The notes under the pieces are model-generated. The model had not been told where the DNA came from and ran no database searches. It saw only the letters and a list, made by a program, of their open reading frames with translations. DNA of 64,000 nucleotides from Tetrapyrgos nigripes (taxonomy: Eukaryota; Basidiomycota; Agaricomycetes; Agaricales; Campanellaceae): contig JAACJM010000043.1 in assembly GCA_013368315.1 (NCBI GenBank), positions 124,001-188,000 of the forward strand, given 5' to 3'. Below, piece after piece: positions 1 to 64,000 of this stretch; position 1 is the stretch's first letter; each line of letters opens with the position of its first letter. Position numbers and translations under genes: made by a program.

Positions 1-885
1 TCGCCCTTCAGTATTGCTCAAAACATAATAACAACAATCCCCCTCCTCGCCCTCCTCCCAACTCTTCCCATATACATCCCAGCCTACCTCTCTTCCTACC
101 TTATCACCCGTCTCCTTTCAACGCCTGGAGAAGAAGAGGGTCTGGCTCAATTTAGAGGTATAGGAGGGGGAATTGGGAGGATGGTTGCTTCGGGGATTAT
201 TAGGAGTCGGGTTTACGACCGTTTACAAAGACAAGGGGTGTTGTCTTCCTTGTATGGACGGATTTTTGGACAGGTTGGGTCGGCACTGCCTTTGTCCCTA
301 ACAAGTTTGTTAACACCAATGTCAACAACGACGACAAGAAGCCCAGTCGTTCTCCCTCCTGCCCTGGTCAAATTCATCACCGTAATCATCTTTGACAACC
401 TCCTCGTAGCATACTACAAATTCTTGACAAAGCGAACTGGAGTGGTCGGGAGGGTTAAGGTGTTGTGGGGTGTTACGCGTCTCATTTTCGGGTCGGTGTG
501 GGAGTCGGTGAAATCTTTATGTGGATTAGGTAGGAGTGGTGTGGATATGGGAAGATATATGACGCCTCCTCCGCCTCCGGAGAATGCGTTTATTCGGAGG
601 CAGATGGAGAAGCAACAGCAACAAAATAAGGACAAGGACAAGGACGGGGAGGGATCGAAACTTGACTCTGAACCCGAAACCGAACCCGAACTACGTCGGC
701 TGCCCCCACCGGTGTCATTGGCGAAACTCCTAGTTCCGCTGCTGTACGCAAGAGAAGAAGCAAGGGGGGCGTTGGGTGGGTATTTGCGGGGGGTAGCGAG
801 ATCCGAGGTGGGGGAGAAGGAAAGGGCCCAAACGATGGCGAGAAAAGCAGAGTGGTTGAGGGTATTGGGGGCTGAAATACCTTAG
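1..885 (+). CDS. C-terminal part of a membrane-associated protein, possibly acyltransferase-like (5' truncated by window edge)
   Basis: One reading frame is open from base 1 to a TAG at 883-885, so the gene starts outside the window and about 294 residues are visible. The first 40 residues are strongly hydrophobic and rich in Leu, Ile and Pro, and end in an aromatic YIPAYLSSYL segment that looks like a membrane helix. A TPGEEE stretch and a glycine-rich run follow, then a second hydrophobic segment around base 370-430. Next come a low-complexity Gln/Lys/Asp region and a basic, alanine-rich C-terminus. The hydrophobic segment followed by an acidic EEE stretch resembles the C-terminal part of fungal glycerol-3-phosphate or PlsC-type acyltransferases, but no catalytic HX4D motif is in view, so the family is a guess. 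No intron is needed in the visible part. Good confidence that it is coding, low confidence for function. Confidence 0.6.
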   Translation, partial: SPFSIAQNIITTIPLLALLPTLPIYIPAYLSSYLITRLLSTPGEEEGLAQFRGIGGGIGRMVASGIIRSRVYDRLQRQGVLSSLYGRIFGQVGSALPLSLTSLLTPMSTTTTRSPVVLPPALVKFITVIIFDNLLVAYYKFLTKRTGVVGRVKVLWGVTRLIFGSVWESVKSLCGLGRSGVDMGRYMTPPPPPENAFIRRQMEKQQQQNKDKDKDGEGSKLDSEPETEPELRRLPPPVSLAKLLVPLLYAREEARGALGGYLRGVARSEVGEKERAQTMARKAEWLRVLGAEIP

Positions 886-890
886 ATACT

Positions 891-911
891 CTAGATAAGA
901 TACTTATCTAG
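891..911 (+). terminator. Perfect 9-bp hairpin just after the stop codon
   Basis: CTAGATAAG at 891-899 and CTTATCTAG at 903-911 are exact reverse complements separated by a 3-base loop. The hairpin starts 6 bp after the TAG stop of the upstream gene, so it lies in the expected 3' UTR. A role in 3'-end formation or mRNA stability is inference. Confidence 0.4.
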
Positions 912-1453
912 GGGATAGATGGGTATGAAAGAAAGGAAGGAGGGGAAGAGTGCATTGTTATTGTTATTGTTTTGTTATCCTTGCTCTTACTTAGTAAATT
1001 ATCAGATTGTCGATGTAGATGTCAGGAAATTGGATCGGTGTCTGTATGTACAACATTGAGAGTAAGTATGGCGAGTAGTACAGAGATTGCGTTCAAGCTT
1101 ACTCGAGCTCAGTGGGTTTTTCTTTTCTTTTGTTTCTTGATACACTTTGGGTAAGGTCATGCTAGATTCAGATAGGTGGATTTTTGAGTTTGATGTCAAC
1201 AACGGTCAATGTCGCTGGGAAGGCTGAAGCACGATAAGCCATACTTAGTCATAGCACGCCGGTGGCTACTGGTACAATTTGTAGCATACTGTACCATTTT
1301 AATCAATTCGGCAACGGGTAACGGACCCCTCAAAACAACGAATTTTCCGCCTTGTAATGCGTTACGGAAGCCAGTGACGAATTTTTCTACCGTTACACGC
1401 CAAAAACGTAACAACATGTATATCATCATTCATCAAGTGAGTGTCACTCAGCT
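912..1453. other. Intergenic, no gene recognised
   Basis: The first part is an AT-rich 3' flank with a TTGTTA microsatellite near 955-975. Short open frames occur on both strands, but none has splice structure, composition or similarity that supports a gene. A CTGTACCATTT string near 1289 resembles the end of the mariner-like MITE at 22715, but no matching right end was found. Confidence 0.5.
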
Positions 1454-1564
1454 ATTACGAGGCCTTTAGGCTGAGTTAATAATTTATGTCGTAGCGACCT
1501 CCCAGATCTTTCCCACGGGTTCAAACTCCCACCCCTGTTTATTGGCGCTCGTCAAGCGCTCATT
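1454..1564 (+). repeat. tRNA-related SINE-like dispersed repeat, copy 1
   Basis: About 110 bp that recurs almost unchanged in inverted orientation at 53711-53818 and in degraded form at 31469-31550. It contains GGTTCAAACTCC at 1518-1529, which fits a pol III B box, and GGCTGAGTT near 1469-1477, which resembles an A box, about 50 bp upstream. The T-arm pairing is poor, so it is not a working tRNA gene. A tRNA-derived SINE or its head is the best reading. Its 3' limit is not defined. Confidence 0.5.
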
Positions 1565-1720
1565 GAGAGTGGCCATCATGACGTCGCAGTCTCGACTTGG
1601 TCTGGACCGTGTCCACCAACGACAAAGAGGTCAAGATGGGAAACCAGGTGTCAGGACAGGGTTTATATATGTAAGTAAGGCTGTAAGGGAGGCTGTGAAG
1701 GAAGCTGTAAAGGAAGCTGT

Positions 1721-2113
1721 TGTAAGGGGACAGTTTTCTTTTTCCTTCCCTTCTCCTTTAGGACTTGTTTGTTCTTGTCTTATCTGGACTTCATTGACTT
1801 TCATTGACTTGTTTACCCCAGTTTCATCGTTTCATCATCCATCATTCATCATTCATCATTTTGATCTTTCATCATTCCACCTTTCTATTACTTTGTTTCA
1901 ACTGTACAGTTTTGCAGATCTTTTCCCAGGCCTTCATACGAGTATATATACCCCTTCCCTGCAGGTGAGTATCCTTGAGTTTTTCTCTTTGGATCTCCTC
2001 CTGCAGGTGCATAGTATGTCAGCCTTGTATTTTCTAGTTCTGATTTATATATCTTTGGATCTCCTCCTGCAGTTGTTGAGTGAGTGCCTCATGTGCCAGG
2101 AGTCACCCTTACA
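1721..2113 (+). repeat. 5' LTR
   Basis: 393 bp, matched end to end by 16292-16684. A TATATATA box lies at 1943-1950. The candidate transcript start is about 1977, where GAGTTTTTC begins. Runs of CATCATTCAT occupy the U3 part. The duplicated GGATCTCCTCCTGCAG blocks near 1989 and 2057 lie downstream in R/U5. Confidence 0.92.
1943..1985 (+). promoter_or_regulatory. LTR TATA box and predicted transcript start
   Basis: TATATATA at 1943-1950 is followed 27-34 bases later by GAGTTTTTC at 1977-1985. This 9-mer is the exact reverse complement of the sequence directly inside the LTR at 2116-2124. The distance is as expected for a pol II start, so the 5' end of the RNA could pair with the primer site. 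The same arrangement is present in the right LTR. Confidence 0.5.
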
Positions 2114-2115
2114 GT

Positions 2116-2124
2116 GAAAAACTC
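2116..2124 (+). other. Candidate primer-binding site for self-priming
   Basis: GAAAAACTC starts two bases after the LTR end. It complements the predicted first nine bases of the element's own transcript (1977-1985). Tf1/sushi elements are known to prime minus-strand synthesis with the 5' end of their own mRNA rather than a tRNA. I saw no convincing match to a tRNA 3' end here. Confidence 0.5.
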
Positions 2125-2309
2125 CTCATCAAGTGGAGTAGTCATCTTTGGCAACCATTTCTTTCTGAGCTCCAGATACTGGGGAGAGCAACTCTGATAG
2201 CACTCACACTGCCCTTGCTCCTCCTCCTACAGTTCCCTAAGACTCCTCCTCCACTCCTCAGTTCTCTCCACCCTCTGTTTCTTCTGCCTCATTACCTGGG
2301 TCCCCCACA

Positions 2310-3380
2310 ATGTCTGAAGCTTTCGACACTCGTCTGGCCCATCTTGAGCAGGCTTCCCAGAGTCAGAGCGAGCAACTCGCCGAGATCCTCACCACCCTCC
2401 ACCTACTCAACCCCCATCACAGCACCCCACTCGACTACCATTCTCTGCTTTGTCTTCTACCCCTCCCTCTCATCACTCTTCTGGAGCTTCACATGCTAAG
2501 ACATCCCCACCTGGCATCTTTGACGGTCAATGTTCTATTGGCCGAGTCTGGTGGACTAGTGCAATCATTTATGCCAGCACAGTTTGTTTCCAAGACGACA
2601 TTGTCAAGATCATGTGGGCATTGTCTTACTTCCAGACAGGTCGTGCTGCCACCTAGCGCCAAAGCCTCATTGACCATGACCACCTCTATGGCTCCCGTTT
2701 CGATACCTGGGAAGAGTTTGAAAAAGAGTTCATTAGAGAGTTCATGCCAGAAGACAAATGCACTCAGGCTAGTCTCACCCTAGAGGGTGTCTCCTACTTC
2801 CAGGGCACAGCTTCTGTTGACAAATACGTCGACAACTTCCATGCTCTCATCACCATGGCTGGCTCTAACGTTGAACCCATCCTCTACTCTACAAACCCTA
2901 CTGCACCTACCATCAAGGCCCAACTTGAGGACACAAAACATGTTGGTCAGACAGTGGTCCTTAAATTCCAACATGGACTGCAGCCTGCTTTAGAGAAGAA
3001 GGTTGCAGAGGCAGAGGCTCGTCCACAGGAATGGGACGTTGTGGCTTGGTATTCCCTGGCCAAGAGGTTTGATAAGCATGAACAGGAAGATGTAATCTTC
3101 CATGGTGCTCGTAGAAGTGTGCACTGGTCCACCCAAGCCTACTTTCCCCTCTCGTGCTCAACCTCAGGGTCATTCCCTTTTCCCAATCCAGTTCCCTACC
3201 CCTGCTGCTGCCCCCATTCCTGCTCCTCGTGCACCAGCCCCTGCCCAAGCTCCCCTTCCCCAAGGCATTCCCATGGAAGTCGACACTTTGAGGCAGAGGT
3301 TCCTAGCCCACCACACCTGTTACACATGTGGCAAAACCAGTCACTTCTCTGCAGCATGTCCAGGCCGCCAACGTGAACAT
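2310..3380 (+). pseudogene. gag: Gag remnant with CCHC zinc knuckle
   Basis: The likely start is ATG at 2310, followed by a coiled-coil-like N-terminus. The Gag core continues in other frames (near 2510-2655, then 2744 onward), so frameshifts and an in-frame TAG near 2654 break it. The conserved part includes an FxxWEEFEKEF-type segment at about 2700-2735 and a long helical region to about 3120. A Pro/Ala-rich linker leads to a CX2CX4HX4C zinc knuckle (CYTCGKTSHFSAAC) near 3320-3360. In this family Gag packages the RNA through the knuckle. The gene cannot make a complete product as it stands. Confidence 0.8.
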
Positions 3381-3399
3381 GTTCGCATTTCCTTCCATT

Positions 3400-6300
3400 C
3401 ATCGTCCAGTTCCTTTTCACCGTCTACCTCACAAATTAGTAATCTCTTCTGACAGAAGCTGCTGCCTGACAGTCCCAATAGAGCTAGAGTCCACATCTAA
3501 TGCCTCTCTGATCTCTGGCAGTGCACTCATCAACAGTGGAGCCACTAGTATGGGTTATGCCAACACCTCTATTCCTACCTGGAAACTCCAGAAGCCTATC
3601 CCTGTCTTCAATGACGATGGCACTCCTAACCAGGCTGGAGCCATAACTGAGATCTTGGACACTATCCTGTGTTTCAAGGATCACTCTGAACACATCCAGC
3701 TCACCAGGATGTCATTCTTGGCTATGGATGGTTACGAGCCCATAACCCTGCAACATTAAGCTCAGCCAGTGCCCAAGGCAGTGCTCTACATGTCATGAAG
3801 AAGTACAACAGGAATGTCAAATATCTCTATCTGTTGCCTGTCATCAACGCCAAGCTCTGGAACATTGTCAGGAAGGTCCATCTCCCCACATTATTGAATT
3901 GGACCTTGGTGAAGATGAGATGAACAACCTTGGGACCTTTGGCTGCGATGACTTCCCTGACGACGTTTCTATTGAGGAAGGTGATCGCATATTTGTTACC
4001 TCGGTTCCTCCAGAGTCGGATTTCATCAGAGTGACAAGCACCACTTCTCAACATCTAGCAGAAGCACATGCCAAGGCTTCGAGGAACCCTCATGACAGCC
4101 TCCCTGATCACTTCTATGAGTACATAGATGTCTTCTCCAAGGATTTTTTTGATGTGCTGCCAGACTGCAAACCATGGGACCATACAGTAGAGTTAGTCCC
4201 TGACTCTAAACCTGCCAATTGCAAGGTCTATCCACTTGCTCCTAATGAACAAAAGGCCCTTGATGAGTTCCTCACAGAGAATCTGTCTACCAGTCACATT
4301 TGTCCCTCTAAATCCCCTATGGCATCTCCAGTCTTCTTCATAAAGAAGAAGGATGGAAACCTCTGACTCATCCAAGACTATTGTGTGCTAAATGAGATGA
4401 CAATTAAGAACCATTATCCATTGCCCCTGATTAACGAACTTGTTAATAACCTCAAAGGTAGCATGATACTTCACTAAATTGGATGTATGCTGGGGTTTCA
4501 ACAACATCCAGATTTGTGAAGGCGACAAATGGAAGGCAGCTTTTCGCACCAACCATGGTCTCTTCAAACCCCTTGTCATGTTCTTCGGTCTCATCAACAG
4601 CCCTGTGACCTTCCAGATGATGATCTCATCATGGAGAGGGTGTTGTATCTGTCTATCTCAACAACATCTTGATTTACACCAAGACTGTTGAGGAGCATCA
4701 TCGTGTGACTTGTCTAGTCCTAGACCAGTTGTGGCAACACAAGCTGTACCTTAGAGCAGACAAATGCGAGTTTGAGAAGACTCGCATTGAGTACCTTGGC
4801 ATCATCATCTCCCATAATCATGTTGAAATGGACCCTATCAAGGTGTCTGGTGTTGCAGAGTGGCCTGTACCTGAAAGCAAGAGAGAGGTCTCCTCCTTCC
4901 TTGGATTCACCAACTTCTACCATGGGTTTATCCAGGACTTCTCTCATCATGCACGACTGCTGTTCGAACTGACCCAAAAAGACATCAAGTTTGATTGGTC
5001 TAAGGATGCTCAGGATGCCTTCAACATCATGAAGTCCCTAATCACCTCCTCCCCCATCCTCACCATGCCTGACGACTCTCAACCATATCACTTGGAGTCA
5101 GATAGCTCTGACTACGCTATGGGAGCAGTTTTATCCCAGCAGTCTCCAGATGATGACAAGTGGCATCCCATTGCCTTCTACTCCAAGAGTCTTAACACCA
5201 TTGAACACAACTATGAGATCCACAATAAGGAAATGCTAGCCATCATCTGAGCCCTCGAGGAATGGAGACACTTCCTTGAAGGAGGACATTTTCCTGTGGA
5301 AATCTGGACAGACCATAAAAACTTGGAGTACTTCTGAACTGCAAAAAAGCTCAATCAATGTCAAGCTCGTTGGTCCCTGTACCTCTCTCATTTTGACTTC
5401 CAGTTACACCATTGCCCTTGCTGCACTATGGGCAAGCCTGATGCATTGTCCCACTGACCAATGACAATTCAGACATTGTGCTACTCAAGCCAGAGATGTT
5501 CTCAATCGCTGCTGTCACTACTGCAATTGATTTGACTGGTGAAGAAGTCGAGATCATGAGAGACATCTGCTTCACTGTTTGTGAAAACGAGCTAGAGGAA
5601 AAAGTCATGTGTGCTGTGCAAGCCTTGCACAAGTCCCACACTCGCTCTATTCACAGTGCAGAATGGGATGAATGTGAAGGGCTGCTGTATTTCCAGGGCA
5701 AGATCTATGTTCTCCCTTTCCATGACCTCTGCTGTCGCATAGTCTCCCAACACCATGACACCAAGGTCGTTGGTCACTCTGCACGGTTCAAAACCCTTGA
5801 ACTTGTCTCAAGGAACTACTGGTGGCCCCAGATGTCTTGGTACATTGGGCTGTATACCAAGACTTGTGATCTGTGTATGTGAACCAAGACTCGTCATCAC
5901 CTCCCCATTGGAGAGCTCATCCCTTCTGAGACTCCCACTGAGCCATGGCAGTCAGTGTCAGTTTACTTCATTGTCGAACTACCAGAAGCTCATGGGTACA
6001 ACACAGTCATGGCAAGAGAGGTCACTTCCTTCAGACTCATACAATGGTTACTGCTGAAGGAGCTGCACATATCTACTTCAGGGAAGTATGGAAGCACCAT
6101 GGAATGCCCAGATCAGCACGCTCTGTCCATGGCCCACAGTTTGTCGCAGACTTCATGAAGGAACTCTGTAGGATGGCTGGTGTCAAACAGGAACTTTCTA
6201 CAGTCTACCACCCACAGACAGATGGGCAGACTGAACATGTCAATCAAGAGCTGGAAGGTTACCTGCATCAGGATGATTGGAATGAGCTACTGCCCACTGC

Positions 6301-6850
6301 TGAGTTCTCCTACAACAATAAGGTCCATGTGTCGACTCAGCAAACTCCCTTCATGATTGACACTGGTCGAAACCCTCATATGGGTTTTGAGCCTCACATA
6401 CGGTGGTCAGAAATGGAGAATGTTAATGACTTTGTTGATCAGCTCAAGTCAGGTTGGAAAGAGGCACAGGCAGCACTCACAAAGGCCAAGTCAGAGTATG
6501 CCCAATACTATAACCATCACCATACCCCTGCCCCTATCTTTAAGCCTGGTGACAAGGTCTGGTTGGATGGCTCTGACATCAACACAACCTGTCCATCAAA
6601 GAAACTCAGTCATTGTTGGCTTGGGCCTTACACTGTTCTTCAAGAAGTTGGCAAGGGTGCCTACAAGCTGAAATTTTCCCCGTCCATGAAACACCTCCAT
6701 CCAGTCTTCCCTGTCATCAAACTTGACCACTACACTGATGATCCTATCCCTGGTCGTAGACCTGACCCACCTCCTGACCCTAAAATCATTGACAGCAAGG
6801 AAGAGTTTGAGGTTGAAGAGATTTTGGATAGTCGTTGTTATGGACATTGG
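3400..6850 (+). pseudogene. pol: Pol polyprotein remnant: protease, reverse transcriptase, RNase H, integrase, start of chromodomain
   Basis: The protease core lies at about 3510-3560 and reads INSGAT, so the catalytic Asp is Asn (AAC at 3532-3534). Reverse transcriptase runs about 4090-4690. Its active site reads YLNN (AAC AAC at 4660-4665) instead of YLDD. RNase H runs about 5050-5350. The integrase zinc domain and core run about 5690-6260, with the first two residues of the DDE triad replaced, and an intact GPY-type C-terminal module (WLGPYTVL) is near 6617-6645. In-frame TGA codons at 4364, 5248, 5335 and 5880 each sit where an Arg is expected. The chromodomain begins at about 6790 and is cut at 6850 by the Plavaka element; its remainder is at 16080. 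This copy is enzymatically dead. Confidence 0.88.
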
Positions 6851-7084
6851 CATCAGCAAAACCCAAAAGACCTGTCCAGGCCTGGGAAGGACGATCAGGC
6901 TGGTAACCCCGATGGAACCATCCCAGTGCTGGGATGCCCTACAGCACTGCACCAGATTACCAAATTATTAACAGGACAATCAGACTGTAGATATTGTTAC
7001 ATTATGCATTACCTGTACATATGATACATACTGGATAACATGTACTTTTCTAACAATCTGGATTGTATGTAACAGGTAAAACAT

Positions 7085-7265
7085 TCTGTATGAACTATTA
7101 CAGATCTTCCAGAATGTTGTAAATGTTCCAGGTCTTTCAGAATGAATACTAGTATCCAACATGAGCGACTTGTCCCAGGACGTTCATAATGATCGCTAGT
7201 ATCCAACGTGAGCAACATGTCCCAGGTCTTTCAGAATGATAACTAGTATCCAACAGGAGCGACAT
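7085..7265. repeat. Left subterminal tandem repeat of the Plavaka element
   Basis: Three imperfect copies of about 60 bp share CCAGG(T/A)C, TTCAGAATGAT, CTAGTATCCAAC and GAGC(G/A)AC. Such subterminal repeats are transposase-binding regions in CACTA elements; here the role is inferred from position. Confidence 0.6.
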
Positions 7266-7752
7266 GTACCAGATCAATCAGTATGGATTTAGTTGTCCAA
7301 CCTTACTCACCTCTTACAGGTCAGACATCTTGACTCAACTTCTTATACTTATGCGGTCAACAATCAAATCAATAGAAAGCGAATGCATTCTCTAGTAGCA
7401 AGTACATACTACATACAACACTAACAAAACAGAGAGCAGATTATGAACGAGTAGCAAAAGCATACAGCAATAAGGACAATCTACAAGGTGATACATCAGT
7501 CAGAGCAGTTGTCTCGAAAGAGACGACGAACCTCCATGATACTGAAAGCAAAGTAAAAACAGAATCTAAAAAGTTGGGAAATCAGTCACATATGATTGAT
7601 GTAAGTAGATGATAGACACATACCTAGGTTCTGCAGGGCCCGAAGTTCAGCGTAAACTAAAGTCCTCAATTAGTACAAAGCAGGGATCATAGACAATAAG
7701 GTACTCACAGATTTTTTCCGAACGATTGTCTCCTAGATAGTAAACAGTCAGC

Positions 7753-10020
7753 TCAAATAAAGCGGAAAGAAAATTGGGACCATACTGTTACATTAGACGA
7801 CTTGCACGACTTGGAGGAAGGAGCGGCGGTGCTCTGTGTAGCAGGGGAGGAAGAGGCAGAGGTCGGCTTTGAGGACGAGAGGAGAGAAGCATCAGCAGGT
7901 AGGGTCTTGTCAGTTGAGGCAGTGTTGGTACTGTGGTCGTCCAATGATATAAGGACCTCTGGGGATGGCTCACAGGAGGAAGCATCCACATCCGTGACCA
8001 TAGCTCTTGATGACGGAGGGGTTGAGGAGTCCGAGGCGGGAGGAGTGGATGAGTCGGAAGTGGAGTCCGAGGTGGGAGGAGTGGACGAGTCAGAAGTGGG
8101 AGGGGTGGATGAGTCAGAGGCAGTAGACGAGTCGGAGGTGGGAGGGGTGGACGAGTCGGAGGCAGCTTTGACTGCAGCATCTTCTTCGAGCTTGACCTTA
8201 GCGGCTTTTTCTTCTTCTTCGATGAGTTGAAACATTTGCGCGATTTGATGTAGGCTGGAGTTGGTGTCTTCTTTGTCGTCGGTGACAGAGTCTTCGTTAT
8301 CTGGTAGCATCCACTTGATCATCCTATAGAAGACTACAGTCAGTAATGCGAGACGAGAAGAATGGAGAAATATACTTGTTCCAGTTGCTGATGGTCAGCT
8401 CAATCCATGGCCCTAGTTTCTCGGTGTATTGAGGATCCTCGAACAGCGCTAACGCCGCTGTGAAGGCACCGCTCTTGATGACAGCTCCATCGTCAGTGCG
8501 GTAGTCGTCCGAACTAGAGAGAGCGTGCCGGACCTAAGATAAAGTGAAAAGACAGTCATGGGTACAACGGAGAGAGGAAGAAAGAACGTACCATGAGGGA
8601 GACATAGACCATTGTGCGAGGGGTCACCTGTTTGATGCCCCATTGCCATGCCTTACCACATTTCCTGACCTTGAAGTTCTTGCCATGGTTTTCAATCCAG
8701 TTTGCTTCATTTTCTGGCCCGAGGTATAAAAGAATCCATCCCTAAAATATCTTAGTGAAAGCAAGAACAGGTAAAAGAGGACAACGTACCACAAAGAGTA
8801 TAAAACTCAAGAATAAACCACCATCCATTACATGACGTGAACCTTTGGAGGCTTCCTCTCCCAAGTCACCATAGAAGAATGCTGGAAAGTGGGTATGTGA
8901 GATCTTGTAGCCCTTGGCGTTCTCAATGACTTTCTGACAGAACCTGTATAGATACATCAGAATTAGTACTTGAGAAGATGAAGAGAAGTTGAAGACTTAC
9001 TCGTCTGGGTCCTTGTTGTACTCCGAGAGGAGGAGTGGAGTACAAAGAAAGCGGGCAATTTGTGGGTGATGCCATCCTCTAGCGTCGGATTTCTTGGCCT
9101 TTGCACCTCGAGGGATCGGCAGGTCAAAATCGTCTAGGCCAGACTCGTAGAGGACCCAGTCCAGAACGCGGGTCTTCAGTATGCGAATGTCTTGAGATAC
9201 TGCATCGCTTGATGACCTATGCATCTATGTGGTGCATTAGAAGAGTAAGTGAATAGATAGGGGAAAACACTTGCCTCTTTAGACAGAGCGTCCATATACT
9301 TGCGGTGAGCGATACCCTTGCAGTCGTCGTCGAAAGTAGAAATACGGGTCTTGAGGATATCCCAGACCTTTAGTACCTCAGCCCTAAAACGACGTAAGTA
9401 AATGGAACTAAAACAAGCGGAATACTGACTTATCCTTCTCCTTCTTGGGCACATTGTGAGAAGAACCCTGCTTGAGAAAACCATCGTTCTCAAGGCCGGT
9501 GTATATAACCTGTAGCCAGGAGACAAAAGGGTCATGACAGACGGCAACAAATCGCGCCATGTCCTTCCAGGACTAAAATGCGTCAATAGAAGATACAAGT
9601 GACTATATGGATACAATACTCACCCTTTCCTACCACGACGACCTCCTCTGCGCTGCTCGAGACTGTTGCAGATACCTCCCTTGTCAGCGTCTTTCTCACT
9701 GCTTTTGTCCTCGTCTGCACTAGCTTGAGGGGAGGTCCTAGGTTCAGAGGTGTCGGAGTCCTCTTCCGAGTCGGATAGCACCGTCGTCTTCGAAGTCTTG
9801 CACCGCTTGCTGGGTTTGGAGGATTTGCCGGGGTTCTTGGATTTGCACTTGTTGGACTTGCTTGAGGGTTTGGGGGTCGTCTTGCAGTTCTTGCTGGGTT
9901 TGGATTTAGAGACAGGAGGAGCATCGCCCTCGCTACCGGAGCCAATGAAGGAGGAGTCAGGCATGGCAAAGAGATGGTGGTGGTAGCGATCCAAGAGACG
10001 CGTCGAGGTTTCCTGCTCAT
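7753..10020 (-). CDS. Unknown multi-exon companion gene of the Plavaka element
   Basis: Candidate starts are ATG at 10020 or 9964. The N-terminal exon (to about 9626) is Ser/Lys-rich and highly charged (SDSEEDSDTSEP). Later exons fall at about 9390-9570, 9280-9385, 9001-9230, 8790-8947, 8593-8740, 8375-8533 and 7753-8323, separated by 50-80 bp introns with GT and AG ends. The central exons encode an ordered, Trp-rich domain (DWVLYESGLDDFDLPIPRG; NEANWIENHGKNFKV). The last exon carries a Glu/Lys coil and a Ser/Thr/Pro-rich repeat tail. The join between the first two exons needs a frame change, so the copy may be broken. I do not recognise the family. Its position inside the transposon, divergent from the transposase, suggests an accessory protein or captured gene. 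Confidence 0.55.
7985..8175 (-). repeat. Low-complexity repeat encoding Ser/Asp/Thr/Pro tail
   Basis: Degenerate 24-30 bp units (GACGAGTCGGAGGTGGGAGG type) encode repeated SDSSTPP on the minus strand. They lie in the last exon of the companion gene, so copy number may vary between copies of the element. Confidence 0.6.
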
Positions 10021-10182
10021 TTAAGCAATTTCAAACTCCGCCCAGTCCTAGCACATACATGCAGCGCCTCAGCGCAAGCCTTGGTCCGCTGAGCTTTCCA
10101 GTAGTGTATGTTTAAACGTAATATAGTTTTCAAGTTGACAATAAGATATACATCCAGACTTATATCTAACCACCAAACTACA

Positions 10183-10330
10183 GACGCATCCGTCCCTGTC
10201 TCTTCGCTCTCTCCTTCAGTCTCGGTCTCTGCATCTCTACATCTCCTTCAGCAGCAGCCCTAGCCTCTTCTGCTTCTTGTGCCAGTCGTTCTGCCTCTTC
10301 AGTATTACAGCTAGATTTCGCAGCATAGTC
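10183..10330 (-). CDS. Possible last exon of a second minus-strand gene (charged coiled coil)
   Basis: On the minus strand a frame ends in TAG at about 10183 and encodes a strongly charged coil (EEAERLAQEAEEARAAAEGD) followed by a basic tail. The composition is protein-like, but the frame is closed by TAA just upstream, so an intron acceptor near 10328 would be needed. No upstream exon was identified. It could belong to the companion gene of the transposon or be chance. Confidence 0.25.
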
Positions 10331-11375
10331 TTAGGTCTACAGGGAAAAAAAGGATATCAGTGCCAGGGTCGTGAAGACAAAAATGAAAGGAAAAGAAACA
10401 CAACGTTATAACGCACCTATCGAGACAGCATCAGGAAAAAGGCATCAGGCCTTTTCAGGCCTTTTCGAGAACTTTTATCCGAATCACCGAACTTTCTCAA
10501 GCCAGGTCCGATTACTTTCAAAAGTCCGATTACTCGCTCAAAGGCCAAAAATGTCTATGTAGAAGTTCAAAAAAAAGTACATTAAATCTTTCAGTAAAGT
10601 ACCAATACGACCATTTTAGACCACACATCGGTCTCATGGAAGGTAAGTGCACGTTGAACCTGTAAAATGGAAGATGAGATAATGACACAATTGTCGAGCA
10701 ATGACAAACCGCCTGAATTGACAGGACGACAGCGCCAACCGGCCTCATGCCAAGACGGTCTTCTTCTGCGATACGGCCAGTAGAGCTGGTAAAAAGAGAA
10801 CGGGTGTTGGTGGGAATGAGTATGCGTGGAACGTGTCAATTTTCTCTCCTGATACTCTGACCGGGACGACGTGATTCCGCTCTCTGAACCTGTGATATCT
10901 GTCGAACTAGGCTTCACCCCGCAGTCTGAGTTATGACTTTGCTGCAAGCCCCTCGTTGTTCGTGCTATGTTTGTTATCTTACTATACATAGATAACAAAC
11001 ATAGCACGAACAAACACTATTTACAGACTGTACTACATGCTGTTAAATGTCAAAGAAACTTGTACCATCTGACCTTAATGGACCGACATCTTTCCACAAC
11101 TCAATGAGCATCAAATGAGGCTGTTCTGTTCTGCGTTACAGGTTATGCCACTACATGAGTTCGACCGTTCCACATCTTCAACCGTGATCCTGTTCCTAGC
11201 TTTTCCCTCATCTCCAACCATTATTCTTTCTCTTACTCGCTGTTCTACAGGACAATCCTCGACTTCACTGGGTATGTATTATGGTTTTTATATTGAATAG
11301 AAAGATACTAACGGCTTACCTGCAGAGCTTATGCAACGTGTCGTTATCTTGACACTGTTGCTACTTTGTCTCATC
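10331..11375. other. Divergent promoter region between the two Plavaka genes
   Basis: About 1 kb between the minus-strand companion gene and the plus-strand transposase. No convincing exon was seen. It contains a perfect long inverted repeat at 10956-11013 and a T/C-rich tract near 11150-11260 upstream of the transposase start. Confidence 0.45.
10956..11013. repeat. Perfect 24-bp inverted repeat with 10-base loop
   Basis: The arms 10956-10979 and 10990-11013 are exact reverse complements (outer bases TTGTTCGTGC, inner bases GTTATCT). The loop is TACTATACAT. It lies between the divergent genes of the transposon. It could be a small foldback insertion or a structural or regulatory site. Confidence 0.8.
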
Positions 11376-14300
11376 ATGTCCAATCAATTCACCTGCCCTG
11401 ACTGCTCTGAGCAGTTTCAAAGCAACTGAGGCCTCAGTAGGCATCGAAACGGCTGCGCTTACAAGAATTCTGGCAGGGCAACAACACACACTAAAGTTCG
11501 GAAGAGAGAGAGAGCAACGGATGTTACTGTTGAGCGGAATCAAAGCATTCCTGCTGCATTGGTAAGGTTTTTTTTTACTTCTATCTTTCCACTTTGACTA
11601 ACCAAATTTCTAACTACCAACAAGCCTGAATCTTTACCAGTTGCAGAACCTGTTGCAGAGGCTCCTATTGCTCCCAAACCCAAACCCAAGCCCAAATCAG
11701 CTGTAGTTCCTTCCCAAGCCACAGCCAACAGCCTTGAAGCCCTCACAGACTGGACGTGTACGGTTCCTACCCTCAAAATTCCAGGACAATTTGCCATCAC
11801 TCTCCAAAGAAGTCAAGCTGACATTTGTACCTCCCGATCCACCCATACAGCCAAAATCTCCACAGATCATTCCCAAGCCTACCCCTCCTTCTCCTGAGCC
11901 TGCTCGATCACCCACTCCAACAGATCCCATCCTCAACTACGTTAACACTGAGCCTGATGAGTTTGGTGTATATTGCTCCTATCCAAAACCACCAACATCT
12001 GCTCCTGATACCAACATACCCATTGAGGATATCTGTGAGGGTCATGGCTTTCCTTGTCCACCACCAAAAGAGCCCCCACCTATCTTTGGGAAAGCTGCTA
12101 CTCAGCTTAAAGATACCCTTGGTCCTTTTCCAAACGTTACAGTCTTCCAACTCATGGACTGGCATTACAGCTGGGATACCAAGTCTATTGGTGACCTGGA
12201 TGATCTAGTCAAGAACGTCTTTTTACCTGACGACTTTTCCAAATCTCATTTGGAGGGATTCAGTGCAAAGAAGGTTCTCCAAGATATTGATGATTTTGGG
12301 GGGTTCCAGTATACTTTGAAGGCAGAGGATGGGTGGTATGAAGCTTCGGTAAAGCTTCCATTGCCTGCTGAGGGAGTGAAGCAGTCTGAGGCCGAGGCTC
12401 CTTTATTTGAAATTCCTGGTGTCTATTTTCGAAAGCCTCTTGAAGTCATAAAATCAGTATTCCAGTCTGAGGCCTCTCAGAATTTCCATTACACTCCTTT
12501 CCGTCTATATCAGCAATCACCAGATGCTGACTTCCCTTCTCCAAATGACACTCGTCTTCATCAGGAGCTTTACAACTCGGATGCATACATTGAAGAGTAT
12601 GAGTGGATCCAGGTCCAACAAGCAGAGAGGCAAAGAAGAGACCCTGAGTTGGAGAAAGAGGTTGACGTAGAATGTGTGCCAGTTGGAATCATGGCTTGGT
12701 CTGATGCAACACAGGTTGCTCAATTTGGTGATGCATCAATGTGGCCCATATACATGTACTTTGGAAACCAGTCCAAGTATCAGCGAGCAAGGCCCACTGC
12801 ATTTGCAGCTCATCACCTGGCATATGTCCCAAAGGTAAGTCAGTATTCCCCAAGCTTGAATTAAAATTAAAAGTTTTTTTACTACTAGCTACCGGATAAT
12901 CTACAAGATGAATATCAAAAGCATTTCAGCTTTCCAGCCAGTGCACCGACAATTACACACCTAAAGCGGGAGCTCATGCATGCAGTTTGGGCTCTCATTC
13001 TTGACCCAGAATTCATGCATGCCTATGAGCATGGCATCAAACTCAAATGTGGAGATGGTGTTGAACGCCGACTTTTTCCAAGATTTTTTACATACTCTGC
13101 TGATTATCCTGAAAAGTAAGTATTTATTTTTATTTCGAGCCTATGGCTGATAAATTATTTAGAATTCTACTTGCTACTATTCGTCATCTTGGTAAATTCC
13201 CCTGTCCACACTGCTTTGTTGAAAAGCATCAAATCCGGCTACTTGGAACAGTCTGGGATAAAAAAAGGCGGATACAGAAACCTCGAGAGGATACTGGGTA
13301 CCGCCAGAATATGATTGAGAGTATCAGAAGGTGGATATTTGACACAGGTTATAGTATTGCAAGTCAGGCAGTGGAACAATTTCTGCAGCCTTATTCATGG
13401 GTTCCTACCAGGGTGAGGTCTCAACCAATTTCCCTTAAATTAATTACTTAATTCTTTATTCAGAATATATTTTCAGAACGATTTGCCAAGTTTGGACTTA
13501 ATTTTTACAACCTATTTGTTCCTGATGTTTTGCATGAGCTTGAACTTGGTGTCTGGAAGGCTTTGTTCACACATCTTCTCCGCATTTTATTTGCTATTGG
13601 TGGTGATAGCATCCAAAGAATGAATAAGCAGTAAGTTGAAGCCTTAGGTTTATTGTTTTTTCATATTCTGAAAGCTTGGATAGGTTTCGAAGAGTACCCC
13701 CCTTTGGTAGAGATACAATCTGACGCATCCAGAATAATGCCTCTGCTATGAAGCAAATGGCTGCAAGAGATTTTGAGGATTTACTTCAGGTATGTCATGA
13801 TTTTATGCATATATTATATACTGATGACCTCTAGATATCTTTGCCAGTCTTTGAGGGCCTTGTACCAGACCATGAGAAGGATATCCAGGACCTTCTTTTT
13901 GATATGGCTGCTCTCCACTGTCTTGCAAAATTCCGTCTCCATTCAGATACAACGCTGCAAATGCTTGATAACACTACAACTGAACTTGGACGTTCCCTTC
14001 GGAAGTTTGAGGAGAAGGTTTGCAAATCCTATGTTACAAAGGAGTTACCCAAGGAGACTGCTGCAAGAGGTAGAAAGAAGGCAAATGCTGTAGAGAAGGA
14101 GAAAGGAAGGAGTGCAAAGGGAAAGGGAAAGCAGAAGGCAACAGGAGAGGAGGATGAAACAGTTACCAGCCCAGGTGCAAGGCAACGTACCTTCAGTCTG
14201 GACACATATAAAATCCATGCCATTGGGTATTATGCCACCTTCATTCCGAGGGTAGGAACCACAGATAGCTATTCTACTCAGATTGTGAGTAATCTGTTTG

Positions 14301-15667
14301 ATATATTTATTCTTTATTCACTTATTCATAGGGCGAGCTGGAGCATAAACGAGTGAAACAGTTCTATGCTCGTACAAATAAAACTTTTCGATATGTCCGC
14401 CAGGTGACTGCTCATGAGAAGCGGAAACGTATCATAGAGCAGCTCAAGAATCGACAAGAGGCTGTGAAAGAGGATAGTATTGCAGTTCCTTTTCATCATT
14501 CTGATCCTCTTCCACCGTCATCTCCTCATTTACGATACAAAATTTCTGCCGACAATTCTCAATGGCTCAATATACCCCAGTGGATGAACCAGCATGAAGA
14601 TGATCCAGCTGTAACTGTGGGTACAACTTTTCTTTTTGTTTAACATGACTAAAATCTTTCCAGAATTTTTATTCTAAACTCCGGGCACACATTTTTGCCA
14701 GATTGACCAAGAGGCCAGAAGATGATACCATCACATGGCAAGACCGCTCACTTGTCAAAATTCGCCACAGTCGTATGTATTGCCACAAGGTTCTTCGGGT
14801 ACATTACACTACCTATGATATGCGCCGGAGTCTGGATTCTATTAACCCACGCACTCACTCTGATGTGATGGTTCTTTCTTCAAATCCCAAGCATGATGGA
14901 CACCCTTACTGGTATTGTCGTGTTTTGGGCATCTTTCATGTTAATGTCTCATTCAACAATCAGGAGGTGGGGCAGTTGGATTTCTTGTGGGTGCGATGGT
15001 TTGACTTGGACCAGAAGTACAAGTTTGGCTGGAAGGAGAAACGTCTTCCTCGGGTATGCTTTGTAGATGGTGATGAACCGTCAGCATTTGGCTTTTTGGA
15101 TCCCGCACAAGTAGTCCATGCAGTTCACCTTATTCCAGCTTTCAATCTTGGCAAATCAAAAAGCAACCTGGAGATGTCAGTTGCTCGCAAGAACTCAGAT
15201 AAAGGTTGGGACTGGGCTAAGTATTATGTTGGAATGTAAGTCTCACAATTACTTTTTCTTTCAACAGTAACCAACCCTCCCCTAGCTTTGCAGACCGAGA
15301 TATGGCTGCCTGTTACATTCCAGATATCAGACTTGGCCACATGCAGCTCACCAAGTCATTGCCATTGCCAGAAGATGACTCATCTATGGATGAGGTAGTG
15401 GAGGAGGAAATTGTTACAGAAGATGTAGAAATGTCTGAGGAGCCACTGATTCTTCCTGAGCAGCCGCCAGCTGAAGGTCATGTAGTAGCAGAGGAGGCAG
15501 ATGATGAGGGGAAGCAGGAGGATTATGGTTATGTTGCTAATGATGAAGAAGATGAGGAAGATGAGAGAGATGGTGATGAAAATGAGGATTTGGGTCCAGA
15601 GGATGGTGAAGAGCCACTTAATTATGATATGGAGGTCTTAGCAGCAGAGGGATATGGTGTATTATAA
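11376..15667 (+). pseudogene. Plavaka transposase gene, 10 exons, with two stops and a frameshift
   Basis: Exons inferred from GT-AG junctions and frame: 11376-11561, 11625-12834, 12889-13115, 13163-13412, 13464-13630, 13684-13789, 13835-14284, 14332 to about 14616, 14664-15235 and 15286-15667. The N-terminus holds a zinc finger (CPDC, then H and C). A Pro-rich linker follows, then the Plavaka signature region: DEFGVY near 11950-11970, a W-rich segment at 12160, AEDGW near 12325, and WPIYMYFGNQSKY near 12745-12780. FPRFFTYSADYPEK ends at 13115 and PDVLHELELGVWK is at about 13520. The tail is acidic. TGA at 11427 lies inside the zinc finger and TGA at 13721 sits where Arg is usual. The frame also shifts by one between about 11690 and 11734. 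Family members cut and paste CACTA-like elements in fungi. Confidence 0.85.
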
Positions 15668-16050
15668 TGTTACATCTGGACTCTTTCAATCAGCTTGACA
15701 GTCATGTATTATCTCAATCAGCTTGATAGTCATGTATTATTCCAATCAGCTTGGTAGTCATGTACTATGAGCTACAGTCTGTAAGCAATGATTTGACATG
15801 CACAACTTGAGACCTTGATATCATACTGGTTGATATGTACAGGTGCTTCAGCCTGCAACTACAGTATCATTATGAATCTTTCTGTAACAGAACCACACAT
15901 TCTGTATAAGTCTGTAACAGGTAAATGCATAATGGAATTGAATTTACAGTATGTATTAAAGTCTACAGAATGAACAGCTATGTTACAGAGCACTACATAC
16001 TGAATCTCATCTGGCCAGGCACCTCCATATTCTACTGTCCTGGACAGGTG
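15668..16050. repeat. Right subterminal region of the Plavaka element
   Basis: Three tandem copies of about 35 bp (CAATCAGCTTG then AGTCATGTA) occupy 15680-15775. The rest is AT-rich, with TCTGTAACAGGTAAATGCATAA near 15910. Part of this (ACAGGTAA, ATGCATAA) recurs inverted in the left subterminal region near 7001-7021. No gene is present. Confidence 0.6.
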
Positions 16051-16079
16051 TCCCAGGTTTTTTGGCTTTTGCTGATGGG

Positions 16080-16283
16080 AAAAAGTTGCAGTACCTCCTC
16101 CGATGGAAAGGCTATGGACCACAAGAGGACTCATGGGAGCACGCAGAGGACTTGGTACATGCTTCAAAGGCAGTGCCAGACTTCTATGTAAGGCATCCTG
16201 ATGCTGTTAAAATGGTGCGAGTGTCACAAGCTGATCATTCCAGGAACTGGCATGCTGTGTCGAGGTCACCGCAGATCAAGTAG
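16080..16283 (+). pseudogene. Second half of the gypsy chromodomain and Pol C-terminus
   Basis: This frame continues the chromodomain interrupted at 6850. It begins with KKLQYLLRWKGYGPQEDSWE, the core of a chromodomain, and ends at TAG 16281-16283 shortly before the right LTR. With the Plavaka element and one GG removed, the two halves join in frame. Chromodomains of this clade direct integration toward histone-marked chromatin. A purine-rich stretch (AGGGAGGTGA) at 16282-16291 fits a polypurine tract. Confidence 0.85.
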
Positions 16284-16291
16284 GGAGGTGA

Positions 16292-16684
16292 TGTAAGGGG
16301 ACAGTTTCCTTTTTCCTTCCCTTCTCCTTTAGGACTTGTTTGTTCTCGTCTTATCTGGACTTCATTGACTTTCATTGACTTGTTTACCCCGGTTTCATTG
16401 TTTCATCATCCATCATTCATTGTTCATCATTTTGATCTTTCATCATTCCACCTTTCTATTACCACGTTTCAACTGTACAGTTTTGCAGATCTTTTCCCAG
16501 GCCTTCATATAAGTATATATACCCCTTCCCTGCAGGTGAGTATCCTTGAGTTTTTCTCTTTGGATCTCCTCCTGCAGGTGCATAGTATGTCAGCCTTGTA
16601 TTTTCTAGTTCTGATTTATATATCTTTGGATCTTCTCCATCAGTTGTTGAGTGAGTGCCTCACATGCCAGGAGTCACCGTTACA
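16292..16684 (+). repeat. 3' LTR
   Basis: 393 bp, same length as the left LTR, starting TGTAAGGGG and ending CGTTACA. GCTGT follows as the target duplication. Differences from the left LTR include several C/T and G/A changes and two short clusters (near 16462 and 16632). Confidence 0.92.
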
Positions 16685-16689
16685 GCTGT

Positions 16690-17394
16690 AGAGAAGGCTG
16701 TCAAGAAGCTGTATCAGAGAAATGAAAGGTCTGGTGCATAGCATGTGGAACAAGAGTCATATGGTGTAAAGATCCAAGGATACAGAGATAAGAAGAAATA
16801 AATAGTATCAAATATAGACATCATGACACAATCCACATTCTGTTGTCTGTGACTGCCATGGACAGTATCAAGCACTCATGGGCGGCAATCTGGAGAACCT
16901 TGACAGGATGGTTGACCCCCTGGACATGCTGTACATCTAGCTACAAAGTATTGTAAGTTCAAGTTATATTAAATCAGATCTCAAAAAATGCATGCTTGAG
17001 TATATCAGGGTTAGGGTTTGAGTTTGGAATCGGTTCAGCTCTAGCAGCAATACTGGATCCACTGTTGATGACCAATGCCACAGTCATGACAAGGAAGGTG
17101 AGAGTCAAAGTGGGGTTGATAATGTGCATTTTTGGGAAGTGCAAAGTTGTAGATCAAGTTGGGGATTTGGATTTCTTTTATCCCTGCAAAATTGGAGAAT
17201 TATAATGGGAAGAAAATAGACATCAAAGGATGTTGCCCACCTGTAGGATTAAGATGCTGCAACTTGAGGGTCTTGTGGATGGACTTGATTGGCTTTGGGG
17301 AGGGAGGATTATATCTCTGCAGTGTGTGAGCTCCAGAGTGCCTAAACTCTAAGTTTACTTGCATCAGTGCCTTTCTGAATTTCTTTGAGACTAC
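16690..17394. other. Intergenic, no gene recognised
   Basis: The flank of the gypsy insertion is a short series of GGCTGTGAAGGAAGCTGTA-like repeats shared between 1680-1720 and 16685-16720, split by the element. Beyond it I see AT-rich DNA without a supported exon. The segment from about 17320 begins a duplicated block that recurs at about 18385. Confidence 0.45.
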
Positions 17395-18900
17395 TTAGGC
17401 CCCGTTCTGCAAACCAGATAGGATAAGCTGTTCCCAGCCAAAAATATTCCGTAGGATAGGATAAGCGAAAAAATTGATTTATCATTGCTATCGCATGCTC
17501 GCGCGTTCGGCAAACGTCAGATTGGACAACCGTAAAAAAAATAGTAGCTTACCAGTGTCCTATATTTGGCAGGTCTGCTTACGTTTTGATTCCCGCGCAT
17601 GTGCACAGTCACAAAGTTGACGCCAAAACGATGAAAATTGTTGCTGCTGACAATCCCACAGCAGTTCCTCATTTTGAGACACATTGCTTGATTTTTTCCT
17701 AGAATACTTTGGTTTTACACTTTTAAATATCACCTGTACTTTTTCGCTTCAGAAACACAACTTTGTGCATGGTGAGGCCTGTCTATACGTTCGAAGTCTT
17801 GAAGAAAAAACCACTGAGACAGTGGCAGTGCACTCGCGCGGGAATCGAAACGTAAGCTACTGTGGAGGAATGGAATAAATTTATTGTTTCGTTGTCCAAT
17901 GCTTGTCGGACGGAAATATCAAAAAATCGCATCATTTTTTATATTGTTCTTTCTTATCCTATCCCAGTTACAGAACGGGGCCTTAGTAGGGAGCACATCG
18001 CCCAAAACATACTTTGACTCAGGAGTCAGGAACTGCAAAACTTCTTACTATTGTGATGGAGGCCTTCTTTTGAGGATCGATGCGATGGATAGCGGGTATG
18101 GCGTGTGTTATACTTAGATGCAGTCAAGGCTCAAAATGTACCATTGCATCCAGAGCACTCCCCATGATGCAGCGAATTATGCCAACTAAAAGGCAGTGAC
18201 AGATGAATTGTGGAGGACTTGATTTGAAATTTGAGGGCATGGACGCGACTCGGTTCTTAAGTGGATGCAATGCTGATATGCAAGAAATGGAAATAGTACG
18301 TGTTCGTCCCACAGCACCTTTCCTTCCTAAAAGTCAAAGGGCACAGGGACTGAACCTCGAATTTCAATGTCACGGTATAACATACAGAGTGCCTAGATTC
18401 TAACTTTACTTCCATCAGTGCCTGTTAGGATTTCTTTAGAACTACTTGGTAAGGAGTACATCCCCCAGTGTTCCGCATCCTCATAACCTAAGCAACAACA
18501 ATGCAGTTCAAACGTACCTGGACTCAGGAGTCAGGGGCTGAAAATTAAAACATCCTCACTTTGTGATGGAGACGTTATTTTGAGGATAGTACCGAATCCC
18601 GATGGATGTGATGGATAGCGGGTGTGGCGGGAGTGATAGTTTGATGAAGTGAAGGCTCAAAATGTACAATTGCATCCAGAGCATTAGTGTCGCACTGATG
18701 ATGATGGTAAGCACTTGAATGTTGAATTTTGACGGACATGGATGCGACGGGACTCGGTTCTCAAGTGGATGGAGTGGTGGATGGTTTCGAGAAATAGATA
18801 TCGCACCCGGAGTGACCCATGATTCACTGGCATGCCTGAATCTTAGCTCAAGAAATGCTGAGAGCTCATAATATGACAACATCCAAATCCAGGTGGCAAT
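17320..18900. repeat. Kilobase-scale tandem duplication, first copy interrupted by a MITE
   Basis: CAGAGTGCCTA(A/G)A, CATCAGTGCCT, CTACTT(A/G), GAGTCAGG, GCGATGGATAGCGGGT, GGCTCAAAATGTAC and GCATCCAGAGCA occur in the same order in two copies, from about 17333 and from about 18390. Discounting the 585-bp insertion, each copy is about 0.5 kb. The copies are diverged and no coding frame is conserved between them. Confidence 0.65.
17398..17982. mobile_element. PIF/Harbinger-like MITE with TTA target duplication
   Basis: The 585-bp element starts GGCCCCGTTCTG and ends in its complement CAGAACGGGGCC. TTA flanks both sides (17395-17397, 17983-17985). Inverted similarity continues inward (GATAGGATAAG; GCTTACGTTT then GATTCCCGCGC at about 17576-17600 and again inverted near 17826-17855), so it is a foldback element. 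A 3-bp TWA duplication with G/C-rich ends fits PIF/Harbinger. It has no coding capacity. A fragment of a Harbinger transposase lies at 54872-55350. Confidence 0.8.
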
Positions 18901-19580
18901 GGGTATGGCTTGGCAGTATCTTAAATGGATTTTTTCAGGTCGATAAATCATTTTCAACTATGTTACCATCACAGATTTAAAAAAGAAACACCAGAAATCC
19001 GGGTGAAAAAGTACAATTTCCGGATTGATTTTTTCGACATTTGGACCAGCATAAAGAAAAACCACAAGCTTGGCGTGGCTCAAAATAGTCGCCGCCCCCT
19101 AATTCGATGCATTCTGATCATATATTAATTTCCAATTTTAGCAGATTTAGAGATCTGTCTATTTACTATGTTTGCTCAGACTCACTCTTAGAGTCTTACC
19201 TTGACTCATGGTCCTCATGCTTAGCTCCCTATCTGCATGTCTGCCTGGGAAACGATTTTCACCGACTCTAAGTCGTCTAAAGTTGGAGCCACCGGCCAGA
19301 GCCGAGCCGGACCATTTATAGAAGGAGCTGTACATCACTATTCCCGACAAAAATTGAAAATTTTGATGGTAGAAAGTTCGTCGAATCGTCATGGATGGTT
19401 TGATGGTGCCTGGTGCCTGGTTTTAGCCAATTTGCATGTTACTTATATAACAGAGCTGGATGAGCTTAATAGTGTGGTAACCGGTCGCCTTCTTCTGAGA
19501 CCTTCTCCTGACTTTGTGTGCCTCAGACTGTTGCAGACATTCATTCTGTTTGTTCTTGCCTAACCACCTCCCATCCTGGC
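18901..19580. other. Intergenic with probable promoter of the membrane protein gene
   Basis: No gene was seen. TTATATAA near 19443-19450 lies about 135 bp upstream of the ATG at 19581 and is the best TATA candidate. Confidence 0.35.
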
Positions 19581-21220
19581 ATGAGCTCTCTCAACGAAAC
19601 ACAAGTCAACGCTGTTCTGCAGAATGTAGTCCAGTGTACGAGGTTCCGTGTCTTTCCTCTCCTGGTGGAAACTTTTCTATGGGGTGAGTGGAACTACTTA
19701 TTGATGCAATGAATGGTCTTACCCTTTTCTGAATCATGCTTCGAATACATAGCTAGCTATACTCTTCTCATCGTTGCATCTACATATATTTTGCTGTAAG
19801 TCCTTACTTATACATGAATCAACTTAAACGTTGTTCTAACTTGGAAACACGGACAGCTCTCGAGGGATTCGATCTCGTCCCAAGAAGATCATGCTCGCAC
19901 TCACCCTTGCGATGTATGCATTGTCAACTTTGGATTGGGCCATCGATGTCCGTCATGTTTGGACTGATCTGGAAGTATCAATCCCTGGCCAGCTCGTTGA
20001 TCCCACCAATGTGGAGATGCAAGCAAGTGTGAACAGGATGAGTACACTGCTGAGGGTTGTTCAGGCTTTCACAAATAATATCTGTGTAAGTTAGCACATC
20101 TGCTACAGACCAAGGCTGTGTTGTGAATGCTGCTAATCATGTGTACTGATAAACTCTTGTAGGTTCTCCTCGGGGACATAGTTGTCTGCTGGAGAGTCAG
20201 TGTCGTTTATAAGAATGATAAGTGGGTCTTTTGGACTGCTGTTGCTTGGTTGGTCATTTTAGCCCGTAAGTCAGCGCGATCCTTCTCAATTGAACTTCTT
20301 TTCCATGAATCCAAACTCACAATTGAATATTACTGTACAGCCTTACTCCTCACCTGTAATCTAACTCAAATTGGTGTTGGATTCCCAAACATCACACACC
20401 TGCATGTTCTGGCAGGCTCTCAACTTTACATTGATATTTTTGCGCTCAGTGTGAGTGCCTTGATCAATATCTGGGCAACAGTGATGATTGCTTTGAAAGC
20501 ATGGTTCGTACCCTGTTTGTCATATTTAAATTGTGTTTGCCTGATTATTCTTTGCTCTTTGAATCCACAGGAGAAGCCGATACAATCTGCGACTATTCCT
20601 CCTGAAATCCAGTCGAAAGACTTTTGCTGAATCGATCATGACACTTTTTGTGGAAAGTGGGATCATATACTCAGTTGCGTGGGTGAGTCGCATGCGGAGT
20701 TTGTCTCACTGTGAGATAGATTGCCTGACATGAATCAGATTGCCAAGAACGTTATCATAGTTCCTCAAGTTGCCAACACTTCATACACTAACTATGCTAT
20801 TATGATAATGAATCAGGTTGTGGTGAGTCACTCTTGTCGAGTTGATTATCATTGATTTTAATTTCTGAATTATACCTACATAACACTCACTAGGGAATGT
20901 ATCCAACAATCATCTTAGTTCTAGTTGCACTCCATAAATCTCATACTGATCATTCCTTCACATACGTCGCTGAAGCTGGGCCTGATCGAGTCGGTGGATT
21001 CATGTCAGGCAAGCCGTCCACGTATAGCACTGCATTGGACCCAATGAGTAGCATTCAGGACGGGACAATCTTGGTGATTACGGAGCGGCGTATGGATACA
21101 GATTCTACGGATTTGACCCGCAACGGTATGAACTCCTGTAGCAACTTTTCAGGAAGTTCTAGAGATGATGTTTGTGGGGACAAGGAGATAGGGAGGGTCA
21201 CTGGCATGGAAGGGGCGTAA
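19581..21220 (+). CDS. Multipass membrane protein of an expanded basidiomycete family (387 aa, 8 exons)
   Basis: Exons: 19581-19683, 19753-19795, 19857-20085, 20163-20265, 20341-20503, 20571-20682, 20739-20822, 20894-21220. All have GT-AG ends and keep one frame, giving 387 residues without a stop. The ATG at 19581 is followed by a short N-terminus and several hydrophobic segments: LLIVASTYILL, LTLAMYALSTLDWAIDV, VLLGDIVVCWRVSVVY with WTAVAWLVILA, LYIDIFALSVSALINIWATV, SIMTLFVESGIIYSVAW, and YPTIILVLVAL. The VESGxxY and xGMYPTxIVxLVAL segments are typical of uncharacterised six- or seven-helix proteins expanded in Agaricomycetes. The C-terminal tail is Ser/Asp-rich and probably cytosolic. A receptor-like role is often assumed but not shown. 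The gene is intact although repeats surround it. Confidence 0.85.
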
Positions 21221-21405
21221 CTGATTGACCGCCGTGACCCATCGCTCTGGAATATCAGTTAGTATAGCCATTTTCGTATCAATAGGCAGGATCTGGGGTC
21301 TAAATTTTCAAAGTACTATCAATACTGGAATATCACTTTGTTTATCGGCCGAAATCACTGTAGCCTAAAAATAAGCTCAAAGAAGGAAGAAAGCGGATGT
21401 ACTTG

Positions 21406-21517
21406 CACGCCGAAAATACAAAAATATTCGCTCGGCAGAAAGGCGTACAGAAACATCTTATATCAGTACAATAATGTCATCTATCCGTCGAGCGGATATT
21501 TTTGTCTTTTCGGCGTG
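21406..21517. mobile_element. 112-bp MITE with 30-bp inverted ends
   Basis: CACGCCGAAAA at 21406 and its complement ending at 21517 head arms of about 30 bp that match at about 27 positions. TTG stands on both sides, a possible 3-bp duplication. A single related arm (CCGTCGAGCGGATATTT) recurs at about 40215-40250 without its partner. The superfamily is uncertain. Confidence 0.6.
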
Positions 21518-22493
21518 TTGGAGAGCTGTCTCATCATGATTCTGATGTACCAGGTATTTGGCTCGTATTTTAAAGCTCCTTTACAAAGGACTAAATATCG
21601 CTGTGAGTTCACGTTCAAACTTCTTTTCTAAACTCATACACCGCTCCGTGCGTAGGACCTCCGAGCTGTATACTACTCTCTCACGCCTCAGTGGTCCTCA
21701 TACGGTCTCAACGACCACGACTCCATTCTATCTCGTCCTTACAGTGTTTTCGATCTATTTTCATTCACCCATACTTCCTGTCTATACTAAGTACTAAACA
21801 TGTTTTAAAGTTTCCATTTTCGTTTTACTCTCTTTGTTCCGTATCATCCCCTCATACTTAATCCAAATCTGGGAGACTGCATCATTATTCTTTTCCTTAA
21901 CCCTCATACCCACGAGTCTCTCGGGTACGTATAACATTATTGTTTTTCTTATTTCACATACTCACGAGTCTTAGTAGTCTATACTCTTACTCAATGCAGA
22001 TATTTCTTGTACGCCGTTTCTGAATATTCGTCGCTCGATACACTCAGGGGAGTCGCTGTTGCAGGGCTCCCTGTATACCCTATTCCTTTCCCGCGAGAAA
22101 TTCCCTCGAATGAATCTGCAAGATGTTGAGAATAAGTTCCGGGACTTTATGATTTTATTATTATTCTGAGTCTTTGATATCATCAATGTCAATTTCAGAA
22201 ATAGTTCAGTTACCTGGTATGATTATGATGCTGCAACTCACTTCCTCGTTACATGCTACTTATGAAACCACTTTGAATTGATTCGGGTGTTCTTTGAGGC
22301 TTAATTATCACAGTGCAGCGGATGATGTAGTAGGTAGTCAGAGGCGCAATTCTCTCACTCCGCCTTCTTTCCAGGTTCTTGGTTCCTCAGGCACCATAGC
22401 CCCATAACTCGTTCCTGATGCACCTCGACTCTCATCATCCTATAGACGTGTGCCACTCCTCCCAAGTTCAGACCCCTCATAATTATCTTTATG

Positions 22494-22531
22494 GGCCTCG
22501 TAACTTGCACCTTTCTCCAGTTGGGACGGCA
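22494..22531. repeat. Copy of the GCCTCGTAACTTGC dispersed repeat (short form)
   Basis: GGCCTCGTAACTTGC then CTTTCTCCAGTT matches 31973-32010, where 18 extra bases (ATGCGAAGCGGTGG region) stand between the two parts. A third copy, inverted, is at about 53340-53377. The nature is unknown; it may belong to a SINE. Confidence 0.5.
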
Positions 22532-22714
22532 CGCAATAAATGCGTGGCTGCATGCCAGATGGTTGTGTGACCACTGACCGTTTGGCTCTTGTTCCATATC
22601 CTACGTTGTGTCCTCATTCTCTGCCTCCATACGGACCTCTGTAAAAGAGTAGGGTTAGATTTAGATTTCGTGTAGATTGCGTAGGTTCGATGTAACTCCG
22701 TAGTAACCTTAATA

Positions 22715-22916
22715 CTGTACCATTTCGACCGAAAGTTCAGACCATGTTACGCGTTACGCGTTCATTTTGTTTTGACTACCATCGCCGGCCGCTCACACGG
22801 CCCTTTTTTGGCAATTTCTCACCCATTTCTGCCTCTGTTATGCGTGACGGAAATTTATTTGGTCTAGTTCAGAGGGGGTTTTATGCGTTACTGAACTTTT
22901 GGTCGAAATGGTACAG
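22715..22916. mobile_element. Tc1/mariner-like MITE, 202 bp, TA duplication
   Basis: The inverted ends begin CTGTACCATTTCGACC and extend to about 25 bp with one mismatch. TA lies on each side (22713-22714, 22917-22918). There is no coding capacity. TA duplication and size fit a non-autonomous Tc1/mariner element. Confidence 0.75.
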
Positions 22917-22918
22917 TA

Positions 22919-24299
22919 GATCAATACTTCGTAAACTCGAATACTTGTAGCGCCGACTTTGATTCATTCTGACCATCATGTGCGGACATCCACAATGCAA
23001 AGATTAAAAATTGAAGGATCAGTTTGCCGCTGATAACAAACATATGCCAGCGTCGTGGAGCTGTCAGAAGAAGGTACCCCAACTGTCAGGTCGTTTGGTA
23101 CTTACACTCATTTCCTGCGCCACATGCACCACAGACTGATTGCTTACTTCTCTTCTCCAAGCTGACAGGGGTCAATGGGGGTTCTCCTGGGAGTTAATTT
23201 CTCACCTGGAGCAGTTTCCGTTTAGATCCATGGATCCTAGGTGCTGTGCCAAACTGTTCAACATGCTGAATAGCAGAGTGGTCCAGTTCTACTCCTGCAT
23301 CTGCCAAGCTATCTGTGAGTTAATGAAGTTGCCGCACCGATGGGCGGATTAGTATATCTTTGCATCATTCTCTTTTAAATCTCACTGCTGTCGCTCGTTA
23401 CTTTCAATATACCATTGTGTCTTGGGTTTTTATACTACCTTTGTGCACATTTTCTGATCCACAAGTTTGCTACGTAAGGATGATGATTGCCACCAAGGGG
23501 TCTCCAAAATGATATGACCAGACCGGACATTCCTTTTTGGTCATAAGGTCCAGCTTGACCCCCCCCTCCCCCTCTCCTTCCCAAAAATGGTAAGTGATAA
23601 GATAAATATGGCTTACAAATCATGAAATCAAATCAATTTTTCCTCCTGGCTACCTCATAGGCCCTCTGCTAACCTACAGATGCTGTGGATTAGTGATATA
23701 TTCTGTGTGACACCTATCATATTGAGGTAGCAAATCATTTTCTGACAATGTTTGTGATGTGGCACTAGTGGTGACATCACTGATCGTGGGAATTACATAC
23801 CATTTAAAGGTGAGATTTCATTGTTACAGGCCAGAAAGCTCATTACACATGGCTTTTATGGGTCCTGAGTATGTTTTGTGCACTTCAGATCCAAATAGCT
23901 TCATAAAGTATGTCTGTACACCCTTCATGTGATGGTGTACCTTTTGGTCATAAGGTCTCTCCAGACCCCCCCTCCCCCCCAAGGTCTGGTCTCAGGTAGA
24001 CCAACTGAAGACCCCTTGATTGCCATGCTTGGGAGGGGCAAACTCAATCCTTCAATTTTTAATCTTTGTGTTACTCAGGCTATGACACTGAATTTTTATA
24101 AAAGTTTTACAAAATATCGGGGTTACAACCTTAGAAGCTCCTTTATAAAAAAGACGGTTGAACCTTAGCCTCAGATGACTAGACCAGCTTATAAAACAAC
24201 CTGCCCTTTTCAGCGGGGTAGCTGGTGGACCAGCATCCTGCCTCTCAGAAAATGCCATTTTGTGCGTAACTCGGCACTAGGGTGCCATCAGACTTTTCC
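22919..24299. other. Intergenic, no gene recognised
   Basis: AT-rich sequence with two copies of TTTTGGTCATAAGGTC followed by C-rich runs (near 23540 and 23942), suggesting a degraded repeat. Open frames are short and unsupported. Confidence 0.4.
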
Positions 24300-24930
24300 G
24301 AAACTCGTGCCTGGATCGAGTTATTCGGAAAGCGCTTTAGCTTGGGTTAATCCATGCGTGGGAACCTTCCCGCCCTATTTGTACGCTCGCGATCTGCTGC
24401 TACGTATCCCTACTACAGCATCGTTAGGCTTTTAAATCTGTAGTTAATAGTACATAAATCAAATTGAGTACCCCGCTCGGTCTAAGCACCGGGCATGGGA
24501 ACATTCCCGCCCTATTTGTATGCTGGGCCATTTGGTGTATCGTTACACAAATTAAGCCACTCAATCTGTACTTAATAGTACATAAGTCAAATTGAGTACC
24601 CTACTGGATCTGCCGACTGATGCAGACCAGAATTATTTGGAAAGCGCTTTGGGTCGGGTTCATCCGTGCGTGGGAACCTGACTGCCCCATTGGTTACGCT
24701 CGCGATTTGCTGCTACGTATCCCTACTACAGCATCGTTAGGCTATTAAATCTGTAGTTAATAATACATAAATCCAATTGAGCCACCCTGCTGGGTATAAG
24801 CGCTTTGGGTCGGGTTAATCCAGACGTGGGAGCATTCCCGCCCTATTTGTACATACCCCCACTAATTTACCGGTACACAAATTAGACTGTGTATCGTAGA
24901 AAATTAATACATATGAGTGCATGCAATGTG
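24300..24930 (+). repeat. Degenerate tandem array of about 165-bp units
   Basis: Four imperfect units share GGAAAGCGCTTTGGGTCGGG, CGTGGGA, CATTCCCGCCCTATTTGTA, GCTACGTATCCCTACTACAG, AATCTGTAGTTAATA and AATTGAGTACCC. The units start near 24310, 24475, 24632 and 24797. The array ends about 230 bp before the 26-kb element. Confidence 0.65.
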
Positions 24931-25161
24931 GTGCCGCATCCTGAATAATGCCCGACGTGTTGATAGACCCCTTTAACGTTGGATGTTTTGTAAGTATGTA
25001 CTTAGGTAGGCTCGGGAGTCGGCACCTCAGATGAGTCAGATCGCCCAATTTATTGGACACCTAGACAAAACTACTGACTGAGCCATGGAGAATGCTCATA
25101 AGTAGAGGAACAGTGTCGTCATTTTTGGCTCAGGAGTTTGGGTATCAAATGCCAATTTGCA

Positions 25162-26240
25162 CACTGGGTGCAAATACCCATAAATACATTGTCATACTGT
25201 GATATTACTGAAGACTTACTCAGTGCCAATCAGTTTGTAAATCCCCATGTATTATGGAAGTATTATGTTAAAGCCAAGATTTCACAGCAATTCCATAAGG
25301 TTTCTGTAAATCAGGGTGTATTACTGGGGTCTTTCTATGTGAGATTCTGTCACAGTAATACATACTACAATACCATTGAGAAATACAGAAACATTTTGTT
25401 GTGACACAGAGTCACAGTATGTCATAGAGCAATACAGCCTGGATTTAGAGAAGGCTTACACAAATGAAATACTGTAGATACACTGTCATACTATGACATT
25501 ACTAAAGACATACTTAGTGCCAATCAATTGTATATCTCTGTGTATTACAGAAGTATTACAGAAGTATTACAGAAAAGCAAAAATTTCACAACAGTTCCAT
25601 AAGAATTCTGTAAATCAAGTTGTATTACTAGGATTTTTCAATGTGACATTCTGTCACAGTAAGACATAGCATAATACCATTAAGATATACAGAGATACCT
25701 TGATGTGACACATGGTCACAGTATGTCATATAGTAAGACTGGCCAGTTTTACAGAAGATTTATGAGATTAAAAGCTATAGTAAATCACAAGAAATTGTCA
25801 TTGTATTTATGATAGATTTACTGAGTGACAAAATGGTAACAGAAATGGATCAATAAAATCAGGTGTATTATGGAAGCTTTATGGAATCCAAAATATTTCC
25901 ATAGAATGTCATAAGTTCACAGAAAAGTCTTACACCAAGATGGAATACATATAGTATCCTGGATATGCTGAAAGAGTTAAAGTATGACCCCTGTAAGTCA
26001 AGGGGAGTTATTTTAAATTTATTGAATAGCAGGTATTCCATAAATCTTGGGTAAATCATATAGACTTACATAAGATATATATAGAGACGGGAGTTTATAA
26101 AATGATAGTGTAAGAGTGCGAGTCTTACTGTAGATTTATGGAATCACAAGTCAAATTTTTGAAGATAGTGAAGGTGTACAAAAGGTATACAAAATGTGGG
26201 GAGGTGCTGTGACAGTGCTGTGAGCTTGTGAAGAATATCA
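25162..26240. repeat. Left AT-rich terminal arm with internal 300-bp duplication
   Basis: Two tandem copies of about 300 bp (starting near 25195 and 25490) share AGTGCCAATCA, TTCCATAAG, TCTGTAAATCA and CACAGTATGTCAT. The whole arm recurs inverted at about 50140-51186. One clear difference is about 16 bp present near 25900-25915 and absent from the right arm. No gene; one open frame of about 90 codons is shared by both arms only because they are copies. Confidence 0.8.
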
Positions 26241-26244
26241 TTGT

Positions 26245-28550
26245 TGTGAAGGTGTCACAAAAGTGTCATGAAGGTATTGTGAAAGTGTTGCAAAGGTGTC
26301 ATGAAGATGTCATGAAGATGTCATGAAGGTGTCGTGAAGGTGTCACAAAGGTGTCGCAAAGGTGTCATGAAGGTGTTGTGAAGGGGTCATGAAGGTGTCA
26401 TGAAGGTGTTGCAAAGGTGTTGCAAAGGTTTGGTGAAGGTATCATGAAGGTATTGGGAAGGTGTCACAAAGGTATCATGAAGATGTTGCAAAGGTGTCGC
26501 AAAGGTGTCGTGAAGGTATTGCAAAGGTGTCATAAAGATGTCGCTGAAGGTATCGTGAAGGTGTCATGAAGATGTCACGAAGGTATCATGAAGGTATTGA
26601 GAAGATGTCAGGAAGGTATCAGGAAGGTGTTGTGAAGGTATCAGGAAGGTGTTGTGAAGGTATGGGGAAGGTGTTGTGAAGGCATTGGGAAGGTGTCTGG
26701 AGGTATTGTGGTGAAGGTGTGGTGAAGGAGTGTCATGAAGAGGCTGTGAAGGGGTCATGAAGGTATCATGAAGGTGTTGCAAAGGTTTTGTGAAGGTATT
26801 GTGAAAGTGGCGTGAGGGTGTCATGAAGATGTCATGAAGGTGTCATGAAGGTGTTGCAAAGGTTTTGTGAAGGTGTCATGAAGGTAGCGTGAAGGTGTCG
26901 TCATGAAGGTGTTGCAAAGAAGGTATTGTGAAGGTGTTATGAAGATGTCACAAAGGTGTCACAAAGGTGTTGTGAAAGGGTCAGGAAGGTGCCATGAAGA
27001 TGTTGTGAAGGTGTCGTGAAGGTGTTGCAAAGGTTTCATGAAGGTGTTCTGAAGGTGTGCTGAAGGTGTGGTGAAGGGGTGTCATGGTGAAGGTGTTGTC
27101 AAGATGTCATGAAGGTATCGTGAAGGTGCTGTGAAGGTACCTTTTTGCCACCAACATCTTCATGACACCTTCACAATACCTTGAGTGAAGGTGTCGCAAA
27201 GGTGTCGCAAAGGTGTCATGAAGGTGTTGTGAAGGTGTTGTGAAGGTGTTGTGAAGGTGTCATGAAGGTGTTGCAAAGGTGTTGCAAAGGTGTCATGAAG
27301 ATGTCACCAAAGGTGCCGTGAGGGTGTTGCAAAGGTTCGGTGAAGGTATCATGAAGGTATTGGGAAGGTGTCAAGGCAAAGGTATCGGGAAGGTGTTGTG
27401 AAGGTATCGTGAAGGTTTCATGAAGGTTTCATGAAGGTAGCATGAAGGTGTTGTGAAGGTATCAGGAAGGTGTTGTGAAGGTGTTGTGAGGGTGTTGCAA
27501 AGGCTTGGAAGGTATCATGAAGGTATTGGGAAGGTGTTGCAAAGGTATCGGGAAGGTGTTGTGAAGGTATCGTGAAGGTGTCATGAAGATGTCATGAAGG
27601 TGTTGTGAAGGGGTCGTGAAGGTGTCAGGAAGGTATCAGAAAGGTGTTGTGAAGGTAGCATGAAGGTGTCATGAAGGTGTCACAAAGGTGTCATGAAGAT
27701 GTCATGAAGGTGTCGTGAGGGTGTTGCAAAGGTTTGGTGAAGGTAGCATGAAGGTATTGGAAAGGTGTTGTAAAGGTATCATGAAGATGTTGCAAAGGTA
27801 TCAGGAAGGTGTTGTGAAGGCATTGTGAAAGTGTCATGAAGATGTCATGAAGGTGTTGTGAAGGTGTCATTGTGAAGGTGTCATGAAGATGTCTCTGAAG
27901 GTATCATGAAGGTGTCATGAAGAGTATTGAGAAGATGCTGGGAAGGTATCGGGAAGGTGCCATGAAGATGTCATGAAGGTGTTGTGAAGGTATCAGGAAG
28001 GTGTTGTGAAGGTATGGGAAAGGTGTTGTGAAGGTGTTGGAAAGGTGTCTGAAGGTATTGTGAAGGTGTCATGAAGATGTCATGAAGTTATGGTGAAGGA
28101 GTGTCATGAAGATGTCATGAAGGGGTCACAAAGGTGTCACAAAGGTGTTGTGAAGGGGTTGCAAAGGTGTCAAAAAGATGTCATGAAGATGTCGTGAAGG
28201 TATGGTGAAGGAGTGTCATGAAGATGTCATGAAGGGATCACAAAGGTGTCACAAAGGTGTTGTGAAGGGGTTGCAAAGGTGTCATAAAGATGTCATGAAG
28301 GTGTCATGAAGGTGTCATGAAGGTGTTGCAAAGGTTTTGTGAATGTGTCATGAAGGTATCGGGAAGGTGTTATGGAGATGTCATGAAGGTATCATGAAGG
28401 TGTCGCGAAGGTGTCGTGAAGGGGTCGTGAAGGTGTTGCAAAGGTTTTGTGAAGGTGTTCTGAAGATGTCCTGAAGGTATGGTGAAGGGGTGTCGTGGTG
28501 AAGGTGTTGCGAATATGTCGTGAAGGTATTGTGAAGGTGCTGTGAAGGTA
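26245..28550 (+). repeat. 11-bp minisatellite array, left arm (GAAGGTGTCAT type)
   Basis: About 210 degenerate copies of an 11-bp unit with consensus RAAGGTRTYRY. Variation is mostly transitions at positions 7, 9, 10 and 11. Near 27136-27185 a short block flips to the complementary orientation at GGTACCTTTTTGCCACC. At 28549 the array flips again at an identical GGTACCTTTTTGCCAC. Open frames inside are by-products: three 11-bp units make an 11-codon period. Confidence 0.9.
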
Positions 28551-28885
28551 CCTTTTTGCCACTGACATCTTTATGACACCTTCACAATACCTTCACAATG
28601 CCTTCCCAATACCTTCATGGCACCTTCACAAAACCTTTGCAACACCTTCACAAAACCTTCATGACATCTTTATGACACCTTTGCGACCCCTTCACAACAC
28701 CTTCACAACACCTTCATGATACCTTGACAACACCTTATCTTCATGAGACCTTCACGATACCTTCACAACACCTTCCCGATACCTTCGCAGCACCTCCATG
28801 ACACCTTTGTGACACCTTCACAACACCTACACAACACCTTCACAACATATTCATGACACCTTCACAATACCTTCAGACACCTCTC
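28551..28885 (-). repeat. Inverted block of the 11-bp array, left arm
   Basis: About 30 units in the CACCTTCATGA orientation follow the GGTACC switch point. The block is matched by the complement of 47400-47715. Confidence 0.85.
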
Positions 28886-29092
28886 CACTACCTGCATGCA
28901 CCTTCACCCTCCGGGCTGTGTGTACACTGTCTCTTGTCTCTTGACCACACAGTTGAGGCCAGGGCGCCCACATTCATTGGACTGCTGAGAGACCAAGAGG
29001 ATGGGGTTGAAGAGGTAGTGGAAGCAGCTGTCATCATGGAGGGTATCGGAGAGGCCATTGCAACCACAGGTGCCTATGAGGAGCATAGCTTC
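28886..29092. repeat. Unique core segment shared by both arms
   Basis: A 207-bp non-array segment (CTGTGTGTACACTGTCTC near 28916) that recurs inverted at about 47196-47400. Similarity stops sharply at 29092/47196. On one strand it reads as an open frame (PTFIGLLRDQEDGVEEVVEA) that could be a fragment of a coding exon. Confidence 0.7.
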
Positions 29093-29200
29093 CCCGCACC
29101 TGACCCACACCTGACCTGCACCTGACCCGCACCTGACCCACACCTGACCCGCACCCAACCCGCACCCACACCACCTGCACCCGCACCATGCACCAGGGGT
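29093..29200 (+). repeat. GC-rich 11-bp tandem repeat (CCCGCACCTGA)
   Basis: Six to eight units of CCYRCACCTGA begin exactly where similarity to the right arm stops. The period equals that of the main array but the composition is much more GC-rich. Confidence 0.7.
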
Positions 29201-29607
29201 ACCCGCACTTTTCTGGGTGCCGATTAAGTTTTAACTCTACTTATTTGTCTGGTGTCTTTCTCTCACAAGTTTCAAGTGTCTTTTACACGTTACACTCACA
29301 ATTTCTCCTCTTAGATATTTTTGTAATGTACCTAACTCGGGTAGTATAAAGAGTGTGCACTGCGTACTTACACCATGAAATCCAAGTTATTTGCCCTCAA
29401 ACTTCATACCTCTCGGTTCCAACCCAACCCAACCCAACCCTTCAGAACCAGCTCTTTCCCAGAAAGTCCCTATCATCCTCACCTGTTTCGAGTATTCTCA
29501 GCTGTCTTGCTGTATATTTGATAGAATTTAACTGGTAGTAACAATATCATTCTCATTCTTTCAGACTAATGAAAAAGTGTTCTCTGGATTTTATCATGTA
29601 TAGTCAA
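29201..29607. other. Intergenic, no gene recognised
   Basis: Contains CCAACCC repeats near 29418-29438 and the 3' flank of the SHD1 gene. Nothing else is supported. Confidence 0.4.
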
Positions 29608-30958
29608 TCAAATTTTTGCCTTTACCAGCTTTTTACCATCCATCAGGTTCTGGACATATTTCATATCCTCTACCGACATCTTCTCAGTGGGTACCTCAAT
29701 AATGACACCGTTGGTCTTGTGCATCCGGAGTTTACCATCCTTATAGGCAAGCAGGGCTGCATTGACCTTGAATTGACCCGTCCTGTCACACCATGTCCGT
29801 ATGTGATTTTTTGGTGGTGCTATTGGCAAAGAATAGTGATTGAGTGCACGAGAAGATAGAAAGATGGAAAGCCAAAAAACTTACTGCCACCTGGTACCAC
29901 ACGGCTAGATGCCAATGGAGGAGTGCCACTGAATGAGTCCATATGAGAAGATACAGTACTGATCGGTCTATGGTCACCCTTCAAAGTCTTCAGTTTCTGC
30001 AGCTGAAATAGTCGGTTCGAACGTCTCATCTTGACGATCAGTCTCGCGACATATTTCCTATCCTCCACTGACAGCTTCTCAGCAGGTACCTGGATAATGA
30101 TACCGTTGGTCTTGTGCAGCCAAAGGTTACCATCTTTGTAGACAAGCAGGGCCGCATCGAACTCGAATTGGCCTGTAATATCGTGCCAGGTCCATACACG
30201 ATTTTTAGGTGGTTCTGTTGACAATGAATGGGAATTATATGAGACGGTAGACCGATAAAATGAAGATGAAAAGTTGATAACTTACAACCATTAGGATCGA
30301 CTTGGCTACTCGATTGACTGATACAATCATCTTCTACTATAGCCTCACTATCCATCGACCTCTTGACATATGTCATATCCTCCACCGACATCTTCTTAGC
30401 AGGTACCTGGATAATGACACCGTTGGTCTTTTGCAGCCGGAGGTTACCATCCTTGTAGGCAAGGAGGGCTGCATCGACCTTGAATTGACCTGTGATGTCG
30501 TGCCATCTCTGTATGAGATTTTTGGGTGGTGCTGTTGCCAATGAATGGGATACATGAGACGGTAGACTGATAGACCAAAGGTGAAAAGATGATAAATTAC
30601 CACCATTAGGACCAATTTGGCTACTCAATTCACTGACGCTATCATCTTCTATAACCTCTAAGTTTCACCGTTCCAATCGGCATATTTCCCTTCGCATTCT
30701 GAGTTGCTTTAATATTTCTATATGCCTGGCCCGCTGCTCCTCATCCAGATCATCAGGTTCAAGTTGCAGGCCAAGTTCCTCCCTGCTCTGATGCACCCCA
30801 TGCCTTTTGCCAACTTCCACCTCATCACACTCTTCGTAGACTGTTGAAATCCTGGAGTCTTCGTCATCTGTCCGAGTAATCTTGTCCTCTTCCACGGAGT
30901 AAGAATGACGTACAAGACTCTTGGACAACGGCAAATTTGTGATCTCTGTTGATTCCAT
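29608..30958 (-). pseudogene. Gene with three SHD1 (Sla1 homology domain 1) repeats, one per exon, broken
   Basis: Minus-strand exons: 30601-30958, 30286 (or 30289)-30531, 29885-30214 and 29608-29819, with GT-AG introns of about 65-75 bp. Exon 1 starts at ATG 30956-30958 and encodes an acidic, charged N-terminus. Exons 2, 3 and 4 each begin with PPKN and encode one SHD1 unit with the pattern W-D-TGQFK-AALLAYKDG-L-KTNGVIIQVP-EKMSVED-YV. In Sla1-type proteins SHD1 binds NPFxD endocytic sorting signals. Two defects: an in-frame TGA at the end of exon 1 (codon after RRLER-type sequence, near 30664), and the standard splice of exon 2 to exon 3 creates a TAA across the junction. A non-standard donor 3 bases upstream (GTTGTA) would avoid the second. 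An SHD1-only triplet is unusual. Confidence 0.75.
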
Positions 30959-31468
30959 GAATAAGTAGCACAACGATGAAAGGAGGAAGAGAGGGGGAGT
31001 GTCAATTGGGGGAATAGGTTAACAGCCTGACTCGATTTGGTCTTCTTATAAGAACGTTGATGCCGAAATCTTGAATAGCCTATGTCCAATGCGGCTTACC
31101 GCACTGCGCATGGCATATCATGATATTAAGATAGACATCAAGTACACCTATTGTAGCCTGCGGAACAACCGCTCAATGCAGCTTGACTTGGAAAAGTGGA
31201 GTATAAAACTAAGGGGCAGATCAGATGTATACCCTTTGGGGAACCGCAGTATCAGCATACGACCTCAACAAGCTCAAGTATTGCTAGTGTCAGTGACAAG
31301 CACGGGTCGGACGGGTTGCCACAGGTCATAGGTAAGGATATCATGGGTGCGGGTACAGATTTGGAAACCCGCGCTGACCCTTAACGTTTTAACGGTAACT
31401 TTAAGGCAGACCCGCTGTACCCACCCAAACATAGTTTACCTCAATTTGTTGACTCCATTTTGTGTAAT

Positions 31469-31550
31469 TACGAGGCCTTTAGCCTAGTTAACTTATGTCG
31501 TCTTCGCAACTTTTCCACGCCTGCAATTTCTATTGGCCAGTCTCTATGAT
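31469..31550 (+). repeat. SINE-like repeat, degraded copy
   Basis: ATTACGAGGCCTTTAGCCTA, GTTAA and TTATGTCGT match the start of the copy at 1454 in order, then similarity fades and the B box is lost. Confidence 0.45.
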
Positions 31551-31577
31551 GCCGACAACCGAACGAGGACGCCGTCG

Positions 31578-31856
31578 CACTGGGTGCAAACACTTGTAAT
31601 TCCTTGGATATACCAAGGAATTACATAAGACTTACACTGGTACACTCAATATGTAAGTCCACTTGACTTACTGAAGTATTATCAGGGACCACTGTGAGAC
31701 TTTATGCCTTACACTGGTCATATACAATTATTTCTTTTTTTTCGGTCTCTGGTAATACTTCAGTAAGTCAAGTGGACTTACATATTGAGTGTACCAGTGT
31801 AAGTCTTATGTAATTCCTCTGTATATCCAAGGAATTACAAGTGTTTGCATCCAGTG
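31578..31856. mobile_element. 279-bp foldback MITE with CACTGGGTGCAAA ends, TCG duplication
   Basis: The halves are near-perfect inverted repeats: CACTGGGTGCAAACACTTG at the left and its near complement (one mismatch) at the right, with long internal arms and a T-rich centre. TCG flanks both sides. The copy at 57505-57783 has the same length. The terminal bases are shared with the 26-kb element, so both may use one transposase. Confidence 0.88.
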
Positions 31857-31969
31857 TCGGCTTTTTGATCCGACCCAAGCTGTCGTCAATCTTGAAGCTT
31901 GAAGCTTGAAGGCGCGTCGGATTTTCGTAAGTCCTTTCACCTTCACCCTACGATATGCTACTACAGGCC

Positions 31970-32012
31970 TCGTAACTTGCCATGCGAAGCGGTGGCATCT
32001 TTCCCCAGTTTT
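31970..32012 (-). repeat. GCTTCGCATGGCAAGTTAC dispersed repeat
   Basis: The complement of 31972-32010 reads GCCACCGCTTCGCATGGCAA then GTTACGAGGCC, matching 53345-53377 with one or two changes. Confidence 0.55.
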
Positions 32013-32284
32013 CTTAGACATTTCCATAATTCCAATGTCACGCAACTTCATTGCTCACACGCCCGGGGAAAGCCTTTGATCCGAGCGGATAGGCAACGGA
32101 TAGGCATGCCGCATGTGCTGACAGGTCTGATGATCGTGATTAGATATGAGGGCCTTAGGGCCGTAAGCAGCTTCTTTCACAACTTGTCCTGAACGCTCAC
32201 TACAGTATGTACTCGACACCATTTCCTTAGGATTCCTTTGACCATTGCGTTTTTTTTAGTTCGACTCTCGAGACTTCCTCCGTT

Positions 32285-34306
32285 ATGCGCCTCCTAAGTA
32301 CGAAAGACTTCAAAGTCAAGGAGTTCTTCACGGACATTCCGCTTTATGCAATCCTCTCTCACACTTGGGAGCAGGAGGAGGTTACTTATCAAGACATCCA
32401 GAACCTTGACGTCGCTAAATCCAAAGCTGGCTTCCTTAAAGTCCTGGGAGCCTGTGCCCGTGCTCGTCACTATCATTTCGATTGGATCTGGATTGACTCG
32501 TGCTGCATCAACAAAGAAAGCAGTGCCGAGCTCTCCGAAGCGCTCAACTCAATGTATCAGTATTATGAAGACGCAGCGGTTTGTTACGTCTACTTATCAG
32601 ATGTCTCTCGAGATTATCATCCTCGATCCAACTTCAAAGATAGTAGATGGTTCAGGAGGGGTTGGACACTTCAGGAGCTACTCGCACCCGAATTCGTTGT
32701 GTTTTTGGATAGAAACTGGGAAAGGATTGGGACCAGGTGGAGCTTGCGGGATCTAGTCTCGGTAGCTACTGGCATTCCAGTCGATGTACTCAAGGGACAG
32801 ATTATCAGCAAATACAGCATCGCTCAGAGGATGTCATGGGCTGCGTTTCGAGAGACTACGAGGCCGGAGGACCAAGCGTATTGTTTGATGGGGATTTTTG
32901 GGGTCAGCATGTCGCCGATCTATGGGGAGGGTGGAGCGAAAGCCTTCATGCGGCTACAGCAAGAGATTATCAGGATTTCTGATGATCGCAGCATCTTTGC
33001 TTGGGTTGCTGCACCGTCCATGGACCTTGCCTCGAGTGAGGAAGACAAGCCACGGGGTTTGCTGGCTCGATCACCCTATGAATTTAGGATGTCGGGCGAC
33101 GTGCGGCCTTCAATTACGGAAGTCATGGGTAACAAATCATCATATTCCTTCAACAACAACGGCCTACACATTCATCTTCCTCTCAATCCCACCTCTTCCA
33201 GTTCCGTGCACTCCGGCGAAGACATGTTCCTCGCACACCTACTCTGCCAGTCCACGAGAGATGGTAGCTACTTAACCATTTATCTCCGAAAAACGAGTGG
33301 ACATCAATATGTACGATGCTATGCAGACGAAATCCTCTTGACAAGTTCACCGCCGGCGATGGAACGCGTTCGGGAGCTCATGGTCAGAGAGCATCTAGTT
33401 ACAGGGCGCAGATTCCGAATCTCGAATACATCCGGCGCAACAAAGTACAACATTGAACTTCTTCGATCAGCTTGGGACTTCCTTTATCACTCCTCTCAAC
33501 CGGATTCTTGTATAGTCTCTTGCATCGATGAACATACAGTATCTGTTATTCGGAAAATGGATTGGGGGGTTATTCAGTACAAGTCTCAGAAAACTGGGGA
33601 TTTGTTCGGCATTGACTTGACATTCAGTAAACCTGCCCTGAAGATGAATGGTGGAACGTTTATCCGGGATGCGTCCGTTCGAAGGGATACATTGCAAGGG
33701 AAGTTGAATGGTGGAGGCTACATATTCATTGCATCTGAGAGGACAGGAGATCCGCAGGAGAAGATAGAGATTGGTTATCTTGCAAAAGATGATCCCGAAA
33801 TTTGCCTCTGGACTAGTCCATTGCGAGTCCCTGATTTGGGCATCATAGTCTCTTCCAGGTTGAGCACAAAAATTGTCGATTATCATCTCAAGTTCGAAGG
33901 AGTTTTCCCCCCCGATCCGTTTTGTAGGATTACCCAAGATATGGTCTACGCTACCGCCTTCCGACCACATCCCGATGATCTGCAGGAAAGTCATCATACA
34001 TTCCGCGTACTGACTTTTCGATGGGATGATTGGGATGGTCAATGGCCTACGTACATAATTCACGTCGCATTTGGGCTCCAAGGATCTTCAGTTTGGACTG
34101 ACGTTGTTGTACAAAACCCTTCCTTCCACCGAGAAACTTCTGAACGTGTTTGGAAATCCTATCTTGAATCTGGCACAAGGGCTCAAAAGCGAACGAAGGG
34201 GATGGAGGTCAAGTCTAAGGTCGACTCTGAGACTCTGACTGCTGTGATTCAGAAGGCGAACAATCTGCAGCTGGGGGATTACTTGTTGCGTATGCACATA
34301 CAATGA
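32285..34306 (+). CDS. HET-domain protein (673 aa, single exon)
   Basis: One uninterrupted frame from ATG 32285 to TGA at 34304-34306. The N-terminal 150 residues are a canonical HET domain: YAILSHTW near residue 23, DWIWIDSCCINK near 67-78, and RGWTLQELLAP near 125-136. A conserved region follows (RPEDQAYCLMGIFGVSMSPIYGEGG), as in basidiomycete HET proteins, then a variable C-terminal half without a recognised domain. HET domains trigger cell death in vegetative incompatibility and in NLR-like defence of fungi. There is no WD, ankyrin or NACHT repeat, so how it is activated is unknown. The gene is intact inside the putative 26-kb element, while transposon genes around it are decayed, which suggests selection or recent arrival. 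Confidence 0.9.
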   Translation: MRLLSTKDFKVKEFFTDIPLYAILSHTWEQEEVTYQDIQNLDVAKSKAGFLKVLGACARARHYHFDWIWIDSCCINKESSAELSEALNSMYQYYEDAAVCYVYLSDVSRDYHPRSNFKDSRWFRRGWTLQELLAPEFVVFLDRNWERIGTRWSLRDLVSVATGIPVDVLKGQIISKYSIAQRMSWAAFRETTRPEDQAYCLMGIFGVSMSPIYGEGGAKAFMRLQQEIIRISDDRSIFAWVAAPSMDLASSEEDKPRGLLARSPYEFRMSGDVRPSITEVMGNKSSYSFNNNGLHIHLPLNPTSSSSVHSGEDMFLAHLLCQSTRDGSYLTIYLRKTSGHQYVRCYADEILLTSSPPAMERVRELMVREHLVTGRRFRISNTSGATKYNIELLRSAWDFLYHSSQPDSCIVSCIDEHTVSVIRKMDWGVIQYKSQKTGDLFGIDLTFSKPALKMNGGTFIRDASVRRDTLQGKLNGGGYIFIASERTGDPQEKIEIGYLAKDDPEICLWTSPLRVPDLGIIVSSRLSTKIVDYHLKFEGVFPPDPFCRITQDMVYATAFRPHPDDLQESHHTFRVLTFRWDDWDGQWPTYIIHVAFGLQGSSVWTDVVVQNPSFHRETSERVWKSYLESGTRAQKRTKGMEVKSKVDSETLTAVIQKANNLQLGDYLLRMHIQ

Positions 34307-34522
34307 CCTACAATATATATGTATGCTGAGCTTAATTGCTTAAGAGGATATCCTGATACCTTGTTCCTAGCTGAGGAGACCCGAGAGCTAGTTGAATCCT
34401 TCCTCGAGGTTCAACCGGGCAAAACGCGAAGGTATCTTTAGCAAGATTCAGGCCATAGCATAAAAATTATATCTAATATATATCATATATATCTAACTCA
34501 ACTGCAGCCCCTATACAAAGGA

Positions 34523-36351
34523 TCAGTCTAATCTACGACGGACTTGTTTGAACCCCCGGCCAGCCGCCTTGGCTTTCACTTCCCTCTTTCGCAAGGGCCG
34601 GAGACCAGTAGATGGGATGGTAGCGCTGATGAACATCTAAAAAGAATTCCGGAAGGGGAAGGGGGGTAAGAAAGACGCATACGCAGCATAGGAAGAGGAA
34701 GAGGAAGAGTAACTGTTTGAGATTGAGATATGACATGACACTCACTCTCGTCCTCAACGCCGTACTATTAAACATCTGATCATTCTGGTGCGAGACACCT
34801 TCTACCCAGTCAATGGTATGGTTCAAAGGCATACCACCATTCAAGTTCAGCATATCCACAAAATTTTCACCACGTTCCAAATGAGTGGATCCTTGTGTCT
34901 ACGGGGGTAATTGGGAAAGAGTAAAAAAGAAAGCAATCAGATCATCGTGGAAGTAACTGGGAATTTATTCATTCAGATTGATAGTACTCACAACTGCTTC
35001 ACATGCGGTATCCCCCGGTCCATCGTCGGCCTGTAAGAATAATACTTGGGTGAGAAAGTGTTCCACTGGGATTTGTCCACTACCTACCGTTCCCTGAGCA
35101 TAATGGACATTCCGCGAACGGTACCTCTCAACAACTCCTTCTCTTCCGATCTCGTTCACGTTTCCAGTGGAATAACCAGGGAAGCCGCTGGACAAGCCGT
35201 ACTTGTACCTATCGACGTCTGCGCAGGTGTCGTTGGGGGCTGGGCGGTCCTCGACGAGCCATACGAAGGAGCCTGGGTTGGCTGAGTACATCCAGATCAA
35301 TGGTAACGATGAGAACCCCGACAGTAACGCGATGATGCGATGCGATAAGAGAACCATGGAAAGCGGAGAAACATGAGAGGAGAGCCGTAGAATCGGAGAA
35401 ATTAGAGCAGCGTACCAGGAATATAATGAATAATGCTATCGTCCTCAGTAGGAATACGCAAAGCGGCGTATCGCTGGAAGAATTGGGATCCGGCTGAGTG
35501 TGCAGCAAAGATGATTTCCTTGACGATAATGAAAAGTTAGGACTCCTGTAATAGACCCAAATACAATACAAACACACCTGGAGGTTAGGATACCTCTCCT
35601 TATCAGCATAATGCGCAACCAAATCGTCGAGGACTTGGAACGAGCTGATTTTATCGTCAGCGTTAGGTCCTTCAGCATACGTTCCGCTAAACCATCCACT
35701 CTTGGACCAATACAGCTGGGTAGCATTAGCTGCACCTGCCTCGACATCGACCGAGGCGAGGAAAACTGGACTCATGATAGAAATGGTGCTGGCATTAATA
35801 GTAGGGTCGATTTCAGCAGAATAACTGAGAATGTTCTTGATGGTGATCCAGTCTGTGTCGTCATGATTAAGAAGGTTTAAGGTCGGTCAAGGTACACAGG
35901 AACGAGAAAGCAGGAAGCGAGGACTGACATGACCAGGAATCGCGAGGCTGTTGGAAGGAAAGGAAAGAATGATGCTTCAACGACTCATGTCCACTACGCC
36001 AAATATAACTGAAATCTCACTTTTCCTCCAGGTACGATGATAGCTCGTGTAATAGCCGAGTCGTCCAAAGCAGCGCTTTGGTAAACGGGCTAGGAATAGA
36101 GACCCTCGATCAGGAAAAGGGAAGAGTCATTACGATTATGAACTCACCATTACCGAATCCGTCCCAGTGATAGGCCAATTCAAGTGCAAATCTGCCGTAG
36201 GCACTGGAGGTAGGTACGTCCATCCATTCTCAGGGTCTCCACCAACGAAGGGGTTTTCAATAGTTTCAAATGCAGACGTCGAGGTTGAAGTCAGAGTTAG
36301 GATTAGAGGCAGCGTTAATAATGATAGTAAGGAGCGTGAGGTGACCGTCAT
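34523..36351 (-). CDS. Secreted alpha/beta-hydrolase-like protein (389 aa, 9 exons)
   Basis: Minus-strand exons: 36148-36351, 36021-36089, 35929-35947, 35578-35852, 35416-35518, 35088-35281, 34992-35030, 34746-34898, 34523-34636. All junctions are GT-AG and the frame is kept, giving 389 residues. ATG 36349-36351 starts a signal peptide (Leu/Thr/Ser-rich, about 27 residues). The mature part has an RDSW segment typical of one fungal alpha/beta-hydrolase group, then AAHSAGSQFFQRYAAL, the nucleophile elbow with Ser in HSAG. Later come DDGPGDTACEA and TQGSTHLERGENF, whose acidic residue and His could complete the triad. Asn-X-Ser/Thr sites fit secretion. The third exon is only 19 bases. The substrate is unknown; an esterase or lipase is plausible. 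The gene is intact and convergent with the HET gene (217 bp between stops). Confidence 0.82.
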
Positions 36352-36366
36352 GGTTGACACAGTCAC

Positions 36367-36873
36367 GGTGTTCTATTAGTGAAGAGAGAAAGGCAGAGCA
36401 GAGGCTAAAAAGCCTGGAAAGGTGATGGGCAGTGGGTGACTGGAAGAAAGACGCAGATAACCGCTGACGCACAGTTTTTATGATGTCCGGCGCGGTTCGC
36501 TAAACGCTAAGCGCGATAATGATATTCGGGACAATCATAGATCTTTATCACTTTGATAATATCCGTCACCCCGATCAACTCTCCCTGCTTCATCAGTAAT
36601 CCTTAAGTACTGCTAGGTACTGCTCCACCTCGTTCACGGCCATCTCTCCAGCTAATTTTGGATCCATGCATCCAGAGGAATGCGGAGACTGGGAGCAGGA
36701 ATCGAGACCAAAGTAGCCTGAGGCTGGTAGAATTGACTTATCTCACTAGCGGCGGGCGGGCGATGCTTTATCATTGTTGCGTACGAATCCACAAAGTGTC
36801 GCAGAAATGTTCCAAGGTTACGATGGATATATTATTAGAATGATGTGTACAGCACAGTACAGCACAGACAGTA
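36367..36873. other. Intergenic, upstream of the hydrolase gene
   Basis: Holds the 5' flank of the hydrolase gene, with several GATA sites (about 36515-36560). No TATA box is obvious and no exon is supported. Confidence 0.4.
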
Positions 36874-38075
36874 CTAATTTTCCGCCGTTCCGTCGTCTCC
36901 AGCATAACCGACGACAGGTACTCGCAAGTTGGAGACCAAAGAACGGTACTGTAGGTCGGTGTAGGGACGAGGTATGATGGGGTAGGACTGTCCAAGTTCG
37001 GGTGGAGGTGTATGCGTAGAACTGGAGAGTATAATTAGCACCGACAAATGCACAAAGAGAAACAAAAGCCAACGTACGTCGTCAGTTGGTTATAAGGCCT
37101 CCTCCACCTCCAGAATTTGTGGATGTTCCCCTTAGACGTTTCCTCCTTCCACTATCCCACCCACACTACAACCTCTGTCCCACGTCCCACACGAGATCAC
37201 AAGCCTCTTTCTCCGAGTCTAGTTTCAAGTCCATTTGACGCCTTCCGACTCTCCTGGTATCATCCATCATGCTACACGACGATTTTCGTGTTTTGCCCAA
37301 GTATTGCCAAGATGCCCATACGCGCATATATATCTCGGATGCGGCACTGCAGCGTCAAGAATCCCGAGAGCTAACGTCGGGACTCAGTGGGCTAGGGAAG
37401 GGCGTAGGGAGTAGGAAGGGGAGGAGGCGGTTGATGGAGATTGGACATCTCGAGAGTGTTCGCTGTCCTAGGAACATATAGAGTCTGCGACGAAGTTCTG
37501 CGACAATACGGCTGGGTTCTGGTGGTTGTAGGTAGAGCTGGGGCATTTTTTCCTGCACGCCTTGTGGAAGTGGTATAGTACTTGGCGACCCGAGTGTATA
37601 GGATCCCAATTGACATACTACGTGATGAAGAGTGCGATCAGACCACTCCCTGACGGAAGCATAGTCAATGACATGGGTAAGACCCTGAGAGTCTGAGGCG
37701 GGTGGTGGAGGAGGATATCGTCGTCGCGTCGTAGGACATGAAGATACTTTTGAGGAGTCTATCTTCCGAGAGAAGAGACACTAAGAGCCATCTTCCTCCT
37801 CACGTAAGAGCAGCGTATGGATTTGGGAGAAGGGAAGACGTTGGGCATGTAAAGCTGGGGAGCATAAGTAGTGGACGGTACAACCAGTCCGGAGAGATTC
37901 TGTCACTTCGCGATTGGGTAGAAACCTTGGGTAGTAGTTCAGAACCAAGGATAAAGGAAGGAGGAACCGTAAACTCACCGGTGAGACACTCTTGTGCACG
38001 GCGACCTTTCAAAAACTCTCTGTCTGTTCTGTAAATCTTCCAGTTTCGTGCGTGTGAGGATGATCGGACGCGTGT
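36874..38075 (-). CDS. Probable minus-strand gene, exon structure unresolved
   Basis: Three minus-strand blocks look coding. Block 1, about 37801-38030, reads REFLKGRRAQECLTGEF and LYRPLLMLPSFTCPTSSL, ending at a GTGAGG donor. Block 2, about 37355-37742, has an open frame with VIDYASVREWSDRTLHHV and PPEPSRIVAELRRRLYMFLG. Block 3, about 36874-37065, has a hydrophobic stretch followed by PPPELGQSYPIIPRPYTDL and a TAG stop. I could not join blocks 1 and 2 in one frame, so an exon is missing or the gene is damaged. No family recognised. Confidence 0.35.
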
Positions 38076-38775
38076 CGACCCGAGTTTAGGGCAGGTCTAC
38101 TGCTTGGTCCGTGCGCTGTTGACTCAGCTTCCACCTCGACTTCAAACATCTCTCCAGCGTGGTATCTATGGCTTCTCTGTAGCCAAGAGACACAAAGTGC
38201 CTGCCGCCCAGCAAGAAACTCACCAAGCATTGCGCAGCAGGCAACATGTGAGATCTGCATAGATTTACCGAGACTCATGTTCCTGAAGATCTCATTGGAA
38301 GCCTGAGGAGGAGGAGGAGGAGGAAAGGAATGTGCAGAGAGCCACGTGGACTTTCGTACGTACGGTCTCTCCGTGCTCATTCTTCGCCGTCAAACATTCT
38401 CATGCATCTGGAGCCCTTAGCCACGCGTTATTATGTAGACTGCCATGCTCTCGAGACTCGAGTGGCACAGAGGTACGCGCGAGGCACAGGGAGAACACTG
38501 CGCAGCAGGCAATTTGGGATCCAGCGAGTTCTCTTCACTAGGGTCCAGGAATACCATAAGGGATCTTCATTCAACGCCAAGTCTACTCGGACCTTCGAGC
38601 CTCACATTATGACGGAATTTTGTACGTGCTTTCCAAACTCATCTCTTTCTCAGTTTGGATGATCTGCTCAACGATTATGTCTCGTCGAAGCTTCAAGAAT
38701 TTTCGAGGCTCCTTTCCGTAAGCGGGGATATGTGAGTGGTTTGCAGGAAGGCTATTTCAATCCGGACGCGGGCCC

Positions 38776-39054
38776 ATGGCGTCAACGATCTTGACGACCA
38801 GGGCTAGGGAAAGGGACAAAAAACGACTCGGAATTTCCACAAAGCCGACATGCCAAGGCCCGAGACGACTCCAGAACTCACTCACCAAGATGTTACGCGT
38901 TACCTCTCAATCCGAGATTTTTCCTGAGCTGCAGTCTGCTGTAAGACAACTCGCCACTATGGTCTATCGCCAGGATCATAGTCAATCTGCTGCGCACGGA
39001 ATAACGGATTATTTTCCCTTGCGAATCATCGACGACGATCTTTCCAGGGCCTGA
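38776..39054 (+). CDS. Short open frame of 92 codons, doubtful
   Basis: ATG 38776 to TGA 39054. The second half (LQSAVRQLATMVYRQDHSQS and ITDYFPLRIIDDD) looks protein-like, with a possible upstream exon near 38670-38740. There is no family match and no clear promoter. It may be the 3' exon of a small gene or noise. Confidence 0.22.
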   Translation: MASTILTTRARERDKKRLGISTKPTCQGPRRLQNSLTKMLRVTSQSEIFPELQSAVRQLATMVYRQDHSQSAAHGITDYFPLRIIDDDLSRA

Positions 39055-39135
39055 GACAGTGAGACTATGCGTATGTGTATACATACTCCTGCTAGTACGG
39101 ATACATACATATCTTTACCAGAGATGCTAGAGCAC

Positions 39136-39143
39136 TATAAAAA
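39136..39143 (+). promoter_or_regulatory. TATA box of the GPI-anchored protein gene
   Basis: TATAAAAA lies about 150 bp upstream of ATG 39289, followed by a pyrimidine-rich 5' leader (TCTTCGTCTTGGTTC). Together they look like a strong fungal promoter. Confidence 0.5.
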
Positions 39144-39288
39144 CCTCAGGTAAATTTCTCGTTTGGATATCATTCTTCTGTCTTCGTCTTGGTTCTGATC
39201 CTCTCCCAATCGAACTCACACATTCCTCTCCAACCGTTATCTCCCAGCTCTTCCGTCCTCACACTCACTGCATCATCCAAACACCATC

Positions 39289-40031
39289 ATGTTAAACACT
39301 TCCAACAACGTTAAATTCGTCGCTTTCCTCGCTCTAGACGTGCTCGCCTCTACCGGTGGCACCAACGCTCAATTGGGTGGTACCTCATCCGGCGGGGGCT
39401 CTTTCACTACCTCCGTTGCAAACGTTGGATATAGTAGCTCCTTTGCAGATGTTGGAGGCGTTGGTGGAGGTACTACTTCATCCCGAGCTGGACATGCCAC
39501 TGGAGGAGGCACTTTCACTTCCAGCTCCACCGTCAATGTTGGATTCCCCTCTTCGGTGGTAGAGGTCAGTGGACCTGTTTATAGCTCTAGCGGTGAGAAC
39601 TCGTTACGATTACTGATAGTTCTCTCCTCCTGACTTTCCTTTCCTGAATTTCCCCTTTTCATTACATTCGTTTGATAGAAGCTTCCATCGGGGGTGGCTT
39701 CTCGACTAGGACCACTGGTGCAGGCCCATCCGGCCCTATTGAGGGTACCTCTTCATCTGTTCAGGGCGGTGGGACTAGCAGCACTGTCGCAGGCCCATCC
39801 GGACCCATTGGGGGTACCTCTTCATCTGTTCAGAACGGTGGCAGTGGTACTTCTACCTCTACCGTTCCCATCTCCGGTGTCATCTCAGGCACAGGATCAG
39901 GTTTCTTGCAAGCCAACGCAGATACGTCTGGTGCTGTTTCTGTTTATGGAGTTGGACCTGGCTCGGGCATGGTGTTGGCTATGGTCACGGTTATCGTTGC
40001 GTCTTTTGTTGCAGAATCTTTTGGTCTTTGA
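39289..40031 (+). CDS. Small secreted, GPI-anchor-type Ser/Gly/Thr-rich protein (218 aa, 2 exons)
   Basis: Exons 39289-39592 and 39679-40031 join at a GTGAGA...ATAG intron in frame and give 218 residues. The N-terminus has a hydrophobic signal (VKFVAFLALDVLAS). The body is low in complexity, rich in Gly, Ser and Thr, and free of Cys. It includes two tandem copies of GPSGPI-GTSSSVQ near 39727-39845. The C-terminus ends in a hydrophobic stretch (MVLAMVTVIVASFVAESFGL) preceded by small residues, as in GPI attachment signals. It is probably a heavily O-glycosylated cell-wall or surface protein. No enzyme domain. Confidence 0.75.
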
Positions 40032-40973
40032 GGTACATACACTGTATATATAGTGTTAAAGGATTTTATGGGTTTGGTGGTCAGGAAGTTATAGCATGGA
40101 CTTAGACTTTGGACGGATGTCACTACGATGTTACTAGCAAACAGTACTTAATCCAGAGTCCCAAAATGTGTTTCTCGCCTTCGTTTAATCAGACAGAGCA
40201 TATCAGGTCACCTACTATCCGTCGAGCGGATATTTCGGTCTTTTCAGCGTGCTAGCAGCTCGTCATCTCACCCAGTACTAGACCATGAATACCCGATATA
40301 CGTGTATGTTCCCATCTTCCTCTAGGGCCCCTACTAGTATCGGATCGGAATCGATTCGATCCAATCCGCTCGGATGGCTGGCAAATTGGCCTCAATCTGC
40401 ATCCGGCAGATGGTATCCAATGGATGGCTTGCGAAGTGTCAATGCTGACCTGTTGTATCAGTTTTCTCTGTCCGTAAAACACTGAGAAGTTTTTTGTTCG
40501 TAGTTTCTTTCAGATCTACGTGAGGTGTATGCATCCGAACTGGCTCAAAAACCGATAGCAATCTCTCTATCTCTGGCGCGTCGCAATGCAAATTTCGAAT
40601 TCCCGCGCTGCCGACGTAGTGTACAACCTGTACTTTTATATTTTTGGGCTGCCACCAAGCAGCAGCTCACATCGTTGACCATACATCTGGTCAGAAATGC
40701 CTGAGAAGATCCACTTAGGGCATCTTTGGGCTGTGATTCCATGCCTGGGAAAGATTTCTTTTTTCAAAAATTAGACTTGGTCATCATGAGAACAAGTGGA
40801 AGAAGGATATCAATGGGCCTGTCGCTTAGTGGTTTCAGTGTCTCCTTTGCTTACCTAACTTTTTGACTCAGTACTACAAGAGTTCAATCCTTTCTTGCAA
40901 CATTGTTTGTTTTGAGCTCTCTCGACTTACCTAGCACTCAAAAATGTTGTTATATATGCGGTCTGTGAGAAAT
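40032..40973. other. Intergenic with a solo MITE arm
   Basis: At about 40215-40251 CCGTCGAGCGGATATTT continues into a sequence matching the right arm of the MITE at 21406-21517. No other feature recognised. Confidence 0.45.
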
Positions 40974-40998
40974 TCATATTTTTATATTACACAGGCAT

Positions 40999-41765
40999 TC
41001 AGAACATTGTACACAGTCTATGCCAGATAAATATCTGAAAGTATTTACAAAAATCACTGCTAGTGTTGTCAGCTTGAATTCTAAAAAGAACTGAGCAAAG
41101 ACATACCTTATTATTACACCTTGCTCTGTTGTTTTCACCTGGACAATCATAATTTTCACAATTTTTACACTTGTGTCTTCGCTTTGCACGATCATCATTT
41201 CTCCACTCCACAATCTGTAATGTCTGATGTTCAGCCATTTGAGAGGTACCAGCCACAGGCTGAGACCCATAATATGGTAAAGGTTGTAGATATCCATGCA
41301 CAGGATTCATTTGAGATGGTTGAGGCTGATCATTGGGTCCACCAGAAAAAATGGACTGTTCATTTACATCTCCAAACATCTTCATGAATTGCCGCTTTCG
41401 GTCATTCAGAGTAGACAATGGGGCTATTATAGGAGCATCTATATCCATAGTAGACAGTTCTACAGATGGAGGACTGGCTGAACATGAATATGCAAAGTCA
41501 AAATTGTTGTCTGGATTAACATTTGAATGAATTGAAACTTCTGGTTCATGTTCATGCTGCGGCAAAACACCTGGTCTTGAATAATGAGCTGCAGGAAGTG
41601 TTTCTGATACATAAGCTGCAGTATGAATGCGGTCATGATTGGGCTGGCGCTGAACCTGAGATTGGATCATTGTTTGTCTAGTTTTTTGATATTCATCCCA
41701 GGTATTATAATAGTGCTCTAAGTGTTCAGGCAGCTTGTAAAATACACTATTTTCAGCACCTAGGC
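40999..41765 (-). pseudogene. C-terminal fragment of a cysteine-cluster, transposon-type protein
   Basis: On the minus strand a frame runs from about 41765 (LREYGLGAENSVFYKLPEHL) to about 41110, followed by a doubtful exon. The middle is Gln/Pro/His-rich and disordered. The end is a basic cysteine cluster, HKCKNCENYDCPGENNRARC, a probable zinc-binding module often seen at the C-terminus of fungal transposon-encoded proteins. The upstream part is missing: the frame is closed by TGA codons just before 41765. I read it as a 5'-truncated remnant; the family is not certain. Confidence 0.45.
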
Positions 41766-41779
41766 CATATTCCCGCAGT

Positions 41780-42548
41780 CATCATGATCATAATGACAGT
41801 GGGTATAATGTATAGCTCGGTGCTTTGGCATTGGGGCCTGTGCCTATGGGGCTTCAAAATCTTTGCGGCCCGGCGTTTTTGGAAGTATTGCCGAGACAGG
41901 ATTACAGCTCAGAGAAGGCTAGATCTACAGACGATAGTAATGCCTAGACCAGCCTAGAAGCTACCTCACGTGATGTTGTTCCTGAAACGGATCATTTCCG
42001 TTGTGACATATTTCATGACGTGTCAAAGCATCTTACGTTATGTCATTGCTGTCAAAAAGAACAATGAGCGTGCCTTGGTCTCTCACGAAAGTGACAGGCT
42101 CAATACAGTGGTGTTCGTAGTTCCGATACTTTTGTATTGGAACATTGGTAATGCACCTTGTGATACGGGCTGTCAACCTTGCGCAGGGAAAGTAGCCCAC
42201 GAGCGCTTTCTGCTATTGGCCTGGTAGGTTTAAGTTAGATGTCATGTTACATCCTGTGTTAATACAATTGGAAATACTCTGATTGGCTCACCTGGAATAA
42301 CCTCGTGAGAACCCAGGTAAGTACTGCAAGGTGCGAGAATTTAGTCAATTCAGTCTTATCTTTGATATTCCATGCCATCTGCAACAGCTCCCACAGGCGT
42401 GGAGAGACATAAAAATAGAACATATGGAACTGATGAGTATAAATACGAAACGGTTTGGAGCCATTCTGTAGCTACCCAGCTACAGCCACTTTCCATCTTC
42501 TTTGTAACCTACCACAGGTTTTACTCTGCCACATCCTCACTTCGCTCG
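41780..42548. other. Intergenic, no gene recognised
   Basis: No supported exon, long repeat or RNA gene was seen. Confidence 0.35.
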
Positions 42549-42556
42549 GATATGAC

Positions 42557-43644
42557 TAAAGACTGGCACAAGTCCAGGTCAGGTTTTACCTGTGATCCGT
42601 AGACAGGTACCTGATGCATCAAAATAGTGACCTGCGACCTGTTTGAGATCCATGGGAAACAGGTACCTGACCTGCAAGTCATATACCTGCAGGTCACAGG
42701 TTACTTGTATCCAACGAGTCCTTGCAGGTACTCGCAGGTATACCTACAGGTACCTGCCAGAAAACCCAAGGAAACACCAAGTTAACGGTTTAATAAAAGT
42801 TTATAATATATAATACTACTACAACCCTTCATCATCATCTCCACTACTACTGTCTTCTGTATTCTCACTACTGTCCAAATCCTTTACCTTTCTGCGTGAA
42901 TTCAACCTGTTAAACATTTTCACCACCTCTTCCTCTGGTACAAGCCCAGCGTCAAACCACGAGTCTAAGCAAGCGTTTTCGAAGCGATCTGATCACATCT
43001 GGGCGAAATACAGACTTTTTGAGCAAGAAAGAGTCAAGTTCATCAAAGCCCATTCGCATTTTAGCATTTCGGATACCTAGGACTGGCGTGGGGCCGGTTT
43101 CTGACGTGGATTTCACGTCCGAATCGATTGGTGGCGTCTCCGAAGCGATATAATCACATCTGGGGGAACTACAGAGTTTTAAACAAAAGAGAGTCAAGTT
43201 CATCAAAGCCCATTCGCATTTTAGCATTGCGGATAGCTAAAACTTGCGTGGGGCCTGTTTCTGACGTGAACGTTATGTCCAAATTGATGTTGGCATTTTC
43301 AAAGCGATCTGAGCATGTCCGGGTGAGCTATGGACTTTTTGAGCGAACATCATCTACACTTACACCTTCACTTTCAATAGTAAGGTGTACCCGTAGTCAT
43401 ACATAGATTGGTGTATGTACTTCCTGAATAATATAATTTATATTCAAATAATAATAGAGTCATCTTGTACTTAGTTAGGACAGGTACCTGCACAAGTACC
43501 TGTAGCACCCAAAGTCCTGACCCGCAACCTGTCAGTGACCCATGGGAAACAGGTACCTGGACCTGCGGTTCCCATGACCTGCGGGTAAATCAACGGATCA
43601 ACCTGCAGGTACTCATTTAAGACTTGGACTCGTGCCAGTCTTTA
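42557..43644. mobile_element. Non-autonomous hAT element with 8-bp target duplication
   Basis: The inverted ends begin TAAAGACTGGCAC, and TAAAG fits the YARNG rule for hAT ends. GATATGAC stands on both sides (42549-42556, 43645-43652), the 8-bp duplication typical of hAT. Subterminal parts are packed with CAGGTACCTG and ACCTGCAGGT motifs (about 42590-42770 and 43480-43610). The centre has three tandem units of about 165 bp (starts near 42976, 43136 and 43298) sharing CGAAGCGAT, GAGTCAAGTTCATCAAAGCC and GCGTGGGGCC. There is no transposase. Confidence 0.85.
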
Positions 43645-43656
43645 GATATGACCACC

Positions 43657-43678
43657 AACCCTAACCCTAACCCTAACC
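43657..43678 (-). repeat. Interstitial telomere-like repeat (CCCTAA, about 3.5 units)
   Basis: AACCCTAACCCTAACCC continues to 43678, giving three full CCCTAA units plus partial ones. It starts 4 bases beyond the hAT target duplication. CCCTAA is the usual fungal telomere repeat; this tract is internal. Confidence 0.75.
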
Positions 43679-43679
43679 A

Positions 43680-44970
43680 TAAGAGACTCAAAGAAGGAAA
43701 CGGGATTCCTACTTCTAATGGTGGCATGACATTGCCCTATGTGGCATAGAAAATATAGATAGGCTCTGGATTGCCAAACTGATGCCAGCATGGTCCTCCT
43801 CGCCGCTCCTTCCCACTCCAGCAAGCATCTCAATCCATTCACCGACGCTCCGACATTCCCCATTCCTTTTATCAATACTATCCGTGCCGGCTTCAAACAG
43901 ATAGCCAGTCAACGATGACGTGCCCGGACTATGAAGACTTCTCTGGCCGACAGATTCCTTTCAATGACTGGTGGCAGTGGAGATGGATCCGATGGAAGCT
44001 CAGATATGTTGTTCGTCGATGAGAAGAGAAGAGGAGGCAACTCAAGGTTGCTTAACAAACTTAGTAGTCAGTTCCAGACACTTTCCTCAATTATTTCTCC
44101 TCCTCCTGCAGTGCAGTATGTACATAATACACTTAATCAGTTAAAGACATAGTATACATACTTACATACGTACAAATGAGCTACTTACAAAAAATGTCAA
44201 CAATCACTGAAGGCTCATTGTTCCAAATGTGGGTGGGAGGCATGAGGTGAGTTCCAAGCAGAGCTCATTTTCTATATTGGTAAATCACAGTAGTCAAGGC
44301 GAGTTCATGGTCCAGAGTACCTTTGTCTCGCCACTGCACTATTGTTGTGTTCATTAACTTGTCTTTTCTCTAGTCTTTAAACCCATGGTTGTTGCATTCG
44401 TGAGGCACGATGTAAGCCTAGTCTCTCAAAGGCTCATTTCTAGGAGTATATTGGCTGCCACATGGATAGATATATTACTGATTTTTAAGTAGGCAACTCT
44501 GAATTAAACCCTTATCTGTTCTTTCAGAGGGGTGTATGATCTTTGATCATACACCTATGAAAGAATATGAACAAGGCAATCTTCAAGATTGCATACTTGA
44601 CTCCCAATAATATGTCATTCCAGTTGTCAATTTATACACAGGAGTGAGCAAATCACTTGGTTGCTATATCATCCTCGAGAAATATCTACTAATTGAGATG
44701 TCTTGGTGGTGTTGATCATTGTCATTCTTCAACACACTCATCTACATGACAGTGAAGTGTCTGTTGAACACACGACTGTGAATCATTGGAAAAGATCCCA
44801 AACCAAAGATCCTATCATGCTTTCATTAGTGATGAGTTCCTTCATGGTGTCAACTTTGATAGAGATGTCTTGGCAGTGTTGATTATTGTCATTCTTCAAC
44901 ATGCTCATCTTTCGAACACGCGACTGTGGAGTGTCATACTGCCACACAAAATTTGTTCCAATCCTCCCAA
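43680..44970. other. Intergenic with direct repeat and palindrome
   Basis: No gene supported. A block (GAGATGTCTTGG, GTTGAT, ATTGTCATTCTTCAACA, CGACTGTG) occurs twice, near 44693 and 44862. A hairpin lies at 44531-44555. Confidence 0.45.
44531..44555. repeat. Palindrome, 11-bp arms with TTT loop
   Basis: GGTGTATGATC and GATCATACACC flank TTT. Outside, TTCTTTCA and TGAAAGAA extend the pairing after a short mismatch, making a hairpin of about 55 nt. Possibly a tiny foldback element. Confidence 0.65.
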
Positions 44971-44974
44971 TCCT

Positions 44975-45165
44975 GTCCACCCCTACCCCTTTACCTCTTC
45001 ACCCCTACCCCCACCCCTACCTCCCCACCCCTACCTCCTCACCCCTACCTCCCCACCCCCACCTCCCCACCCCACCTCCCCACCCCTACCTCCCTACCCC
45101 CACCTCCCCACCCCTACCTCCCCACCCCTACCTCCCCCTACCCCACCCCTACCCCCCTAGGCTCC
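44975..45165 (-). repeat. C-rich tract, G-quadruplex-prone on the minus strand
   Basis: Repeated CACCCCTACCTCCC units run for about 190 bp. The minus strand reads GGGGTAGG and GGGGTGGGG many times, so several adjacent G-quadruplexes can form. Open frames here are by-products of the repeat. Confidence 0.75.
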
Positions 45166-45301
45166 AATCCTACTTCCAACCCTACTTCAAAAAAAAACCT
45201 TCCTAATAACCCTAAGTCTGAACTTTTCTTCGCAGCTCAGATGAGTAGGTTAGTAGTCTAGTTTCATTTGACGTTCAGAAGCTATACCTAAGTCTTTTAC
45301 T

Positions 45302-46362
45302 AGGGCTTTAACCGATCTGGATTTGGAGAAGGAGACCATTGAGGGAGAGATCAGGACACGGGCGTCTTCCAAGAGAGTTTTAGAGGAAGTTCTGCACGCT
45401 CATTCCCAGATCCCGGGTCTGAATGAGAAAGGTTTAAGGTGTTGGTGGTCGAATGGGAGTCGTTGGGCAAGATTAGCATCAGGTGGTAAGTCACACAGTT
45501 GTAAAGAAGCATCAAATTCTTACATGGACAACAGGTGGAGTTTTCATTTTACCTCTACTAGCTGTATTGGAAATGCGTCATTACTGTCTACGCTCAATAT
45601 CTATCCAGGGATTGTCAGCATTTGGGGACATGCTTCGCCAGCCTCACTCATTCAAAGATAAGGGTAAGATCTCCCTGTTATTCCTCGTAAAGAATTCTTA
45701 ATCAATGAGCATTGTAGCACCTTTGGGATACAGTCTGCTTACGACTGAACTTGTCCCTTTGCTGTCCTTCCTGCATCTCAGCTTACCCTTTACAATGCCC
45801 ACATTTTTTGCATCTGCATTCCGAGTCAACTGCGGCATACCAGAGACTCTTGATTGCCAAGACTTAGTCCTTTCAGACCGGTTTTTTGATTCATTTACCC
45901 AACAGTACGTACTACTGCTACTATCTTGGAGCCCGCCCCTCACATTTTTTGTTTTGACTTAGTCTCCCAGTTCTTTTACATCGTGATATCAACTTTTGGA
46001 GCAGATTTCTCCCAGAACTACAGTTGCCAGAGAAAGATAGGTCATGCTTGGACGATGCAAATTACGTTTTCTTAAACCCAAATCCTTCAGCCTCAAACCA
46101 ACCAGAAAGCGTGAATGAAGACGAGAATCAACATTGCGATGTTAGGTGCAGTGTTAGGCACGAAATCGACAAGGCAGTGAACATCGCCTCACATTTCCTT
46201 ACCTTCACCAATAACTGTGACATTCTTGATGACAACTACATCGTAATCAACACATCTTTCGACATTAGTCATGAAGGTGTCATGAAGGTGTTGCAAAGGT
46301 TTTGTGAAGGTGTCATGAAGGTACTGGGAAGGTGTCATGAAGGTATCATGAAGGTGTTATGA
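45302..46362 (+). pseudogene. Unknown multi-exon gene whose last exon runs into the 11-bp array
   Basis: Exons about 45302-45485, 45535-45663, 45718-45904 and 45963-46362 have GT-AG ends and keep one frame. The first visible exon follows a TAG acceptor near 45301, so upstream exons probably exist. The protein has a charged N-terminal part (EKETIEGEIRTRASSKRVLEE), Trp residues (CWWSNGSRW), a hydrophobic middle and a Cys/His-containing C-terminal part. From about 46270 the codons are those of the minisatellite (HEGVMKVL repeats) until TAA at 46360-46362. The coding sequence was therefore cut by, or fused to, the array. No family recognised. Confidence 0.55.
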
Positions 46363-46755
46363 AGATGTCACAAAGGTATTGTGAAAGTGGCGTGAAGGTG
46401 TCATGAAGGTAGTGTGAAGGTGTTGTGAAGGGGTTGCAAAGGTGTCATGAAGATGTCGTCATGAAGGTGTCATGAAGATGTCATGAAGTTGTCATGAAGG
46501 TATTGCAAAGAAGATATTGTGAAGGTGTTATGAAGATGTCACAAAGGTATTGTGAAGGTATCACAAAGGTGTCGCAAAGGTGTTGTGAAGGGGTCAGGAA
46601 GGTGCCATGAAGATGTCATGAAGGTGTTGTGAAGGTGTTGCAAAGGTTTCATGAAGGTGTTCTGAAGGCATCCTGAAGGTGTGGTGAAGGGGTGTCGTGG
46701 TGAAGGTGTTGCGAAGATGTCGTGAAGGTATCATGAAGGTGCTGTGAAGGTATCT
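46270..46755 (+). repeat. 11-bp array, innermost block of the right arm
   Basis: About 44 units in the GAAGGTG orientation start abruptly within an exon. They end at GGTATCTTTTTGCCACCG, a variant of the GGTACC switch point. Confidence 0.85.
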
Positions 46756-46925
46756 TTTTGCCACCGACATCTACATGATACCTTCACGATACCTTCACGA
46801 TACCTTCCCAATTACTTCCTGATACCTTCATGACACCTTCACAAAACCTTTATGACATCTTTATGACACCTTCGTGACCCCTTCACAACATCTTCACGAC
46901 ATCTTCATGACATCCTCATGACACA
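46756..46925 (-). repeat. 11-bp array, inverted block
   Basis: About 15 units in the CACCTTCA orientation follow the switch point at 46748. Confidence 0.8.
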
Positions 46926-47399
46926 ACATTTCTGGTGCCCAGCCTCAGGCTTTCACTGTGAAGTCTAGTTGTACTGGTGAGTGTCACGTCTCTATCCAAG
47001 GCACTGATCAGCACATTGGTGAGACTCTCATAGGCCTCAGTAAACATCTCATGTGCAAGCGGGTACGTGGCGCTCTTCTGATGGACCTATCCCTGCTCCT
47101 CCACTGGCTACCTCTGCACCAGTCCAGTCAACCCACCTGTGCCTGCTGTTGACATTTCCAGTGCTGCAGGTCCTTGCACTGGCCAGCTCCCTGTTGAAGC
47201 TATGCTCCTCATAGGCACCTGCGGTTGCGATGGCCTCTCCGATACCCTCCATGATGACAGCTGCTTCCACTACCTCTTCGACCCCATCCTCTTGGTCTCT
47301 CAGCAGTCCAATGAATGTGGGCACCCTGGCCTCAACTGTGTGGTCAAGAGACAAGAGACAGTGTACACACAGCCCGGAGGGTGAAGGTGCATGCAGGTG
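46926..47399. repeat. Unique core of the right arm
   Basis: About 470 bp without array units. The part from 47196 matches 28886-29092 inverted; the rest (46926-47195) is absent from the left arm. Short open frames occur (QGTDQHIGETLIGLSKHL), perhaps a relic of a coding region of the parent element. No family assigned. Confidence 0.6.
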
Positions 47400-47715
47400 T
47401 TGGAGAGGTGTCTGAATGAATATGTTGTGAAGGTGTTGTGTAGGTGTTGTGAAGGTGTCACAAAGGTGGCATGAAGGTGCTGCGAAGGTATCGGAAAGGT
47501 GTTGTGAAGGTATCATGAAGGTCTCATGAAGATAAGGTGTTGTCAAGGTATCATGAAGGTGTCGTGAAGGTGTCGTGAAGGGGTCGCAAAGGTGTCATAA
47601 AGATGTCATGAAGGTTTTGTGAAGGTGTTGCAAAGGTTTTGTGAAGGTACCATGAAGGTATTGGGAAGGCATTGTGAAGGTATTGTGAAGGTGTCATAAA
47701 GATGTCAGTGGCAAA
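47400..47715 (+). repeat. 11-bp array block, GAAGGTG orientation, right arm
   Basis: Inverted counterpart of 28551-28885. It ends at GTGGCAAAAAGGTACC, the complement of the left-arm switch point. Confidence 0.85.
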
Positions 47716-50130
47716 AAGGTACCTTCACAGCACCTTCACAATACCTTCACGACATATTCGCAACACCTTCACCACGACACCCCTTCACCATACCTTCAGG
47801 ACATCTTCAGAACACCTTCACAAAACCTTTGCAACACCTTCACGACCCCTTCACAACACCTTCGCGACACCTTCATGATACCTTCATGACATCTCCATAA
47901 CACCTTCCCGATACCTTCATGACACATTCACAAAACCTTTGCAACACCTTCATGACATCTTTATGACACCTTTGCAACCCTTTCACAACACCTTTGTGAC
48001 ACCTTTGTGACCCCTTCATGACATCTTCATGACACTCCTTCACCATACCTTCACGACATCTTCATGACATCTTTTTGACATCTTTGCAACGGCTTCACAA
48101 CACCTTTGGGACACCTTTGTGACCCCTTCATGACATCTTCATGACACTCCTTCACCATACCTTCATGACATCTTCATGACACCTTCACAATACCTTCAGA
48201 CACCTTTCCAACACCTTCACAACACCTTTCCCATACCTTCACAGCACCTTCCTGATACCTTCACGACACCTTCATGACATCTTCATGGCACCTTCCCGAT
48301 ACCTTCCTGGCATCTTCTCAATTCTCTTCATGACACCTTCATGATACCTTCAGAGACATCTTCATGACACCTTCACAATGACACCTTCACAACACCTTCA
48401 TGACATCTTCATGACACTTTCACAATGCCTTCACAACACCTTCCTGATACCTTTGCAACATCTTCACGATACCTTTACAACACCTTTCCAATACCTTCAT
48501 GCTACCTTCACCAAACCTTTGCAACACCCTCACGACACCTTCAAGACATCTTCATGACACCTTTGTGACACCTTCACAACACCTTAGTGACACCCTCCCA
48601 ATACCTTCATGACACCTTCATGCTACCTTCACAACGCCTTTCTGATACCTTCCTGACACCTTCACGACCCCTTCACAACACCTTCATGACGATACCTTCA
48701 CAACACCTTCCCAATACCTTTGCAACACCTTCCCAATACCTTCATGATACCTTCCAAGCCTTTGCAACACCCTCACAACACCTTCACAACACCTTCCTGA
48801 TACCTTCACAACACCTTCATGCTGCCTTCATGACACCTTCATGAAACCTTCACGATACCTTCACAACACCTTCCCGATACCTTTGCAACATCTTCGTGAT
48901 ACCTCCTTGACACCTTCCCAATACCTTCATGATACCTTCACCAAACCTTTGCAACACCCTCATGGCACCTTTGGCGACATCTTCATGACACCTTTGCAAC
49001 ACCTTTGCAACACCTTCATGACACCTTCACAACACCTTCACAACACCTTCATGACACCTTCACAACACCTTCATGACACCTTTGCAACACCTTTGCAACA
49101 CCTTCACTCAAGGTATTGTGAAGGTGTCATGAAGATGTTGGTGGCAAAAAGGTACCTTCACAGCACCTTCACGATACCTTCACGACATCTTGACAACACC
49201 TTCACCACGACACCCCTTTACCACACCTTCACCATGCCTTCAGAACACCTTCACGAAACCTTTGCAACACCTTCACGACACCTTCACGACATCTTCATGG
49301 CACCTTCCTGACCCCTTCACAACACCTTTGTGACACCTTTGTGACATCTTCATAACACCTTCACAATACCTTCTTTGCAACACCTTCATGACGACACCTT
49401 CACGCTACCTTCATGACACCTTCACAAAACCTTTGCAACACCTTCATGACACCCTCATGCCACTTTCACGATACCTTCATGATACTTTCATGACACCTTC
49501 CCAATACCTTCATGACACCTTCACAAAACCTTTGCAACACCTTCATGACACCTTCATGATATCTTTATGACACCTTCATGACCCCTTCACAGCATCTTCA
49601 TGACACTCCTTCACGACACCTTCACAATACCTCCAGACACCTTCCCAACGCCTTCACAACACCTTCCCCATACCTTCACAACACCTGCCTGATACCTTCA
49701 CAACACTTTCATGACATCTTCATGACACCTTCCTGATACCTTCTTGACATCTTCTCAATACCTTCATGATACCTTCGCGACATCTTCATGACACCTTCAC
49801 AATACCTTCAGCGACATCTTTATGACACCTTTGCGATACCTTCACGACACCTTTGTGACACCTTTGCAACATCTTCACGATACCTTTGTGACACCTTCCC
49901 AATACGTTCATGATACCTTCACCAAACCTTTGCAACACCCTCACAGCACCTTTGGCGACATCTTCATGACACCTTCATGACCCCTTCACGACACCTTCAT
50001 GACACCTTTGCAACACCTTTGCGACACCTTCACGACACCTTCATGACATCTTCATGACATCTTCATGACACCTTTGCAACACTTTCACGATACCTTCATG
50101 ACACTTTTGTGACACCTTCACAACAATGAT
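47716..50130 (-). repeat. 11-bp minisatellite array, right arm (CACCTTCATGA orientation)
   Basis: About 215 units, the inverted counterpart of 26245-28550, including the same short flipped block at about 49105-49155. Predicted proteins with an 11-residue period (MTPSQHLHNTF type) are artefacts of a period that returns to frame every 33 bases. Confidence 0.9.
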
Positions 50131-51186
50131 ATTCTTCACAAGCTCACAGCACTGTCACAGCACCTCCCCACATTTTGTATACCTTTTGTACACCTTCACT
50201 ATCTTCAAAAATTTGACTTGTGATTCCATAAATCTACAGTAAGACTTGCACTCTTACACTATCATTTTATAAACTCCCATCTCTATATATATCTTATGTA
50301 AGTCTATATGATTTACCCAAGATTTATGGAATACCTGCTATTCAATAAATCTAAAATAACTCCCCTTGACTTACAGGGGTCATACTTTAACTCTTTCAGC
50401 ATATCCAGGATACTCTATGTATTCCATCTTGGTGTAAGACTTTTCTGTGAAATATTTTGGATTCCATAAAGCTTCCATAATACACCTGATTTTATTGATC
50501 CATTTCTGTTACCATTTTGTCACTCAGTAAATCTATCATAAATACAATGACAATTTCTTGTGATTTACTATAGCTTTTAATCTCATAAATCTTCTGTAAA
50601 ACTGGCCAGTCTTACTATATGACATACTGTGACCATGTGTCACATCAAGATATCTCTGTATATCTTAATGGTATTATGCTATGTCTTACTGTGACAGAAT
50701 GTCACATTGAAAAATCCTAGTAATACAACTTGATTTACAGAATCCTTATGGAACTGTTGTGAAATTTTTGCTTTTCTGTAATACTTCTGTAATACTTCTG
50801 TAATACACAGAGATATACAATTGATTGGCACTAAGTAAGTCTTTAGTAATGTCATAGTATGACAGTGTATTTACAGTATTTCATTTGTGTAAGCCTTCTC
50901 TAAATCCAGGCTGTATTACTCTATGACATACTGTGACTCTGTGTCACAACAAAATGTTTCTGTATTTCTCAATGGTATTGTAGTATGTATTACTGTGACA
51001 GAATCTCACATAGAAAGACCCCAGTAATACACCCTGATTTACAGAAACCTTATGGAATTGCTGTGAAATCTTGGCTTTAACATAATACTTCCATAATACA
51101 TGGGGATTTACAAACTGATTGGCACTGAGTAAGTCTTCAGTAATATCACAGTATGACAATGTATTTATGGGTATTTGCACCCAGTG
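50131..51186. repeat. Right AT-rich terminal arm
   Basis: Inverted copy of 25162-26240, near-identical, ending GGGTATTTGCACCCAGTG followed by GCA. Confidence 0.85.
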
Positions 51187-51189
51187 GCA

Positions 51190-52209
51190 CTTGATCAGCA
51201 ATTGTTTGGCAATTGTGGCTGAAAAAGTAACCTTCATTGTAGGTTCCCGGGCGTGTACAATCTGTATCCGTCAATGGTGGATATGTAAGTTACGCATCAA
51301 GTCACTTTGAGATTGCTTTTTGGGCCAAAAAAAAAGATGGTGCAAGTAGTTCGAGATTAATTCAACAATCATTCAGTGGATGATACTTTCCTGGTATGAA
51401 TCGTTTAGATCACACCCAGGGCTCCAAGATAATAGTTTTACATGTATATGGACTCAGCATTGGGTCCTAGTACAAAATGTCAATATATACAAGGGGGTCT
51501 ACCACGAAATGTATGTGTTCAAGTCTTTGGATGATCACTTTTTTTGCAGTTGTTGCATCCCAAAGAGCTTTTAGGGCTCTGCTGATTTCAAATGGCCTCA
51601 ATATGGTTGAATACCTTATTATTACTCTTTTATATTTCATTCAGAACATTTCTACATTTTTTGGTGATTTTAAGAACTCTACATCATACCTCTAATTCAA
51701 GAAGAATGTCCCAGATTAACTATTTTATGACCGTTTTGGATTAACTTGTGAATATGTTGCATATCACTCAGAGGATAGTGACAGAAAATATTCAGGGTGT
51801 GCTCAAGCATATTTCATACCTATCACGAGCCTCTCCGAAGTTGAAAATGCTCTGTAGATACAACATGAGTCGAGCGTGGGAATCTACTGTTCAACGGTAA
51901 TTCGACGGTAATTCGACGACGCATCATCATCGTTGAGCTGCCAGCGCATCCCTTGGGCATCCCCACCACTCTTCTTCTGTGTCCATGAAGGACAACAATG
52001 GACAGCCACATGTGTATATGTCACCTCTCTCATGGAAAAAGCTGCCTTGTTTGCAGCAATTGGCCATACATGGCTGTCAACTTTTAGGTGCGTCTTACTC
52101 CACATCTCATACCTCCGTAACTCATACCTCCACCTGTCAGTTCCAAATTCCTTCAGAACACCCATAGCACCCTCATCCAAGCAATACTCTCTTTTCAATC
52201 AGTTCTCGC
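51190..52209. other. Flank of the 26-kb element, no gene recognised
   Basis: Opposed open frames overlap near 51884-52226 and neither is convincing. TTCATTGTAGGTTCCCGG near 51233 recurs at about 62932; the meaning is unknown. Confidence 0.35.
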
Positions 52210-52953
52210 CGTCCCTTGTCTGCTGAAGTGGTCATCCTTGGGGGAAGTAATCCTGGACAAGCGGAGTCGATGAGGTGGGAAGGAGCACCCTAGGGATAGG
52301 GTCAGAGATGGGTTGAGTAGTCTTAAGACTGGTACGGATGCAGTGAGATGTTGGGCCAGGAATGAGTGGGGCAAAGTGAAGGTGAGTGGTGAGGAATGTC
52401 GTCCCTCATTTACATGCCCTAATAGGTTTGTTGGGACTCTTTATAGGGATCGGAACACATTTAAATGCAGGACTACGAGGAGCAGTGGATCATCAGTAGA
52501 GACCGAGGAGGATTATAGGGTTTGTGAGTGTTCTTTCTATTCCTTCTCAGTTTTGTTTCTCTCTTCCAGGTCCTTTTCTTCGAGTTACTTCCTTTTTCTT
52601 TCTGTTGGGTTTCTATACTGATTTTTTCACCTCTAGTGGCCTTCCTCTCATACCTGACAAACCTGGACTTTGGGTGTGTGCAGGGCATAATGGTCATGGT
52701 ATGTCTTTTCATTCATCATTTGTCGTTTCCCCTCTCTCCCCTCTTTACAATCATTTCGCTGACTTTTCTTGATCCAGCACGAACATCTACCTATGCTACA
52801 CATGGATACAGTGTGGTATCAGCAATACTATCCACCACCACCCCTGGCCTCATCAAACTCATGCAAGGAGGAATTTGGGATAAGGCAAGGTGTTTTGAGC
52901 TAACGCAAGATACGTTGCAGAAGATGAAGGCATTAGAGGTGGTAGATGACTAG
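52210..52953 (+). pseudogene. 3' remnant of a FAD-dependent oxidoreductase (DAO type)
   Basis: The last exon, 52778-52953, and the one before, about 52637-52698, join at GTATGT...CCAG and read GLPLIPDKPGLWVCAGHNGH, then GYSVVSAIL and LIKLMQGG, ending in TAG. GLWVCAGHNGHG is the C-terminal FAD-contact segment of DAO-family oxidoreductases. Upstream coding (EVVILGGSNPGQAES near 52225) is interrupted by stops and most of the protein is missing. It looks like a truncated, decaying copy next to the 26-kb element border. Confidence 0.6.
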
Positions 52954-53127
52954 AGTCTGTGTACTATATACAACGAAATATATTTTGTGTGAATCACAAT
53001 ATCTGTATGTTCTTGAACTGACCCAGACATGCGTTACTATACGACCGCCAGATTATGTACATGCTCAATTTAGAAAGTGGCCATCTCAAGCCGAGTTACA
53101 GAGCAAAGCCGAGTTGAGGAGCCTTGG

Positions 53128-53155
53128 GGAGCTATGGACCGAAGTCCATAGCTCC
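53128..53155. repeat. Perfect 12-bp hairpin with CGAA loop
   Basis: GGAGCTATGGAC at 53128-53139 pairs exactly with GTCCATAGCTCC at 53144-53155. Confidence 0.75.
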
Positions 53156-53339
53156 TAGTCCAGGATCTAGTAAGCTAAATGTGTGTTGTAGCTGGTAGGT
53201 TATTTGGCAGGGCTTTTATTAAAAAAGATCCTTGGGATTATCCAACGATTTTATAAACGAGCTTGTAAGGTACAACCTAGGATTTTATATAATTACTGTG
53301 TCTCAGGGTGTGTTACTATACCCCAAATGTTACTGGGGT

Positions 53340-53377
53340 AAGGGGCCACTGCTTCGCATGGCAAGTTATGAGGCCCC
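53340..53377 (+). repeat. GCTTCGCATGGCAAGTTAT dispersed repeat
   Basis: GGCCACTGCTTCGCATGGCA then AGTTATGAGGCC matches the complement of 31972-32010. A shorter form lies at 22494-22531. Confidence 0.55.
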
Positions 53378-53710
53378 AGCAGCAAGAATCACTTTCATAT
53401 AATACATTATATCTTCCATGTAGAGCCTAGGTAAGAGAAGACACATAGTATTGAGTAAACCTGTACGTCGGCTCTTCTACTGGGCACTGATGATAAGTCA
53501 GGAGGAGTCTGTGAGGAATGGATGTGACGGTTGCAGACTGAGAGAGGTACTCGATGCAGTGATGATGTATGTATTGACGTCAAACAGTCTTTGGACCCAG
53601 TCCAGACCGAGTCTAGATATTTCGGTTGTCAGGAAGGATAGAGACCGGCCCTAAGGGCCTCGCATTTCCGAGGATGCCGTGAATGATGTCATAGGTCTTG
53701 ACGATTCCAG

Positions 53711-53818
53711 ATGAGCACTTGACGAGCGCCAACGAACAGGGGTGGGAATTTGAACCCATGGAAAAGATCTGGGAGGTCGCTACGACATAAATTAACTCAG
53801 CCTAAAGGCCTCGTAATC
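53711..53818 (-). repeat. tRNA-related SINE-like repeat, copy 2
   Basis: The complement matches 1454-1564 over about 108 bp with few differences, including the B-box region (GGGTTCAAATTCC) and the TTGGCGCTCGTCAAG end. The two copies lie in unrelated flanks. Confidence 0.6.
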
Positions 53819-54171
53819 AGCAACTCTTGATTTCGGTACATATCTACCTTATAACATTCTCTAACTATGTTTACTTACTGCAGAGCTTAGTGATAGACCA
53901 GCGTGTTTCAAAACTTGCTTGAAAGTGGCTGGCGAGGGCAGGAAGGAGCATGGGATATCTACCCTTCCTAATTAGGTATGCACCCTTAGTCAGCTTTAAG
54001 TGGCCACATACAGCGCATTAGGAGGTTCAGCTCAAGATGGACTTGAAGTTCGGAGAAAGTCATTGTCACGTCATGCTAAGAGTTCAAGTCTTAACCTTTA
54101 GTTTCGAATCCTGATTAAAAGTTCGGTGAGTGGCATCAGAGTTCGGAAAATTGAGCCTGTCACATGTCACA

Positions 54172-54864
54172 CTGTAAGAGTTCGGAGAGGTCAAAAATAG
54201 CCTCAAGAGTTCGGAAATTGCGGAAAATGATCAAGAAGTTTGGGAAATAATATTCTCCACGATTGACTGGCATAGAAGTGATTGCATTTATGAACGAGAA
54301 CTCGCGAAACATCCTACTCCTACCCAACTTCCGACTCATCTTCGCTATAGAGCTCCTTCTCTGTTTATTTGGGCATGCCATAAAGTCTTGGAACAATGCC
54401 ACAGAGAGATTCAAGCACTTTCAAAGCCGGATTCGGAAAATCTGAATGATCCAATTCAACTTCGGGCTAGTAGGAACGGCCGAAGTCAGAATCAGACTCA
54501 CGTCACTACTTGGGAAGATGTGTATTCATTCGATATCAACTCTACCAGGGCTGGAGTCTGTTATTTTCTTGTTGAATTGATGAGCGCTCACAAAGACAGA
54601 TGGACTCATTTACCAATGAGTTCCATTAGACGACCCTACGAGCATGTAAGTATTTACTTATCTATCTCTATGATTACTTATAGAAGAAAACTTCTCTAGT
54701 CCCTCATCACAGCTATCAGCTCCTTCATTACCTGTATGAATCAATATGCTACCAGTACTTATGCACTTCCAATGGGTATCTACCACTTTGCCACCAAGAA
54801 CCACGTTGATGAGACCCAGATATTGTGTCGTACAGGTCACAGTGTCAGTACAACAATGACTCAA
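54172..54864 (+). CDS. Unknown open region, possible two-exon gene fragment
   Basis: A frame is open from about 54172 to 54648 (IIFSTIDWHRSDCIYEREL; LFIWACHKVLEQCHREIQAL; TTWEDVYSFDINSTRAG) and ends at a GTAAGT donor. A possible next exon starts after TATAG near 54683 and closes with TGA near 54807. The composition is protein-like but no start codon and no family were found. It lies head-to-head with a Harbinger transposase remnant, so it may be part of a decayed transposon. Confidence 0.3.
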
Positions 54865-54871
54865 AAAGCGC

Positions 54872-55350
54872 CTAACTCAATGACTGAATCGAGCCTTGCA
54901 GAGTTGCAGAAGAGTGTGAAAAAAGGTGTTGAAGAGGGGATAGGGCCCTGAAAATCATCAGGCATGTTTTCAGAGAGAAAATATACTGGGAAATAGTTGC
55001 ACCACTTTGCTGAAATCGTTCCTGTAACAACCAATTGGTGGCACCTGTCCTGCCTAGGTACAGGAATATTGCCAGTTTTTCCTGAGCACTGACATGTTTG
55101 CTATCACTGAGGCCATAGTCCTTCTGAAGCTCTAGACAGAGCTTGTTGAACAGAGATTTGGACAAACCCAGCTGCTCCTGAAAATGTTCTATGTTGGGAC
55201 AGTCCAAAAGTTCATCAAGCCAGGCTTTCCCAGTCAAACTCAACATATGTTTTGGAATCAGGGTTGTCTTTGAAGTAAATTCCTCTACTACTGAAGCAGC
55301 TCCAAGAACAGCTCCTAGTACAGCCAGTTTTCGACGGTATCTTTTCAAGA
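54872..55350 (-). pseudogene. PIF/Harbinger transposase N-terminal fragment
   Basis: The minus-strand frame reads LTGKAWLDELLDCPNIEHFQ, LGLSKSLFNKLCLELQKDYG, HVSAQEKLAIFLYLGRTGAT and NWLLQERFQQSGATISQYI. This order is the N-terminal helical domain of fungal HARBI1/DDE_Tnp_4-type transposases. The catalytic DDE part that should follow at lower coordinates is missing: the frame runs out into unrelated residues and a stop at about 54872. It is a truncated remnant and a possible relative of the source that mobilised the MITE at 17398-17982. Confidence 0.75.
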
Positions 55351-55508
55351 CTGGTTTAGCAATGTTGTGTTGCCCAGCTCAGGCATGGGCAGTAGACTGA
55401 GAGACCATTGACGAGGATTTTATTGCAAAAAGTGAGTAATCTACGCCTATATACCCCTATCTACTCCTATCTGTCACTGTGTGACAACGCCTTACACACC
55501 TGTCATGG

Positions 55509-56515
55509 ATGCTTCCAGCTTGCACATGGTTACGCTGTATTGTAACCTTAGACCTAAGCCTAAGCGAAACGCTTGTGCCAGAACGGGCCCTAAAGGAACT
55601 ACTACTCATCCCAGTAGGGCTTGTTTACATGGACAAGTTGAGGTATATGAGTCGGGTGAGTTGTTCTCCACTCTATATTCTATATTCTGTTGTTTTTGTC
55701 TTTGTTAATGACATTACATGTTTGCTAACCCTCTTACGTGCCTTTCTTCTTTTCTTGCTGACAACTACAATGTCAATAACAATGCCAGATCTGTATCAAA
55801 TATGGCCAACCCATTCCTTTGGAAGACTATAAAGCTTTGCTTTTTCCTTCTCCCTCCCCATCTACTTCTTCCAGCCCTTCCTCAACAGAAGTAGAACTGT
55901 CCTCTGCTGAATGGCCTTCTTCACTCTCATCTTCTTATGCCTCAGTTTCCTTGTCCACATCTCAGTCTCCCAGTTTGGCCTCTGCTCCTCAACCACCTCC
56001 TTCCAACACATCTAATCAAAACATTTGGTCTCCCCTTTCCTCTACACAGCTGTCAGAGATGGAAATAGTTAAATCCCCCACCTCCAAAATCCACACCCCT
56101 CTCCTTTCCCTAACAATCAACACACCAGATTGGGAAACATTGTATTCTGTACAGATTGCCCAACAAATACTTTGGGGGGATGATGACAATGTACCATTGG
56201 GACCAAAGGGCACAGGGTGGGTTGAAGTTGGCCAAGTGTGAGTATTTCTTATGTTTTGGGTAACACTCTTACTGCTACACCCTTACTTTGACTACACTGT
56301 TATGCCGTTGTACAAGTCATTTCATGTTTCTTTGAAATTGTCCTTCCTGATAAATGCTGAACACTAACACTTTACTTAGATTGGTCAAGTTGCTTACTAC
56401 CCCAGAAGATGCCAATGCCGATACCCACATTCACGATGATGACAAAAAGGAACATGCTGGAAATGAAAACATGAATGAAGATGAAGCCCTACAATCCAAA
56501 ACCTTGAAAGACTGA
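55509..56515 (+). CDS. Unknown 3-exon gene (243 aa as drawn), possibly frameshifted at its 3' end
   Basis: Exons 55509-55655, 55789-56237 and 56380-56515 join in frame with GT-AG introns. Exon 1 encodes SLSETLVPERALKELLLIPV then VYMDKLRYMSR. Exon 2 opens ICIKYGQPIPLEDYKALL, continues as a long Ser/Pro-rich stretch and ends in TPDWETLYSVQIAQQILWGD. Exon 3 is acidic. The TGA at 56513 is followed, one base out of frame, by EEPKKRKKIPNDILL and further protein-like sequence to about 56630, so the true C-terminus with a PKKRKK nuclear signal may have been lost by an indel. The function is unknown. It may be a transposon-associated nuclear protein. Confidence 0.5.
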
Positions 56516-56519
56516 AGAA

Positions 56520-57504
56520 CCTAAGAAGCGTAAAAAAATCCCTAATGACATACTTCTTCCTCCTCCACTACACAGATATCTCACATTTGACGTTGGAGGC
56601 AATGTTTCCTTTACAGGTTACCTTACCTACTGTGTCTTCGTCTTCAGCATCTACCCAACCTACCATGGATATGTCAGTGTCCAGCTGATGCTGTAATACT
56701 AAAGCAAAAGTAGTAGACCTATCTTCCACATGAGATTTGCAAAAGTCATGGTGCTTTGGTAGCAGCCTGGTGGCCAGTGGGTGGGGCTTAGCTGAGGCAG
56801 CTGTCTTCAGCAATTGCTCAGTTATGCTCAGTTAAGTCATTTTTATTATTTCTCATTCTCAAAGCTTTGCAGCCGTAATAAAGTGTATTGCTTTTGCAAA
56901 ATATATGGAGAACGAGTAATATACAGCCCTTTTGCAAAAGGCAGTGGTAAATATGTATGTATCAGCATATATGTACAAGATAGCAACTAGACGATAGGAT
57001 ACTGAAGGAGTCCAAGAGCAGGAGAGCAGGATGATGATGACGATGAAGAGCAGGACAACAACAACAATGGAATGCAAGGCAATAACAAAGCCAACAAAAG
57101 AACAAGGGGGACAACAATGGGATCAGGAGGAGACACAAGCTCTTTTCGAGGGTGGTTTCTTGTGCACAGTCTCTTCACTCTGCAAAGCCTCCATCACCCA
57201 AACAATGTCAGCAATCATGGCAGCCCACTCTTCACTTGTCACAGCAGAATCTCCTGAAAACTCAGGGTATGTTCAAAGCCACCAGGACAGGAATGCAAGG
57301 ACATTATACATTCCATTGTTCCCGGGGCAGACCAGAGTTCCATAATCCCCTCCTACTTCTGTCTTCCACTGTCTGCAACTATTCATCAGAATCCTCAGCC
57401 AACTTTCTCCATTCCAGCTGTAAGTCATTCCACCAGTGTTTGAACATGGGAGTTGAAATAAGTGTATGGGGATTCTGCTCCTTTCAGTCACTCCTGACCC
57501 AATA
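56520..57504. other. Decayed region, no intact gene
   Basis: Scattered protein-like stretches on both strands are interrupted by many stops. TTTTGCAAAA motifs occur at 56740, 56895 and 56930. This probably continues the decayed minus-strand transposon genes to the right. Confidence 0.35.
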
Positions 57505-57783
57505 CACTGGGTGCAAACACTTGTAATTCCTTGGATATACAGAGGAATTACACAAGACTTACACTGGTATACTCAATATGTAAGTCCACTTGACTTACAG
57601 AAGTATTACCAAGGACCACTGTGAGACTTCATGCCTTACAATGGTCATATATAATTGTTCTATTTTTCTTGGTCTCTGGTAATACTTCAGTAAGTCAAGT
57701 GGACTTACATATTGAGTGTACCAGTGTAAGTCTTATGTAATTCCTCTGTGTATCCAAGGAATTACAAGTGTTTGCACCCAGTG
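57505..57783. mobile_element. 279-bp foldback MITE with CACTGGGTGCAAA ends, ATA duplication
   Basis: Same length and near-identical sequence as 31578-31856. ATA stands on both sides (57502-57504, 57784-57786), a different target from the first copy (TCG). Confidence 0.9.
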
Positions 57784-58029
57784 ATAAGTGATAGCAGGTG
57801 GTCAACAAGTTGTGGAGAGGGTTTTAGTTTGAGTTTTGAAGCCATAGGATCCTTCCAGTGACATCAAGCACTCAACAGCATCCTCCTAAATTGTTCCACC
57901 AATTCCATTCAAGAGGCCCAGGGCAGTGAGAATTGGCTGACAGCGACCAAATCAATCTTCTGTTTTCCACTGTACAAGTCATACCAGTGGTGAGACTTTT
58001 GCAAAAGAACAGGAAAACACTACCACTTA

Positions 58030-61010
58030 TGAAGCCTTAGAACCTGCAGGATCTGTAGCCATGGAAGTCTCACCCATCTCCATATCTGCATTGAGGACTG
58101 TCTCTAGAGTTTCACTGCAGGACAGATTGTCAGCACTGCTAGCTTTAGCAAAAGTACTCCCATACTTACATATTTGGAAGATCAACCCCTGGCTTGTCCT
58201 TATCAGGCTTGTCCTTTGGCTTGTTATCATTAGACTCTGAACTATATAGCAGCATAGCAGTGGGGCAGAAGCTCTTCAGAACCATGTGCTTTAGCAAAAG
58301 TATCAGAGTACTTACATACTAGGAGAAACTTGCTGTGAGCCTGGAGCTGGACATATTGAGGCAGGCAGAGGGGTCATAGGGGGCAGAGGAGTTGTAGGGG
58401 GCAGAGGAGTCATAGGGAGTGGAGGATTGTGGGGGGTGGAGGGGTCATAGAGGGTGGAAGGGTTGTAGATGTGGGCAGACCAGGTGTTGAGGAACATTTG
58501 GCAATAGATGCACTGGGGAAGAAGTTCTTCAGAAAATACACTTTAGCAAAAGTCTTGGAGAACTTACATGGGAGAAACTTGGAGGCTTTGAGGCAGGTGG
58601 AGGGGTTATAGAGGCAGGCAGACCAGATGTTCTGGGAGGTTCAATAGGGGCCATTGATGTAGGTGGAGAAGAGTGCCCAGAAGGTGTTGACATAGGAGGA
58701 GCCTCAATGTGACAATTCCAGATCCCTGGTGGACCTGGACAATGATGAGTCCCTGTCAGCTTTCGCTTTGGCTTTGGAGAAGGATGAGAAGCAGGACCTG
58801 GCTGAGTGGCATTGGAGACAGTGCTGTGGGTTGTACTCAGGAGGGAGGGTGTATCTTCTATACCTGGACATCTATGTGCAGAATATTAATGACATACTTT
58901 TGCAAAAGCAGAGGACCACTTACAGGCCCTTGATAGCAGCAATAACTCTACCAATTTTCCCATCCAGCATCTCTGGATTGAAAACAACAAAGTCACCAAC
59001 ATGGACCATTGCCTTATAAAGAGCTTCCATTCCAAACTTCCCCTTTTTCACCTCCTGTGTTTCAGACAACTGCTTTTGCAAAAGAGAATCCAATGTAGGG
59101 TTCCAATGGCCTTCCCATGACTCAGGACCTGTCAATGCATGGGGCCAGGTACCTCTTGAGTAACATGCCTGGGCAACCTGATCTCCTTCCTCTCCTTCTG
59201 GTAGAGTGTCTGGCAAGTGACTGACAAGAATTCAAAGACTTTTCAGTGCTGCAGTCTCCTTGTTGGGGATGGGAAGAGTGGGAGAAGAAGAGTCTGATCA
59301 GGACCAGAGTCAGCAGGAGCCATCTCAACATCTGAACTGGGATCCACTGCAGCTGCAGTCATGTTGGCATCTTTTTGAGACCTCAAGTCTTCCCTGGCCT
59401 TCACTACAGATGTCCTGTTCGATTTCCATACAGGTGCACTCGATTCGACATTCTTCTTGGGCCTCATGGTGGACTCCTTCTTCTTTGACAAAGGTAAGGA
59501 TGACTTCAAAGCATTGACAGTGTCACTGACACCAACCTTTTTCTTGATTTGTCAGAGCCTTGCTTTGTTGTTCTGCTGAATTAACTGGTGTTTGTCAAAA
59601 GACTTAAGTTCCTCAAGCCTGAGATGACAGTCCCTGAGAGACATGGCATCTAGCTAATTCTGCAAAGCCTCCTCAATGACTTGACCCCTCTTCAGCCTAG
59701 GAGTGGAAGGAGGAGTTGGTACCCTCTCTGGTTCCTCCAACTCATCCTCCTCCTCTTCTGTCTCCATCCCAGACCATTGTTCTTCATCAGAGTCCTCTGC
59801 ACTGTCCTCGGCCTCAGATTCCTTTGACACCTTCTTTCCTCTTTTCCCCTTCTTCCCCTTTGGCACTGGCTTCAGCTTCCCCTTCCCCTTCCCCTTCCCC
59901 TTCCCACTCCCAGTCTCCTGCTCCTGCTTCTTGCCATTGCTGTTCCCCCTCCCCTTGCCTTTCTCCTTGCCCTTACTTTTGAACCTCCAAGTCCATTGAA
60001 TCTGAGCTACACTTTGCCTTCTTCTCCAGCTGTGTACGATCAGGTGGGCTCTCATCTAGACCTGTAAAAGCAGATTTCTTAGCATGACTTTATCAAAAGA
60101 CAAGGATATGAACACATACCCTTCTCCATCTGGAAACAGGAATGAGCATATTCAGCAAATGGTTTCACATGAAGGTGCTTGAAGCCAATGGGATACTAAT
60201 CATGGAAAGTGAGTGGATTGGGTACTGGCGTGTGGCCAACTTGGACACTATTTGAAAAATATGGGACTTTTGTAAAAGTTATGGACATCAATGACTTCTC
60301 ACCTGGCTGTGAATATTTTGTTCTCATCTTTGCCCTGTAAGTCCTCTCCAATGGCAATAAGGCTGATCTTGTTTCTGGTGGCCTTGCCAAAGTTTTGAAG
60401 AACCTCGTTGAGTGCTGTGGGCAGAATCTTCTGTTTTCTGAGTCAAAGTAAGCTATTAATTGAAGTTTAGCAAAAGTGATGAACACACACCTGTCTACCA
60501 AGCTGGAGTCTGAGGTGTTGTATTTATCCATCCCCTTCAGTCAGTTGTAATCATTCATATTCCACTCATACTCCTCTTCCATTTCCTGTCATATCTTCTC
60601 TACAGTTTCCAAATCTTCTTTGGCAAATAGTTCCTTAGCAATGAGGATGTGTTCCTGTAACCTAAAATGACTGCCTTCCTCGTTATAGGCCTCGTTGACT
60701 TTGTGCTTGTAATCTGGATGTTTCTGGTAGAACTTGTAATCTGTCATTCTGACAGGGGTGCAACCAATAGCAGCGTTGTGCAAGGAGTTGAGCAACATGT
60801 CACTTTTATTCAAGTGGGTGGTTTCTCTTTGGTCAGTCACATTGAAAACCACTGGGCCACATTCTAAAAGACAGAAAAAGTGAAGGATATGGGGTATTAC
60901 CTCATTTGTAGCAGCCCTCGCCAGCAAAATGTTCTCTGCATCAGTCCTCTCAATGGACTTCTTCTTCTTGCACTTCACCTCAGGCACCTCCTGGGAGCTA
61001 CCTTCTTAGG
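58030..61010 (-). pseudogene. Decayed transposon-associated gene, multi-exon, minus strand
   Basis: From high to low coordinates: a block at 60589-60987 (ERTDAENILLARAATNEV; YKFYQKHPDYKHKVNEAYNE); a block near 60310-60445 (ALNEVLQNFGKATRNKISLI; AIGEDLQGKDENKIF); then HTPVPNPLTFHDWYPIGF near 60190-60230. A Lys/Gly-rich low-complexity exon is at 59654-60055. A coil follows near 59500-59640, and a compact domain at 58920-59080 (HVGDFVVFNPEMLDGKIGRV). The end is a Pro/Ser-rich tail to about 58560. Introns have GT and AG ends and carry CTTTTGCTAAA-type boxes. In-frame TGA codons (for example near 60588 and 60543) and shifts break it. FYQKHP-type proteins form a large Agaricomycete family linked to transposons. 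Function unknown. Confidence 0.55.
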
Positions 61011-61019
61011 CTGTACTCT

Positions 61020-61180
61020 CTCTGTAGACTTCAGCCTTAAGGTAGGTAAATACCTGGGAGGCTCCCTGGCTGTAGGGAGCTACCCACACTCCCTGGGAGC
61101 CTCCTGGTATTGTGTGTATAGGCTCCCATAAACCCTAGATTGTGTATGCTGGGAGCTCCCAATGTCCTGAGGGAGGTACC
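61020..61180. repeat. GGGAGCTACC-type repeats, short cluster
   Basis: GGGAGGCTCCC, GGGAGCTACCC, GGGAGCCTCC and GGGAGCTCCC occur within 160 bp, the same motif family as the array at 61750-62215. Confidence 0.55.
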
Positions 61181-61277
61181 ACCTCCTGTCACTCTGTCAC
61201 AGGGTGTCCAGGGTCTTTTTTTTTCTTTCAAAAATGCGGTTTTTTCTGCTTTTTAGCTTGTTATTTTAGACTCTTTC

Positions 61278-61570
61278 ATTTCACCTTAGAATCAATACAA
61301 TTATGCTACCAAATTCAAGTTCTTGTGAACCTCCATTTCACCTTAGAATTACTACAATTATGCCACCAAATTCAAGTGCTTGTGGATCAGCCTTGCCATG
61401 TACTTATTCTTATTGCAACTGTTAAAATACAAAAAAAGCGGGGGAAAAGAATGAAAATAATGCTTGACATTGTATTGGTATGCCGTTTTTTTTTTTTTGC
61501 TTTCTAGATTGTTATTTATACTCTTCCATTTCACTTTAGACTTGATACAATAATGCCAACTAATTCTTAG
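61278..61570 (+). repeat. Three imperfect copies of a 60-bp unit
   Basis: CATTTCACCTTAGAAT, ACAATTATGC(T/C)ACC and AAATTCAAGT occur near 61278 and 61329, with a weaker copy at 61526. Between the second and third copies lies poly-T rich DNA. No gene. Confidence 0.6.
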
Positions 61571-61749
61571 TGGTGGGATGGATGAATAAAAATACAGCAG
61601 ACGTATTTAACTCCGTAAGTTACTCAAAATAGACCAGATGACCACTATATGTCGACTGGAAAAAATACACTGAATCTGGGTTTGTATGTCTGGCCATATT
61701 GGAATGCGGCAATGGAAAGTAAGACCTAAAATTAAATATTAAGTGTATG

Positions 61750-62215
61750 TGAGACTCCCTGGTGGCTCCAACTGGTAGCCCCCAATTCCAGTTTGGTACC
61801 TTCCATACACATCCTCACAGCCTGTGGTAGCTCCCAACTCCAATCTGGAAGCTTCCATATACTCCTTCGCAGCCTGTGGTAGCTCCCAGCTCCAGTGTGG
61901 TACATCCCATAGACTCCCTCACGGGGTGTGGTAGCTACCCACTTCTCTCTGGTAGTTCCCATAGACTCCCTCGCAGCCTTTGGGAGCTACCAACTCCAGT
62001 CTGGTAGCTCCCATTATCTTCTCGCAGCCTGTCTGGTAGCTCCCAACCTCTTTCTCGTAACCTCTGGTAGCTACCACTTAACAGTGCGGTAGCTCCCGCA
62101 CTCCTTATCAGAGCCTCTGGGAGCTCCCAATCCCAGTCTGGTAGCTACCATTCTCTTCCTCGAAGCCCTCGGTAGCTCCCGGTCCCAGTCTGGTAGCTCC
62201 CAGCCTCTTTCTTGC
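61750..62215 (-). repeat. Minisatellite of about 55-60 bp units built on TGGTAGCTCCCA
   Basis: About 8-10 units alternate TGGTAGCTCCCA, CTCCAGTCTGG, CCATAGACTCCCT and CGCAGCCTGTGG. The inner motif GGGAGCTACC is almost palindromic. It lies between two decayed transposon genes and may be a subterminal binding array of their parent element. Confidence 0.7.
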
Positions 62216-62395
62216 AGCCCTCCTGCACTCCTTATTAGAGTCTCTGTTAGTACTTGGAGAGTGATCATTGAGTACTTGTATATTATGTCCTGAGAGTTGA
62301 GTACACAAGTTCAACATTTCATATACAAGAAAGACTTTTGAATAAACCATTTTCATACAACAAAACCACATAAGACAGACTAAAATACACGGTTG

Positions 62396-64000
62396 CTAAT
62401 TGTACAAGACACTCCACTTCCCCCTTCCCTTTCCCATCCCTGGGTGGAACTGCGTGAAGTCAATACTGTGTATTTTTTTGGACTTGGGCAACGGTTCTTC
62501 AGAGTCGCCATCTTCCTCTCTTTGACGTTTGCCTGTCAGTGGAACATGCGGAAGGGCTTTTGCTGGGTGATGTAGTCTGGGAAGGCCTTGGACATAGGCC
62601 ATTGGATTGGCTTCAAGATCAGCCACGCGAATGGGTACCATGATGTACTCCAAAGTGTCACCAGCAGCAGAAAACCCATCCTCATCCTCATCAACTACAG
62701 GCAAAATCAGACAGGAAAGACCTCGCTGGTGAGTATGTTTCCTCATGTGAAGCCTACAGGGCATAGAGAGATCACCGCTCATGTCTAACAGCGTCCTCGA
62801 GTTGCTTGGACCTGCAAAGCACCTAGGGGAGCCTTCTTCGTACCACTCGTCTCTGTCAACATCCTGATCTTCTCCATCACTCAATTGCAAGTGTTGTTCT
62901 TGATGACCAGCACCAATGAACTGTCCATGAAATTTCATTGTAGGTTCCCGGCAAACTGGTGAGGATAGAGGACTGGGGTCAGGGTGCTGGCGCAGCTGGC
63001 TGTTGGCAGAGGGGCTAAAATGCATAGTAAGATGATGGGGGGTGAAGGATACTGTTCAGGCTGTTGTTCTACATCCTTACTGACCTCCTCATGGGGTTCA
63101 TCTTCTTCATTCTCCTCATCATCGCTAGCTGCAGATTGGCTCATTTTCTTCGCATTGCGCTTCTTGGTCTTCTTGGGTTTGCTGGGACCACTGTTGCTGT
63201 CTGAGGTTTCAAGAGTCCACTTTCCTGATTGTCAGACAGCAACTTTCTTGGCCCCGTTGGTCAACATCACTAGTGCTACATCACCTTGTTCCGCTTTCAG
63301 CAGTCTCTTCTCATCTGATAACGACATTGTCAATCTTTGTTGGGGTCTTAAAAAATCCCGAGAACATACTGTCAGTCCAAGACACCACTCGCAAGGCCTT
63401 CCTGGAGATGATCTTGGGAGGAGTATCATCGTGTACTCCATTCTTCCAAGCCTCTTTCAGCCAGAGGAGTTCATCGATTCTGCTTTCATGAGAGAAGTCG
63501 GAGTTTGGGTTTTCTTGACAGCATCGTTGACCCCACCTGCTCCAGGGACCTTCACGCCGTCATCCCAGTTGACGATACGCAGTTGGTGTTTGTAAGCAAA
63601 ATCGGCCCAGCCTCTCCACGGGAAACCTCCACCACACAAGATTCCGAGCTCGTCTAGAAGATATCAATAGCATTAGAGTTCTGTAGACCACTCACTGATA
63701 TCTCCCTTAAGCATAAGAGACAAAAACGCATGCTCACCATCACAATCAGTGACCTTTGAGGCAGCTGAAGCCATTTGTCAGACGGTCTCGCTGACGTTTG
63801 ACGTGAAGGCGACTCTAATATGCTTGCAACCCATCAGGACCTCCAGATCATGGAGCTGAGCCCTGATCTGGGTTGCATTATTCTCCCTCAAACCCTTGTA
63901 TTTCTCTCCGTGGCCGAACATGACGCTGTGCTTCCCTTTCAGGTCAACAATGTAGCCAACGACCCAGAGTCCATGGTTCAGATAAGCTTGCCTTGCCTAC
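62396..64000 (-). pseudogene. Decayed transposon-associated gene, 5' end beyond the window
   Basis: From 64000 downward: GLWVVGYIVDLKGKHSVMFG and LRENNATQIRAQLHDLEVLM, with a TGA near 63779. After an intron at about 63655-63740, DELGILCGGGFPWRGWADF and LRIVNWDDGVKVPGAGG follow. After broken frames comes an acidic segment (SDDEENEEDEPHEEVSK) near 63070-63145. The last exon, 62396 to about 62945, holds LSDGEDQDVDRDEWYEEG and IRVADLEANPMAYVQGLP, a Lys-rich PLPKSKK signal and TAA. The order matches a widespread Agaricomycete family of transposon-linked proteins; the PW-x-NWP-x-P-G region is the recognisable part. Stops and shifts suggest decay. Role unknown. Confidence 0.5.

Follow-up and report, generated by a model that had tools for sequence, protein, structure and literature searches.

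We identified a foldback, cargo-bearing variant of CACTA elements, real and new, in the agaric Tetrapyrgos nigripes. The element spans 26,025 bp (25162-51186) of the window, the whole 64,000-nucleotide stretch of contig C43 (bases 124001-188000) that was analysed here. Its novelty lies in combining CACTA-type ends with minisatellite arms of foldback type and kilobases of host genes. Bounded insertions of its family reach 121 kb, with empty sites surviving. Taken as a whole, the element is probably a non-autonomous EnSpm/CACTA-type foldback transposon that gained its cargo earlier and then moved to a GCA site.

The element is a single insertion at a GCA target

Both ends of the element carry an exact, inward-facing copy of the 13-base sequence CACTGGGTGCAAA (from 25162 on the forward strand, 51174-51186 on the reverse), and a GCA lies immediately outside each, as an earlier note on this DNA had claimed. 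Allowing up to two mismatches, CACTGGGTGCAAA matches the window nine times against 2.34 expected. The same note had described two 279-bp MITEs sharing the 13-base end. Their lengths and duplications stand, for both the copy nested in the element and the second copy at 57505-57783 (279 bp, flanks ATA/ATA), but the right end of the nested copy is one mismatch from CACTGGGTGCAAA.

For an empty-site query, 450 bp of left flank including one GCA was joined to the 450 bp from 51190 and searched against the 98.46-Mb T. nigripes assembly. The joined flanks ran uninterrupted at C20:61968-62866 (98%) and C216:15288-16180 (97%); the same search also recovered the filled site, split into its two halves, and less similar relatives, several of them spanning the junction as well. 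Base by base, the two empty junctions read ...CAATTC GCA CTTGATC... and ...CAATTC GCA TTTGATC..., and the filled site reads ...CAATTT GCA [element] GCA CTTGATC.... The target is a dispersed repeat, and the empty sites are therefore paralogous, not allelic. Because left and right flank meet at a single GCA in two paralogous sites, nothing between the GCAs is native to the target. The stretch 25162-51186 is one bounded insertion, a conclusion of which we are nearly certain. It bears out the single-element reading of the earlier note, which had proposed other isolates for the empty-site check; the single GCA was found at paralogues within the same genome.

Inverted minisatellite arms enclose a block of host-type DNA

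The inverted arms (25162-29092 against 51186-47196) are 92.5% identical over 4,072 aligned columns. Each opens with ~1.05 kb, most of it non-satellite, and continues as 11-bp minisatellite arrays (Table 1), so that the element has the long inverted arms with tandem repeats that define foldback elements. The best match of either 1.04-kb window arm is the other (99.1%). Mutual arm similarity proved a weak test of unity, with mutual-best arms in only three of 14 pairs (the window, C215 and C35).

Table 1 Features of the element in window coordinates
Feature	Position	Strand	Basis
Left target-site duplication GCA	25159-25161		GCA present once at both empty sites (C20, C216)
Left terminal inverted repeat (CACTGGGTGCAAA) and non-satellite subterminal arm	25162-26241	+	Related copies elsewhere in genome
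Left 11-bp minisatellite arrays	26242-28875	+	26242-28549, then 28576-28875 in opposite orientation
Truncated family-module copy (217 bp), inner end of left arm	28876-29092	+	Family comparison
Host-type DNA block (17.2 kb), replacing centre of related element C215	29093-46267		C215 comparison
Decayed SHD1-domain gene	29223-31018	-	SHD1 E 8e-24, broken into several frames
Nested 279-bp MITE, related ends	31578-31856		TCG/TCG duplication
Open HET-domain gene	32279-34306 (Met at 32279)	+	PF06985 E 5e-13
Alpha/beta-hydrolase-like gene, apparently intact	34526-36354	-	Exons in order; paralogue on C37
GPI-type protein-like ORFs	~39289-40031	+	By appearance
Three dispersed-repeat segments in cargo	40726-41761, 42552-43655, 43761-45215		Genome matches
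Inner 11-bp arrays of right arm, reaching palindrome centre of C215	46268-46924	-	C215 alignment
Right-arm family module, complete copy	46925-47422	-	Family comparison
Right 11-bp minisatellite arrays	47423-50125	-	47423-47694 and 47721-50125
Right subterminal arm and terminal inverted repeat	50126-51186	-	Arm alignment, relatives
Right target-site duplication GCA	51187-51189		Flank read; single GCA in empty site

A relative on C215 (9.7 kb, duplication TGA) shares the same skeleton, and the window arms match it at ~90-91%. In the window, the host-type block stands in place of the C215 centre and ~0.9 kb of left arm, and the borders of the block carry no transposon ends. That the cargo was copied recently from a single genomic locus was not supported, as none of the best 38 of 1,355 candidate matches to the genome spanned the block.

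The earlier note had listed intact HET, hydrolase and GPI-type genes and a decayed SHD1 gene as cargo. The open HET gene and the decayed SHD1 gene hold; the hydrolase is apparently intact as a predicted gene model, and the GPI label reflects appearance only. Among the matches listed, the HET gene resembles 21 genomic places at 74-81%. The 17 next-best listed relatives of its frame, all from T. nigripes, share 66-72% identity across 78-100% of the query. Part of the SHD1 gene (29223-30782) resembles C89:226552-228777 at 87-92%; that copy was ruled out as a simple donor, as it lacks the N-terminal part of the gene. The hydrolase-like gene matches C37 at 89% (92.8% over the main piece), and all exons of the paralogue P0121 (389 aa) were found in order at ~86-94%, with residues 1-23 placed by eye. 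No stop falls within the predicted exons, and the two stops present both lie in intron-sized gaps. A rough exon join gave no Pfam or PDB sequence match, and the label of this gene derives solely from the alpha/beta-hydrolase name that a source gives to relatives. The GPI-like ORF had no Pfam match, and the interval holding it (36.9-40.7 kb) had no genomic match among those listed (best 38 of 1,355).

The same ends define a large and variable family

Genome-wide, the exact 13-base end occurs 532 times (269 + 263), with 0 + 1 for the reversed control. We picked 34 other convergent pairs from match listings, a non-exhaustive set (35 pairs with the window), and identical 3-bp flanks were present in 29 of them (13 of 14 in one set and 16 of 20 in another). 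The five pairs without a matching duplication are C181 (GAG/AAC), C251 (TGA/TCA), C31 (TCA/ATA), C18 (TCC/TCT) and a 2.9-kb pair on C43 (TAA/CTA). Palindromic flanks, ATTAATGA/TCATTAAT, surround the C251 pair, a pattern expected of an assembly fault or an inverted duplication. All three MITEs in the fetched loci have a 3-bp duplication, three copies are one-sided (C59, C203 and C323) and the copy on C83 reaches the end of its contig. A 3-bp flank match by chance had been put at about 1 in 64; computed here it is ~1 in 58, and the doubt attached to it is lifted because 29 of the 34 other pairs match and empty sites exist.

Thirteen relatives with arms and matching duplications were read whole and measure 3.9-12.8 kb. 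They have subterminal arms and arrays that switch orientation along the element, with a tandem-repeat fraction of 0.30-0.76, compared with 0.12 in C181, a pair without duplication. These relatives share arms and differ in their interiors, as the earlier note had predicted of further copies. Two more subfamilies have the identical 13-bp end, one with 9-bp arrays (L085, L086, L087 and L089) and one with a 171-bp subterminal repeat and 8-bp arrays (L088). Across five subterminal regions drawn from these subfamilies, 38 8-mers were present in at least four sequences (200 shuffles: mean 1.18, largest 5); part of this sharing is common descent because two of the five sequences are relatives.

Six of the examined pairs, including the window, exceed 15 kb. 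Matching duplications flank four of them, namely the window element (26.0 kb) and the units at C28:503445-531846 (28.4 kb), C86:129224-158444 (29.2 kb) and C131:105812-226981 (121.2 kb), and are absent from those on C31 (18.4 kb) and C251 (79.7 kb). Contiguous empty sites were found for all four units with matching duplications. Those of C131, C28 and C86 are alignments across the junction, the units being known from their ends, flanks and junctions. The C28 site is represented at C181:49992-50088 (97%) and the C86 site at C29:192819-192914 (94% over 3-97). The target of the C131 unit is an abundant repeat: of 40 listed places (best 40 of 644 candidates), 39 match its 97-bp junction from end to end, three of them at 100%, and the remaining one covers bases 1-95.

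Class assignment and search for a transposase

The element has 5'-CAC..GTG-3' termini, a 3-bp duplication (GCA in the window, with its empty sites, and matching flanks in 29 of the 34 other pairs) and repeated subterminal motifs, the last partly shared by descent. EnSpm/CACTA fits best, since CAC..GTG termini and 3-bp duplications are what fungal EnSpm elements show, and Plavaka termini differ, being TGT..ACA or CATCA..TGATG (PMC12730594). We consider CACTA-type mobility very probable. Of the earlier CACTA/Plavaka naming, EnSpm/CACTA is retained on termini and duplication, and Plavaka, also as the transposase family, was set aside on the termini.

Searches of the genome gave at least 163 Plavaka matches (123 of 510 candidates scored), at least 173 KDZ matches (150 of 345) and 117 Transposase_21 matches. 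By eye, two of the 35 pairs, C131 and C31, enclose one of the listed matches. The C131 unit holds a Transposase_21 frame of 791 aa (match at 153650-154051), with ~0.14 such matches expected by chance. The KDZ match on C31 (33759-34139) was set aside as the enzyme, as the pair around it lacks a matching duplication. The interior of the window element had no Plavaka, Transposase_21 or KDZ match among those listed. The earlier note had also suggested looking for a CACTA/Plavaka transposase with the same ends; none with CACTGGGTGCAAA ends was identified among the listed Plavaka, Transposase_21 and KDZ matches at the 35 pairs. Likewise, no transposase was seen by eye in the portions viewed of the five elements of the other subfamilies, whose long frames are translated satellite arrays.

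Origin of the cargo

We propose that a transposase supplied in trans would recognise the 13-bp ends together with the motif-rich 1-kb subterminal regions, excise the element and insert it at a staggered 3-bp target, the last step being the one whose product is seen directly. In cargo-poor relatives, the inverted minisatellite arrays of the two arms face each other across a palindrome centre; in the window copy, the 17.2 kb of host-type DNA takes the place of this centre and of ~0.9 kb of left arm. The cargo was most likely gained at an earlier site, either when the palindrome centre broke and was repaired or when neighbouring elements fused with a gene block between them, after which the enlarged unit would have moved to its present GCA site. 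That the cargo occupies the position of the C215 palindrome centre is evidence for this proposal. Evidence against it comes from the two of six pairs above 15 kb that lack a matching duplication (C31 and C251), and from the matches listed (best 38 of 1,355 candidates), which include no second copy of the cargo. The earlier description as a cargo transposon is correct anatomically, while transport of the cargo is what we infer. It is rather likely, in our judgement, that the cargo was on board at the time of insertion.

The main rival to cargo on board is that a C215-like foldback of 9-10 kb landed at the GCA, and that host DNA (17 kb) and other repeats invaded its fragile centre later, by ectopic repair and nested insertions, the enlarged unit never having moved since. 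Such later growth would suit a cargo that includes dispersed repeats and a nested MITE and has no second copy among the matches listed, and frames resembling nested transposon genes (by eye) in the interior of the one-sided C59 copy point the same way. It sits poorly with a 17-kb block that holds host-type genes and has no transposon ends at its borders, and with four large units having clean duplications and empty sites, although the three besides the window are known by their ends only; we consider it unlikely. An assembly artefact, in which arms of different elements were joined and the cargo came from another place, would be eased by the repetitive, many-copied arms and has a possible precedent in the palindromic flanks of C251. 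It would require two false joins, however, and the best alignments of the arms to six relatives reach ~81-91%, against 92.5% between the window arms over 4 kb, which makes it highly improbable.

Even less credence is due to a pair of unrelated elements in facing orientation with native chromosomal DNA between them. One-sided copies are known (C59, C203 and C323) and about one pair in 58 would share its 3 bp by chance, but at two paralogues of the target the flanks run on through a single GCA, and the window arms are mutual best matches. The empty sites refute two facing half-elements, unless both sites are secondary precise excisions.

Implications and comparison with known systems

More tentatively, T. 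nigripes might harbour an open-ended class of trans-mobilised CACTA elements that use palindromic minisatellite arms as a gene-capture device, the unstable centre taking up chromosomal DNA and units from 0.28-kb MITEs to 121 kb transposing with a clean 3-bp duplication. If true, this would be a second, transposase-driven way to move gene blocks, including HET genes, in fungi, parallel to Starships. If the cargo travels, entire blocks of genes, among them members of an expanded HET family, can change place in mushrooms by means of CACTA-type ends. According to a 2019 review, the efficiency of DNA transposition falls above ~6 kb of cargo (PMC6431247); the present genome alone contains insertions of 26, 28, 29 and 121 kb, each with a clean 3-bp duplication and surviving empty sites. 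The arms also bear on the origin and spread of minisatellites, with three subfamilies combining one 13-bp end with different 11-, 9- and 8-bp arrays.

Among the open-access papers listed, judged by titles and the starts of abstracts, none described a CACTA-type foldback family or such copies from T. nigripes. The element resembles fungal EnSpm/CACTA elements (CMC/CMCT clade) in its CAC..GTG termini and 3-bp duplications, as given for that clade in PMC12730594, and in its motif-rich subterminal regions; it differs in having kilobase inverted minisatellite arms and no listed transposase match. Its family also reaches 26-121 kb, compared with the 16-20 kb that the 2019 review gives for enlarged CACTA families (PMC6431247).

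Long inverted arms, internal tandem repeats, variable size and DNA between the arms are shared with the foldback elements FB and Ising TE of Drosophila and Tm1 of nematodes, as these are described in PMC6431247 and PMC3169594. Ising TE moved large segments between foldback copies (PMC6431247), and the arms of Tm1 contain a repeated 14-bp motif (PMC3169594). However, Tm1 is Mutator-like with 9-bp duplications (PMC3169594), whereas the window element has 3-bp duplications and CACTG ends, and membership of the Mutator/Foldback family was rejected on the length of the duplication.

CACTA-type ends around host gene sequence, with no transposase among the matches listed, also characterise the window element in the manner of Pack-CACTA and Pack-TYPE elements, for which capture by neighbouring insertion and subsequent remobilisation has been proposed (PMC8903248). 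That source describes Pack-CACTA for plants and for gene fragments; here the host is a fungus, the arms are of foldback type, and the element holds one whole open gene and one apparently intact gene. Jozin, a CACTA-like element of Chenopodium, combines captured gene fragments with a 5.5-kb satellite array, which is a single array close to the 3' end of the element, itself 16.5 kb long (PMC8978399), whereas here inverted arrays form both arms. Starships are likewise large cargo-bearing units of fungi, reported also from the basidiomycete Tremella fuciformis (PMC13066641). Their classification centres on a tyrosine recombinase; no Starship captain was matched among ten interior frames given to Pfam, and the window element is set apart from them by its kilobase inverted arms and CACTG ends.

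A 121.2-kb unit, a distant pair of ends and additional subfamilies sharing the 13-bp terminus

The target repeat of the C131 unit has many contiguous empty sites (copies with their flanks joined) among the matches listed in a junction search of the genome, and the unit contains a 791-aa Transposase_21 frame at 153650. At the C251 pair, the outer flanks, ATTAATGA and TCATTAAT, are reverse complements of each other, a pattern that would point either to duplication in inverted orientation or to a fault in the assembly. Two more subfamilies use an identical 13-bp end but other satellites.

Locations of family members and other features in the T. nigripes assembly (G000)
Feature	Location	Size	Flanks
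Unit with the family's 13-bp ends	C131:105812-226981 (L045, L046)	121.2 kb	ACA/ACA
Two family ends	C251:5963-85655 (L049, L050)	79.7 kb apart
Subfamily with 9-bp arrays	L085, L086, L087, L089
Subfamily with 171-bp subterminal repeat and 8-bp arrays	L088
HET gene	window 32279-34306
Repeat	window 40726-41761
Open frame	window 40999-41778	259 aa
Direct repeat	window 1711-2114/16282-16685	404 bp
Frame beside C323 copy	L039:3810-4298

Cargo genes and neighbouring sequences

The HET gene in the cargo belongs to a large T. nigripes family, with 21 genomic places at 74–81% DNA identity and many related T. nigripes proteins among the matches listed in the genome and protein searches, respectively. Three further copies of the cargo repeat, each 98% identical, are among the genome matches listed; the repeat covers most of the open frame, for which a Pfam search returned no match. 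The direct repeat (95% identity) lies outside the 26-kb element.

Outside the one-sided C323 copy, a frame containing the P-loop-like stretch GPGGIGKT ends ~10 bases from the truncated arm; by eye, it resembles an NLR-type ATPase.
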